From: Panaeolus papilionaceus
Taxonomy: Eukaryota > Basidiomycota > Agaricomycetes > Agaricales
Direction: 5' to 3'
NCBI GenBank assembly: GCA_015501605.1
Contig: JADNRZ010000021.1
Location: 186,001-250,000, forward strand
DNA: 64,000 bases
The notes under the pieces: generated by a model
Database searches by the model: none
Told to the model about the DNA's origin: nothing
What the model saw: the letters and a program-made list of their open reading frames with translations, nothing else
Position numbers and translations under genes: made by a program
Shown here: positions 1-64,000 of the stretch, in pieces
How the letters are laid out: each line of letters opens with the position of its first letter
How positions within the stretch are numbered: the stretch's first letter is position 1

Positions 1-2664
1 ACATGCAGCTAACCACGGAACGTGGTGATGAATGGTGCATGCGGCTGGATGAATCCGATAAAGTGAAAGCAAGAGGAAACCAGGAACGAAACGAGCATAA
101 TAGAAACGAGTAAAAATAAAAAATAAAAAGAAGAAAAGAATGTAAAACCAACATGCGTGAAACGAAAAAAAAAGAAAAAGAAAAAAGACAGAACACAGGC
201 AAAAGAGCGAAAAACACTCACAATCTCACTACACCCAGTACACCTATCGTACTTGGCACCAACAAGCGGAATGGTCTTAAATTGATTCAAGAATCCTCTG
301 AGTTGATGAGGCACAGCACCAAGGACACCATATGTTTCTTCGCTGTCAACATTACTGTTGTTAGTGGTGGCGGTTGGAGGCGGGGGAGCGTAAATTCTGG
401 TGAGGGATCAGTATATGCGCACAAATATGCACCAAAGGAAAGGCAAGACGACGTACCCATCAGGATGCTGCAATAACGACGCCAACAGCTCAACCGCAGT
501 CGCACTCGCAATAGGAGCAAGTCCAGGTCTCGTCACAGTGCACATCTGGTCAAGTGTGCGGTCGGTTAGGGACTAAATCCATAAAACCCAAAGGTTAAAT
601 CAGTATGTGAAGGAGAAAGAGGGTGAAGGGGATGTTACTCACATCAGCGGGTGCCACAATGTCGTTGCAATAATAACATCCAAGAGCCTGATGTTTCTTC
701 CCATCCTTGCCCTCTCCAAGCGACGAGCTCCTCGCTCCATGGCGCATGACGAGGTACGTGTCGAATCCAAGAGCGGCGTTGATGATGATCTATCGTATTT
801 ACGATCACCAAAGGTTAGCATAAGGTTTTAGAGAGAAGGAGAGGTAAAGTGATAGTGCGTACCTTGCCTTTCGCAGCAGCGATAACACCAGGCAACCACC
901 TACTCTCTCTTGAATCCATCAACAAAAACACAACATCGTGCTCGTCTATCAATTTCTCCAGCTTCTCCACGTCCGCCTTGGCTTGTGCCAGCGAAGTTGG
1001 GTTGGGAGGGATGGGATGTCCTGGCATAGGAATGGACAGGGCATGGCCGGTGGAGTCCTGTAATATAAATTATTTCAAATAAATATCGTCAGAGCAGCAG
1101 CAGAAAGTGGGAAAATATATGAGAACGCACGATTCCAGGGAAAATCCTCTTCAGAGCCTCAGCCGCCGCCTCTGCTTTAGGCTTGCCACCTTCCAAGCAA
1201 TCCGTAAACTCAAACAGAGGCTGACGAACAGGATTTGAGAAAGAGACTTTTCCATAATCAACGAATGTAATTTTACGGACGCCCCAGCCCTATAAAAACG
1301 CACCATCAGCATAAGGCCCAATACAACGATAAAAAAGTAACAAGGACAACGCACCATCAGTCCTCTCGCAACATAACACCCCAAAGTCCCCGCACCCAAC
1401 AACAAAGCCCTCGTCTCACCAATTTTTTCCAACTCCAAAGCCGGCAAAATGCGCCACCTCATCAACTTCAAATTCAAATCCACGGCCTGGCCAGCAAGTC
1501 GCGCAGGATCCATCATCGGCGCGAGGTCTGCAACACGTGGGCCGAGTTTACCCTGTGGGTTCTTCTCCCATCCAACAGCACTGAGACGAGTCGTAGGCGA
1601 GGGAGCAGGGCCTGATGTAGTCAGAGTGCCCAGCTGTGATTTCCAGGAGGCTGAAGTGGGGATGTCGGTGTCGCGCCATCGCAGGACTTGAATGGTGGTT
1701 GTGTCATCGGGGTAGAGTACCCTCAAATACGCTAGTAAATTCCTTAGCGGCCATCCTGGATTTGCTGGATCTGCAGATGGATCTACAAAGGCAACGATCC
1801 TCTGTGCTGGTGGTGTATCAGCAAAGAACGTGGCGTATTCTTCCACAGTGCTGATGGTGACACTTCCAGGAGCATTGGGCGAGGATTTGACGAGGAAGAA
1901 TGGGAGTGTTGTGGGTTGTGCACGAAGTTGGGTGTGAATAGCTGTGAGCTGTCAATTCAATTTGTTGCTTAGCCCATCTCCTTCATATGTGACAATATAC
2001 GGAATAAATGACTTACACCTTCAGGTCCTAGCTCTCCCTCAGCCGATTTCCATCCTTCATCACCGATCTCCCAAGCTGGTTTCGCGACAAAGGCAGGGAA
2101 TGCAAACCAGTAATAGTACTTGTATTTCTTGAGATCAGCAAAAGTGATGACGAAGAATCTCGTCAGGCTGGTGGTAGATTTGGTCGAGATGGAATCCCAG
2201 ATCTAATGTCAACCGCGATATTCAAGCATGAGTATAGGGTGTTGACAATTACAGAAAGTAACACCGCACGTACCTCTTGAGCTTCCTTGTTAAATAGCGC
2301 AGTCTTATCCGCATTCTTAAAGTCTTCAATCGTATTGTAATTCTTGAGCGTGCCTTTTGCAATGACGCTTCCATGAGGCAGCCTAAGAACCAATGAGTTA
2401 GTCTGCGTATTCTTCGACTGCTTGTCTCAACACTCACTCAAAGCCTTCTGCCTGCAATCCCTCCCCTCCAACGGTCAAACTACACCCCAACGCCACATCC
2501 ACGCCACTCTCCCTATCTCTCACAGTCCTTCCTGTACTATAACTTCCTGTGAGAGGTAGCGCTTCATCAGAGAGCTTTAGAACATCTAATTTCAGGTTTG
2601 TCAACGTGTGCCAGAGCGACGGTTGGATGAGCGATGAAAGCGGGGTGAATTGGAGAATAGGCAT
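1..2664 (-). CDS. atg7: Autophagy E1-like activating enzyme ATG7 (3' end cut by window edge)
   Basis: ATG7 is the cytosolic E1-like enzyme that adenylates Atg8 and Atg12 and passes them to the E2s Atg3 and Atg10. The start [11 protein letters not shown] at 2664 opens a typical ATG7 N-terminal domain. The central exon (about 1949-1355) carries the adenylation-domain loop [16 protein letters not shown] (GxGxxG), followed by [20 protein letters not shown] and DSRESRWLP. The catalytic cysteine lies in [10 protein letters not shown] near 537, followed by the [11 protein letters not shown] segment. About ten exons are separated by 50-70 bp introns, for example 2381-2435 and 2202-2273. After CTGCSEI a donor GTGAGT (near 220) opens an AT-rich intron whose acceptor appears to be GGTTAG near 9-14, so only a few bases of the last exon remain in the window. 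No disruption is visible. Family assignment is secure; exon edges are read by eye. Confidence 0.93.
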
Positions 2665-4176
2665 CGTTCAAATTCGTGTTTAGTTTATAGATCAATTCCA
2701 AAATTATTATGTTCCTCTGGATATTTGACGCCAGTTAGATGCAAGAAGAGATCGCGATGATTAATCAACGACGCGTCAAAGGACAAGCTTATGCCAGCAG
2801 TGTGTTGATGCGATATCGGATGCTTTGTTCCCTGGTCCGATGATGAGTTGATGGTATAGAATTAAGTATCAGAAATCCCAAAGACCAAGCTCAGAAAAAG
2901 CCAGAGTAGATGCCCAGAGGTGTATGAAGCACGTTGGCAGACTCAAATTCGTGCAGTGAAAGCGTTGGCAGAGCTGAGAAACCCCGTTCAAACAGATTGG
3001 GACATTCGGCTAGATCCGAGTGATGGGTTGATGCAGTGATGGAGAAATAGGGGCTGCTGCCTGAGTGAGTTGGGCTCCAGGCTCTCAGTCTTCCTCCAGC
3101 TGCGTCTCTCAGTGTTCTGGGCACATCCAGCGATAGTAAAGTATTTTTACGATCACGACCGTAGGGTCCTCTGGTAAATAAGTGTATAACTTGGTACATT
3201 TTTAATCTGCAAAGCCGAATCAAAAGTTAGCAGCTTTAGTGTCCGTGGTGACATATCCCAGGCACGCGTGGTTCCATGGTCATTCATCAGACTAAGCATC
3301 CAGAGCCACAGATTACACCGTTTTGTACGAGAAACTATTTGAGCGCGTTGTAGTCATTTATCTCACGACGTTGCATTCCAAGATTGAGGGCAGACTGCAG
3401 CTTGGTTTGAACTGAACGGGGGCGATCCGCTGATGCGCTCAAGATCCAAGTTGCGTCGATCTTAAACCGTGTATATATATTGATGCCAACTCGCTATGAC
3501 TAAGTAGAGGTGAAGTTCCGTGCATGTGAGTTACTATAAATTGACTCTGATTGCTAGCTGATCGCCGTCTCCTTCTATGCATCTCAATGGAATAGAAACA
3601 TTAGAGATACGTTCAGCATGGACAGTATTTATTGACCTGCTACTTGGAAACCTTCCAGGTCCAGGGATCATCGGTAATAGTATCAAACCATCATCAATTC
3701 AATTGACCCCGTTATCTCACGTGTAGCACACAAGCGCAGTCAATCTTCGCGCATGTGGGCCACGCTCGTCTCGCGATTTCCATAACGGTCCCAGTCTGGC
3801 ACGAACGTTGGAGGACAAGCCAAATCCAGTGCACACAAATGCCTCCACTCGAACTTGGAGTCAACGACCTGAGTAATAGCAATTAAGTCATTTTAAGGCC
3901 ATAGGTCCCGAATCAGGACGATCGGGTAACAGAAAAAGAAGTTGACAGAATTTTAATGCTGTTAGACAATGGCTATAAGGCACATACCGCAAAAACTGGT
4001 GTTCTTCCGACTTACGACGTTTGTATCCCGTCTTTCTTTCTCATCTACCACCATCTTCCACTGGGAATCTTGAGCAGTTTTCCGACAGGGACGTCTATTT
4101 CTGTCTATTCTAGACATCTGAACTCTCTGGTTACACTTGTTCTGCTTAATCTGAGTCGGCTCTCGCGTAACGCGCA
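2665..4176. other. Intergenic region between atg7 and phosphate symporter A
   Basis: Divergent 5' regions of atg7 and the phosphate symporter share this 1.5 kb. Small open frames here show no recognisable motif. A CACGTG hexamer lies at 3718-3723, about 450 bp upstream of the symporter start; this is the core of Pho4/NUC-1 type bHLH sites, but function is not shown by sequence alone. Confidence 0.5.
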
Positions 4177-6438
4177 ATGTCAAGCTCGCTCTCACACGAA
4201 CGGCGCACAAGCGATGTGGTCATATTCACCAAAAAATTGGACGAATCTAGGGAGCTGGCGTCGAAGAGAAGAGCAGCGTTGGCAGAGATCGATAATGCGA
4301 AGTTCTCGTGAGTAATCGCACTTGTCTACCAGTCTCGTTTTGAAATGTCGGAGTGATAACTAATTTAACGTTACCTAGGTGGTTTCACGCGCGAGTGTGC
4401 ATCGTGGCCGGAATTGGGTTCTTTACCGATGCGTACGTTGAATATTCTTCACCTCATGGGCATGGGGTAGGGTGACTGATGCCAGGGCAGGTATGACATA
4501 TTCGCAATCAACGTGGCAGCTGTAATGCTCGGATATGTCTATGGCCATGGTACCGGTATAGGTGCGCGAGGCATTACTTTGGCATCCTCCTACGCCAATG
4601 AATAAAAGCTCAACCTTCATCTTCTTAGACAAGAAGCTTGCCTACGCTGACGATCTTGGCCTTAAGATTGCAACACCCGTTGGAACGCTCGTCGGCCAAA
4701 TACTGTTTGGCTGGCTAGCAGATATGTGGGGAAGGAAGAAAATGTGTAAGTGTCTTTTCCATCTGTTATCATATTGAGGAATAACCCTAAGCGTAATCTC
4801 GGCGCCTTTCGTAGACGGCATCGAACTCATGATAATGATCGTCTCCACATTCGCGCAAGCGATCTCTGCCGAGGGACAAGCCGTGCGGATTGTCCCTGTC
4901 CTCATTGTATGGAGATTCATCGTAAGCATTGCCGTTCATTTGTTGAATACGTTGTTTACTAACAAGGTGTTGAATTGGCGCAGATGGGGGTAGGGGTAGG
5001 GGGAGATTATCCTTTAAGCGCCATCATGGCCTCCGAGTTTGCGTCCAAGAAGATTAGAGGTAGAATGATGGTGTCGATTTTTGCGTGCCAGGGTTGGGGT
5101 AACATTGGTACGTTTAGTCCTCCTGATCAAGACTTGAGGGAACATCTACTCACTTTATTGATTGACTAGCCGCCGTTCTCGTTGCATTTACTTTAACCAA
5201 CGCGTATAAGAACAGCATTCAACTCTCCACTGATGACACTTTCCCCAACCCCTTCGATCCAATGTGGCGTCTCCTCATCGGAATCGGATGCATCCCAGCA
5301 GCAGTGGCACTATACTTCCGGTTAACCATTCCCGAAACGCCTCGATTTACTATGGATATCGAATGTAATATCCAACAAGCGACACAGGATATCAATTCGG
5401 CCGTCGGTTCATCTGGTCAATCCTCGAAGTCGTCAGTTGGCGATGTTTATGCAACCACTGTTGAACGTATTCATCTACCAAAAGCGACATGGAAGGACTT
5501 TCGAAATTATTTCGGAAAGGCAGAGAATTTCAAGGTATTGTTTGGGACGGCATATTCCTGGTTTGCTCTCGATGTGAGTCGCCTCCATTTTGCCCCTAAT
5601 AGTGTTGGGATAGACGATTTATTGAATTTTCGAAATTATAGGTCGTATTCTATGGTCTCAACCTCAACTCCGCATATCTCCTGACAGCCATTGGCTTCAG
5701 CTCTGGCGGAAACCCGAACGATTCCGCACAGTACAAGCGCTTTGCCAACCTCAATGACGTCTGCATCGGTAATCTTATCCTCGCGGCTGGTGGCTTGATC
5801 CCAGGTTACTGGGCATCATTTTTCTTCATCGATTCGTGGGGTCGAAAGTCCATTCAACTTATGGGATTCACAGTGCTGACAGTGCTTTTTATTGTCATGG
5901 GTGCGTTTAACTGATCTCCTTCGTCACAAACCCCGAGTCTGATGGTTCCCGCGCTCCCGCAGGAGCCGCATACCCCTTCCTCATCCCCTCAAACCCAAAC
6001 AGTCGAAGTCCTGGCTTCGTTTTCCTCTATTGCCTGACGAATTTCTTCACCAACTTCGGTCCAAACGTTTCAACTTTCATCATACCTGGAGAAGTTTTTC
6101 CAACGAGGTATCGATCGACCGCGCATGGATTTTCTGCTGGGATGGGCAAACTGGGCGCTATCCTCGGTCAGCTTGTGATTTCGGAGCTCAGGAAGGATCA
6201 TCCCGAGGAAGACGATTTGGCAAAGGTGGTGAGATATGTGTAAGTCCCTTTCCGTATTACCATCACACAATGATTGAAACTCCCCTTTGGAATTAGGTTC
6301 ATGATCTTCGCTATCTTCATGGTCACTGGGATCTTCTCAACATGGTTCCTCTTACCCGAAACCAAAAAGAAAACTCTAGAAGAATTATCGAACGAGAATC
6401 AAGATACATTCGTATTGAGTACGTTGTTCCTACTCTGA
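4177..6438 (+). CDS. PHO84-type high-affinity phosphate:H+ symporter A (MFS)
   Basis: Plasma-membrane inorganic phosphate/proton symporter of the major facilitator superfamily. The start [13 protein letters not shown] at 4177 is chosen because the following [13 protein letters not shown] aligns with both paralogs at 24-30 kb. Family signatures in order: [20 protein letters not shown] (TM1), [40 protein letters not shown] (the PHS signature), [45 protein letters not shown], and [20 protein letters not shown]. The protein is about 550 residues over some nine exons, of normal length for the family. The C-terminus [18 protein letters not shown] is typical; the frame stops at 6436-6438, although an intron starting near 6420 could give a longer tail. 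Two paralogs lie in the interval between the KDZ elements on the opposite strand. Confidence 0.92.
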
Positions 6439-6689
6439 ACCGGGACGTTTCAATAACGTTTTATAGATGGATTCACAAGCACCAGACGGCTGGCTCACGA
6501 CACTCCTTAACTATTCTGTATATGTCATTAGTCACTCCTTATTATATGTCGAGATCCTGTTGTATTTATTTTATTTAGTACATCCTATTGTATATAGCGT
6601 TTAAAGTTACACCCAGAATCGAGGTCAATTAAATTTCGTCGAGGTCGTAATAGTCGTGAATTCATCTGTCGACTTGGCAAGTAGGATAT

Positions 6690-7542
6690 TCATCGCCACC
6701 CGAACCAAGATTTAGCTGGGGCAGCAGTCTCTGCAGGTGAAGCATTGGCCACCACCTTCTCCTCAACGGCAGGCGTTTCTACAGTTGCACTCGTCTCCTG
6801 GGCCGGGTTCGTTTGAATGGTGATATCCCCGTGCTCGTCGCCTCTGAATGCCTCTTCTTCCAATTCCAATTCCCTACTTCCTTGGACAATGTCGCATTGT
6901 TGGCAGCAGAATGGAACCATGAAGTCGCTGAAGTTACTCCCTGCGATATTGTATCTCTCCCGGATATTTCTTCTGGTCGCAACCTGTAGGTGCATTTTGT
7001 GTCACTCGTTTGTAAACGGAGGCATAAAGAAACGATATCACACGAACCTGAAGTATGAAGCCCATATTGCACATACAGTCTAAAAAGAGATAGGCGACTC
7101 CCTCTTCCGAGCCAAGGATACGGTGTCTTTGGGGATCAGGTGCGCCATGACGATTGAGGTAATCGAGTCGACGGCGATTTTTAGCATGGGCGAGGCATGG
7201 GCACCAACACGCGAGACAAGCTAGAATTTATGATAAACCTCCTTCGACCCATGACTAGAAAAAACAAAGTAACCTACTAGTGCTAATATCCGATAAGCAA
7301 CCAAAGAGACTAACGCCCCAGTCCCGCTTGCCGTCTGCATCATAAGGAAGGTTCAAGACGTTTCTGTGCCCGCGTCGAACGTCAGGAATAGACATCTCCG
7401 TGGTTGGGGCTGGCTGCTCTGCCACTGGCTATAATTAAATTGACGAAATATTTTATTGCACAGAACCGTAAAGTCAGCTCCAGAAGGATAGCGTCCGAAG
7501 GTTAGTGCTGACCTGTTGTGGGAGTGGTTTCTCGGAAGCCAT
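6690..7542 (-). CDS. PLAC8-family cysteine-rich protein
   Basis: The start MASEKPLPQQ at 7542 is followed by an intron and then by MSIPDVRRGHRNVLNLPYDA and DWGVSLFGCLSD. After a second intron comes the cysteine-rich core LACLACWCPCLAHAKNRRRL, then GVAYLFLDCMCNMGFILQ and the terminal PLAC8 block RRNIRERYNIAG with FMVPFCCQQCDIVQGSRELE. This order, CxxCWCPC followed by FCCxxCxxxQxxREL, matches the PLAC8 domain found in plant FCR/CNR and fungal small membrane proteins, linked in other organisms to divalent metal handling or cell-size control. The acidic/alanine-rich tail ends KSWFGWR. About 230 residues in four exons. KDZ copy 1 is inserted about 400 bp upstream of the start codon. Confidence 0.85.
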
Positions 7543-7942
7543 TCTTCACAGTGAGGTGGTATAGAGGGGTGAATTGCAACACTCTCCTGACTGCACTATT
7601 TAAATCACAGCAGCCCCCCCTGACAGTCGACAACTCAGAACGTCCAGCAGCATCAACACCCAGGGGACCCAATACGATGACCAGTGACCAATTGGTACGG
7701 TGGTCATTCAGCATTGATGCAAAAAGCTATCATGAGGTGCCGGGTACGGAGCTAGCGGAGATGTATATCCAGAGAATTATATTCAAATTCGCGCAGACAA
7801 GACAAGCCCATAGAGCCTGAGCAGGGAGGCAGTTGGAGGCAGTAAGACAGAAAACATCCTCTGGGCGATTCGGCCATCACTTTCATTCAGAGTCCGCCGG
7901 ATCTTCCCGCCATTATAAAACGGAAAATTTCTCGTCGTTCGT

Positions 7943-7950
7943 TTTTTCAT
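7943..7950. repeat. Target-site duplication half TTTTTCAT at left end of KDZ copy 1
   Basis: The eight bases before the terminal CACCTG are TTTTTCAT. They do not match the right flank of the same copy (CACGGGGG) but are the exact reverse complement of the left flank of copy 2 (ATGAAAAA, 30622-30629). KDZ/Zisupton elements are known for 8-bp duplications. Confidence 0.85.
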
Positions 7951-8315
7951 CACCTGTAGCTACCACGTGTCCCCTCTAGTTAGAGGTGACCACCCATTGA
8001 GTGACCACCTCTAACTAGAGGGTCCTAATATATATTATCGTTCTTTCTGGAAATGCTCTACGGGGGGTTCGAATACTTAGAAAATTTACTGTTTGTCCAC
8101 CGGTAACTTAGGTGGCATGATCAGGGTGTTGTCCCACGGCTGCTCGTCACCATCAAAGGTCGTCGTCGTCGTTGATGGCGCTCCCTCCGCCATCAATCCC
8201 TTTATGGCAATTGATGGCCTTCATCATTTCAACATTTCTCATCATCATCGCGCACGACGAGCTCGTATTCTCTTAATAACTTGCTCAAATTAATCGTATA
8301 AGTTCAGGAAAAATT
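7951..8315. repeat. Left terminal inverted repeat of KDZ copy 1
   Basis: About 365 bp, repeated in inverse at 17799-18165 and at both ends of copy 2. Within it: CACGTG at 7964-7969; a hairpin with perfect 17-bp arms (7972-7988 and 8006-8022) whose interior repeats GTGACCACC; and four CCATCAA/TTGATGG motifs at 8150, 8172, 8190 and 8211, the middle two forming a 9-bp-arm inverted repeat (8172-8196). These are probable transposase-binding sites. The 66-codon frame inside it is a repeat artefact without a recognisable product. Confidence 0.9.
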
Positions 8316-8366
8316 AATAATAATAAAATAGGATGAAATAAAATTATTTAAATATATGAACTGGGT

Positions 8367-11300
8367 TTAAACGCAAACAACGGCTTCCAGTGCGTGACAA
8401 ACTTCATCCACTCTTCTCAAGACCTCCTCCTCTGCCTCTTCATTGTCCTCCTCTTCCTCCGGTGACGAGTCCTTGGAATGGCTTGCAATCCTTAACAATG
8501 GCGCGGCAGCATCCCCATTTTCTCTGCTGACCCCCGGAGAAATGCTGCCAGTGAATCCAGGGAGCAAGGAAAGCTTCTGCAGCTTCCTCAGATGAACATC
8601 GTTGAGCTGCTCCAGAGCAAGCCGCTTCTGCCTGATCTGGTGTGCAAGGGCTGGCTTGTGCGGAAGCAACTCCTTCTCCTTTCCTAGGAGAAGAGCCTCT
8701 TCATCCCTGATGAATGTCACGAGGCGGGGAATTTCGACGTTAAGTCTCTGGATCTCCTCTCGGGCGCGCTTGATCTTGAAGTACTGGTCTAACAGTGCGC
8801 GACTTGCGGCCTTCGCCCAAGCCCTCTCCCGAATGTCGCTTCGCGTTTCGGAAAGGAGGTCGAAATCGGCAAGAAAGGCATATTCAACCACACTGTCCCA
8901 GGCCAGGTGTGGTTTCGGGGGATTGAGAGCTGATGCGGCAGCGTTGTATCGCTCCAAGGCATTTCGAATTGCCTGGGAGCGGGTTTTAAGGGCATTCCCT
9001 ATGTGCTTTCGGAGTTTGTAGCCTAAGGGTGGTCTGTATTGGTGGTGGGAAGGGTTATAAGGTGCAGGGCACTCACCGGTTCCAGACATATTCATCTTAG
9101 AAAGTTCAAACATCCTAGAAACCACCAGTCCCTCCAGACTATCCAAGGCCCTCTGATACTTTCTCTGCTTGACCAGTTTTTCCGCCGCCTTCCACTCTGG
9201 ATCCCGCTGTTTCCATCGAACTTTTATCTCAAGCTTCCTTTCCAGCTCCTGGACCCGTAGGAGGTCTTTCCTTGTGATTTCTTGGGCATGTCGTCGCGCT
9301 GTCTCCTTCCTCTGGGTGGCATCCTTGACCGAGGCCATGTTCTCCGGTGTCAGAACTACAAATGTCTCCTTGAGGGCCTCCTTCTCTGCTTTCCTAAGCG
9401 CAATTACGGTCAATTGGGAACCAAGGGAGAGGGGTGTTCTGCTTACATGCTAGCGTGATAGTTCACCAAGGACTGCCAGTACTCCATTTTGACCGTTTCC
9501 TCCTGCGGTTCCCTCTTGAGATTCTCCAGGTACTCCTGTTCCTCCTTGAGCCAGAGAGAAAATACATTCTCATCGGCAATCCCCTGAGCCTTCATTTGCG
9601 AAAGGAGTGATTCTTCTGTGGCGATAATATCCAAAGCTTGCTTATAATTATTAACCAAAAAAGTGCCTATGGATCTATTAGTCAGGGCCCTTAAAAGTGC
9701 GATAAACACTTACTGAGGTTGGCATAGGTCTCGTATCTATCCATGTGTGCGAGAAACCCCGATATTCTTTGCATACGATGAAAGACGCTTGCATGGCGAA
9801 TCGATGATGCAAGCGCGTTTGAACGAGAGAAGAATCGCTCACACGTTTCAAGGTCCTCCAGCCCCATACCCTTAACATAGGTCGCCAGAAGCTTCAGCTG
9901 GCAGAGGCGGTTGTGGGCGTGACCATGGAAGCTGCCGACTAGGGACTTGTAGTTCATCGATTTTGCTTTGGGCCCAAGAGGGCTTTTAGAAATGGTGGTT
10001 TCGAATTGACACCCGATGTCGTATCCCCCGCCTAGATTGGGTCCAAATGCATCCAAAAGAGCTTTGACGACGGCGAGCGGGTATTTGGATCTTGGGAACT
10101 CTTCGTTAGGAACTATATTGGTGAGAAGCAGATGGGTACTCACAGCTCTCCGCTCTGAACCATGTCAAGAACGACTAGGACGAACCCATGCCTGCAGAGC
10201 GCCAGGAAGATTCCTGTTTCATCAAACATTCTCCACATCTTCTCCGTCAATTCGCTAGCCATATTCTTCCACCGATCTTCACAAGGGGTCTTCAGTTCTG
10301 CAGCCCTTATGGCCTTGATCAGCCGGTGAGTGAAATGGTGGGGAGCATAGAGCATCAGGGCATACCTCCACATTACTTGGGTTCTCTAACCACCCCTTGA
10401 TCGTGTCCTTCGCCCAGAGATCAACCTGCTCTCTTGGAAGGTAGTAGTCACCGCCAGGGGTCCGTCCGTCCTCCCGCTCGCTCACCAGCCCCAGCCCCGA
10501 TTCATCCGTTTCCCCGCCCCGCCCTCTCCTCCTTAGCACCCGCTTCAGCGAATCATTCCCATCCATAGCAAACAGCATATCAAAATGAAGCTGCGGTTCC
10601 CCCTCTAACTTGTAGGTGCAACAGGGACATGCATGACGAAGGCGCCAGCTGGCTGAGTCCCAGTTCAGTGCGGATTGAACCCTCTGGTCGACTTCCTCCA
10701 AAATTGAGAGATACAAATCCATGCAGATCGAGAACTGCTTGGACAGGTATGACGCATACGGAACCCCTTGGATATCGCAGATGGATTTGATGAAGGGTTG
10801 GATGGCAAGGTGGGGGGAGCGAAGGCTGAGGGTTCGGTATAGCTCGACCAGCCGGACGGTGACAGCAACAGTGGGGGTGTGGGGGGCACACGGTATAACG
10901 CCGTGTCGGATGAGAGATGCAGGAATGGAATGATGTCCTTGAAGAAGGGGGACCTGTTTGGCATGTGAGGCTGTAAATATGTTGAGCAGGTATAAGAAAG
11001 AAAGAAGAGGGCGACTTACTTACTGTATACATCTACGACTTTGATGGGGTACATGTCCTGAACAATTTCGGAAGGGGAAGTAGGGTTGTCTTCCGCCAGA
11101 CCATCCTCGCCTAGGGATGATGCCCAGGCGAGGTATGAATCAGTACAGCCCGTCAGCTGCGATGCAAAGGCGACATTTCGTTTTTGAGTCTGATCACAGC
11201 GGGTACGCGTGTCAACTCGAGGAGGGCTACAGCAAAAGACTCCAAGTTAGATGTCTATTGTAGTGTAGTTGAATTAGAGAAATACACGTACCGTTTATCA

Positions 11301-11638
11301 TCACGGAGCGCGTCGCATACGATTTCAAACAACTCCCCACCCTCGTGGCTGATATCCACCTGTCTTGTCCCATCCAGCACCCCGTCGAGTTGCATATAAT
11401 CGTCCTCGTCGGCATTAATATCATACCAGCCGACGTCGTCGGCGTCAAACTCTCTCTCCACCATGTATCCACCCGCTGCATATGCATCTGCCTCCTGTTC
11501 TTCCCGTTGTCGCCTTCGACCCTCTGCCTGTTGTGCCTCGAGTAGCTTTCGCTCCTTGGTGGTCAAGACACGGTCGGGGAGCATCTCATGATTGGCATCA
11601 GAACCTAAAAGTCGAGGCTCTCGTCGTCGCTTTGACAT
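8367..11638 (-). CDS. KDZ-family transposase, copy 1
   Basis: DDE-type transposase of the KDZ superfamily, expected to bind the element ends in the nucleus and mobilise the element. It starts MSKRRREPRLLG at 11638 and has seven exons with short introns. Diagnostic segments: HAKQVPLLQGHHSIPASLIR and RHACPCCTYKL (zinc-binding CxCC); LFAMDGNDSLKR with the first acidic residue; GPNLGGGYDIGC with the second; SFHGHAHNRLCQL; and CERFFSRSNALAS with the third. The C-terminal third is a Lys/Glu-rich coiled coil ending in an acidic tail. The frame is continuous through all exons, so the gene looks intact. Copy 2 differs at two residues: Asp to Asn near residue 22 (11576) and Trp to Arg in the segment before the CxCC motif (10662). 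Confidence 0.93.
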
Positions 11639-11730
11639 ACTTTGAAAGAGAGTTTACTAGATGGTACGATCATGGCGATCAAGTTGGCGGTCATTGTCAT
11701 TGTCAACGGAGATTCGTGTTCAAGTTTGAA

Positions 11731-11763
11731 GATCACGTGTGTGTGATTGCACGACACGTGATC
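11731..11763. promoter_or_regulatory. CACGTG dyad in the transposase/TET-like bidirectional promoter (copy 1)
   Basis: Perfect 10-bp inverted repeat GATCACGTGT (11731-11740) and ACACGTGATC (11754-11763) with a 13-bp spacer, in the gap between the divergent starts at 11638 and about 11813-11942. Each arm holds a CACGTG E-box, a bHLH/bZIP-type site. Role is inferred from position. Confidence 0.5.
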
Positions 11764-11812
11764 ATTGTTGATCCCAACTGCTTGGTCCCAAATAGGAAAT
11801 TAAGCAGCTCTG

Positions 11813-13078
11813 ATGCTTTCCGCCACTCGTCTTGTAACTTCAAGTCAACCACCCGCTCCCCCTCCTTCCAGTCGGTGCATGCTTTCATGTGATCACAGAA
11901 TGCTACTTCCTGCTTGTGTGTATTATTCCTCCATTCATGTAATGCCACAATTAATGATACTGCACCCTCAGGTATTGTGCCAGGGCCGGCCCCTTCTCCC
12001 TCGATTTCCGTTTGATTTCGACTCTGGTTTTGGACGCCTTTCACATAGAGGAGTCAGGCTGCTGCCGACGACCTCTTTTGAACACATTCAGCTCAGCGAC
12101 CCCCTTGAACTGGTCATCGGCGCTTCTGCTTTCCCTGCGGATTCAAGTGGATATGAAGGACTTCAGCTGAAAGGTCCCAAGGAGGAACTGGGGCGCGTGT
12201 TTAGGCTCACCCAGCTCTCAGAAAGGAGCTTTGAGATCTTGTTTATCGTGGAATGGGATGTAATGTTCGTCTCCTTGCCACCCCCTCTACACCGCTATTG
12301 AATAATTCAACCAGGGACTGCTGCTTGTTGGCTGGAATGCTCAAAGACCCCTCTTTTCGCCAGGCGTTGAGCAGGGTGTTTGAATTTGTCTTACAGGAGG
12401 GTGGGGAGGCCGAATTCTTACTTCCCGAGGAAACGGTGCCAATACTGATATTCAGTGCATCGCCCTATACGCTGACAGTAAGTCGCCGATCCTATTGCCA
12501 TCTGCATTCTGCTAATGCCCCCCATTCAACAATATGCAGGCTTCTTCGAACTGTGCCCCCCGACTTCACGCGTACTATCGGAGCACACTGCCTGGCTGTC
12601 GAAGAAAAGATAGGTGAGCACCCGAATTTTAGAGGGAATGTCTTCGCGGCCACAAACGTCAATCTGAGGGGTCGCATTTGCACTTTCATGCATCGTGACT
12701 CCATCAACCTGTTCACGGCTGGTGCGCAATTCCTACTCTTGGGGATTTTGACCCCAAGAAGAGTGGTGACCTGGTTTTATGGGATCTCAAACTTGTTATC
12801 GCGTTCCCACCAAGATCCACCATCCTGATACCATTCGCCACTCTTGCTTATTCCAGCACCGGGCTTGGTCATTTGGAAAGCTACCTATCCATTACGCAGT
12901 ACACAGCAGGCGGCGTCTTTCGATGGATAGGGAATGGATTTATGTCGGAGCAGTGGTCGAAGGTAGCAGACAGGATTAGATACGAATATATGCTTAGTTT
13001 AAAGAATACAAGGTTTCGGCATAGTTTGGCTATGTACTCGACCCTCGATGAATTAACTGAAAGGATAAAATGTAGCAT
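11813..13078 (+). pseudogene. TET/JBP-like 2OG-Fe(II) dioxygenase, frameshifted (copy 1)
   Basis: TET/JBP enzymes oxidise 5-methylcytosine or thymine in DNA, and fungal members are often carried by KDZ elements. Family motifs are visible but in different frames: QCIALYAD before an intron; CAPRLHAYYRSTL (frame starting 12549, ending in a stop at 12615); NVFAATNVN and the Fe-ligand HxD segment MHRDSINLF (12688 onward, another frame); then CAIPTLGDFDPKKSGDLVLW and LVIAFPPRSTILIP back in the first frame; and ITQYTAGGVFRWIGNGF with the 2OG-binding Arg. No intron fits between the HxD and CAIPTLGDF segments, so at least two frameshifts are present. In addition, the distal iron-binding His, usually in an L-x-H-S-N context, is Tyr here (ATLAYSST, near 12840). 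Probably catalytically dead; the start is uncertain. Confidence 0.72.
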
Positions 13079-13714
13079 AATCCAACTTGGCTATTTATTT
13101 TTGAGTGGGGTCATGAAGTGGATGAAGTTTAAACGTAAAACCCTATGGATAACCTACTTGCAATCTGGAGAAATCGATCACCACTCGAAAATCTTAAAAA
13201 AACTTCTTGTCATATTTTTAAAATAGACAAAATTATAAGACCTTCTGCCCATTACGAATTTTATCCAATGGTCTATTCCCTCGCAATTCAATGAACTTTG
13301 ATCCCTTCGCCTGCCAAAATTGACTGTTTTCTCATTTAGCAAATTCCAGCGTGGCTACCATGGCTCTTGCTCTTTAAATTGATTAATTTTGTAGATGATT
13401 GATTTAACTTACTATATAGACCTTTAATTTGTCTACCTGCGTGCTCCTGAGTATACTGGAAGCATATTTTGCTTTTCGATACCCCTCCCAGAAAGGAAAT
13501 CGACGCCAAGACTCTTGATTCAGGGATAGGCGCTGGCTCATATCCAATCAGATTGCAGTATTCCATCTTTGACTTTAGGGGGACTCGGAGGTCAATATCT
13601 CATGTCAATATCAAATCTTTCAAGGTTTCGAAAAAAGCGCATGTATAAAATATTTACAGAGTTTACATAGAGCAAATTGAAAGAAATCCAAGCTGTGGGA
13701 CTTCTAAGCTACCC
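13079..13714. other. AT-rich spacer between convergent element genes (copy 1)
   Basis: AT-rich stretch between the 3' ends of the TET-like pseudogene and the RNase H1-N-like gene. A 76-codon frame on the minus strand (13336-13566) has no recognisable motif. Copy 2 has one extra base, a C after the position matching 13270. Confidence 0.5.
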
Positions 13715-15094
13715 TTATAAGTAGGCGGCCATCACAGAGTCGACGAACAGCTGATTAGCATCCCCCCTTGTATCAGCGACAAGAATTCTGGACCCGCCTA
13801 CACTTTCCATTCCAACCGCAAGCTTAGCCTCGGCACTTTACTAAATGTTAGCAGCAGCATCAAGTGGAAGCGGTGAAATGTACTCACTAGTCCAAATAGA
13901 CCCCAGGATAATTGCCTGAGCAGACAACGAAGAAGGGGGATGGTGATATCGGAGAGGGTCTTGAAACGGAGTCATGGGTGGTAGAAGGGGTGGCACCCCC
14001 ATCAGGTTTTGGTTCTGGGAAGGGCATGGAGTATGCCGCGCTACCTAAAGGCTCGCGATGCATACCTCTGTGGCCGCCGGCTTTGGGAAACCGAGAGGGT
14101 TGAGCAGCAGAGACGGACCCAGCAGAAATAGACGCAGTGCGTGAGGCTGAGGGAGTAGAGACGCTCGACCTCATCCGGGCTGGGGATCTGACTGTTACAC
14201 AAGAGAAGGGATGACTGACAAACGATGAAGGAGATGGAGGAGGTTTTGAAACTCCAGTAGGGGGCTGGGGTTTAGTGGGACTGGGGCTTCTCGTAGCCCC
14301 GAAAGAAGAAGAGGGGCTGCGGGAGACCTTAGTTTTTGCAACGCCGCCATGCTCTGGAGAAAGAGGAACCGTATCATAGGACTTGAAGAAGGCATATGCT
14401 TCCTCAGCCTCTTCATAGCTGCTATATCCCTGGAGCTGTCGAGTGGCAGGGGCTTGACCGAGATAGTAGCTTGCTGACGCCCTGACTAGATATAAGAAGT
14501 AATAGGTATTGACATGGTAGACGACTCACCAATTATAATGTATACCATCACCTGCCCCCCCAAACAGGATATAACAAATGCGACGTTTGGGACCCGATGG
14601 AGGTTGGCGATCATATCGATCAGGTGGGTTGGGATCCATCACCGACAGTTGCTGAAACCCATCGCACAAACCGCTGTCGCCGCCGTCATCCTCTTCCTGA
14701 GTAAACCAGTCGCGATTGCCTACCAAAGGAGCCCATGGGTTAGAAACACTAATGATAGAGAAGAGGAACACTCACGGTAGTCATAGCCAGGCTCTTGCTT
14801 GATGGCAGCTGTCAAACCACATCAAATATCAGTGACTGGTTTCCGGTGAGAAGTGCGTGTCGACTTACCCACGTCAGGGTACCCTGCATTCTCCCTTATC
14901 TGCACCTGAGGCCTTTCCTCGCTAACCGTATCCCTTCCTCCTCTGTTTCTTGAAAGGCTATGTCCTAGAAGCAAATCAACAACAGTAGTCAGAAAGAGGT
15001 GAGTTTTAATACCTGCTTGACTTAGAGTACTATGTTTAACGTGCATGGTCGAAAGTAACAGGCCACACGTTTGATTGGGTTCAACAATCAACAT
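13715..15094 (-). CDS. Element-borne protein with RNase H1 N-terminal-like (Cauli_VI) modules, copy 1
   Basis: Third gene of the element. It starts MLIVEPNQTCGL at 15094 and ends VDSVMAAYL at 13715, with about seven exons. One exon encodes ICYILFGGAGDGIHYNW, and the next encodes SASYYLGQAPATRQLQGYSS followed by YEEAEEAYAFF. Together these match the pattern of the RNase H1 N-terminal domain, an RNA:DNA-hybrid or dsRNA-binding fold (Y-x-V-x-x-G-x-x-x-G-I-Y-x-x-W, then V-x-G, then a G-[YF]-x-S-x-x-E-A-x-x-A-Y end). After a Ser/Pro-rich linker a second, weaker module begins FFVVCSGNYPGVYLD. No RNase H catalytic domain is present, so a nucleic-acid-binding role is inferred. It is head-to-head with the acidic-protein gene. 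Copy 2 appears identical over this gene. Confidence 0.6.
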
Positions 15095-15255
15095 GTTGAG
15101 AGCTGGCCATGGGAAGAATCAACAAAGACCACGTGACCGCGTCGCGTCGCGCTTGTTTAGCACCTGATGTTGTTTAACACAGATTGGAAGGTTGTAACTT
15201 GTTGCAGCAAGTCCCCCGTTTCTTTCCGTCTAAGTACACCAACTACTCTCTAAAA
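15095..15255. promoter_or_regulatory. Bidirectional promoter of element genes 3 and 4 (copy 1)
   Basis: Only 161 bp separate the divergent starts at 15094 and 15256. The gap holds CACGTG at 15130-15135 followed by GTCGCGTCGCG. This is the same hexamer as in the other divergent promoter and in the element ends. Confidence 0.45.
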
Positions 15256-17629
15256 ATGCCTTCCATATTTTCTATGTTAAACCCAGTGGACATTCCACCA
15301 ATTCCATCCGCCTCAACGCCCCCAAGTTCTATTTTTACTTTTGTTGATCAGTCTATTCCTGGATCTCCGGAATATCCAGGGTCGTTGCCTGACAGCTCGG
15401 CTTCCCAGGAGCAGCGCAGCCACGCCGTCGAATCAACTTCTCAGTCCATTCTCACATCCACGCAACCCGTCTCCACTCCACCGCAATCTCCGAGTGCTGC
15501 AAACTTCTTCACTCCCGACGACAACGACCCTCCGAATTCTGGCCTTGACCTTGAGGATGAGGTTGACGAAAATCCCCTTCATGGCGCTCGATATACCCTT
15601 CCCTCTGCATCCCCCCCTCCGCTTCTAAGCTCTAGCCCCTCAAGACCCTACCTTCCTGATGGTTTTGTTGATAGTGGTGGATCAAGCACTCATGCCCTTC
15701 GGAATCCCACAAAGCCAGTCATTCCTCCACGATTCCGTCCTAGCCGATCCAAAGCTGATGCAGCTAAAGGCAGTCTCAAGGATGCCAAAGCTCAGAGGAA
15801 CAGCAAGAAGGTCGCCATCGCTGAGGACATCAAGAGAATTCAAGCCGAGCATGCCGCCAGCATTGAGGCCGTGGCCACCAAGCACAAGATATCCAAGAAG
15901 AAGGTCAAGGCTCAGACCATGTTTGAAACGGTCTTCAAGCCCTCTCGAGCCCCTAACTCTTTCAACGCCCTCGTTTCAGCGCTTGGTGAGGAGCTTAATG
16001 CAGGTATGTAACTCGATTTTATGATAATACATGTTTGTGTGATGCTGAATGATGGTTCGGTAACAGACCGCGGCCTGCATGAGAAGATTCCTTTGCACGA
16101 ACTACAGAATATGGTTAGGGATGGCCAGAGGGATGGGACCATTACGAAGGAACAGACTAAGAAGGCAGTAGAGCGCTTGCGGGAAATTCGGGCCCTGCAG
16201 CAACGGGGGGCAAGGTCTAGTAATACTGCTGCTGACGCCGATGCAAGGTCCTCTATCTCGAAAATTTCCAAGGAGGTAAGTCTTTGAAACCCCCTCCTGC
16301 CAATAAGGTTCTTTAGCTCACTTATTCTGTCCACAGGTTGTTGGCGTTGCTGAACGAAGTGGAGCCATAGGCTTTGCTCTCTTCGTCAAAGGCCACATTC
16401 ATGACGATCTCCGGCCAACCATTATCCAAAGTCTCGGAGCGGGAGAATTTCTGAAGGAGCGGTATAACATCGACCCTCTCGATATGGGCGTAGACTTTGA
16501 GCAATGGTCGTGTGCCCGGAAAAAGCTGGGTGAGTTTGTGCAATTTTGTAGATGTTTAACCCCTCCCTCTAATCATGTCCTTCATATTCAGGTAAAGCTG
16601 TACCGGATGGTCTCCCTGCAGTCAAAGCCCAATGTACAAACATTATTCTCCGCGGACTTCGTGAGTTTCAGCCCTCTTCTTTCACCGCTTTCATGATCTC
16701 ATGCACAAACATCTACAGAGAAAATCACCGCCGAGAAGTCGATTCGAATGAACTACAAAAATTACTATCGCGCTATTGTACTCAAGCATCATGTCCACCT
16801 GCTAGGATGGCCCCAAAATGTACCCTTCACCACCCCTTCCAACATCACCAATATCGATGACGCCCGGACGCTTCGCGATTGCCTCAATACCAAGATTTGC
16901 AACTGGCAGAGGGTTACCGCTACGCAGCTGAAACACTACCGGCAAAAATACAGATCTAAGAGCTCTGGAGCCGATGAATTGAGCTCGGATTCGATGGAGG
17001 AAGACGACGACGAGCAACAGGACGATGATGAGCGGGAAGACAACGACGATGAAGAGCAGGAAGACAATAACGACGATGAGCGGGAAGATGACCACAACGA
17101 CGAACATGAAGTGGGGCGGGATGATGAAGATGAGTGGGAGGATGAAGACGAGCCGGAAGAGGAGGAGGAGGAGGAGGAAAATAGCGGCGAGGAAGAAGAG
17201 GAGCTATCTGCCGCAGCCGACAGGCTGACAAACAGGAAGAGGAAGGCCATTGAACCCCCCAGCCATGGTCGCAGCAAGAAGCGCCAGCATACCACCGTTT
17301 CAAACCCCCCGTCCCTACCCCTGGGTGCTAGCCGCATCTCCAACCTTCCTTCTATACCACCCCGCCAACGCAATGCTGCATCCTCCAAATCGAAACGCCC
17401 CCATCCAGCTAAAGGAGGAACCTCCCAGTCCCAAGTCATAACCGGGAAACGCGGAAAGACAAGCGCCTCTACCCACCGTCCCCCTCAGCTCACTCCTCAA
17501 CCCCCCACAGTTCGTCGACGACCAGGCAGCCAGCAAGGACAACAAATTCGAAATCAAAAACTCTCAGCACAATTTCCGCCCGCTTTCAAAAGTCGAGAGT
17601 ATATCAATACAGAGGATGAGGAGGAGTAA
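15256..17629 (+). CDS. Acidic nuclear-type protein of agaricomycete TE-associated family, copy 1
   Basis: The start MPSIFSMLNP at 15256 (AAAAATGCC context) is preferred over the in-frame ATG at 15184. An N-terminal Ser/Pro-rich region leads to a Lys-rich coiled coil near SKKKVKAQTMFETVFKPS. Following exons read EKIPLHELQNMVRDGQRDGT, ERSGAIGFALFVKGHIHDDL, FEQWSCARKKL and MNYKNYYRAIVLKHHVHLLG, the last continuing WPQNVPFTTPSNI. I associate this HLLGWPxxVPFxxPS block with uncharacterised proteins frequent in agaric genomes. The C-terminus has a long Asp/Glu run (about 17000-17210) and then basic NLS-like NRKRKAIEPP and GRSKKRQ. A chromatin or transposition accessory role is only inferred. This copy is open throughout, unlike copy 2. 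Confidence 0.7.
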
Positions 17630-17798
17630 CCTTAGCAATATTTATTCACATCTTGGTATCTTTGAAGGACTTAACCCGCCTTCAACATTTATATGATTTA
17701 CTCAATACAATGTTTTGAATGTTCTTTTAACCCATGTGTGCTCATAATTGAATTAATTAAAATATAATATTGTTCTATAGAACAGACTATGTACATCT

Positions 17799-18165
17799 TA
17801 ATTTTTCCCTGAATTTATACGATTAATTTGAGCAAGTTATTAAGAGAATACGAGCTCGTCGTGCGCGATGATGATGAGAAATGTTGAAATGATGAAGGCC
17901 ATCAATTGCCATAAAGGGATTGATGGCGGAGGGAGCGCCATCAACGACGACGACGACCTTTGATGGTGACGAGCAGCCGTGGGACAACACCCTGATCATG
18001 CCACCTAAGTTACCGGTGGACAAACAGTAAATTTTCTAAGTATTCGAACCCCCCGTAGAGCATTTCCAGAAAGAACGATAATATATATTAGGACCCTCTA
18101 GTTAGAGGTGGTCACTCAATGGGTGGTCACCTCTAACTAGAGGGGACACGTGGTAGCTACAGGTG
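17799..18165. repeat. Right terminal inverted repeat of KDZ copy 1
   Basis: Inverse copy of 7951-8315, ending GGTAGCTACAGGTG at 18165 and with CACGTG at 18147-18152. It differs from the left repeat only at the inner edge (CCCTGAATTTATACG against CCTGAACTTATACG). Confidence 0.9.
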
Positions 18166-18173
18166 CACGGGGG
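18166..18173. repeat. Target-site duplication half CACGGGGG at right end of KDZ copy 1
   Basis: The eight bases after the terminal CAGGTG are CACGGGGG. The mate, as CCCCCGTG, lies on the right side of copy 2 (40845-40852), not on the left of copy 1. Confidence 0.85.
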
Positions 18174-18927
18174 AACTGACATCATTTCTTTCAGCCAGAC
18201 CGTCTGAAGACTGCAAGAGCGATCAGGCACTTGTACAGTGACAAGGTGCATCCTAGTCCACTGTGTTGAACACCATTTTGCATCGAGGACGGGTGCCTTG
18301 AGGCTCGTCATCGTCGAGCCATATCACCTGAAAGAGACAGTAAACAGGCTCTTTCAAGTCAGATAGTATTGATGAAGCAGAAGAAATAAAAGAGCTCGGT
18401 GGGAGTGATCCCCCTCCCGGCTCTTTCATAAAAGGCATACAGGGATCAGGCCAATAAAAATGAATTTGGTATTTATCACCCTGCACTCAACACCCACTTG
18501 AATGAGCCTATTATCTCGGAAACAGCCCACGTACAGGGAAATAGTGCGGAAAGACGAAGGAAAGAGTTGAATCGAGCCTAATGGTATGCTGGGATTTGAT
18601 ACTTATCACGAAGGGATCCTGAGGAGTGTCTAGGTCCGATCACTTATCTCAACAACACCCTGCTCCGACATTGGTACCAATTTCCTCCCCTACCCTCTCA
18701 AAAAGCAACATGCATCGGGGCTGCTTGATCTTATCTTATCTCGGTAAATGGAATATCGCCTCGGCTAAAAATAGCTCGTCGCTGGGTTTGCGCATGATTT
18801 TGCGACACCGAGTACACTTGATGGACCCGACGTGGTGTAGCACAGTAACTCTGAGCCAGCCAAATGGTTGCTCGTCGTCTTTCTATTCCTTCTCTTTCCT
18901 TATTTTTATCCTGTTGGTACTGACACA
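18174..18927. other. Intergenic 5' region of the peroxisomal hydrolase
   Basis: About 750 bp with no supported gene. Short open frames lack recognisable motifs. It presumably contains the promoter of the hydrolase starting at 18928. Confidence 0.4.
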
Positions 18928-20356
18928 ATGCAGTCTAGCAAAAACGATGTCAAGTCTCCCGCCTCGAAGCTCGCCGTTCAAAAATACACGCTGACGACAT
19001 TGACACATGGTACTCCTCTGATGGCACCCATGAAGAAGTATATTCGAGCGAGCGATGCTGAGAAAGAAGGAGGGCCAGAAGGGAGAGTCATCTTGCTCCT
19101 TGGTCACGGTGCTGGATTTTGTAGGTTCTCTCGACGAGCAGGACTTGAAGCACAAAGATGACTCACTCTTGCCACCAGTCAAGGAAACATGGGAACCAGT
19201 TATTGAGGACTTGTTTGACTTGGACGATGGGAAGTCGGGGAAATTTGTCGTTCGTGAGGCTTGGGGGCTGGACTGCCAAAACCATGGCGAGGGGTGCACA
19301 CTCAACGAATATCTGTTTTCTCGGAATCAAGCCCTCCTCAGTAAGTTCATAAATTCAGCTCTTGAATGTGATGATTAATGTTTTGAAAGCGATTTGGGAC
19401 TACGCTGACGCATTCGCATCGCTCGTGAAGTCCGGGCTCTTAGGAAACATCGACCCAACACGGCACCAGATTGTGCTCTGCGGTCACTCAGCTGGAGCTG
19501 TCGGAGTGTAAGCCCCTATCTCCCTTCTCTCCCCACACAAACATCTAAGCAGCAGGGTCGATGTAGAACACTCTCAACGTCATTCTTCAATCCTCCTTCT
19601 CGTCTGCCTTTCGCTGGAGTCATACTCGTAGACCCACCCATTTTTGGTAGATTGATGGCAGGGCAAGACTCAGACATGTACAAGCTCGTCGAGTCTACAA
19701 CACCGATAAGACTCGATACCTGGGATACCCGGGAAGCGGCTACCAAATGGTTCAAGAAGCGAATTCCATGGGCCATGTGGGATGAGCGGGTGCTCGACGT
19801 TTACCTGGTTAGTTCTCTTACTATGGACGCTCTTTCAGCGTTGTTTATTTTCTGCAGAAATATGGCCTGCGATCCCTTCCGACTGCCTACTACCCAGAGA
19901 AGACCTCTGGTGTAACGCTTACAACCCACAGGCTTGCCGAAAACGTCGCCTTTACCGGGAAAATCTTCTCTCTTGATGCAGTGGATCGCCTGAATCAAAT
20001 ATGCAAGCACACTCCTGTTCATCTAATTTACGGAGATCGCAATGATATGTTGTATGTTGTCCTACCTTTTCTTTTGTATCCGTTATCTAAACCTAACCTT
20101 TGTGTTTATCAGTGAACGAGAGGTCCAGGATTCCCTAATCAGCGAAGCAGAAGGCCGAACATTCGCTTCGATCACAAGATTGGAGGATGTGGGGCATCTG
20201 GTACGAAGGGCAAATTAAATATCCAGACGGTCAGATGCTAAAAAGGAAAACACACCCATACAGGTCGTGCAAGAGGCGCCTACTCTTCTCGCAGAGACGT
20301 TGTTCTCTATCCTTTCAAAAATGGGTGGCTCCATTGCTCCAGCGTCGAAGTTGTAG
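18928..20356 (+). CDS. Alpha/beta-hydrolase with C-terminal SKL peroxisomal targeting signal
   Basis: Start MQSSKNDVKSPASKLAVQKY at 18928. About seven exons. Visible landmarks: VILLLGHGAGF (oxyanion-hole HG region), the nucleophile elbow CGHSAGAVGV with the Ser of GxSxG near 19490, GVILVDPPIFGRLMAG after it, HTPVHLIYGDRNDML (the strand carrying the acid residue), and EDVGHL with the catalytic His near 20190. The last exon ends MGGSIAPASKL followed by a stop at 20354-20356. The terminal Ser-Lys-Leu is a canonical PTS1, so the product should be imported into peroxisomes. It resembles LPX1-like peroxisomal lipase/esterase-type hydrolases; the substrate cannot be told from sequence. Confidence 0.8.
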
Positions 20357-21117
20357 ACACAAATTTAAACGTAAATGTAGTGACTGAGGCTCGGGGTATA
20401 TTGAAATAACCTGATATTACCATACAAGAATGCGATTCATCATCCGACGGTGCGAGGCGAAGCGAATAAAATGACCGCATTCAAGAGGCGCTCGATGGTG
20501 TCAATATGTTTGTCCCTGTTTCACTAACATCATGCGCTCCTCTTCACGCTCGTGCGTCGGTAAATAAGCCAAGATAAGTGTCAACACAACAGAACTCCGC
20601 GGCTTCTATGTAGAAGAAACGTTTGCGATTACAGTATAAGCAACTCATCAGAGCCAATTAAAATGTGTACCTGAAAATTGAATTACCCCGACGGACCCAA
20701 CCAGTACATGCTCCGAAGTTGCCCCCTCGAATGTGGTTGACATGTACGTGCAATTCACTTGGTGGCAGTTGGGATCATCGTCCCGTCGATCAATGAGCTG
20801 GGTATAACAGCCTTACACTGCTTCAACGGCCTTGTAAATCGAAATCCGCCTTGCTCACGGGTTGCAGCTTTCAATATCCGGAACCATCATGCCATGTTCA
20901 AGTATCAACAACGTCGCGATGTCACCGGCTCGTAGCTCAATACCTCAGTCATAATTACAAGAGAATAGCAGGTACGATGCAGATTGAATGTAATGCTTCT
21001 GAATTGCCTGTCAGCGCGGGTGATGGTGCTGAGATTATCCAGTTCAGTAAGGCTCGGGATCACTTTATAACCTGCTGTGGACGATGCGAGTTCTTCGTTG
21101 ACTCTCCTTGAATTTCG
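20357..21117. other. Intergenic region, nothing recognised
   Basis: 760 bp between the hydrolase stop and the first tandem paralog. One 86-codon frame at 20851-21111 has no recognisable features. Confidence 0.4.
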
Positions 21118-22213
21118 ATGTCCTCAGTAGACAACATCAATGTCGTGGTCGCTTTAGGTCCCACCTCAAATGATACCTTCTACATCGGTGTTGGGAGGCA
21201 GACCTGCCACAACAATCTCCCGCCCGCACTCGCAAAGCGTATTGACAGCGGACAAATGCTAAATAACAGGATGCACTATCTAAGCTTAGATAAGGGGGCA
21301 CAATATTGGTGCTCAGAGGACAAAAATGGAACATGTACGTGACTCGTCCCGCAATACATTTCTTACTGCACCCTCACAAAGTTGACAATTGGATACGAAC
21401 AGTGTCCTGGGAAGCCCCTAACGGAGGACCGTTAACCAAGCACATACGGCAGCTTTCTGTTGGAGGATATGTGACCTTTCCCGATTACGACGACTCTCAG
21501 CCTGTGTCACAGCCCTACTACTTTGCCGCTTCTAGGACAGCTGGTAATTGGAGCGCCTCGCTTCCCGATTACTACGTCAATCTTATGAATGAGATCAAAC
21601 CCTACGTTCCAAATTTCGATAAGGAACTCAAGTGGGCGATCTTCGGGAAGGGGGGGACCCACATCTATCAGTTTTCGAAAGGTTATTTATGGGAATTGTG
21701 TGGCGAACACAAGGATCCGGAACATCCGTTGAACAAGGTATTTGCCAGTGGATATCAGCACACAGGTCTGCTCTGATAATGCACCTTTCAGGTCATACGG
21801 GAGTACGACTCCGACCATAATCCCTCACTGTCTCCAGGAGAATGGATGTTGGACAGGGGCTCCAGTATTTCCTTACATGACCACCGCTATTTCTTCTTGA
21901 AGTTCAGGAATACGCGAAATGGAAACTGCGACTTCAAGTTCTGTCTCCCCGACCATCTCGAGGAGAAGCTTCAGTCAATGATCGATTTGTCGAAGACCCC
22001 CGCTGAGCAGCAGGCGATCGCTATGGTGCGTAAACGGCATTCTGACGCATATAAACACAGCTTTGATGATTTTTCGCCCTATTTCAGGATAACCAAGTGC
22101 GTTTGGTTAAAAAGATGCACCAAATGCGAGCGGTGGTAAGGCGGGAGTATGAGATAGACTACTCCTTTGACGGGAGTGGGTGGGTCATAGATGATAAGCG
22201 TTCTTGGTTTTAG
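21118..22213 (+). CDS. Uncharacterised protein, tandem paralog 1
   Basis: Not assigned to a known family. Four exons: MSSVDNINVVVALGPTSNDT opens the protein, with IGVGRQTCHNN and QYWCSEDKNGT before intron 1 (about 21336-21405). Exon 2 carries SWEAPNGGPLTKHIRQLSV and ELKWAIFGKGGTHIYQFSKG. Exon 3 carries GEWMLDRGSSISLHDHRYFF and SKTPAEQQAIAM. The last exon ends DDKRSWF (stop 22211-22213). Soluble, no signal peptide or membrane segment visible. It shares all intron positions with the gene at 22795, so the two arose by tandem duplication; the C-terminal exons have diverged. Sequence is moderately conserved, with long identical blocks around the GKGGTHIYQF and SSISLHDHRYFFLKF motifs. Confidence 0.7.
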
Positions 22214-22794
22214 GAAACACTCAAAAATAAATTCCTAGTTTGTAGCCATCAATATAGAACTCTTTATTTGTTATGCACGGCGCTCCCTATTAACTAACGC
22301 TGTATACCATAGTACGGTCTATATAGGTTGATAGAAAATTCTAAAGCAACCCACGCTGACTGCGGTGTTGTGATATCTGGTCCAGGGCTTTTGGCTAATA
22401 TAGGCATGTTGTTTTTCGAATAGCTGATCCTGAGGTGATATCAATCATTGTCCCCTTGAACGCAAACCCCTTCATGGGTATAACTTGGACTTCTCACCGA
22501 TAGCCTACTATCTTCCTGATTGCGTATTCAAACGGAACAGTACCGAATGAATACAGATTGGATGACTATCTGACACAACGACTTTCTTGGTAATAACACT
22601 CTCACTAAGTATTAGCCATATGTTACTCCGATACCCCTGATCTGGCCACGTTATGGAGGGCGATAGAGCTGGTATCCTGAAACACCCCTTTCGCTACCTA
22701 TTACCGCCTCGATATTCAGGCGATAAATAGTTGTTCCAAACTCCCCTTTCATCCCTGAGGATACCTCCCATTCTCTGTGCATCTTATTCTACTC
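22214..22794. other. Spacer between tandem paralogs
   Basis: 580 bp, no supported gene; probably the terminator of paralog 1 and promoter of paralog 2. Confidence 0.4.
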
Positions 22795-23934
22795 ATGGCC
22801 GAGATCAATATTGTTGTAGCGTTGGGACCCAGCTCGAATGACACGTTTTACCTCGGTGTAGGGCGGCAGACTTACTATAACAACGTCCCAGCTGCATTAG
22901 TTCAGCGTATTGAGACTGGACTTATGGCAAACACGAGACTCAACTATATAAGCCTGGACCAAAACGCTCAGTGTTGGTGTTCAGAGGAGATGGTCGGGCC
23001 TACTGGTATGTCATTCAATTGACACCCTGTTTCATTCGGTTATCTTACTCGGTTAGTGTCGTTCGAGGCACCTGTCGGAGGTCCCCTCGAACAACACATT
23101 CGAGATGTTGCCCCAGGTGGTTTCGTAACCTTTCCTCCGTACGACGCATCGACAACCATTGCTCAACCATTTTATTTCGTCGCATCAAAGCACACAGGAA
23201 GTTGGACATCGTACCTTCCTCAGCGCTATCTCGACGCAATGGCTGAGCTGAAGCATCATATTCCTAATTTCGACAACGCTTTAAAATGGATCATATTTGG
23301 AAAAGGAGGGACTCATATCTACCAATTTGCTAATGGATACCTCGTCTGCCTGGAAGGGGAACATCAGAACGATAGTCATCCTTTGAACGAGGTCAGTATG
23401 CCACTTGACATAATTCTGCAGTCATATCAGTGCGACGGTTTAGCGCTTGCCAACTAATTCAACCAACACAATTATAGGCACTGCGACAGTTTGATCCCGA
23501 TCACAACAAATCCATTCAACAAGGCGAATGGATGCTCGATAAAGGGTCAAGTATATCCCTTCATGATCACAGATACTTTTTCCTCAAGTTCAAGAATACG
23601 CGCACGGGAACATACGAGTTGCGGTTCTGCCTCCCTCCTATCATGGAAGAGAAGCTGCGCTCCCTACTTGCCTTCTCGAAGACACCAGCAGAGCAGCAAG
23701 CCATTGCTTTGGAACAGCAGCTGATCGTGGTACGTTATGTCGTGCATTCATTCATGAACGTTTTCTGAGCGTTGGTTTCTTCTTCAGAACCAGGTGTCCA
23801 ATAATTTACGGGGCTTGGTCCAGATCAACAACATGGCAAACATGAATATGATGCAGGCAGGGCTGTCCTTTGCCAATGCAGCTGGAGACGTTAAGTACGA
23901 ATATGTGCAAAAGAAGAAATGGAGTTTCTTCTGA
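22795..23934 (+). CDS. Uncharacterised protein, tandem paralog 2
   Basis: Start MAEINIVVALGPSSNDTFYL at 22795 is chosen over the in-frame ATG at 22777 because it aligns with paralog 1. Four exons in the same phases. Landmarks: CWCSEEMVGPT, SFEAPVGGPLEQHIRDVAPG, ALKWIIFGKGGTHIYQFANG, GEWMLDKGSSISLHDHRYFF and FSKTPAEQQAIALEQQLIV. The final exon encodes a Met/Asn-rich stretch (INNMANMNMMQAG) absent from paralog 1 and ends VQKKKWSFF (stop 23932-23934). The repeated GxGRQTxxNN and LHDHRYFFLKFxNTR blocks mark the conserved core. No catalytic motif recognised. Confidence 0.7.
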
Positions 23935-24217
23935 GACTGGGAGGCTAACTATTTAAACACTCGGAGAAGTTCCGTATGTCAATGCCCTACATCGTAACTA
24001 ACTAAAATGTACATAAGTGCATGTTCTACTGTGTGAGCGTCCTTCTGCCCGCCAAGTCCTTAGAGGCCACGTCTTTCGAGATCCATGGAATGCAAGTAAT
24101 TGTCGCGTGCTGTAAGAAATGCAAGGTAAAGGGAGATTGGCTAACTTGGGTGACCAACTTCCCGTTGAGCTACTATACGTCTTGAACTAGTAAAGCCATC
24201 TGAGCATAGCCACGGTG

Positions 24218-26451
24218 TTAGCTCAAAGCGAGAAAATAGTTGTAATATGTAAAACACGCACCCATGACGAAAAAGTCTTGATTCTCATTCGAGAGATCTT
24301 CAAGCGATCTCCTCTTTGTCTCGGGCAAGAGGAACCACGTTGATGCAATTCCGGATGCCATAAATACCGCAAATATGATGAAGCTGCAGTACAGAATTAA
24401 ATCAGAGGCGAACAATAGAGTGCTGCAGAAAATAACATACGTCGCTGTCATTCCAGAAGGAAGTTTTTCATCTTCCACTAGGTACTCACCATCTGTCGGT
24501 TGTGACTTGGGGATCTGCCTCACTGAGATGACGACTTGACCAACGATGGCCCCTATCTTTCCCATTCCCGCTGATATACCATGGCATGTCGATCTATATC
24601 GAGTGGGAAACGCTTCCCCAGGTACAACAAAAGTGACAACATTTGGACCAAAGTTATTGAAGAAATTGACCAGACAGACAAGAACGAAGAAGCCTGGGCT
24701 GTGGTTGAGAGGGCGTAAGTGATAATATGTGGCTCCTACAGCACCGAAACTCCGTGAGCATGGTACACCTGCTATGAGCCACTCGCAACTGAAGACTGAC
24801 CCATGATTGTGAACAAGATAGTCAGGGCTGTAAATCCCAATATCTGGATGGGCTTTCGTCCCCAGGAGTCGATGAAGTAAAATGAGACCCAATAGCCTGG
24901 TATCAAGGTGACGGCAGAAATAATGTTACCGATGCAAGCTCGGTCCAAGTTCTTGAATAAAGGAGAATCGGATTTAGAACCGATTGATCCAAGGCCGACA
25001 GACGTTAGCAGATATGGCGTATTGAGGAGGATTCCATAGTACGGGACCTGTATATGTGAATGTCAGATTTGAGTGGTGCTTAAGCGCCAGGAACTGACTT
25101 ACGTCCACAGCGAACCAAGAATACGCTGTCCACATAGCACCTTGAAGTTTTCTGATTTCCCAAAATACTTGCGGAAGTCTTCCCAGGTCGCCTTGGCAGA
25201 TGAATTCGTTCAATTGCTTCGCCAGTAGTGTACGAGTCGTTGGACATCAACCAACTCCGGTTGGAATCTCCCACAGCCTCGCTAATATCGCTGGTCGCCT
25301 GTCGAATATTGCACTCGATGTCGAGCGTGAAGCGAGGGGTCTCTGGAATAGTCAAGCGGAAATAAAGTGCTACGACTGCCGGTATACAACCAATCCCAAT
25401 CAGTAGCCTCCAGACCCTGTCCAGGTTTTCCAAAGCGGCTTTATTGGTGAGGCTCGGGGGGACGTTGAGGGGGTCCTTGAACGCGTAAATCAATACAAAT
25501 GCTACAATAGAGGATACTGAGGTGAACTCAAGTCAGTAATTACTCTCGGTAGTTTAGAAAGGGACCTACCGAGGTATCCCCAACCCTGGCAAGCAAATAT
25601 TGACACCATCATCCTGCCACGAATCTTTTTCGAAGCGAACTCAGAGGCCATGATGGCGCTTAGAGGGTAATCTCCTCCGATCCCCACCCCCATCTGATAT
25701 TTTCGAGCGTTTATTGACCCGCTAAAGTATGCTAAAATGGGCGACGTACAATGAATCTCCATATAATAAGAATTGGAATGATGGGAATCACGAATCCTTG
25801 AGCAGCGATGGCTTGGGCGAATGTAGAAACGATCATGATCATGAGCTCGATTCCGTCTGCAGTGTACTTTTGAGTAATTATTCTGAGTTGATAATCATCT
25901 GAATTTGCGTACACATCTTTTTTCTTCCCCACAGATCCGCTAACCAGCCGAATAAGACCTGTCCAACGAGTGTACCGACCGGCGTCGCGATCTTCAGGGC
26001 TAGATCAAGCTTGGGATCCAGTTTCCGCAACTTGAAGTCTCCTGAGCACTGAAGCGTGACCAGGTTGTCCTTGCAACCGTATATATGTCCCAACATAACA
26101 GAAGCATTGCTGATCGCAAAGATATCATACCTAAGTTACCATATGTGAATAAGCGATCAACAGTCGGATGTTGAAAGGTTCTACGCACGCGTCGCTGAAA
26201 AACCCAATCCCGGCTACGATGCACACACGCGCGTGGAACCAGCTTGAGTTTATCGTATTAGTTTGTGTGCCACTCTCTGGGAGCGTATACTGAATTGAGA
26301 GCGGAACTTACGAGAACTTGGCATTATCTATCTCAGCCAACGCTGCCTGCCTCCTCGCACCTAACTCCCTTGAGTCGTCCAGCCGGCGGTTCAAGAATAT
26401 CGCATCGCTGGCATCTCGGTCATGAACAAATGAATCGTATGTCGAAGGCAT
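24218..26451 (-). CDS. PHO84-type phosphate:H+ symporter B (MFS)
   Basis: Paralog of the symporter at 4177. The start MPSTYDSFVHDRDASDAIFL at 26451 is preferred over the upstream in-frame ATG at 26595 because [12 protein letters not shown] then falls at the same distance as in the other two paralogs. Signatures: [124 protein letters not shown], and LPETKRRSLEDLSNENQD at the C-terminus. All twelve expected membrane segments appear present. It ends at 24218, where the final exon reads on past the usual tail for about 18 residues. Confidence 0.9.
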
Positions 26452-27454
26452 AGTCGTCTCCTTAGACCCCTCGTGGTATTTCTGTGAGGCTGAAGAGGAA
26501 GGATGGGCTTTCCTCCCCGCGTTTGGGGAAGGGGGGATATTCGCAAGTGTGGTAGCGTGTATGCTGACCTGTCTTATGTAGCCCATCCTGCTCATGCCAT
26601 CTCATCCGCCGATCATGCTGGATCCTGGTCATTGCTGTACAAACAAATGAGTTCCAGTCACGTATTGAATCGGCAGACTCAACTTGAGAAACTCAATGAG
26701 TGCAATTTACCGTGTTGTCCAACGTTCGTGATATTAATATATTATCAGATCACATTCGAACCACGGCGTATGTTTCTGCACACGGTGAACATCATAGAGA
26801 ACTAAAAATATCTCTAGCATATACGAAAGCTGTGCAGACTATGAACGTCATGGCGATTAACCTCAGCTTGATTCGCGATCTCATTACCTGTTCCCTCCTT
26901 TGCGATCGGTATTGCAGGTTTTCCCGGTTGGGACGTGTAGGTCAAAGGATATGAGCACGTTTGAGATAATGACCAGGTCACGGGAAAGACATATTTTGAG
27001 GTGAATAGAAAGAAGGGTAGCTAAAAGAGGCTATGCCACCGTCTGGAGTCGCCTGCTATTTATAGAATTTTCCTCTGTATTCCGTAGGCACGTTCCATAG
27101 TCTTATAGTAAATCCTGTTGAATCTGTTTAGATAATACAAGGGAGTATAATGATAGTTAATGATACGAATGCGATTAACAACGACCGCCGGTGGCTGTCC
27201 ATTATGGCTGGCAGCCAGTCAATCGTTGATGCTAATACAAAGTATAGAAGGAAATCGGGCTAAGTGCCTCATACTTGAAAGTTGAGCTCATTTTTGAGTA
27301 TATACTTGCTAGTTGTCGATTATTTAAATGAGTATATGAAAGCTCTGCGTAGCACCAGTCCCATATCTTTGAAAGATAGGGATGAGCGACGTATAGTAGG
27401 TGTAATTAAATCGGCTTCTGAGTTATGCGCCTGGAGCTAGTGAAGCCATCTAGA
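26452..27454. other. Intergenic region between symporters B and C
   Basis: 1 kb with 5' sequence of symporter B and 3' sequence of symporter C. A CACGTT (intermediate-affinity Pho4-type core) lies at 26956-26961, about 505 bp upstream of the symporter B start. No gene supported. Confidence 0.4.
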
Positions 27455-29700
27455 TTAATTAGAAGGGGAGGTCAGAGGTCGATGTAATGTCATTGAATCG
27501 AACTTCACAGTACCCATGACTGAAGCATCTTGCGACTCGTTTGAAAGTTCCTCCAACGTTTTCTGCTTCGTTTCAGGCAAGAGAAACCATGTCGACGCGA
27601 TTCCTGTAAGCATAAACGCCGCAAATATTAAGAACCTAAGTCCATCGAACAAATTGTGAGCAAAACGATCAACATCTGAAGGATAGAGAACCACTCACGT
27701 AGCCGTCATACCGTGCGGCAAAGTGTTCATCTCACTCGGAACATTCCGATCTTTTGATTGCTTGTGGATCTGCCCTGCTGATATTACTACCTGGCCGACG
27801 ATGGCGCCCACCTTCCCCATGCCTGCCGACAGGCCATGGCACGTCGACCTATATCTTGTCGGAAAGGCTTCTCCAGGTATGACGAACGTTGTGACGTTTG
27901 CGCCAAAGTTGGTGAAGAAGTTGATGACACAAATGAGGAAAACGAAGCCTGGACTGTGACTGCTGGGATCGAGATGATAGTATGCGGCGCCTAGCAGTTA
28001 TCGTTAGGTGACTTTTGCGCAGGGTTGATATCTACTCACCCATAATGATGAATAGGATAGTCAGCATCGTAAATCCCATGATTTGGATGGGTCTACGACC
28101 CCATGAGTCAATAAAGTAAAACGACACCAAGTACCCAGGAATCAAACTGGAGGCAGAAAGGAGATTGCCGACACAAGCACGATTCAGACATTGGAATAAA
28201 CCAGAATCGTTTGTGCCGCTCATTGATATGGAGCCTATGGCCGTTAGCAAATAAGGGGTGTTGAGAATTAGTCCGTAGTACGGAACCTGTGTTCATGTCA
28301 GGAGCGCATTCCGTAACACGTTTCAGAAGAAAAACCAACGTCGACAGCGAGCCAAGAATAAGCCGTCCCAAATAGCACTTTGAAGTTTTTCCATTTTCCG
28401 AAATATTCACGAAAGTCCTTCCAAGTCGCTTTTGGGAGCTGGATGCGCTCGACTGTGTGGCCGGATTTGTAGGTACTAGAAGCCATTGTTGACCAGCTTT
28501 TGCGAGATTCACCATCCCCGACTGCTGTGTGAATGTCTCTGGTAGCCTGTCGGATATTGCACTCGATGTCCATGGTAAATCGTGGGGTTTCAGGTATAGT
28601 AAGGCGAAAGTATAATGCTACTGCCGCAGGTAAGCACCCCAGGCCAATGAGGAGTCTCCACGCACAGTCCAAGGCCTGTTTGGACTGGGTATCGGTACTG
28701 TTGAGCGGCGATCTGAAAGCGTAGATTAAGACAAATGCAACAAGGGCGGATACTGAGAATATTTCGCAAGTCAGAAGAACATCAGCTAAGAAATGACCAA
28801 GTATTTGACGAACCAAGCTGGCCACAACCCTGACAGCTAAAAATCGCCACCATCATTCTACCTCGAATCTTCTTCGAGGCAAATTCAGAAGCCATGATGG
28901 CGCTTAAAGGGTAATCTCCTCCGACCCCTACTCCCATCTAAGTATTTTTAATCGTTTAGTTCGTGACAAGTTATGTAATTATGAATGGAAAACACACTAT
29001 GAATCTCCAAGTCATCAGAAGTGGGATGATTGCAATCGCTTGTCCTTGAGCGGAGACCGCTTGGCCAAACGTCGAAACAATCATGATCATGAGTTCAACA
29101 CCGTCTAAGGACGAAAAGAGGATTTCATTAGTATAGTTTAGAGAATCAAGTACAAGTCACGTACACATCTTCTTTCGTCCCCAGAGGTCTGCGAGCCAGC
29201 CAAAGAGTACTTGCCCAACCAACGTACCGACAGGGGTCGCAATCTTCAGAACGAGGTCCTGCAGCGGATTGAGGCTGCTAATGTTGTATGATTTATCGCC
29301 AACCGTCATGACTCTGTCATATGTTCCATAGATTGCGCCTAGCATCACAGCCGCATTGCTTATGGCGAAGATATCGTACCTAGGATCCTGTCAGTACTCC
29401 CAAAATGCTTCGATGGTGAGACACATACGCGTCGGTAAAGAACCCAATCCCTGCTACGATACACACTCGTGCATGGAACCAACTACGACATGTTAGAGCG
29501 TTATCCGAATACAGCAAGCTGTCCCAAAGGACTCACGAAAATTTGGCGTTGTCAATCTCAGCCAATGCCGCAAGTCGTCTTGCGCCCAGCTCTCTCGAGT
29601 TGTGGAGCCTTGGGTTTGTTTCGATACTGGTGCATCGCTCATGAGCAAACGATTCAGGGGACATTACTACCTCTTTTTCCGATTCACTGTTGGGGGACAT
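27455..29700 (-). CDS. PHO84-type phosphate:H+ symporter C (MFS)
   Basis: Third paralog, in tandem behind symporter B. Start MSPNSESEKEVVMSPESFAH at 29700; the second ATG, twelve codons on, is an alternative. Signatures: [128 protein letters not shown], and the tail [18 protein letters not shown]. The stop is at 27455, again with a short divergent extension past the tail. The frame is intact through about nine exons. The orientation is opposite to symporter A as the window stands, but would be the same if the interval between the two KDZ copies were re-inverted. Confidence 0.9.
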
Positions 29701-30621
29701 AGCAGGAAATGATGGATGTCCCAGGGAATATACTCCGCCAGTGTCTGGAAGGTGGTGGGAGTAGGGAATAAGAACGGGGTATCAGGACACAGGAAAGTTG
29801 TCTTAAGTACTGCATCGTATTCATGCAGTAGTAGAGCGAGATCATTTTTCTTACCCCATCATCAGGCCGCTGGGATATAAAAAGACATTTTAATATCTGA
29901 CGGAAACCGTAATACAGTTTCCGGCAGCCAATGACTCAGCATGCACCCTAATAGCACATATGAAAACGAAAGACACAGTCTGGAGATGGAACCTGCTGTG
30001 GACCTTGGGGATCCGCAGCGAGGATTGCGATACCACTATGCCGAGTGATAGGAGATGATCCACCTTGAAATAGGTCTTCCAAGACAGGAACTCGTGGCTA
30101 GTTGTGGACAGTCCTGGCATACGGGGTTTCCTCAGCTAGTGTGAAGCATGACAAGCAGCATTAAGAACGACGATTTCCTAGCCGGAAGGGCTACAGACTG
30201 AAGTTCCGTCATATAAGAGAAAGACCGTGTGTATATTGGTAAAAAGCTTTTTGCGAGCCCAGAGGTTACAGGAAGACCGAGGGCGGTGGAGCACTCACAG
30301 AGCAGTTATTTACGTGCAGGTTGATCGATTCCAGGATATTTCGTGGAGCAAACCTATTTGAAAACAGGGAACGTGTTTCACGACATGGGAAGCTTTCGTG
30401 TTCTAACCTCGTCCATCATTAGTTGATTCCTATCAAGGAATGTTTATTGACAAAGGTATGTATGAATCCCCGGCTCTGCCCTCCAAACCCTACGTATTTG
30501 ATGGAACGTGACCCGAAGGTCGAGCACTAAGACAGCCAGAGTCAATTTCAGCACTACTTTGGCACAGACCTAGCCGTAAAATCAAGAAGATGATGGAGGT
30601 CTGCAATTTGACATGAGTGCG
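29701..30621. other. Intergenic region upstream of symporter C, ending at the KDZ insertion site
   Basis: 920 bp without a supported gene. AACGTG (reverse of CACGTT) occurs at 30371-30376 and 30505-30510, candidate phosphate-response sites for symporter C. Confidence 0.4.
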
Positions 30622-30629
30622 ATGAAAAA
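30622..30629. repeat. Target-site duplication half ATGAAAAA at left end of KDZ copy 2
   Basis: Eight bases immediately before CACCTGTAGC of copy 2; reverse complement of TTTTTCAT at 7943-7950. The right flank of copy 2 is different (CCCCCGTG). Confidence 0.85.
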
Positions 30630-30996
30630 CACCTGTAGCTACCACGTGTCCCCTCTAGTTAGAGGTGACCACCCATTGAGTGACCACCTCTAACTAGAGG
30701 GTCCTAATATATATTATCGTTCTTTCTGGAAATGCTCTACGGGGGGTTCGAATACTTAGAAAATTTACTGTTTGTCCACCGGTAACTTAGGTGGCATGAT
30801 CAGGGTGTTGTCCCACGGCTGCTCGTCACCATCAAAGGTCGTCGTCGTCGTTGATGGCGCTCCCTCCGCCATCAATCCCTTTATGGCAATTGATGGCCTT
30901 CATCATTTCAACATTTCTCATCATCATCGCGCATGACGAGCTCGTATTCTCTTAATAACTTGCTCAAATTAATCGTATAAATTCAGGGAAAAATTA
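30630..30996. repeat. Left terminal inverted repeat of KDZ copy 2
   Basis: Counterpart of 17799-18165. One C-to-T change at 30934 (CGCATGACG against CGCACGACG in the other repeats) is at a CpG. Confidence 0.9.
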
Positions 30997-31165
30997 AGAT
31001 GTACATAGTCTGTTCTATAGAACAATATTATATTTTAATTAATTCAATTATGAGCACACATGGGTTAAAAGAACATTCAAAACATTGTATTGAGTAAATC
31101 ATATAAATGTTGAAGGCGGGTTAAGTCCTTCAAAGATACCAAGATGTGAATAAATATTGCTAAGG

Positions 31166-33538
31166 TTACTCCTCCTCATCCTCTGTATTGATATACTCTC
31201 GACTTTTGAAAGCGGGCGGAAATTGTGCTGAGAGTTTTTGATTTCGAATTTGTTGTCCTTGCTGGCTGCCTGGTCGTCGACGAACTGTGGGGGGTTGAGG
31301 AGTGAGCTGAGGGGGACGGTGGGTAGAGGCACTTGTCTTTCCGCGTTTCCCGGTTATGACTTGGGACTGGGAGGTTCCTCCTTTAGCTGGATGGGGGCGT
31401 TTCGATTTGGAGGATGCAGCATTGCGTTGGCGGGGTGGTATAGAAGGAAGGTTGGAGATGCGGCTAGCACCCAGGGGTAGGGACGGGGGGTTTGAAACGG
31501 TGGTATGCTGGCGCTTCTTGCTGCGACCATGGCTGGGGGGTTCAATGGCCTTCCTCTTCCTGTTTGTCAGCCTGTCGGCTGCGGCAGATAGCTCCTCTTC
31601 TTCCTCGCCGCTATTTTCCTCCTCCTCCTCCTCCTCTTCCGGCTCGTCTTCATCCTCCCACTCATCTTCATCATCCCGCCCCGCTTCATGTTCGTCGTTG
31701 TGGTCATCTTCCCGCTCATCGTCGTTATTGTCTTCCTGCTCTTCATTGTCGTTGTCTTCCCGCTCATCATCGTCCTGTTGCTCGTCGTCGTCTTCCTCCA
31801 TCGAATCCGAGCTCAATTCATCGGCTCCAGAGCTCTTAGATCGTATTTTTGCCGGTAGTGTTTCAGCTGCGTAGCGGTAACCCTCTGCCAGTTGCAAATC
31901 TTGGTATTGAGGCAATCGCGAAGCGTCCGGGCGTCATCGATATTGGTGATGTTGGAAGGGGTGGTGAAGGGTACATTTTGGGGCCATCCTAGCAGGTGGA
32001 CATGATGCTTGAGTACAATAGCGCGATAGTAATTTTTGTAGTTCATTCGAATCGACTTCTCGGCGGTGATTTTCTCTGTAGATGTTTGTGCATGAGATCA
32101 TGAAAGCGGTGAAAGAAGAGGGCTGAAACTCACGAAGTCCGCGGAGAATAATGTTTGTACATTGGGCTTTGACTGCAGGGAGACCATCCGGTACAGCTTT
32201 ACCTGAATATGAAGGACATGATTAGAGGGAGGGGTTAAACATCTACAAAATTGCACAAACTCACCCAGCTTTTTCCGGGCACACGACCATTGCTCAAAGT
32301 CTACGCCCATATCGAGAGGGTCGATGTTATACCGCTCCTTCAGAAATTCTCCCGCTCCGAGACTTTGGATAATGGTTGGCCGGAGATCGTCATGAATGTG
32401 GCCTTTGACGAAGAGAGCAAAGCCTATGGCTCCACTTCGTTCAGCAACGCCAACAACCTGTGGACAGAATAAGTGAGCTAAAGAACCTTATTGGCAGGAG
32501 GGGGTTTCAAAGACTTACCTCCTTGGAAATTTTCGAGATAGAGGACCTTGCATCGGCGTCAGCAGCAGTATTACTAGACCTTGCCCCCCGTTGCTGCAGG
32601 GCCCGAATTTCCCGCAAGCGCTCTACTGCCTTCTTAGTCTGTTCCTTCGTAATGGTCCCATCCCTCTGGCCATCCCTAACCATATTCTGTAGTTCGTGCA
32701 AAGGAATCTTCTCATGCAGGCCGCGGTCTGTTACCGAACCATCATTCAGCATCACACAAACATGTATTATCATAAAATCGAGTTACATACCTGCATTAAG
32801 CTCCTCACCAAGCGCTGAAACGAGGGCGTTGAAAGAGTTAGGGGCTCGAGAGGGCTTGAAGACCGTTTCAAACATGGTCTGAGCCTTGACCTTCTTCTTG
32901 GATATCTTGTGCTTGGTGGCCACGGCCTCAATGCTGGCGGCATGCTCGGCTTGAATTCTCTTGATGTCCTCAGCGATGGCGACCTTCTTGCTGTTCCTCT
33001 GAGCTTTGGCATCCTTGAGACTGCCTTTAGCTGCATCAGCTTTGGATCGGCTAGGACGGAATCGTGGAGGAATGACTGGCTTTGTGGGATTCCGAAGGGC
33101 ATGAGTGCTTGATCCACCACTATCAACAAAACCATCAGGAAGGTAGGGTCTTGAGGGGCTAGAGCTTAGAAGCGGAGGGGGGGATGCAGAGGGAAGGGTA
33201 TATCGAGCGCCATGAAGGGGATTTTCGTCAACCTCATCCTCAAGGTCAAGGCCAGAATTCGGAGGGTCGTTGTCGTCGGGAGTGAAGAAGTTTGCAGCAC
33301 TCGGAGATTGCGGTGGAGTGGAGACGGGTTGCGTGGATGTGAGAATGGACTGAGAAGTTGATTCGACGGCGTGGCTGCGCTGCTCCTGGGAAGCCGAGCT
33401 GTCAGGCAACGACCCTGGATATTCCGGAGATCCAGGAATAGACTGATCAACAAAAGTAAAAATAGAACTTGGGGGCGTTGAGGCGGATGGAATTGGTGGA
33501 ATGTCCACTGGGTTTAACATAGAAAATATGGAAGGCAT
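31166..33538 (-). pseudogene. Acidic nuclear-type protein, copy 2, frameshifted
   Basis: Inverted copy of the gene at 15256-17629, starting MPSIFSMLNP at 33538. It is identical until the exon starting MNYKNYYRAIV. One base is missing near 31842 (TACGATC against TACAGATC in copy 1), so the frame leaves at QKYDLRALEPMN and stops instead of entering the acidic region. The downstream acidic and NLS-like part remains open only in a separate frame (31166-31915). The truncated product would keep the HLLGWPQNVPF block but lose the Asp/Glu run and the basic motifs. Other changes include Val to Ala and Asp to Asn in the acidic run. Confidence 0.75.
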
Positions 33539-33699
33539 TTTTAGAGAGTAGTTGGTGTACTTAGACGGAAAGAAACGGGGGACTTGCTGCAACAAGTTAC
33601 AACCTTCCAATCTGTGTTAAACAACATCAGGTGCTAAACAAGCGCGACGCGACGCGGTCACGTGGTCTTTGTTGATTCTTCCCATGGCCAGCTCTCAAC
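33539..33699. promoter_or_regulatory. Bidirectional promoter of element genes 3 and 4 (copy 2)
   Basis: Counterpart of 15095-15255, with CACGTG at 33659-33664. Confidence 0.45.
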
Positions 33700-35079
33700 A
33701 TGTTGATTGTTGAACCCAATCAAACGTGTGGCCTGTTACTTTCGACCATGCACGTTAAACATAGTACTCTAAGTCAAGCAGGTATTAAAACTCACCTCTT
33801 TCTGACTACTGTTGTTGATTTGCTTCTAGGACATAGCCTTTCAAGAAACAGAGGAGGAAGGGATACGGTTAGCGAGGAAAGGCCTCAGGTGCAGATAAGG
33901 GAGAATGCAGGGTACCCTGACGTGGGTAAGTCGACACGCACTTCTCACCGGAAACCAGTCACTGATATTTGATGTGGTTTGACAGCTGCCATCAAGCAAG
34001 AGCCTGGCTATGACTACCGTGAGTGTTCCTCTTCTCTATCATTAGTGTTTCTAACCCATGGGCTCCTTTGGTAGGCAATCGCGACTGGTTTACTCAGGAA
34101 GAGGATGACGGCGGCGACAGCGGTTTGTGCGATGGGTTTCAGCAACTGTCGGTGATGGATCCCAACCCACCTGATCGATATGATCGCCAACCTCCATCGG
34201 GTCCCAAACGTCGCATTTGTTATATCCTGTTTGGGGGGGCAGGTGATGGTATACATTATAATTGGTGAGTCGTCTACCATGTCAATACCTATTACTTCTT
34301 ATATCTAGTCAGGGCGTCAGCAAGCTACTATCTCGGTCAAGCCCCTGCCACTCGACAGCTCCAGGGATATAGCAGCTATGAAGAGGCTGAGGAAGCATAT
34401 GCCTTCTTCAAGTCCTATGATACGGTTCCTCTTTCTCCAGAGCATGGCGGCGTTGCAAAAACTAAGGTCTCCCGCAGCCCCTCTTCTTCTTTCGGGGCTA
34501 CGAGAAGCCCCAGTCCCACTAAACCCCAGCCCCCTACTGGAGTTTCAAAACCTCCTCCATCTCCTTCATCGTTTGTCAGTCATCCCTTCTCTTGTGTAAC
34601 AGTCAGATCCCCAGCCCGGATGAGGTCGAGCGTCTCTACTCCCTCAGCCTCACGCACTGCGTCTATTTCTGCTGGGTCCGTCTCTGCTGCTCAACCCTCT
34701 CGGTTTCCCAAAGCCGGCGGCCACAGAGGTATGCATCGCGAGCCTTTAGGTAGCGCGGCATACTCCATGCCCTTCCCAGAACCAAAACCTGATGGGGGTG
34801 CCACCCCTTCTACCACCCATGACTCCGTTTCAAGACCCTCTCCGATATCACCATCCCCCTTCTTCGTTGTCTGCTCAGGCAATTATCCTGGGGTCTATTT
34901 GGACTAGTGAGTACATTTCACCGCTTCCACTTGATGCTGCTGCTAACATTTAGTAAAGTGCCGAGGCTAAGCTTGCGGTTGGAATGGAAAGTGTAGGCGG
35001 GTCCAGAATTCTTGTCGCTGATACAAGGGGGGATGCTAATCAGCTGTTCGTCGACTCTGTGATGGCCGCCTACTTATAA
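33700..35079 (+). CDS. Element-borne protein with RNase H1 N-terminal-like modules, copy 2
   Basis: Same protein as at 13715-15094, here on the plus strand, where the exon order is easy to follow. MLIVEPNQTCGL starts at 33700; NRDWFTQEEDDGGDSG and RRICYILFGGAGDGIHYNW lie in 34075-34264; SASYYLGQAPATRQLQGYSS in 34313-34372; and YEEAEEAYAFFKS follows. A Ser/Pro linker leads to FFVVCSGNYPGVYLD (to about 34904), then a short intron with an AAAG acceptor and AEAKLAVGMESVGGSRILVA to the stop at 35077-35079. No differences from copy 1 were seen. Function inferred as nucleic-acid binding only. Confidence 0.6.
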
Positions 35080-35716
35080 GGGTAGCTTAGAAGTCCCACA
35101 GCTTGGATTTCTTTCAATTTGCTCTATGTAAACTCTGTAAATATTTTATACATGCGCTTTTTTCGAAACCTTGAAAGATTTGATATTGACATGAGATATT
35201 GACCTCCGAGTCCCCCTAAAGTCAAAGATGGAATACTGCAATCTGATTGGATATGAGCCAGCGCCTATCCCTGAATCAAGAGTCTTGGCGTCGATTTCCT
35301 TTCTGGGAGGGGTATCGAAAAGCAAAATATGCTTCCAGTATACTCAGGAGCATGCAGGTAGACAAATTAAAGGTCTATATAGTAAGTTAAATCAATCATC
35401 TACAAAATTAATCAATTTAAAGAGCAAGAGCCATGGTAGCCACGCTGGAATTTGCTAAATGAGAAAACAGTCAATTTTGGCAGGCGAAGGGATCAAAGTT
35501 CATTGAATTGCGAGGGAATAGACGCATTGGATAAAATTCGTAATGGGCAGAAGGTCTTATAATTTTGTCTATTTTAAAAATATGACAAGAAGTTTTTTTA
35601 AGATTTTCGAGTGGTGATCGATTTCTCCAGATTGCAAGTAGGTTATCCATAGGGTTTTACGTTTAAACTTCATCCACTTCATGACCCCACTCAAAAATAA
35701 ATAGCCAAGTTGGATT
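35080..35716. other. AT-rich spacer between convergent element genes (copy 2)
   Basis: Counterpart of 13079-13714; one extra base at 35524. Nothing recognised. Confidence 0.45.
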
Positions 35717-36982
35717 ATGCTACATTTTATCCTTTCAGTTAATTCATCGAGGGTCGAGTACATAGCCAAACTATGCCGAAACCTTGTATTCTTTAAACTA
35801 AGCATATATTCGTATCTAATCCTGTCTGCTACCTTCGACCACTGCTCCGACATAAATCCATTCCCTATCCATCGAAAGACGCCGCCTGCTGTGTACTGCG
35901 TAATGGATAGGTAGCTTTCCAAATGACCAAGCCCGGTGCTGGAATAAGCAAGAGTGGCGAATGGTATCAGGATGGTGGATCTTGGTGGGAACGCGATAAC
36001 AAGTTTGAGATCCCATAAAACCAGGTCACCACTCTTCTTGGGGTCAAAATCCCCAAGAGTAGGAATTGCGCACCAGCCGTGAACAGGTTGATGGAGTCAC
36101 GATGCATGAAAGTGCAAATGCGACCCCTCAGATTGACGTTTGTGGCCGCGAAGACATTCCCTCTAAAATTCGGGTGCTCACCTATCTTTTCTTCGACAGC
36201 CAGGCAGTGTGCTCCGATAGTACGCGTGAAGTCGGGGGGCACAGTTCGAAGAAGCCTGCATATTGTTGAATGGGGGGCATTAGCAGAATGCAGATGGCAA
36301 TAGGATCGGCGACTTACTGTCAGCGTATAGGGCGATGCACTGAATATCAGTATTGGCACCGTTTCCTCGGGAAGTAAGAATTCGGCCTCCCCACCCTCCT
36401 GTAAGACAAATTCAAACACCCTGCTCAACGCCTGGCGAAAAGAGGGGTCTTTGAGCATTCCAGCCAACAAGCAGCAGTCCCTGGTTGAATTATTCAATAG
36501 CGGTGTAGAGGGGGTGGCAAGGAGACGAACATTACATCCCATTCCACGATAAACAAGATCTCAAAGCTCCTTTCTGAGAGCTGGGTGAGCCTAAACACGC
36601 GCCCCAGTTCCTCCTTGGGACCTTTCAGCTGAAGTCCTTCATATCCACTTGAATCCGCAGGGAAAGCAGAAGCGCCGATGACCAGTTCAAGGGGGTCGCT
36701 GAGCTGAATGTGTTCAAAAGAGGTCGTCGGCAGCAGCCTGACTCCTCTATGTGAAAGGCGTCCAAAACCAGAGTCGAAATCAAACGGAAATCGAGGGAGA
36801 AGGGGCCGGCCCTGGCACAATACCTGAGGGTGCAGTATCATTAATTGTGGCATTACATGAATGGAGGAATAATACACACAAGCAGGAAGTAGCATTCTGT
36901 GATCACATGAAAGCATGCACCGACTGGAAGGAGGGGGAGCGGGTGGTTGACTTGAAGTTACAAGACGAGTGGCGGAAAGCAT
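35717..36982 (-). pseudogene. TET/JBP-like 2OG-Fe(II) dioxygenase, frameshifted (copy 2)
   Basis: Inverted copy of 11813-13078 with the same frame breaks and the same Tyr in place of the distal iron-binding His. Because both copies share every lesion, the decay happened before the last round of transposition. Confidence 0.72.
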
Positions 36983-37031
36983 CAGAGCTGCTTAATTTCC
37001 TATTTGGGACCAAGCAGTTGGGATCAACAAT

Positions 37032-37064
37032 GATCACGTGTCGTGCAATCACACACACGTGATC
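37032..37064. promoter_or_regulatory. CACGTG dyad in the transposase/TET-like bidirectional promoter (copy 2)
   Basis: Same 10-bp-arm inverted repeat (GATCACGTGT / ACACGTGATC) as in copy 1, 93 bp upstream of the transposase start. Confidence 0.5.
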
Positions 37065-37156
37065 TTCAAACTTGAACACGAATCTCCGTTGACAATGACA
37101 ATGACCGCCAACTTGATCGCCATGATCGTACCATCTAGTAAACTCTCTTTCAAAGT

Positions 37157-40100
37157 ATGTCAAAGCGACGACGAGAGCCTCGACTTTTAGGTTCTGATGC
37201 CAATCATGAGATGCTCCCCAACCGTGTCTTGACCACCAAGGAGCGAAAGCTACTCGAGGCACAACAGGCAGAGGGTCGAAGGCGACAACGGGAAGAACAG
37301 GAGGCAGATGCATATGCAGCGGGTGGATACATGGTGGAGAGAGAGTTTGACGCCGACGACGTCGGCTGGTATGATATTAATGCCGACGAGGACGATTATA
37401 TGCAACTCGACGGGGTGCTGGATGGGACAAGACAGGTGGATATCAGCCACGAGGGTGGGGAGTTGTTTGAAATCGTATGCGACGCGCTCCGTGATGATAA
37501 ACGGTACGTGTATTTCTCTAATTCAACTACACTACAATAGACATCTAACTTGGAGTCTTTTGCTGTAGCCCTCCTCGAGTTGACACGCGTACCCGCTGTG
37601 ATCAGACTCAAAAACGAAATGTCGCCTTTGCATCGCAGCTGACGGGCTGTACTGATTCATACCTCGCCTGGGCATCATCCCTAGGCGAGGATGGTCTGGC
37701 GGAAGACAACCCTACTTCCCCTTCCGAAATTGTTCAGGACATGTACCCCATCAAAGTCGTAGATGTATACAGTAAGTAAGTCGCCCTCTTCTTTCTTTCT
37801 TATACCTGCTCAACATATTTACAGCCTCACATGCCAAACAGGTCCCCCTTCTTCAAGGACATCATTCCATTCCTGCATCTCTCATCCGACACGGCGTTAT
37901 ACCGTGTGCCCCCCACACCCCCACTGTTGCTGTCACCGTCCGGCTGGTCGAGCTATACCGAACCCTCAGCCTTCGCTCCCCCCACCTTGCCATCCAACCC
38001 TTCATCAAATCCATCTGCGATATCCAAGGGGTTCCGTATGCGTCATACCTGTCCAAGCAGTTCTCGATCTGCATGGATTTGTATCTCTCAATTTTGGAGG
38101 AAGTCGACCAGAGGGTTCAATCCGCACTGAACCGGGACTCAGCCAGCTGGCGCCTTCGTCATGCATGTCCCTGTTGCACCTACAAGTTAGAGGGGGAACC
38201 GCAGCTTCATTTTGATATGCTGTTTGCTATGGATGGGAATGATTCGCTGAAGCGGGTGCTAAGGAGGAGAGGGCGGGGCGGGGAAACGGATGAATCGGGG
38301 CTGGGGCTGGTGAGCGAGCGGGAGGACGGACGGACCCCTGGCGGTGACTACTACCTTCCAAGAGAGCAGGTTGATCTCTGGGCGAAGGACACGATCAAGG
38401 GGTGGTTAGAGAACCCAAGTAATGTGGAGGTATGCCCTGATGCTCTATGCTCCCCACCATTTCACTCACCGGCTGATCAAGGCCATAAGGGCTGCAGAAC
38501 TGAAGACCCCTTGTGAAGATCGGTGGAAGAATATGGCTAGCGAATTGACGGAGAAGATGTGGAGAATGTTTGATGAAACAGGAATCTTCCTGGCGCTCTG
38601 CAGGCATGGGTTCGTCCTAGTCGTTCTTGACATGGTTCAGAGCGGAGAGCTGTGAGTACCCATCTGCTTCTCACCAATATAGTTCCTAACGAAGAGTTCC
38701 CAAGATCCAAATACCCGCTCGCCGTCGTCAAAGCTCTTTTGGATGCATTTGGACCCAATCTAGGCGGGGGATACGACATCGGGTGTCAATTCGAAACCAC
38801 CATTTCTAAAAGCCCTCTTGGGCCCAAAGCAAAATCGATGAACTACAAGTCCCTAGTCGGCAGCTTCCATGGTCACGCCCACAACCGCCTCTGCCAGCTG
38901 AAGCTTCTGGCGACCTATGTTAAGGGTATGGGGCTGGAGGACCTTGAAACGTGTGAGCGATTCTTCTCTCGTTCAAACGCGCTTGCATCATCGATTCGCC
39001 ATGCAAGCGTCTTTCATCGTATGCAAAGAATATCGGGGTTTCTCGCACACATGGATAGATACGAGACCTATGCCAACCTCAGTAAGTGTTTATCGCACTT
39101 TTAAGGGCCCTGACTAATAGATCCATAGGCACTTTTTTGGTTAATAATTATAAGCAAGCTTTGGATATTATCGCCACAGAAGAATCACTCCTTTCGCAAA
39201 TGAAGGCTCAGGGGATTGCCGATGAGAATGTATTTTCTCTCTGGCTCAAGGAGGAACAGGAGTACCTGGAGAATCTCAAGAGGGAACCGCAGGAGGAAAC
39301 GGTCAAAATGGAGTACTGGCAGTCCTTGGTGAACTATCACGCTAGCATGTAAGCAGAACACCCCTCTCCCTTGGTTCCCAATTGACCGTAATTGCGCTTA
39401 GGAAAGCAGAGAAGGAGGCCCTCAAGGAGACATTTGTAGTTCTGACACCGGAGAACATGGCCTCGGTCAAGGATGCCACCCAGAGGAAGGAGACAGCGCG
39501 ACGACATGCCCAAGAAATCACAAGGAAAGACCTCCTACGGGTCCAGGAGCTGGAAAGGAAGCTTGAGATAAAAGTTCGATGGAAACAGCGGGATCCAGAG
39601 TGGAAGGCGGCGGAAAAACTGGTCAAGCAGAGAAAGTATCAGAGGGCCTTGGATAGTCTGGAGGGACTGGTGGTTTCTAGGATGTTTGAACTTTCTAAGA
39701 TGAATATGTCTGGAACCGGTGAGTGCCCTGCACCTTATAACCCTTCCCACCACCAATACAGACCACCCTTAGGCTACAAACTCCGAAAGCACATAGGGAA
39801 TGCCCTTAAAACCCGCTCCCAGGCAATTCGAAATGCCTTGGAGCGATACAACGCTGCCGCATCAGCTCTCAATCCCCCGAAACCACACCTGGCCTGGGAC
39901 AGTGTGGTTGAATATGCCTTTCTTGCCGATTTCGACCTCCTTTCCGAAACGCGAAGCGACATTCGGGAGAGGGCTTGGGCGAAGGCCGCAAGTCGCGCAC
40001 TGTTAGACCAGTACTTCAAGATCAAGCGCGCCCGAGAGGAGATCCAGAGACTTAACGTCGAAATTCCCCGCCTCGTGACATTCATCAGGGATGAAGAGGC

Positions 40101-40428
40101 TCTTCTCCTAGGAAAGGAGAAGGAGTTGCTTCCGCACAAGCCAGCCCTTGCACACCAGATCAGGCAGAAGCGGCTTGCTCTGGAGCAGCTCAACGATGTT
40201 CATCTGAGGAAGCTGCAGAAGCTTTCCTTGCTCCCTGGATTCACTGGCAGCATTTCTCCGGGGGTCAGCAGAGAAAATGGGGATGCTGCCGCGCCATTGT
40301 TAAGGATTGCAAGCCATTCCAAGGACTCGTCACCGGAGGAAGAGGAGGACAATGAAGAGGCAGAGGAGGAGGTCTTGAGAAGAGTGGATGAAGTTTGTCA
40401 CGCACTGGAAGCCGTTGTTTGCGTTTAA
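37157..40428 (+). CDS. KDZ-family transposase, copy 2
   Basis: Plus-strand copy. Exon 1 runs 37157-37503 (MSKRRREPRLLG to RDDK). An intron with donor GTACGT and acceptor CTGTAG precedes exon 2 at 37569. Intron 2 begins at GTAAGT 37772, and exon 3 holds HAKQVPLLQGHHSIPASLIR, RHACPCCTYKL and LFAMDGNDSLKR. Later exons hold GGGYDIGC near 38770, CERFFSRSN near 38950, and the coiled-coil C-terminus ending at 40428. All junctions keep the frame. Differences from copy 1: Asn for Asp (LPNRVLTTKE) and Arg for Trp (NRDSASWRL). The three catalytic acidic residues are unchanged, so both copies may encode active enzyme. Confidence 0.93.
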
Positions 40429-40479
40429 ACCCAGTTCATATATTTAAATAATTTTATTTCATCCTATTTTATTATTATT

Positions 40480-40844
40480 AATTTTTCCTGAACTTATACG
40501 ATTAATTTGAGCAAGTTATTAAGAGAATACGAGCTCGTCGTGCGCGATGATGATGAGAAATGTTGAAATGATGAAGGCCATCAATTGCCATAAAGGGATT
40601 GATGGCGGAGGGAGCGCCATCAACGACGACGACGACCTTTGATGGTGACGAGCAGCCGTGGGACAACACCCTGATCATGCCACCTAAGTTACCGGTGGAC
40701 AAACAGTAAATTTTCTAAGTATTCGAACCCCCCGTAGAGCATTTCCAGAAAGAACGATAATATATATTAGGACCCTCTAGTTAGAGGTGGTCACTCAATG
40801 GGTGGTCACCTCTAACTAGAGGGGACACGTGGTAGCTACAGGTG
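40480..40844. repeat. Right terminal inverted repeat of KDZ copy 2
   Basis: Counterpart of 7951-8315, ending CAGGTG at 40844. Confidence 0.9.
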
Positions 40845-40852
40845 CCCCCGTG
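40845..40852. repeat. Target-site duplication half CCCCCGTG at right end of KDZ copy 2
   Basis: Reverse complement of CACGGGGG at 18166-18173, the right flank of copy 1. Confidence 0.85.
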
Positions 40853-41008
40853 TCAGGGCCAGAAACTACCGAACCAATTACAGAACCACAAGCAGATCGG
40901 GTATTTCCGACATCAGGCGTCACAGCCACCACTCTGGCAAAGGTACAAGGTGTATGGGTTATCGATATCATTATGATTGTTACTCATCGAGTGTAAACGA
41001 CGTCCTTT

Positions 41009-42436
41009 CGGAGTCTTATATAAAGCAAGGGTAATGATACAGCAGGGCAAATGAAAGTACATACTTGGTATACACCTATACAACATATACAACATTGACA
41101 TGGTAGGCGACAGTATCACCCTAGCTGCTGGTAGCTCATTCCAAGGACAGAGCGACTCCATGCAAAAATATACAAAAGCGGGCTGGTTGAAGGTTCGTTT
41201 TTTCCTTCTTTTGTTCTCCCTGCTTATGACACACCTAAAATCAGCATGACATCGACCGAATTCGTGAAAAATACACTCAAGATCTCGAATCCGAGATCAT
41301 GGTAGATCAACAACTGGCCACGGCAATGTATCTCATCGACAAACTCGGTCTTGGGACCGGAAGCGAGAACAGTGGGGAGGATGAAGCGGGCATGATTGGC
41401 TGTTGCTCTCTCCACCCAGAACACGTTACACTGCAAGCGCCGGACTGGATTATTATCGATTTCGTGGGGAAAGACGCGAGACGGTATCATATCGAGCTCC
41501 AAGCGGAGCCGTATGCCTACAAGAATATTTACTTATCCATGGAAGACAAATCTGTGGATGGGAACTTGTTTGATCGTCTAACTGTAAGCGTATAATTGTT
41601 TACAGTAATTCTTTATTCCTGTCTATTGACCAGCAACGTAACACTTCACCAGACGAAAATGCTCGATGAACATCTCGCAAGCGAGGTGGAATTCGAAGGC
41701 CTCAACGCTCAACTTTTCCGCATTTTCAACGCTTCCACCGCCTTCCAACAACTTCTAGATAGTAAAGGACTGGAAAACGCTAACATTCAAGAAAAGCTCA
41801 ATGCTTACCATGAGGCCAATAGTTATGTTGCCGATCTCTATGATCATCGGTATGCAGCGCCCCAAGTCGTCGACAAGGACACGAGGTTAGATTTATAGGC
41901 CTATCTCCCGAGTACCCTTTAACCAGCCGTTTGCAGTATAAGTAAATGCCTTGACCCTAGGTTCATATTTCGCTATATCATCTTTCGTATTTACTTCTGA
42001 CTCTACCTTACTCAGAATCACCATTGCTTGGTGCAAAAGTCACGATGTTCCCATCGAGAACTTGTTCTCGGAAGAACTGCGAACTAGATGTAGGGGTGTA
42101 CTCATTTCGCTGTCAAGACAAAGAAGTGCTAATTTTTTACAGTATCGTGGGCGACGGATGTTGATTCTTCGTGGAAGTTCTGAGCTTGTTGTATTACGGA
42201 TAACTCTCGGAACGAATCGCTAGCGCTGCAGACCCGGAGGCCTTGAAAATCAACAGCTGCGCGGTCCATGATTCCACTTATCGTGGGTGCTGATCACGAA
42301 ATTGAGTATAATTTGTGTAATAATATTAGTATCTTACTCTTGTGGTTCGTGCTTCAAGTCTTAGCCCTTCAATTTATCGATGTCCAAAAGCGCTTCGGCG
42401 CGACTTAGGGTTTGTTTTGACGCGCGAGCGCGATTA
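41009..42436. repeat. Diverged inverted duplication, arm 1
   Basis: About 1.4 kb that is recognisable, inverted and imperfect, at 49890-51290. It includes the promoter (GTCTTATATAA, AATGATACAGC, AAATGAAAGTACA), the gene at 41100 and the 3' flank up to TCGATGTCCAAAAGCGC near 42380. Confidence 0.8.
41100..42223 (+). CDS. Uncharacterised protein, intact member of an inverted duplicate pair
   Basis: Not recognised. The start MVGDSITLAAGSS at 41100 follows a TATATAA at 41017. After a short intron: DIDRIREKYTQDLESEIMVD, QQLATAMYLIDKLGLGTGSE, GCCSLHPEHVTLQAPDWIII and NIYLSMEDKSVDGNLFDRLT. After a second intron: MLDEHLASEVEFEGLNAQLF and LNAYHEANSYVADLYDHRY. The first exons stop at 41896-41898 if unspliced, but SHDVPIENLFSEELRTRC (about 42020-42090) is conserved as protein in the duplicate and probably forms a further exon, so the 3' end is uncertain. 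Heptad-like Leu/Ala spacing suggests helical segments. No catalytic motif or signal peptide seen. Confidence 0.6.
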
Positions 42437-43815
42437 GATGGCTTATATGCCCCTCGTATGGGAACGTCCCCGAGCCACCTCACAGTATCACTCGACTCCC
42501 AGCAACATCTCCACATTAGCTGGAACAAAATATGTGCAGGAATCGCATCAAATGTAAAATTACTCTGCATTACCCAGGAACAAAAAAATATCTCTACAAT
42601 AATTTCGAAGTTTCGATTTACTGTATCGAGGATCCGAAGCACGACAGACCTGAAAGAGATGCGTGGAGTACACTCGGTGCACAGATGCTCACGTTCATTT
42701 CTTCGTGTGGTATGCAAACCGCTTTTTGTGTCCTCTATACAATAGGCAGATTAAATTCCACTCCAACTGTAAATTTGGGTTTAATATTTCAGAGAATGAA
42801 TTCTAATATTGATTAACGCTAGCGCGGAATGCGGGGTCAGAATATGCAGAACATATATGCCCATTTATCCTCGAAGAAACGGTTCATTTTGTTGAGTCAT
42901 CTAGTACGCTGCACCCCTGGAGGTAGGTCTATGGATTTATGGAATATGCTCATGTCTGTTTCCTATTGTAGTTGAAAATGATTCGAAGGTTAAAGATGAG
43001 AATGCAGGCATTGGATCGACATTCTGGAAAGTTGGATCAACATCGGATACGTTCTCTCAACAAAACACAGAGACAAAGGATCCATGTTATCGATTAGACG
43101 TTCGACATATCGTCTATGTTTTTTATTCTGTATACACCTTTGATTTGTACACCAACAGTGTTGTTTGAGCGCGGCTACCCCGCACTCATAACCGGCGTGA
43201 GAATTTCATCAACGGAATCTAATTGTGACAACCACTGTTCCCTTTTGTCCATCTCGCACTACACCCTGACCTTGCTTTCATTCTTTCGACGTCAACCTCA
43301 TGACACCAAAATTGCCGCATTATAGCCTAGGGAACAATATGCATCACTACTCTGCGTCTTTTGTCTAGCCAACCTCGCATCTGCGAATCTTCCCATACAG
43401 TCTACCTGGCTTATTGTCTTTGCGACCCTCCTTTTGTGATGCTCCTTTTGTCTCCCTCACGGACTTGGATTCCGGTTTCCTGATTCATTGACGTCCTGTC
43501 AGGTTTACCTTTGGATGCTACAATGGAATCGGTGTCGTTACTGTATTGATAAACCCAGCCATTGTGGGCGAGACTAGTTCCACCCACCCTCTGCTTCGTT
43601 TTATTTTTGCGCTAGCGCGAACCGTTTTTCTTTATATCTGCTGTGTGTAACCCCAATCTAAGGAGGCCAACTTTTGGTACGCCAACTTATTCTCTCCGTT
43701 GTGAATCAAATTCTGAGTAACCAACGTCCTTAGTGTTAGTCCATCGCCCGATCACTTCACCAAGTATCAAACGTCTCGAATAATTCCAACTCCACATCCA
43801 ATTTCCCAATTGTAA
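42224..43815. other. Intergenic region, no gene supported
   Basis: 1.6 kb. A plus-strand stretch at 42530-42816 (LHYPGTKKYLYNNFEVSIYC) looks protein-like but lacks a start, conserved partner or continuation; it may be a gene relic. Confidence 0.35.
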
Positions 43816-45426
43816 ATGAGCTCTTCAGCAGCGACAATGACACGACCACCGGTAAGCTTCTCATCAACCTACAACCCACATCATCCCCAGAACTTAGGTC
43901 TCCTTTACCAGGGACCTACTACAACCCCTCTGCGTCCATCTCAATGGGCCGCCATCCCTTGTGCTCCGTTCAACCATTTACGCCCATCTCAAATGACCAA
44001 TTTTAGACCTGGTTCGGCGATCCCTAGAGCGACGACCTTGATCAAGCCTCTACCGGTGAAGGTGTCTGCCACCGCGTCTCGTCCAACAATTCAAACTCGC
44101 CTGCCGGTCGTTGAACCACACCCGGCTACTCCATCAGAATCCTCCCGCTTTGCATCACGACACCTCCCCAATCCCAAGCCTCAGACGACGACGACAGTGA
44201 TCCCCGGCGCACCTGTTCTGTCCACCGTTGTGGACAACAAGTTGTCACAGACACTGGAGACGGCGTTCAAGGTCTTCAATGACCGGTTCCAGAAGGACCT
44301 ACGCGACTTTCAGACCATCTGCACACGTTTCATCGTGCGAGAAACGCAGGAGAAGGATAGGTGGCATAATTTGTACCTCCAAGCGACGAGGGAGCGGGAT
44401 CTGGCGCGTCAGGAGTTGCAGGAGTCTCAGGCGACGCAGCCCACTCCCACTGTTCCGACACCCCCGCCATCCCGACGTACCCATAAGAGATCAAGAGACT
44501 CGTATGATGAGGTCGAGGAAGCGGTTACGACGAATGTATCGGCATTGTCAGTGCAAGATAACACCACCCGCCCGATCCGCAACCTGCGAGCATCACCAAC
44601 ACCACCTCTCCCATCACGCTCCCCCATTGAGGTGCCTACATCAGCCACCACCTCCATCGGTCCTATGCCTAGTATCTCCCACTCACCCTTCACATCGCCC
44701 TCACCCACACTCGCGCCGTTGTCTGCTACGTCATCCAATGATGCCTCTGAGCCGCGCCAGAATCAAGACCAAGACGAGGCGGTGACGAATCATATGATCA
44801 TGCGGTTTTATGACTTTGGGTCATCAAAGACCCAAGGTCTGAGTCTGAGTGCAGAGAAAGAACGAGACGGGCCCGAGCCTTCGCCTAAACGGCGCAAGAG
44901 CCTTGACCTGGGTGAGACTACGCCCTCTTCCCGTGCTGCGAGCAAGCTGCCGGTGCGGTCGAGGACGGCGAGTCCCAGGCGGGTGTTGTCATGCACGATG
45001 ACGACTGTGCCAGCGATGAATGAGACGGAGACGGGGGTGGGGGTGGGGGTGGATGTGAAGAGGGAGCCGGAGGAGATGGAGGGGGTGTTAGGTGTTGAGT
45101 TTGAGCATGTGGATATTATGTATGTGCGGAGGGGGATGAGGTTGGTTTGTAGGGCTTGTTCGTGAGTATTCTCCTTTGTTGCATATCTTTTTTAGCTCAG
45201 TTGTTAATTTTTCCCCCTTTTTTTTTCTTTGTGGCTCAACAGACTCATCAAGCCCAAACCTGGCTCGCCTACAGCGCCTGAACCCACCTCGTTCTCGGTG
45301 ATGACGAGCTGGGATGATCTGAAGCATCACTGTGTCAAGCATCACCCCGCGGAGTGTGCTGATGTGGCGCGGTTGCATCCTGCTGAGATTTTTGAGCTCA
45401 GGAGGAGGATATATGCGTCTTCGTGA
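43816..45426 (+). CDS. Ser/Pro/Thr-rich nuclear-type protein with C-terminal C2H2-like zinc finger
   Basis: Two exons: 43816-45161 and 45243-45426, joined across an intron with GTGAGT donor and CAACAG acceptor. The N-terminal 150 residues are low-complexity Pro/Thr/Ser. A helical region follows (NKLSQTLETAFKVFNDRFQK, then ETQEKDRWHNLYLQATRERD), a likely coiled coil. Basic NLS-like motifs RRTHKRSRDS and PKRRKSLDL come next. The finger spans the splice: RLVCRACS joined to LIKPKPGSP, then SWDDLKHHCVKHHPAECADV, giving Cx2C followed by spaced His residues. About 509 residues in total. Resembles other agaric proteins with a single terminal variant C2H2 finger; a DNA-binding or chromatin role is an inference. 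Confidence 0.72.
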
Positions 45427-45846
45427 TTACTTTTCCAACGTTGAATTTGATTCTGTTCTTGTCGAGAAATCTATTTCGTTTCTGACCTTTTCTTCATTTT
45501 ATTAATTTGTTCATTCATCCCTTTTCTTTCTCTTTTTTGTGATGTTTTGTTTTGTTTTGTTCTCTTGATGTCCCATCTACGACAAGCTCGTATACGTTCT
45601 TCCCCTCCTCCTCATCTTTCTGCTAATTTTTACGTTATAATTCACGACACCCTGCATTCACATCTCTCTCTCTCATCTCTTGCCAATTTACTTTTTTCAA
45701 GTCTGTCGCATCATTTTTGTATTCTTCATCGCATCACACGTATACCACCATGATTCCTAGCCATCTGCATGATCCTTATACCATCATCATCCATCCCCAA
45801 TTTCCAAGCATAAAGCCTGTCCTACGTAGATCTTAGGGTACCACTT

Positions 45847-45946
45847 ACCGCATGTTTCGTTTTATGCTTGTATTGTTTGTTATATACAGAACTTATGATT
45901 ATGCTATGTTTTTTGCTTTTCACGAGCATTTGATTTTGAAGCTGAA
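45847..45946. repeat. Imperfect direct repeat, unit 1
   Basis: ACCGCATGTTTCGTTTTATG onward, through TTATGATTATGCTATG and GATTTTGAAGCTGAA. A second unit lies 298 bp downstream. Confidence 0.65.
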
Positions 45947-46144
45947 CACGAGTGTAAAGCGTTGGGCATTCAATATGATGAGTATCGGTTTGAATTCAAT
46001 GATAGGCTATGGGCATTTATATTTTCATACAATAATTCTCGACACACCCGCTGAGGTTACGGGTATACCACCACCACCCACCTGCCAGGCCATGAATCCT
46101 CAAGCACAAATAATCTGTCATAAGTATGTGGGTCTGAGGGCGAT

Positions 46145-46244
46145 ACCGCATATTTCGCTTTTATGCTTGTATTGTTTAAAGAATTTATGATTATGCCATG
46201 TTTTTGCTTTTTTGCGAAGGTCTGATTTTGAAACTGAAGCTGAA
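46145..46244. repeat. Imperfect direct repeat, unit 2
   Basis: ACCGCATATTTCGCTTTTAT onward, through TTATGATTATGCCATG and GATTTTGAAACTGAAGCTGAA; same order of words as unit 1 with scattered differences and small indels. Confidence 0.65.
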
Positions 46245-46462
46245 TAAGTATATGTATATAGGTTTAGGCCTTCAATTCAAGCACATTGGTCGCACTGAAG
46301 AAAAGAACAAGCCATCGAAATTTCATTCCCGACATCCACCCATCCACCAGCTGACCTCACTACCCCTCATCTCGTCTCCATTTCCACATTTCGCTCGTTG
46401 ATATAGACTGTCAAAATCTTGTTTTCATGCCCTCTCCTCCATCTCGAGTTTAAGTCATCTCT

Positions 46463-46657
46463 CTACTGACAGCACCCCCAGCATCCTTCACTGCCTGTAG
46501 GAGCCTGCCCAGGTTTGCAGACAGGCTTGACAGGGCGGCATACGGCGGTGCAGAGTTGGGGCTCGGGCTCGGGCAGGGCGCTGGCGCTGGTGAGCGTGAG
46601 TGTGCTCAAAAGTGTGAGGGCAGTGGTGAGGATGGTGAGTGCGAGGGTGGATTTCAT
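46463..46657 (-). CDS. Small secreted cysteine-rich peptide, single module
   Basis: 64 residues. Start MKSTLALTILTTALTLLSTL at 46657 opens a clear signal peptide; an upstream in-frame ATG at 46765 lies in an apparent 5'-UTR intron and is rejected. The mature part is a short acidic/Pro spacer (EPEPQ) followed by one six-cysteine module: CTAVCRPVKPVC, then KPGQAPTGSEGCWGCCQ and stop. Spacing is C-x3-C-x6-C-x11-C-x2-C-C. The same module occurs four times in the gene at 48150-48689. Probably extracellular and disulfide-bonded; possible effector, defence or surface peptide, but no known fold was recognised. Confidence 0.75.
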   Translation of the reverse strand: MKSTLALTILTTALTLLSTLTLTSASALPEPEPQLCTAVCRPVKPVCKPGQAPTGSEGCWGCCQ

Positions 46658-48149
46658 CTGTGGGTTGAGGAAAGGGTGAGTGGGTGGATGATTGAAGGGG
46701 GAGGGGGGACTTACTGTTGTGTAATGAGATGCAGAATGGGATGGGGAGTATCGTTGTGTATGCACTCCTTTTATACATACCTATCACGACCAGAAATCAC
46801 GTATGCCAGCACCACAGTGTGAACGACGAAACTGCAGCTGACCGCCCTCGTTGCCCCATTTCAGGCCAAGAGGTGATAATACATCGTAACGGTATTCGCA
46901 TCGCGCGGAGGGGGATGTGGGTAGACGGGGGGATGAAAGTCCGAGATGGGTACCAGGCTCGATATCTAATCTTGCCAAGCTTGTGTACCAAACCCGATAT
47001 CTTACCAAACCTGTAAGTAGGTGCGAGAGACATGGGGTGATGCGATGGAGTGATCGTGAGGGTAAGTAGAATGCAAACCTGTCCGAAGTCGACGCAGGGA
47101 TGCTGGGGGTGGAGCTGTTATGGTGTTTTGCGGGTTGAACGACCTTGACGGATAAACAGTAAGCGGTGAAATCTTGCAAAAATCTGGGCGGCTGGCGAGA
47201 AAGGCGGGGAAAGGATAATACTATTCGATGTGTCAGTGGTGCCGCAGTATGTCTGAGCGGGGGTTGGCAATGATTCTGAATGAAGAGATGTAGAGTAGAG
47301 TTGTTAGAGAGACGTCAGAGGTGAGTTAAGATGGTCATCATCTCCAAAATGCTGGACTTTGATGTATTCACAAGAGGGTGTTGTAAAGAGGTGAGCTTTG
47401 TCAGATTGAAGAGTCCAGAAGGCGCTAGTTCAGATTTAGAGAGCTTTCGGTCGTCGAAAACTACGTAGCCCTCAGGAAAACCCAAGAAACCAAATGCCTG
47501 ACAGGCATAACACCAAGACACAAATTTGAATGTCGGCGCCCAAGGTGTGCCAGTGGTTTAATGGTCACGATGCCAGGGTATCACTGGGGATCGTGGCGTT
47601 CTCAGATTGGAGAAGAATGGGGAAACCAAGAGTATTCCAAGATTTAGGATAGTCCCAGGTATCACAAGAAAAAAGACATTGGTGAGCAATTGTTCTGTGG
47701 AGAGTGATCCACGCTTCCAGGGTCCACTTTTCTCCGCATTTGGAAGCGTAAAAGTTGTTTCTGCCTCTGGCCCCATGATAAAGAGATTAATTCTAAAAGT
47801 TTTCTGTACAATGGGGTTGAGCTTTTCAGAGATACAGTCCAGAGTTGAGCAAGAGTGTTGGATGGGAAGAGGAAAAAGCAGATTCAGACTCCGTCGCGGT
47901 CATCCAGAGAGTTTGTTCCTCAGCGAGTCAGGTTCACGCAGAGTAGGAAGCCCTTAATTTAACTCGTCCTCAATCATCTCTCCCTTACTTGCAGTGAGCT
48001 TAAAAGAGTTCCTGTAACAAGAATTCCAGGGTATTTTAATTGAAGCAAACAAAAAACACGTTGGAGCTCGATATACCAAGAATCAAATACATACAAGTAT
48101 CTCTACATAACCTCACTTCAGCCCAACAACACCCCTGCGGTAGCTATGT
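46658..48149. other. Intergenic region between the two Cys-rich peptide genes
   Basis: 1.5 kb. It includes the 5' leader and putative UTR intron of the single-module gene (GTAAGT near 46712 on the minus strand, acceptor CCCACAG directly before the ATG). Short frames elsewhere have no recognisable motif. Confidence 0.4.
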
Positions 48150-48689
48150 TTAGGTAGAGAGAATAGGCTGGCAACATCCCCAACATCCCGGGCTGCCAGA
48201 TGCAGCGTAGCCAGGCTTGCAAACCGGCTTTTCAGTCCTACATTGTAAAGTGCAAACAGTAGGAGGACCAGGCTGGATAGGCTGGCAGCATCCCCAGCAT
48301 CCAGGGCTACCACTCGGCGCTTGACCAACAGGGCACAGGGGCTTAACAAGGCGGCATACCGCAAGACACGGGGTCGGAGTAGGAGTCGGTGCAGGCTTGG
48401 TAGGCAGGCTAAGAACGGGTTGGCAGCATCCCCAGCACCCCTCAGAGCCAGAGGGTGCTTCGCCGGCGGGACAGTCGGGTTTGGTGGTGAGGCACACAGC
48501 GAGGCAGACGCGGGGCTCGATGGGTTGACAGCAGCCCCAGCAGCCTTCGGAGCCAGAGGGTGCTTGACCGACGGGGCAGGTGGGCTTGACGGGGCGGCAG
48601 ACGGCCGTGCAGACCGTTTGTGCGCCGACGAGGGTGCTGAGGAGCCCGAAGGCGGTGGTGAGCGTGAGGATGCTGATGATGGACTTCAT
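48150..48689 (-). CDS. Secreted four-module cysteine-rich repeat protein
   Basis: 179 residues, uninterrupted. Signal peptide MKSIISILTLTTAFGLLSTL, likely cleaved after VGA. Four tandem modules follow, each with spacing close to C-x3-C-x6-C-x11-C-x2-C-C: CTAVCRPVKPTC...GCWGCC, CLAVCLTTKPDC...GCWGCC, CLAVCRLVKPLC...GCWGCC and CTLQCRTEKPVC...GCWGCC. Each carries A-[PA]-SGS-[EP]-GCWGCCQP after the third Cys. A Pro/Thr linker (LPTKPAPTPTPTP) separates modules 2 and 3. 24 module cysteines, all paired in principle. It is a paralog of the single-module gene 1.5 kb away in the same orientation, with the same upstream intron. No known domain recognised. Confidence 0.82.
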   Translation of the reverse strand: MKSIISILTLTTAFGLLSTLVGAQTVCTAVCRPVKPTCPVGQAPSGSEGCWGCCQPIEPRVCLAVCLTTKPDCPAGEAPSGSEGCWGCCQPVLSLPTKPAPTPTPTPCLAVCRLVKPLCPVGQAPSGSPGCWGCCQPIQPGPPTVCTLQCRTEKPVCKPGYAASGSPGCWGCCQPILST

Positions 48690-49889
48690 CTGGAGAGAAT
48701 AAAAGTTAGCTTTGATTTTGGCTGGGAATTTGAAATTGGCTGACGCCCGAGGGATAGGGCTGACAGAGATGCGACTTACTGTTCAATGCGGGGTTCGGTT
48801 TTACTCCACTGTTGCATCAAATTCATAGAGCTTCGTTATATACACGATCTTTGGCTTGGGTTAACGTTATGCGGAGGGAATGTGGGATACGAAATTCGAA
48901 ACACCGAGATGGTTTCCATGAGGCTTTGCATTCAACGCACACAATAAAGATAGAGATCAGGTAGCAATCTGAAATGAATGTATGTACTTAGCAGGGACAA
49001 ATGTGTTGAAATATTTGTTTTACCGCGGGAACGGGGGCAAACCCTCAGCGGCCATGAACGAGCGACACGGGAAAATGGTGAAAATCCGATACCGACATTT
49101 TGGCTATTCGACGGGCGTTGAATGGAGTGATGAATGAGTGTGAGAGAAGGTGTCAAAGGAGATGAGGGGAAGTGTCATATGTGGATCATTGCTCAGGAGA
49201 TGGGCTTGGTATTCGTCAATCACGGACTTGCATGTCAAAGGCTACTGACATACAGAGCATCGAGAATGAGAGGTATTTTACTTTGAAATTGATGAGCGGC
49301 AGACGAGCACGAAGGGGCAGCGATCCAAAATGCGAGCGGTAATGCCGCGCCACTGGGCAAGGCGTGGTCCTCAGGCGGAGCAAGCCAAGAGCTTGAAAAT
49401 CATAGGTATTGATTTTGACGTCCAGACAAAATCGGCTTTATAGGTGGAATGAGATGTCCGATGGCAGGTAGACATATCACCGAGCAGTTTGGGAACCCAG
49501 AGTGGTATGGAGCCTACAGGAAGCAGACACAGAGGCACTCAAGTAATCAAAGCATAGGCAGATGACAATTTTCAAAGATCCAAGGACACAGAAGGGCCGC
49601 GCTCAGAGTTTAATAGAAAACGCATCCAGACTCAGATTGGCCAGATTCTTCTCGATTCTCTACTGTTGCCGGCGCCGTTACAGTCAACAGCAAAGCATTT
49701 CACCGCGAGAGGGGGAAATCTAAGTAAGGCAAGACAATATCAAATCCAAAGATCCGTGTACGCCGTATTCAGCATGTTATGAAGTGTTTCCTCGTTTGCA
49801 GTGTTGTGGTTTTGAGCAAAACGGAATGACGTCTCAAACCAGGGTCTGCGCCTAGTATCCGCATTGAGCCTGCCCTGAACAACGTGTGA
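48690..49889. other. Intergenic region upstream of the four-module peptide
   Basis: 1.2 kb. It contains the putative 5'-UTR intron (donor GTAAGT near 48779, acceptor TCTCCAG abutting the ATG at 48689). No other gene supported. Confidence 0.4.
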
Positions 49890-51290
49890 TCAAGTTCACG
49901 CGTCAAAGCCCCTAAGTCGGGCTGAAACGCCCGGCGCTTTTGGACATCGATGAAGTACTTAGACCTTAAGACACAAGCCACAAGGATATTATTATTATTT
50001 AATACACGAATTATACTCCATGCCACGATCAGCGCCCACTATGAGTGGATCCACGGACCGCCCAGCCGTTGACTTCCAAGCTCTCCGGGTCTGACGCAGT
50101 GATTCGTTTCGATTTTATCTATGATCCCACATGCTCAGAACTTCCATGAAAGATCAACCTCCATCGCCCATGAGATATTTCCCTGTGTTGGCAGTAAAAA
50201 AGAGTAAACTCCTACATTTGGCCTGGAGTTCTGTCGAAAGCAGTTTCTCGATGGGAACATTGTGAGTTTTATGTATACCATGCAGCAGTGATTCTATGGT
50301 TAAGTCAGAATGAAATAGGACAGATGAAATGACGAAATATGAACCTAGGGTCAAGGTATTTACTTATACTGCAAACGGTTAGTTAGAGGGTACTCGGAAG
50401 ATAGGCACCTGAATCTAACTTCGTTGTGTCCTTGTCGACGATTCGCAGCGCTGTATGTTGATCATAGAGACTGGCAGCCTGACGATAGGCCTCATCGTAG
50501 GCCGTGAGCTTTTTTTGAAAGGCAGCGTTTTCCAGTTCTTCTGCATCTAGCAATCGTTGGAGGGTAATGGAAGCGTTGAAAATATGGAAAACCTTTGCGG
50601 TGAGACCTTCCATCTCACTCGCGAGGTGCTCACTGAGGGCGGTAGACTGGCGAAGTGTTGCATTGCATGTTAAAAGTCGGGAACAAAGAATTTGTGATTA
50701 CTTGGATGCTTACAGTTACGCGGTCAAATAAATTACCATTCGCATATTTGTTGTCCATGAAAATTCGAAAATTCTTATAAATTGGAGGCTCCACTTGGAT
50801 TTTGTTATAATATTGGGTAGAGTCTTCCCCCCACAAGTCGAGAATAATCCAATCGGGCGCTTCCAGTGTAACGTGGTCAGGGTGGAGAGAGCAGCAGCCA
50901 ATCGTGCCGGCTTCATCTTCGCCATTCTCGTTTCCAGTACCAAAGCCGAGTTTGTCGATGAGGTACATTACCGAGATCGTTGTCGATCTGCCATTATCTT
51001 GGATTTGAGATCTTGAGTGTAATTTTGACGAATTCGGTCAATGTGATTCCGATTGCAGCTGGGTCATGGCCAGGTAGAAAGCACGAGGGAGAAAAAACGA
51101 ACCTTCAGCTCACGAGCTTTCTCGAATATCTGCATATCGCTCCTCAGACTGTCTTTTGATTGGGCTATTAGCGGCTAGGAGAATACTGCCTCCTGCCACG
51201 TCGAAAACGTTTATGTTGTCCATAGGTTATAGTGTGTACTTTCATCTGCCCAGCTGTATCATGATTCTTGTTATATAAGACGCCGATAGT
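49890..51290. repeat. Diverged inverted duplication, arm 2
   Basis: Inverted counterpart of 41009-42436; similarity covers promoter, coding and 3' flanking sequence, with many substitutions and indels. Confidence 0.8.
50154..51220 (-). pseudogene. Decayed duplicate of the gene at 41100
   Basis: Reads in pieces. MDNINVFDVAGGSILLAANS begins near 51220 in one frame, but an insertion of net one base relative to the 41100 gene near 51150 moves the conserved SDMQIFEKARELK part to another frame. After the intron, IDRIRQNYTQDLKSKIMAD is followed by a one-base loss near 50970 (relative to the intact gene), giving a stop; MYLIDKLGFGTGNENGEDEA then resumes in the next frame. Downstream GCCSLHPDHVTLEAPDWIIL, EHLASEMEGLTAKVFHIFNA and THNVPIEKLLSTELQAKC remain recognisable. 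No stop-free spliced model spanning these breaks was found. Confidence 0.65.
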
Positions 51291-52289
51291 ACGTTGTTTA
51301 TACTTAGATGGGTATAAGTGCGGGTAGCTCTAGTATTACTAGTAGTAAATCACAATTACGAGCGGATTAAATCTGCGTACAAGCAGCTACGAGCGCCTCA
51401 AAGGTCAAACCTCAAAAACCCCTTTTTGAGGCAACTTGCTGCCGCTTACTAAGCGGCCAGCCTTATTCACAGGGCTGCGATGTCCTGAGTCTGCTCTTCG
51501 CTTTCGACTACGACCACCAATGTCAATCTCTTTTTCTTTCGAGCATCTGCCAACGTATCAAGGGTCTGAATCTTTTTTTGATAAATGTAGCTGGTCTTCA
51601 TACCACAGCGCTTGCAAATTTACCTACAGCAACGATGATGCCTTGTAGTCACGGTCATTGACAGTACAAGTGTTCACTCTGCACCTGACGGTCCCGACGT
51701 GCACACATTCTCCACCATAAAGGCGGAAAATATGCGGTTCTTGAGGGGTATGTTCTTTCTTATATTCAATTCCTGAGGACTTCTTTTTAATCTTGGGTTT
51801 GTCTCCATAAGATATTTTTAGGACATCATCGACGGAGATTGCGGTGACACGTTTTCAGGGGATACATCATCAAACATTTATCTGAGGCTCTTGGCTCGTG
51901 AGGTACTTGGATCGTCCAAAAGCCCTCCAGTTCGATGCTTCTGGTCATATAAAGCGCTCCCCAGACTCTCGTTAAAAGTTGTTCAACCTTGTGGAGCACA
52001 GAATGACCAAGATGGTTAGGAGAATTATCGGTTTTTGATTCTAGCAGCGGCCCGTCATACTCGACTTCTTTTCTGCAGTCCTTGCGAACCTCTGGATCAG
52101 CTGGCTCATGCATCTCTTAATTTGGACCTTTAGTAGACGTCGTTTAACGATTGCACCCAGCTTTGACGCACTGGCTTTGCACCATAAACCCGCCTTCTCG
52201 CCGTATGGAGGTACGTTTCAAAAGTTTTAAAAGGTTGGGGCATACGCAAGTTCTAACGTAGCGACTTCGTATAGGATTTTCAACGCAAG
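51291..52289. other. Intergenic region with a cluster of hairpins
   Basis: 1 kb upstream of the GH3 gene and of the decayed duplicate. Three consecutive stem-loops lie at 51410-51477. No gene supported. Confidence 0.4.
51410..51477. repeat. Three adjacent inverted repeats (hairpins)
   Basis: CCTCAAAAA-cccc-TTTTTGAGG (51410-51431), GCCGCTTA-c-TAAGCGGC (51441-51457) and CAGCC-loop-GGCTG (51458-51477). Confidence 0.6.
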
Positions 52290-55200
52290 ATGGGATCCAA
52301 AACATTCCTTGCCCTTCTTGCCCTGGTGTCTTGCGTCCCTGCTCTGGCAAATGACACGTTTGGTGTCGCAGAAGGACTGCATTTCTCTCTGGAAAAGCGA
52401 CAGGATAACCTCGATGGCTCTAAACCAGTTTACAAGAACCCAAAAGCGTCCATTGAGGCCCGTGTCAATGACCTGCTGCCTCGCATGTCAGTAGCCGAAA
52501 AGGTTTCACAAATGTACGTCCTTTCAATCCAGCACCTGTTCGCGCACTCATCTGCACACAGTATTCAAGGTGACTTGAATGGCTGGATGAACCTCAATGA
52601 CCCCTTGGACGATACCAAAACCTTCAATGCAACTGGCCTGGTAAGCTTATGACGTCGTACTCCATGTATGGCGCTAACTTGCCCTATCCTTAGCAAGAAA
52701 TGATGCGCCTTAAAGGTGGAAGCATCTGGGGTGGCTATCTCACACCATACGACAAATTCGTCTATGCTGTCAACATCGGTCAGAAGTACCTCATGGAGAA
52801 CACAACATTAGGAATCCCGGCTCTCATCCAGTCAGAAGGTATCTCTATCAGTTCAATTATCTACCAAGTATTGACTGACACGTCAACATGACAGGTCTTC
52901 ATGGGTTTACCAACAGAGGAACGATATTCCCGTCCCCTATCGGTCTCGCAGCCTCATTCGACAGGAAAGTGTTGCATGATATCGCTAATATCACTGCTTC
53001 AGAGGCTGAGGCACTGGGTATTAGTCATATGTTCGCCCCTGTCCTTGACCTTGCTCGTGAATTGCGATGGGGTCGTGTTGAGGAGGGATATGGTGAAGAC
53101 GCATTTTTGACGGGTGAGATGGGATATGCCTTCGTTCAGGGATTGCAATCTGGGAAACGAAGAGGAGCTGGTCCCAATGCGACTGCCAGAATGGCAGCGA
53201 CATGCAAGCATTTTGCGGCCTTCGGGAGTCCTCAGGGTGGATTGTGCGTCCTGCTTTCTTATTTCTAGAAAATTACTGTCTGATCCGTCATTTTAGGAAT
53301 CTTGCACAGGTATCAGGAGGAGAGAGAGAATTGAGGACGACATATCTCCCTCCGTTCCACCGTGCTTGTATGGAGGCACTGTCAGTTATGACAGCCTACT
53401 CCAGTTATGATGGTGTTCCAGCCGTTGCCGATACTCGTGCGTCACTTTCTGTCCTTCCTTCTAGCAATTTCGCTCATATTTTCTTGAAATTCAGATTTGC
53501 TTCTGGACATTGTATGTGCCCACGCCTCGCCTTTTCGCGATTTTTCTGACACCTGGCTCTCAGCTTCGCAATGAATGGGGTTACAAGTACTGGGTCACGA
53601 CCGACGCTGGATCAGTCGACTTACTCATTAACTTGCACGGTACCTGCCCAGATCGCGAGTGTGCCGCAAAGACGACGATAGAGAGTGGTTGGAGTGGCGA
53701 GATGGGTGGAGGTAAAAAAATTTCTGTGTCGCGCTGAAATTGTTTATTGATGCAAGTTATTAGGAACTTACACATTCCTTACGCTCCCCGATCAGATTAA
53801 AGCTGGAAAAGTAAGCATGAAGGCGCTTGACGAGACTGTGAAGGGCATGCTGCGCACCAAGTTCACCCTTGGTCTGTTTGAGAGTAAGTGTTCGCACCTC
53901 GTTTCCATGTAATTATACTCACGTCTATAATCGCCCAGACCCTTACCCATATGAGGACTACGAATCCTTCATCCGCACACCTCACTCAAAAGAGGTCGTC
54001 CATACTGCTGATGCAGAGACCATCGTCCTCCTTGAAAATCGTCAAAATACCCTCCCCCTCAAGAAGAATATTGGATCAATTGCGCTACTTGGTCCTCAAT
54101 CAAACCGAGTTTCTGTAAGTACCCGTTTACCTTACTTTTTTTTATCATTTTAATAGTTTTGTAGTTCGGGGACTACGTCTTCTTCAACGCCACCCAAAAC
54201 GGAATTTCGCCTCTAGACGGCTTCACACAGTACCTTAAGTCGGTATCCAGCAACACCAAGATCAACTTCGCACAAGGTTGCGAGCTGTGGTCAAATGACG
54301 ATTCAGGCATTGCTGCCGCTGTGGAAGCTGCTACGGCCTCTGACGTGGTAATTGTCATGGTACGCCTTTTTGACTGTTTTCCTCACAGTGCGCTCTATAT
54401 TTTTGCAAATGAGCTGATTCTTTCTTTTCCGGCCCGTCTTTTTCTGCGTTTCCTGTTGTCTGTCATGTTCATGACATCTCTATCAGGTCGGAACTTGGTC
54501 TCTTGACCAAACCCTTCTGTGGACACCCGGAACTAACGCCACGACCGGAGAGCATGTTGATGTGCATGACCTAGGCCTTGTCGGTGCTCAGCTTAAACTC
54601 GTCCAAGCAGTCAAGGCTACGGGAAAACCTACAGTTGTCGTCTTCGTTAGTGGAAAGCCTATTGCTGAGCCCTGGATTAAGAACCGTGAGTTGCATTCAT
54701 TTCATCTCAATCTATGTAGGATTTAACTCAGGCCGAAACTCATCTAGATGCCGACGCGGTTATCCAACAATTCTACCCAGGAGAAGCTGGAGGTAAGCAT
54801 TTTTTAAAGTGTTTTGACTGTAATCCCGTGCTGAAATGAAATTACAGGTCTCGCCATCGCTGAGGTTATCTTCGGTGCTGTCAACCCATCTGGTATGTTC
54901 CAATAGTTAAGCAGCCCGTTTACCCCCTGACGCGATATTTCATTACAGGCAAACTCCCTGTCTCTTTCCCAGAACACGTTGGCACAACCCCAATCTTCTA
55001 CGACTACCTCAAGGGTAGCCGACCTCTGGATCCAGGTGCCGTTCTCGACGATGGTACTCTGAAGTTTGGCCATCAGGTACTTTTTATGGCCGCACTGCTA
55101 CGTTCTGAACACTTTTGACTGATAATTCACCAGTACGTTCTCGCTAGCCCCGTCCCTCTGTGGAGCTTCGGTCATGGATTAAGTTATACAACTTTCGCCT

Positions 55201-55648
55201 AGTACGTTATGTTGACTTGTTCCACTGCTATTAGTTGCTGATGTTTATTTTACAGCTCTAACATTAAGCTCTCACCAGCGACGATCAAATCCACTGGTTC
55301 TTTCACTGTTTCAGTTACCGTCAAGAACACAGGTGCTGTAGCAGGCAAAGAAGTCGTTCAAGTATACGCCACAGATAAGGTCGCGAGCATTGTCACTCCC
55401 AATCAAATCCTTGTTGGGTTTGAGAAAGTCGAAATTCCGTATGTTATCCTCTCCTTCATCATTCTTAACACAATACTCATTTGACTCACAGTGCCGGCGG
55501 ATCTGTTACGGTCAACGTCGTTGTACAAGCAACTCAACTCGGTCTTTGGTCAAGCAGCAACGAATGGGTCGTTGAACCCGGCCAATTCGCCATCAAGGTC
55601 GGAACGAGCGACCAATCGTTTGCGAATGCGACTTTGACTGTGCAGTGA
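52290..55648 (+). CDS. Secreted glycoside hydrolase family 3 protein (beta-glucosidase type)
   Basis: GH3 enzymes release terminal sugars, typically glucose or xylose, from beta-linked oligosaccharides such as plant cell-wall fragments. MGSKTFLALLALVSCVPALA is the signal peptide; EKRQD some 30 residues on could be a Kex2 site. Catalytic domain landmarks: EARVNDLLPRMSVAEKVSQM, IPALIQSEGLHGF, FPSPIGLAASFD, APVLDLARELRWGRVEEGYG, CKHFAAFGSPQGGLN, GGERELRTTYLPPF, and WVTTDAGSVDLL, where the Asp is the expected nucleophile. The second domain shows ADAETIVLLENRQNTLPLKK, PSGKLPVSFPEHVGTTPIFY and LWSFGHGLSYTTF. A fibronectin III-like domain (VKNTGAVAGKEVVQVYATDK) closes it. About 13 exons, no breaks seen, stop 55646-55648. 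Substrate specificity cannot be set from sequence. Confidence 0.92.
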
Positions 55649-56051
55649 TTGTTTCCGACGTAATTATAATGTGATTGCGGGGCAGACTTGATTTGTAGAG
55701 ATATGTCATTGTCCCTTTCATGACGTCCATCTTAATTTCTATTTCCTTTGACATCATCAAGTGCACCTGGGTTGTATTGTCAAGAATAAACTGCATCTCA
55801 AAGGCGTGGGGTCCCTTTGACTTATCTTGTTTAATTGTGAACGACGCGTCAAGGATGCTTATTTATGTTAAACACACCCAACTTGACATTGGTTCTGCGA
55901 GTGGGACAAGGGATGATATAAATAGGCATACCCGAATGACTATATCCCCCATTCTGTTCCATTTCACCCTTACGCCTGGTTGCGTACCTTACATTCACTC
56001 TTTTTCTACTCTTTTCATTTCTTTTCATTTCAAGTTTCAACTTACAACGCT
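55649..56051. other. Intergenic region, nothing recognised
   Basis: About 400 bp between two co-oriented genes. Confidence 0.4.
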
Positions 56052-58589
56052 ATGCCATCTCTTGCCGAGCAAAGTCAAAGTATCGGTGAGATATACGCAT
56101 TTCTCCAATATGACCCTATCTAAATTCTGTTTGCACTTTTCAGTTTCGACAAGGAAACAAAAAAGCGGGCCGTACCCTGAAAACCCGTCACAGCCAACCG
56201 GGACCGAATCGCATGGTGGAACCACCAACATCAACGGACAGGTGGTCAACCACCACAACGCCCAGGATGAAGAGTTGGAGCGCTGGGGTTCTCTTTCCAA
56301 TGATGCTCAAGAAGAGGTATCTTTCACATTCGCTCTCCAGATTATGATGTGACCATTCATATGGCTGGAATAGATTCTTTGTGATATGGACAAGGACGAG
56401 AGCTTCACTTTGTGCTTCAAGAATTACCTCTCTGATTCGAACATTGCATGGCAGGCCATCCTTAGCAGACACGATGCTCCTCAATCCTTACGAGGGAAAT
56501 CGGATAAGGACTGGGCTCTATGCTTGTTTGGAAAAAAATGCCAGGTATGTTGCATGTTGAGGATAGATCACGGCAGGGGTTGACGAGTATTTCTAGGATT
56601 GCCACTCCCGTGATTTAAAAGGGCTCAAAGTTGAGTTTCTACTCGAAAAAAGACTGTGCGATAAGTGTCGCGCTACCCTGCGAGTCACTTTCAGTTCTTC
56701 AATCCTCAACGTTATCTAACCAAAGTACTTTAGCATCGTGAAAAACTGGAGGCCAACTTCCAAGGACATGCTGGACATGGTCCCTGCAACCGGAACTCGT
56801 ATGTTGAATAAGACCCTTTTCCTCTGGACTCCTGTGATACTGTTACTGACGAGGCCTGCAAACGAAGTTGCCGAACGGTTCCAACAAGAAGCCGTGTATG
56901 TGGTAGAGGATGTCGAAACGATTATCTCAGAAGTTTCCAGATTTGAGGAAGGGCCACAGTATGAGGATTTTTGCGAAGAAAAGAAGAAAGATGCACAGGC
57001 GCGGCAATTGGTATGGATTTTCTACACAACGATGAGTGTACACTCATAATTGACTCGTTTAGCATGCACTCGTTGGTTGAAAATGGTTGGAAGACTTCAA
57101 CCAAAAGCGGGATGCTCGCATCAAGGCTGCTCTGGAGAAGTGCTACGAAAGGCGAGTATTCCTATTGTTTCCTTATGCTTTTGGGTGGGTATGGCTAACA
57201 GATTGTCTGTCTCTTTAGAGCGATGATCGAACTGTGCAATGCTGGGTATACCAAATGGCAACGAAGTCTGCTGAAGACAGAGACAGACAAATTCTTCGGT
57301 TCTCAATACATTTTTTTCAGCGATGATGCTTGTAGGTGTCTTGTCTTGAATTTTGATATTGATGAGCTGACTGCTGCACATTGATAGTCTGGCACAAACA
57401 CGGAGATGCATTGCGCTCCACGGTTGAAGAAAGGACAAAACAAAGCTCAGTTGCCTTCTACCAAGGGTGGCAAGCGTTTAAAATAAGGGGTATAAAATGC
57501 TTCTGTCAACCATACAAGGCGCAGAATCTCGGAGGCTTCCCGGATGCTTTGACTTTTACCTTTGGGTATTCTTTGAGGACAGTTCTCGTCTGAGACTTGT
57601 GAACCCAACCACAGAAAAGGCTTTATTGCACATAAAGAATAGGACTGAAGACCTGGGAAATCATATCCTATTCGCTTGCGCTCGCCAGATTTCGACAGAT
57701 ATCCAGTCAAAATCGAAAGCCAAAGCATTAATCGCGTGTGCTATCTCTGTATTTACATGCGATACAGGTCATGCTATCGTGGACCTCGACCATCTTTTAT
57801 CGCATGATTGCACTAGAAAAGTCACGTATGTTTTCGATGGTGTAACGTTTCAACCACACCTACACTGGTATATCGAAGGTGAAGAAGATCTTGTACCGCA
57901 TCCCCCAAGTGAACACCTTTCGTCAAGGAAGAAATACCGACCATTTCGATACACTTACAGTCCACATGGAAGTAAGGTTGCCAGTTATCTTGCCGGAATC
58001 GTCGGATTCGATGCCTCTGGGATAAAGGGTGTTAATGCTAGTGACATGGATCGCAAAGATTCCCGATTTGAATGTCTCGAGTGTAAGGAAGACTCGACTC
58101 AGGGTGTGGCCTACACGTGGAGAGAAGCAGTAAGGGCATTCGAAATGGAATGTCTTATGTTTTCTTGTTTGACCTTCATTTTCTCCAGATTACACACTTC
58201 CTCGACAAGACAACTGTCCATCAAGGCACTCCGTCGTTCGAGCAGGTGGCAGAGGCGTATTTACCATCTGTTTTGACAAGGGAAGAGAAGCACTTGGAAA
58301 ACGAGGATGTTTGGATATGTGGGTATTGTCCTCCATTCAAGAAACCCAAAAATATGAAGTCCGTTAGGAGTCACCTTGATGAATGGTAGGTTCGCAACTA
58401 CGTTCATCTTGAACATCAAAGCTTGATCATAGTTGCGGAATTACACTTAACAGCCCTCATCGGAACGACCTCGATGGTCCTTGGAGACAGAATCAACACT
58501 ACTTCCTCGTGACGGAAGTCGCGTATCCAGGCGAGAGTACGATTTATGGCGAGGGATTCCCATTCACGAAAGTTGTGAAAGCCATGTAG
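56052..58589 (+). CDS. Zinc-binding protein of the basidiomycete F-box-associated type
   Basis: MPSLAEQSQSIV starts at 56052. Spliced segments read KQKSGPYPENPSQPTGTESH, DEELERWGSLSNDAQEE, ILCDMDKDESFTLCFKNYLS, then KDWALCLFGKKCQDCHSRDL and FLLEKRLCDKCRATL. The CxxC...CxxC pair after a WALxLFG motif is the zinc ribbon often found behind the F-box in agaric proteins, but the N-terminal F-box itself is weak or absent. Downstream come ARQLHALV, IKAALEKCYERAMIELCNAG and, from 57497, AKALIACAISVFTCDTGHAI, FRYTYSPHGSKVAS, FECLECKED and ENEDVWICGYCPP. The middle (57300-57500) is unclear: one frame stops at 57486, so this may be two genes or one with an unrecognised intron. The last exon may end at 58389 or 58589. 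Confidence 0.5.
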
Positions 58590-59214
58590 TCGAGGTTTCT
58601 GTGCGATAATTTGTTTCAATGTGCACATATTGTGTCGGCTGTGCATCGTTGGGTCCAGTGAATGACATTTGTGATGTCCCTTTGATTCGTTTCCTGACTG
58701 CCAATCCTTTTGGATGATCCAATGTGCTATTTTTAGTTCGCGTTAAGCGCGGCGAAACCAAGTTGGATAACGACCGCCTCGGACAACTGATAGGGATTTT
58801 CGCTCTCACAATGATAACCATCGTTGTTGATAAAAGCCGCACAGTAGTCATAGCTCCAAGACACACCAAAGACTTATAGACCGTGCAGGTCATTGAGATA
58901 ATCATCAGCTCCAGCCTTTCGGTGACTGGGCTGGACCTACGCACATCGAGTGTCGCGATTGAGATTTCAGGAACTGCGTGCGCTGCGTAAGTACGAAGGC
59001 ACAAGTCGTAAGTAAATGATAAAGTTACATGACATGACACCCTCATGGGACGTGACAGCAAAGAAATGTCCAACACCAGCAGCGATGGTGATTTGAGATT
59101 GAGCCAAGAAATGCATAATCATTACATAGGTAATTTTAAAGTCCTGTGTCCTCTGACATAATATGAATTTTGGGTTTGAATCATTGTCCCGATGCACACG
59201 TTTCTTCTCATCAA
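58590..59214. other. Intergenic region, nothing recognised
   Basis: 620 bp between convergent 3' ends. Confidence 0.4.
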
Positions 59215-59776
59215 CTAGAGGGCCAAGCCAACGAGGCCAGCAGCTGTCATCACCAGCCAAGGATTTACGCTGTTAGCCATCGCAGTGCCTTTCTTCGTGT
59301 CGGTTGGGGAGGACCCAGCACCTGTTGAGCTTGGCGTAGATCCTCCTCCACCTCCGCCAGGGCCAAGTGTAACGCTTGCTCCCTATTGATATCATGGATA
59401 TTAGCGTTATATAGAATTCTGATAACATAAGAAATGTAACATACATTAATCCTACACATTCCTTCGACGGCAGAAATTGCTGAGGCAAGGTCGCCAGATG
59501 AGCACTTGTCGGTTAAGCAGGTGTACATGTTGAATGTGAAGGCAGGTTGTTTGCAGAGACACTTGTTGTCAGAGTTGCTTGCACACGCGCTTCTGTCTTG
59601 TGCCACCATACATGATGTGGTACAGCCTATTTGAAGAACGGTAAGTAAGAGGGGCGACAAGGGTATTCGGCAGGAGAGACGAGCTTACTTGGAGCTTGAC
59701 GCTCGACGAGAGCAGCATGGGTAGGGAGTAGAGACGCGAGGAGAAGAAGAGAAACTTGCGCGACGTTGGGGATCAT
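59215..59776 (-). CDS. CFEM-domain protein, probably GPI-anchored
   Basis: Start MIPNVAQVSLLLLASLLPTH at 59776 gives a signal peptide, followed by LVERQAPSKL. After an intron the CFEM domain shows eight cysteines in order: CTTSC, DRSAC, NKCLC, MYTC, DKC and EGMC, with the NKCLCKQPAF block typical of the family. Another intron leads to a Gly/Ser/Thr-rich spacer and a C-terminal hydrophobic segment WLVMTAAGLVGLAL ending at the stop, the form of a GPI-attachment signal. About 150 residues. CFEM proteins sit at the fungal cell surface and can bind haem/iron or act in host interaction. The usual Asp between cysteines 3 and 4 is present as part of NSDNKC. Confidence 0.85.
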
Positions 59777-61025
59777 GACTTTCGTGAGGATGGAGGTCGT
59801 TAGTGAAAAGGATTGGGGACTGGAGGGCTGCCGTCTCAATTTTAAGGCTTTTATGTTGATTGACCTCTGAGTGGCAACTAAATTGCTGCATCCCAACTCC
59901 CCAGGGTCCAAGAGTTGCACTACAAACTTAATTTTGATGCTCCGTTCACGACAGTAAAAGGAAAGCGAATGTCAAACTGATTGAATGTAATGTGTCAATC
60001 CTGGACACAGCTTGGGTGCCCTCACCCTCAAGGCTGAATATGACCCACCTCATATGGAATGAAGAATCGTGAATGGCGATAACGTCGTGTCGCTTGCGGC
60101 CATTCGACGTTCCCAGTTGTCAGGCTGCTGACTGGTTTGAGATTTTGAAGGCCGCTTCGACCTAGTGAGCTGTACACAATGTCTTTGCTATTTTTCACTT
60201 TATAATAGTTAGTTTCTGAGGGAAGCTTTTGCAGAATTTCTTTTGATAGTCTAGCAGTATGCAACGACTTGCTCTTGAGTCTTGACCCACGATCTTGGTG
60301 TTTGAGAAAGCCTTGGCAATCTGTCATTGCAAAGCCTGACGAGAGTCAATTCATACAGCGGGCTGTGCTCAGATTTCGGGGTGGCAACATCTGCGGCGTT
60401 TGACGTCAAAGCCTCTCGAAGGCGATGCGCATAACACCTCACCTTTCACTCACCAGCTCGGGCAACGAGTTCGCTTCAGGATTCTAGGCCAATTGACAAC
60501 ATTTTACACCTCTGCGTTGTGACATTTCGAAAGTCCAAATTGCATCAATAAAATTTGTGCTTGACGCGAATAGCCAGTGAATAGCGTTGCAGATGAGCAA
60601 CCGACTTGGATGAGAATTAAGACTGAAGAGATCAATTTCGTAAAGTGTTCGCCAACTGACGATGAAAGTCAGTCAGGCGGCAATAATGACAAGCAGCATT
60701 TTTGCCACCCAACTTTCCTTGGGGTAGATGGGTGCCTTCTTTGCCTCTTGGTCAACATCGAGGTCCAAGTCATTCTCAGTCTGCCGATGACGGAGTACGA
60801 AATCGAGTGATCCGAACGCAAAATGCCATTAGCAGCTGACATCACTCTAGGACCGAAATTCGCACGATAATTATGCAGGCTCCGGATGACAACCCCGATG
60901 GCGAACAGAACCACTCTTGCTCATCGACCACGACGACGTCCTGACAGCTCAAATTTTGAAATACCCTGAGTCTTTGATATCTTCAGCGAAGTCGACGACA
61001 ACTCTACACACTTTGTCCATAAATC
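59777..61025. other. Divergent intergenic region between CFEM gene and tyr1
   Basis: 1.25 kb, no gene supported; 60-100 codon frames here lack recognisable motifs. Confidence 0.4.
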
Positions 61026-63020
61026 ATGACAGTGACTCAGCCAATGGTTACATCGGAAACATGGCAAAGCATTGACAACTACAACGCCTATTACGCGACA
61101 TTGCCTATCAATGTTTCTCCAGATGTGACGCCCAGGTCGCCTTATGAGAAACAACCTGCAATAGGATTGGTAGGCATGGGTTTAATGGGGAGGATGTACG
61201 CTCGGTACTTGTCTGAGGCAGGCTGGCAAAAGTGAGTTGGGCCAGCTTACACGCTGTTCAATGCGCCTAATGCTCTGCATCTTATGACAGAATACATGTT
61301 TGCGATCTTCCAGAAAAATATGAACAGCTCAAGAAGGACTATGCTCGTGCGTTGTGCCCTTCAAATTCTTCGGGTTTGTTGGTTGTTAATGTCAAACAAC
61401 CTTCGGGTATGGTCAGAAAGCCCCAACATACACCCCATGTCAGACGGGCACGCTGTCGTGCGATCATCAGATTTTGTGATTTTTTCTGTTGAAGCAGAGT
61501 TTATCGACAAGGTCGTTGCACAATATGGACCTTGTATGTCTCCTCACACGACCAACAACGTCTAGGACTATGCTGACCCCATTGCAGCCATAAAAATGCA
61601 TGCTGTCGTGGCAGGTCAAACGTCGGTGAAAGCACCCGAAAAGATTGCGTTCGAGAAGCATCTCCCCGAAGACGTCCATATCGTATCATGCCATTCATTA
61701 CATGGTCCGACTGTCAGCCCCCTTGGCCAACCTCTCGTACGTCACTATTTTTCTATCACCACCTCTTCAGCATTTTGGTTGTTAGCCACAGTTTTCTGGA
61801 TCTAAAGATAGACCGCTAGGCAATAATCTAACCGAGAAGTTTTTCACAGGTACTCATCCAACACCGTGGGTCAAATGACGCACTGAAGCTTGTCGAGAAC
61901 ATTCTCAGACCGCTTAAATCGCGATTTGTACATCTTTCCTACGAGGACCATGATCTTGTCACTGCGAATACCCAAGCTGTTACACATGCAGCTTTCTTGA
62001 GGTATGTCAGACATTTATAACGCGTCCATTTCCTCAATTTATGTCGCGTTTTCTAGCATGGGAACCGCCTGGTGTGCAGCCAAATCTTATCCTTGGGAAC
62101 AAGGTCTCTACGTCGGTGGAATTGAGACTGCCAAAGTTAACCTTACTCTTCGGATCTACTCCAACGCCTGGCATGTTTATGCAGGCCTGGCCATTCTAAA
62201 CCCCGCTGCTAGGAAACAGATCGACCGATACGCCAACAGTGCCACGGAGTTGTTCAAGATGATGCTAGAAGGTGGAAGTGGCGGCGACGAGGAGAAGAGA
62301 AAATTTAAAAAGAGGATCGACTGGGCCAGGGATACAGTCTTTGGGTCAGATGCTACCACTGAAAATGGAAACGCGAAATCGAAGCGAAGAAGACCGATTT
62401 TGCTTTCTGAGGACGTGTTGGATAGGTTTAGCCTAGGCAAGATGCCACCAAACCCGTCTGATTCACAACCTCCTTCGCCGACGGATACCACACCTTGTAC
62501 CGCGTCGTGCTGTCTTTGTGGTCCGCAGAATGGCGATGGGACAGAGGCGTTTAGTTCCACGACCAACGGCAACGGTTCAGCTTCATTTCACCGAGCACCT
62601 ACCAAATACCGCCCCAACTCTCACCTATCCCTCCTCGCCATGGTAGACTGCTGGGCTCATCTCGGCATAAACCCTTACACTCATCTCGCCCTGGCTGCAA
62701 CCCCTATTTTCCGACTTTTCCTTGGACTGGCGGAGCATCTCTTCCTGTCACCCGTCCTCCTCTCTTCCTCCATCCACTCTGCACTATTTGACACCTGGCA
62801 CCGTGCTGATGACATCGAATTCGTGATCGCTGCGAGAGGGTGGTCGCAGTGTGTTAGTTTTGGGAGCTTTGAGGTGTACAAGCAGCGCTTTGCGGAGACG
62901 AGGAAGTTTTTTGAAGGGCGGTTTGAGGAGGCTGGCAGGTTGGGGAGTGAGATGATTAAGGTTGTCATGGAGAGTGAGGTTGAGAGGGAGGAGGCTGATG
63001 ATGAGACTGAACGTTGTTGA
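61026..63020 (+). CDS. tyr1: Prephenate dehydrogenase (NADP+), tyrosine biosynthesis
   Basis: Converts prephenate to 4-hydroxyphenylpyruvate by NADP-dependent oxidative decarboxylation, the penultimate step to tyrosine, in the cytosol. Start MTVTQPMVTSETWQSIDNYN at 61026. The Rossmann motif GLVGMGLMGRMYARYLSEAG follows, then IHVCDLPEKYEQLKKDYA, AVVRSSDFVIFSVEAEFIDK, AVVAGQTSVKAPEKIAFEKH, HIVSCHSLHGPTVSPLGQPL, and the helical domain with YEDHDLVTANTQAVTHAAFL and SMGTAWCAAKSYPWEQ. KVNLTLRIYSNAWHVYAGLA and SATELFKMMLEGG match fungal TYR1 closely. Six or seven exons, no breaks. The last exon continues some 230 residues beyond the TYR1 core (Ser/Pro-rich, then a helical end), longer than yeast Tyr1 and of unknown role. 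Confidence 0.92.
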
Positions 63021-64000
63021 GAATTTTTCTCTGTAAATTTTTCATGGTTGGTTTTTGCCATTAATGTTCCGTTTTAAAGATTATCACGCTGACACGGCTG
63101 TGCTTGAGCAGTTATTTGTATTTTTACTGGATTTCGTTCGTTTACAATGTTCATTGTCCTCCAAAATCCGTGAAGTTGTGGCCTATTTCACAACATGTCC
63201 AATGCCGCTCGTCTTGGTGCGATTTGTGTCTTCCCGGTTGGACAACCAATTACATATCGGATTGACGTTGCTTAGGCTCCAGACTCGAAAGGGTCCTCTT
63301 AGCATGGTGTGCTACTTCCAGGCCCATCTTTCATAAATCAACTCCCATTTTACCCTTATTTGTCTCCTTCATGAGGATTCTGACATTTCAGGTATTTTCC
63401 TTCACAAATCCTTCCATCTTTTGCACGCTCAGAAACAAGGAGATTTATCATGGGTCATGATCATCCGTACTGATCTGGCACGAGGCGCTGTCATAGAAAG
63501 GTGCTTATCGGAACCAAGCTACCTCGAGCACTTCAACATGTGGCGACCTTAAATTGAGATTAGATACCCACGACGACTCCCAAAGTGTCCTTTGCGCGTC
63601 GAAGTCGCGTCGAGAGGGAGTTGTTACGCGCTTAAAATTATCCTCATGTGACCCCTAATGACCGCGTCATGACTTGGGCATCGTGACGCATCCAAAGCGA
63701 GTATATACGCGTTAAACACGCCCGAAGGCTCGGAATATAACATGGAGTGATATAAATGTCCATCGAGTCCAATAATATGCCCAGCACTGCGCTTACTTGA
63801 AAACGGGAAAGTCGAGTGAGGGCCACTGGCAGGTCGGCACAAGAGCAACAATGCGATCGGCATGTGACAGCTCGCACAATCCCAATATGTGCGATGAATT
63901 ATAACGCCCTTTAGAAAATAATTACGCGTACACATATCCTCGAATTCTGGTCAAGATGTTGAGTAAAAGCTGCACTTTGTACCAAGAAAAAGGAGAACGT
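63021..64000. other. 3' flanking region, nothing recognised
   Basis: 980 bp to the window end. Small frames only, none with a recognisable motif. Confidence 0.4.

Follow-up and report, generated by a model that had tools for sequence, protein, structure and literature searches.

Two near-identical copies of a KDZ DNA transposon stand in opposite orientations on either side of a 12.5-kb interval in the dung mushroom Panaeolus papilionaceus, and their 8-bp target-site duplications are exchanged between them. Homologous opposite copies (99.91% identity) occupy both breakpoints of the interval, which lies within the window, that is, the whole 64,000-nucleotide stretch analyzed here (contig JADNRZ010000021.1, positions 186,001 to 250,000). 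The interval as assembled probably differs in orientation from its state at insertion, a reading for which the exchange of duplications gives strong support and the transporter order kept in a P. cyanescens gene model gives weaker support. Insertion of two sister copies followed by a recombinational flip of the interval is the best explanation of this arrangement, and one toward which we lean slightly.

The two elements and the parts of copy 1 are as follows.

7951 to 18165, plus strand: KDZ transposon copy 1 (10,215 bp), with both end boundaries and the KDZ domain
7951 to 8318, plus strand: left terminal inverted repeat (TIR) of copy 1, about 368 bp
17798 to 18165, minus strand: right TIR of copy 1, about 368 bp
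9691 to 11019, minus strand: KDZ transposase reading-frame pieces of copy 1 (ORF 9691-10164 and ORF 10279-11019)
15178 to 17629, plus strand: second set of long open frames of copy 1 (15178-16011 and 16697-17629)
30630 to 40844, minus strand: KDZ transposon copy 2 (10,215 bp), inverted relative to copy 1

The ends of both copies are clear, reading CACCTGTAGC...GCTACAGGTG at 7951/18165 and 30630/40844. ORF 9691-10164 carries the KDZ transposase domain PF18758 (153.5 bits against a cut-off of 26.6), which is also present in 120 of 120 homologs among the matches listed, of 694. ORF 10279-11019 scores 23.3 bits against the same domain, under the cut-off (26.6), and PF18802 (CxC1, a cysteine cluster beside the KDZ domain) scores 18.2 bits against a cut-off of 26.9; a Pfam scan of frame 15178-16011 at E 0.01 returned no match. 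The TIRs and 8-bp target duplications place the element with the Zisupton/Dileera type of KDZ DNA transposon. Over 10.2 kb the two copies are separated by seven substitutions, all of them CpG transitions, and two one-base indels (window positions 10662, 11575, 13270/13271, 13441, 16952, 17048, 17112, 17464 and 17861).

Four 8-bp flanks adjoin the elements.

7943 to 7950, plus strand: flank A, TTTTTCAT, outer left of copy 1
18166 to 18173, plus strand: flank B, CACGGGGG, inner right of copy 1
30622 to 30629, minus strand: reverse complement of flank A, ATGAAAAA, inner left of copy 2
40845 to 40852, minus strand: reverse complement of flank B, CCCCCGTG, outer right of copy 2

Read in element orientation, copy 1 has TTTTTCAT on its left and CACGGGGG on its right, and copy 2 has CACGGGGG on its left and TTTTTCAT on its right. 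As assembled, the left and right flanks of each copy differ from one another at 8/8 bases, and no shorter flush match between one element's own flanks was found in either copy. Flipping 18166-30629 in silico gives both insertion sites 8/8 duplications; base 9 is mismatched at both sites, which fixes the length of the duplications at exactly 8 bp. The window's plus strand contains single occurrences of CACGGGGG, ATGAAAAA and CCCCCGTG and three of TTTTTCAT. When 8-mers were drawn at random in pairs from the unique part of the window, 160 of 4,000,000 pairs matched (4e-5), which puts the chance of both crosswise matches at about 1.6e-9, and no double match arose in 2,000,000 trials. An earlier note on this DNA had claimed that neither element has matching flanks of its own, that the flanks instead match crosswise as exact 8-bp reverse complements, that re-inverting the 12.5-kb interval restores a duplication around each element, and that two such matches by chance are very unlikely; these measurements bear out all of this.

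Related elements elsewhere in the genome do carry duplications of their own. On contig C6 an inverted pair 15 kb apart, whose members differ by one indel in 8.6 kb (fewer differences than the window pair), has an 8/8 duplication around each element (ACCGCACG twice and TGAGAACG twice), and the element on contig C16 has one at 7/8 (GTTGGATT/GTCGGATT). All three related elements that could be read at both ends thus have duplications of their own (two at 8/8, one at 7/8), a control that consists of the C6 pair and the C16 element, with 134 KDZ-domain matches lying outside it. A third copy of the window element is cut off by the end of contig C12, 3,436 bp into the copy; probes from 11000-17800 and the TIR did not recover its remaining part. 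Over this 3.4 kb, copies 1 and 2 have the same base at 8/8 positions where copy 3 departs from the pair and show a single difference between themselves, and they are closer kin to each other than to copy 3. Since the pair agrees at all eight positions, copy 3 offers no informative sites for chimerism. The terminal motif has 19 matches genome-wide (the reversed control pattern has 8). The window pair, the C6 pair and the C16 element, five elements in all, account for 10 of the 19 through their paired ends, and the C12 copy accounts for one. The other eight are single matches and enter no element count; when about 100 bp around five of them was viewed, one, on contig C67, was clearly an element end, and 2 kb of additional sequence did not reveal the opposite end of that element.

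The interval between the copies and the phosphate-transporter genes around it are as follows.

18166 to 30629, no strand: interval between the copies, 12,464 bp, probably inverted relative to the insertion-time arrangement
4300 to 6435 (about 4.3-6.4 kb), plus strand: phosphate transporter PT1 (P0126), start approximate
24263 to 26300 (about 24.2-26.3 kb), minus strand: phosphate transporter PT2 (P0125), ends approximate
27409 to 29703 (about 27.4-29.7 kb), minus strand: phosphate transporter PT3 (P0123), start approximate

When the interval is flipped back, the PT1, PT3 and PT2 genes form one head-to-tail array, in agreement with the earlier claim that the flip puts the three phosphate symporters in one orientation (as assembled, PT1 is on the plus strand, PT2 and PT3 on the minus). 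An original head-to-tail array of the three genes is supported but not proven. A gene with a topoisomerase domain lies at 41 kb, beyond copy 2. No gene broken at the insertion sites is restored by the flip, the frames that cross the joins being short (93 aa or less). A search of the same genome for an empty or uninverted allele with both joined sites found only separate halves, on contig C14.

A gene model from Panaeolus cyanescens, CVT24_008683, consists of a PT1 ortholog (84% identical) fused head to tail with a second transporter. In the tree this second half groups with PT2 and PT3 (96/94), and it does so again when 10 further transporters are added (95/90, and 92% of 200 bootstrap trees), with a long branch. 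The possibility that it is a duplicate private to P. cyanescens was rejected (p-AU 0.0035); its placement with PT1 was not (p-AU 0.06). In pairwise BLAST the second half scores 429 bits with PT3, 450 with its own first half and 424 with PT1, and so is no closer to PT3 than to either of these. The order of the model, a PT1 ortholog and then a PT2/PT3 relative, gives the flipped-back arrangement independent, indirect backing of moderate strength, at site A only.

In the history that we favor, two sister copies of the 10.2-kb element would have landed 12.5 kb from each other, facing opposite ways. Each insertion would have duplicated 8 bp of target sequence, one producing A, between PT1 and PT3, and the other B, at the far end of the interval. 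Afterwards the two inverted and nearly identical copies, or their 368-bp ends, would have crossed over an odd number of times and flipped the interval, leaving each element with one half of each duplication and splitting the three phosphate-transporter genes of the head-to-tail array. Recombination is to be expected between long inverted repeats that are nearly identical. The earlier note had held that homologous recombination flipped the segment; its inversion relative to the insertion state stands on the exchanged duplications, and we infer both that the flip is present in the living fungus rather than in the assembly only and that homologous recombination caused it.

It is possible, if on balance doubtful, that the genome keeps the insertion-time order and that the assembler or the finishing step took a wrong path through the 10.2-kb inverted repeats. 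Such a misorientation would predict all of the observations equally well, including the gene model of the relative. With repeats 99.91% identical over 10.2 kb the risk is a live one, as the end of contig C12 inside the third copy, with its far part missing, illustrates. The presumed source study, in the excerpts drawn on here, used Illumina and PacBio data with Velvet, AllPathsLG or Falcon, and finisherSC, across its genomes as a set (PMC8480192). Yet the window contig runs through both copies, unlike C12, which stops inside copy 3; the C6 pair, with fewer differences, was assembled in an order consistent with its duplications; and nine separate differences are kept between copies 1 and 2, which were therefore not collapsed into one consensus. 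Telomere repeats (TTAGGG x4), sought as a gauge of how good the assembly is, gave 0 matches and were uninformative.

An alternative absent from the earlier note, from which the same swap is expected, is hybrid-element insertion, in which a single element stands at A and a left end and a right end from two sister chromatids insert at nearby B. One such transposition would give the second copy, the inversion and the exchanged duplications, and its product, derived by hand, is A-E-B'...A'-E'-B, exactly as observed. It would also explain sister copies, short distance and opposite orientation together, and the agreement of copies 1 and 2 at 8/8 positions where copy 3 differs, with one mutual difference in the first 3.4 kb, is compatible with such a birth and equally with recent local transposition. 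Against it, the C6 pair is a local inverted sister pair with its own duplications in this same genome, so that local transposition and recombination need no special event, although a hybrid-element insertion that later flipped back would look like the C6 pair. Hybrid-element insertion is thought to be rare compared with recombination between 10-kb repeats, and we consider it improbable here. The pattern of differences does not separate the two readings because the copies are near-identical sisters: their seven CpG transitions and two indels lack the chimeric signature that proved recombination in Galileo.

That two unrelated insertions match crosswise by coincidence, or through decay of their own duplications, is a negligible prospect, for which we found no evidence, given the chance of about 1.6e-9 for both matches and own flanks that differ at 8/8 bases in copies only about 0.1% diverged.

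If sister copies did insert and the interval was flipped by recombination between them, near-identical 10-kb arms might also flip repeatedly, making the interval an invertible switch with both orientations coexisting among P. papilionaceus nuclei or strains, a suggestion we make tentatively and think rather unlikely. Were it true, swapped and matched target duplications would read out odd and even numbers of flips, local inverted KDZ pairs (the second, on C6, being in the matched state) would be a general source of isomers, and flips would alter the neighborhood of two phosphate-transporter genes. A real inversion would document, to the base, how a KDZ pair rearranged a mushroom gene cluster, with the unswapped C6 sister pair as a control in the same genome, and would show that large KDZ elements, by jumping locally, make segments prone to recombination. 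Should the arrangement be an assembly error, target duplications would be a cheap detector of misoriented segments in fungal assemblies built from long reads. In both cases, the swapped-duplication test is applicable to any genome with recent large DNA transposons.

The element resembles other fungal KDZ transposons of the Zisupton/Dileera and KDZ1 kind, as described in excerpts of the literature, in its length of about 10-11 kb, long TIRs, KDZ transposase domain and 8-bp duplications. Zisupton and Dileera make 8-bp duplications (PMC12730594), as does KDZ1 of Cryptococcus neoformans, whose TIRs are 241 bp (PMC12810828) as against about 368 bp here. Kyakuja, which lacks TIRs, makes 7-bp duplications (PMC12730594) and KDZ2 and KDZ3 of Cryptococcus make duplications of 4-8 bp (PMC12810828), so the 8-bp rule is not universal among KDZ elements. 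The window pair flanks a probable inversion, whereas the excerpted accounts of fungal KDZ elements (PMC12810828 among them) describe none through a KDZ pair, and the excerpts of PMC12730594, PMC2775673, PMC12510652 and PMC12810828 describe no exchange of duplications for a KDZ element or in a fungus.

The classic elements for alternative transposition are P and Ac/Ds. Both hybrid element insertion and reversed-ends transposition are named in the excerpted text of PMC2775673, which describes the same swapped duplications for the former together with a prediction of identical copies. Hybrid element insertion shares the exchanged duplications of the window pair but presupposes a single parental element site. 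By our own hand derivation, reversed-ends transposition would leave one duplication common to the two inner flanks, a pattern different from that of the window pair and not seen; transposition of the whole composite (element-interval-element), likewise derived by hand, would give the two outer flanks one duplication, which was not seen either.

The closest known system is the Galileo-mediated inversion 2z3 of Drosophila buzzatii (Delprat et al., 2009; PMC2775673). There, according to the excerpted account, the breakpoints are occupied by two opposite DNA transposon copies whose target duplications have been swapped and match as exact reverse complements, as they do here. Galileo belongs to the P superfamily and makes 7-bp duplications, whereas the window pair is KDZ, with 8 bp and a 12.5-kb segment; and for 2z3, as that account has it, non-inverted chromosomes were available and the copies were shown to be chimeric, whereas here there is one assembly and chimerism has no informative sites. 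The logic of the swap is thus already known from Galileo, and the window pair is a known kind of rearrangement.

The target-site duplications of the two KDZ transposons in the window match crosswise. The features on which this finding bears, in the window (C14:186001-250000) and in the rest of the searched genome (50.85 Mb, 71 contigs) of Panaeolus papilionaceus, a mushroom that colonises dung, are listed below. The strain is probably CIRM-BRFM 715, which is named in PMC8480192.

About 4.3-6.4 kb, plus strand: phosphate transporter PT1, left of copy 1
7951-18165: KDZ copy 1, 10,215 bp, in opposite orientation to copy 2
About 26.3-24.2 kb, minus strand: phosphate transporter PT2, far end of the interval between the copies
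About 29.7-27.4 kb, minus strand: phosphate transporter PT3, far end of the interval
30630-40844: KDZ copy 2, 10,215 bp, in opposite orientation to copy 1
43816-45162: frame equal to a P. papilionaceus protein except for 20 residues (a read-through intron) and the protein's further 60 end residues
Contig C12, 2943381-2946816: partial copy 3, 3,436 bp before the contig end cuts the element; left flank ATTGCTAT
Contig C6, 177105-185690 and 200552-209138: inverted pair of a related KDZ family, 8.6 kb each, one indel apart

Read along each element's own orientation, the flanks are TTTTTCAT then CACGGGGG at copy 1 and CACGGGGG then TTTTTCAT at copy 2, and in both copies alike the two own flanks mismatch at 8 of 8 bases. 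When the interval 18166-30629 is flipped in silico, the flanks match at all eight bases at both sites. Of 4,000,000 pairs of 8-mers drawn at random from the window's unique sequence, 160 matched (4e-5), so that both crossed matches would be expected about once per 6e8 trials. These figures bear out an earlier note, which had claimed that the flanks match crosswise, that flipping the interval restores a perfect 8-bp duplication around each element, and that two such matches by chance are very unlikely.

Related elements elsewhere in the genome served as controls. The C6 copies, with 391-bp terminal inverted repeats (TIRs) and an interval of 14.9 kb, each have their own perfect 8-bp duplication, ACCGCACG and TGAGAACG, and a relative on C16 has flanks GTTGGATT and GTCGGATT, alike at seven of eight bases. 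Matched flanks were thus found in all three related elements with both ends readable, as against neither of the two in the window; for a fourth relative, on C67, one end was located and a search for the other did not find it. Duplications of 8 bp are described for the Zisupton and Dileera kinds of KDZ elements in the portion consulted of PMC12730594, and the portion consulted of PMC12810828 gives 8 bp for Cryptococcus KDZ1 and 4-8 bp for KDZ2 and KDZ3. The swap is confirmed and controlled. The KDZ domain has 134 matches across the genome, several of which lie on separate contigs and score identically; they offer ample material for testing how often duplications are swapped genome-wide.

Copies 1 and 2 are 99.91% identical, with TIRs of ~368 bp, and the KDZ transposase domain (PF18758; 153.5 bits, cut-off 26.6) lies in a minus-strand frame of copy 1, with a weak second domain piece, under the cut-off, in the adjoining frame. 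From end to end, seven substitutions and two single-base indels separate them. All seven substitutions are CpG transitions, suggesting that the copies are methylated and decay by deamination. In the 3.4 kb shared with copy 3, copies 1 and 2 are alike at all eight positions where copy 3 departs from both and differ from each other once; judged against copy 3, they are sisters. Probing the genome with the TIR and with 11000-17800 did not recover the rest of copy 3. The pattern of differences fits recent local transposition followed by methylation-driven decay. An imperfect palindrome in the outer TIR (7972-8022), with a matching part in the family's other TIRs, spans ~51 bp, is 86% identical to its own reverse complement and is a possible binding or hairpin feature.

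The transporters bear on which orientation came first. Flipping back gives the order PT1 - element - PT3 - PT2, adjacent and on a single strand; the earlier note had proposed the shared orientation. A public Panaeolus cyanescens gene model of 1026 aa, CVT24_008683 (P0124), holds two transporters in a row and appears to be two adjacent phosphate transporters fused in one model. The first half of the model shares 84% identity with PT1 and clusters with it (86/86, tree with 10 further transporters). Its second half groups with PT2 and PT3 at 96/94 in a seven-row tree; with trimming and 10 further transporters added, the values are 95/90 and the grouping recurs in 92% of 200 bootstrap trees. Against it stand the long branch, pairwise BLAST, in which PT3 (429 bits) gains no preference over the model's own first half (450) or PT1 (424), and the AU test, which does not reject a placement with PT1 (p-AU 0.06). 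The test does reject a duplication confined to P. cyanescens (p-AU 0.0035). Because a fused gene model needs neighbours on one strand, P. cyanescens most likely shows the gene order of the flipped-back arrangement, and the assembled orientation would then be derived, or wrong.

Elsewhere in the window, 40981-42393 and 49934-51314 form an inverted pair of 74% identity; a eukaryotic topoisomerase I domain (PF01028) lies in a frame that the former overlaps, and the pair is possibly a duplicated topoisomerase gene. Neighbouring frames 21294-21773 and 23023-23454 look by eye like mutual paralogs, with no Pfam match.

Three routes could lead to the swap. We favour homologous recombination, with either the whole inverted copies or their TIRs as partners, which would flip the interval: inverted copies are an ideal substrate, and inverted sisters that lie close together and keep their own duplications do occur, as on C6. 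The earlier note had taken this route as given; the swap of the flanks stands, and recombination is now the favoured of three explanations. That the assembler took a wrong path through the repeats retains a substantial minority of the probability, since a contig did once end inside the element, at copy 3; that the window's contig passes both copies, where the other ended at copy 3, speaks modestly for a real inversion. Alternatively, in hybrid-element insertion, the two ends that insert together nearby would come from different sister chromatids, the left from one and the right from its sister; worked through, this gives the same flank order as observed. According to the part consulted of Delprat et al. 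(PMC2775673), the hybrid-element model differs solely in leaving identical, not chimeric, copies; copies 1 and 2 have so few differences, with every substitution a CpG transition, that they offer no sites able to show chimerism. The mechanism is known in kind, and the setting, a KDZ element in a mushroom, is new.
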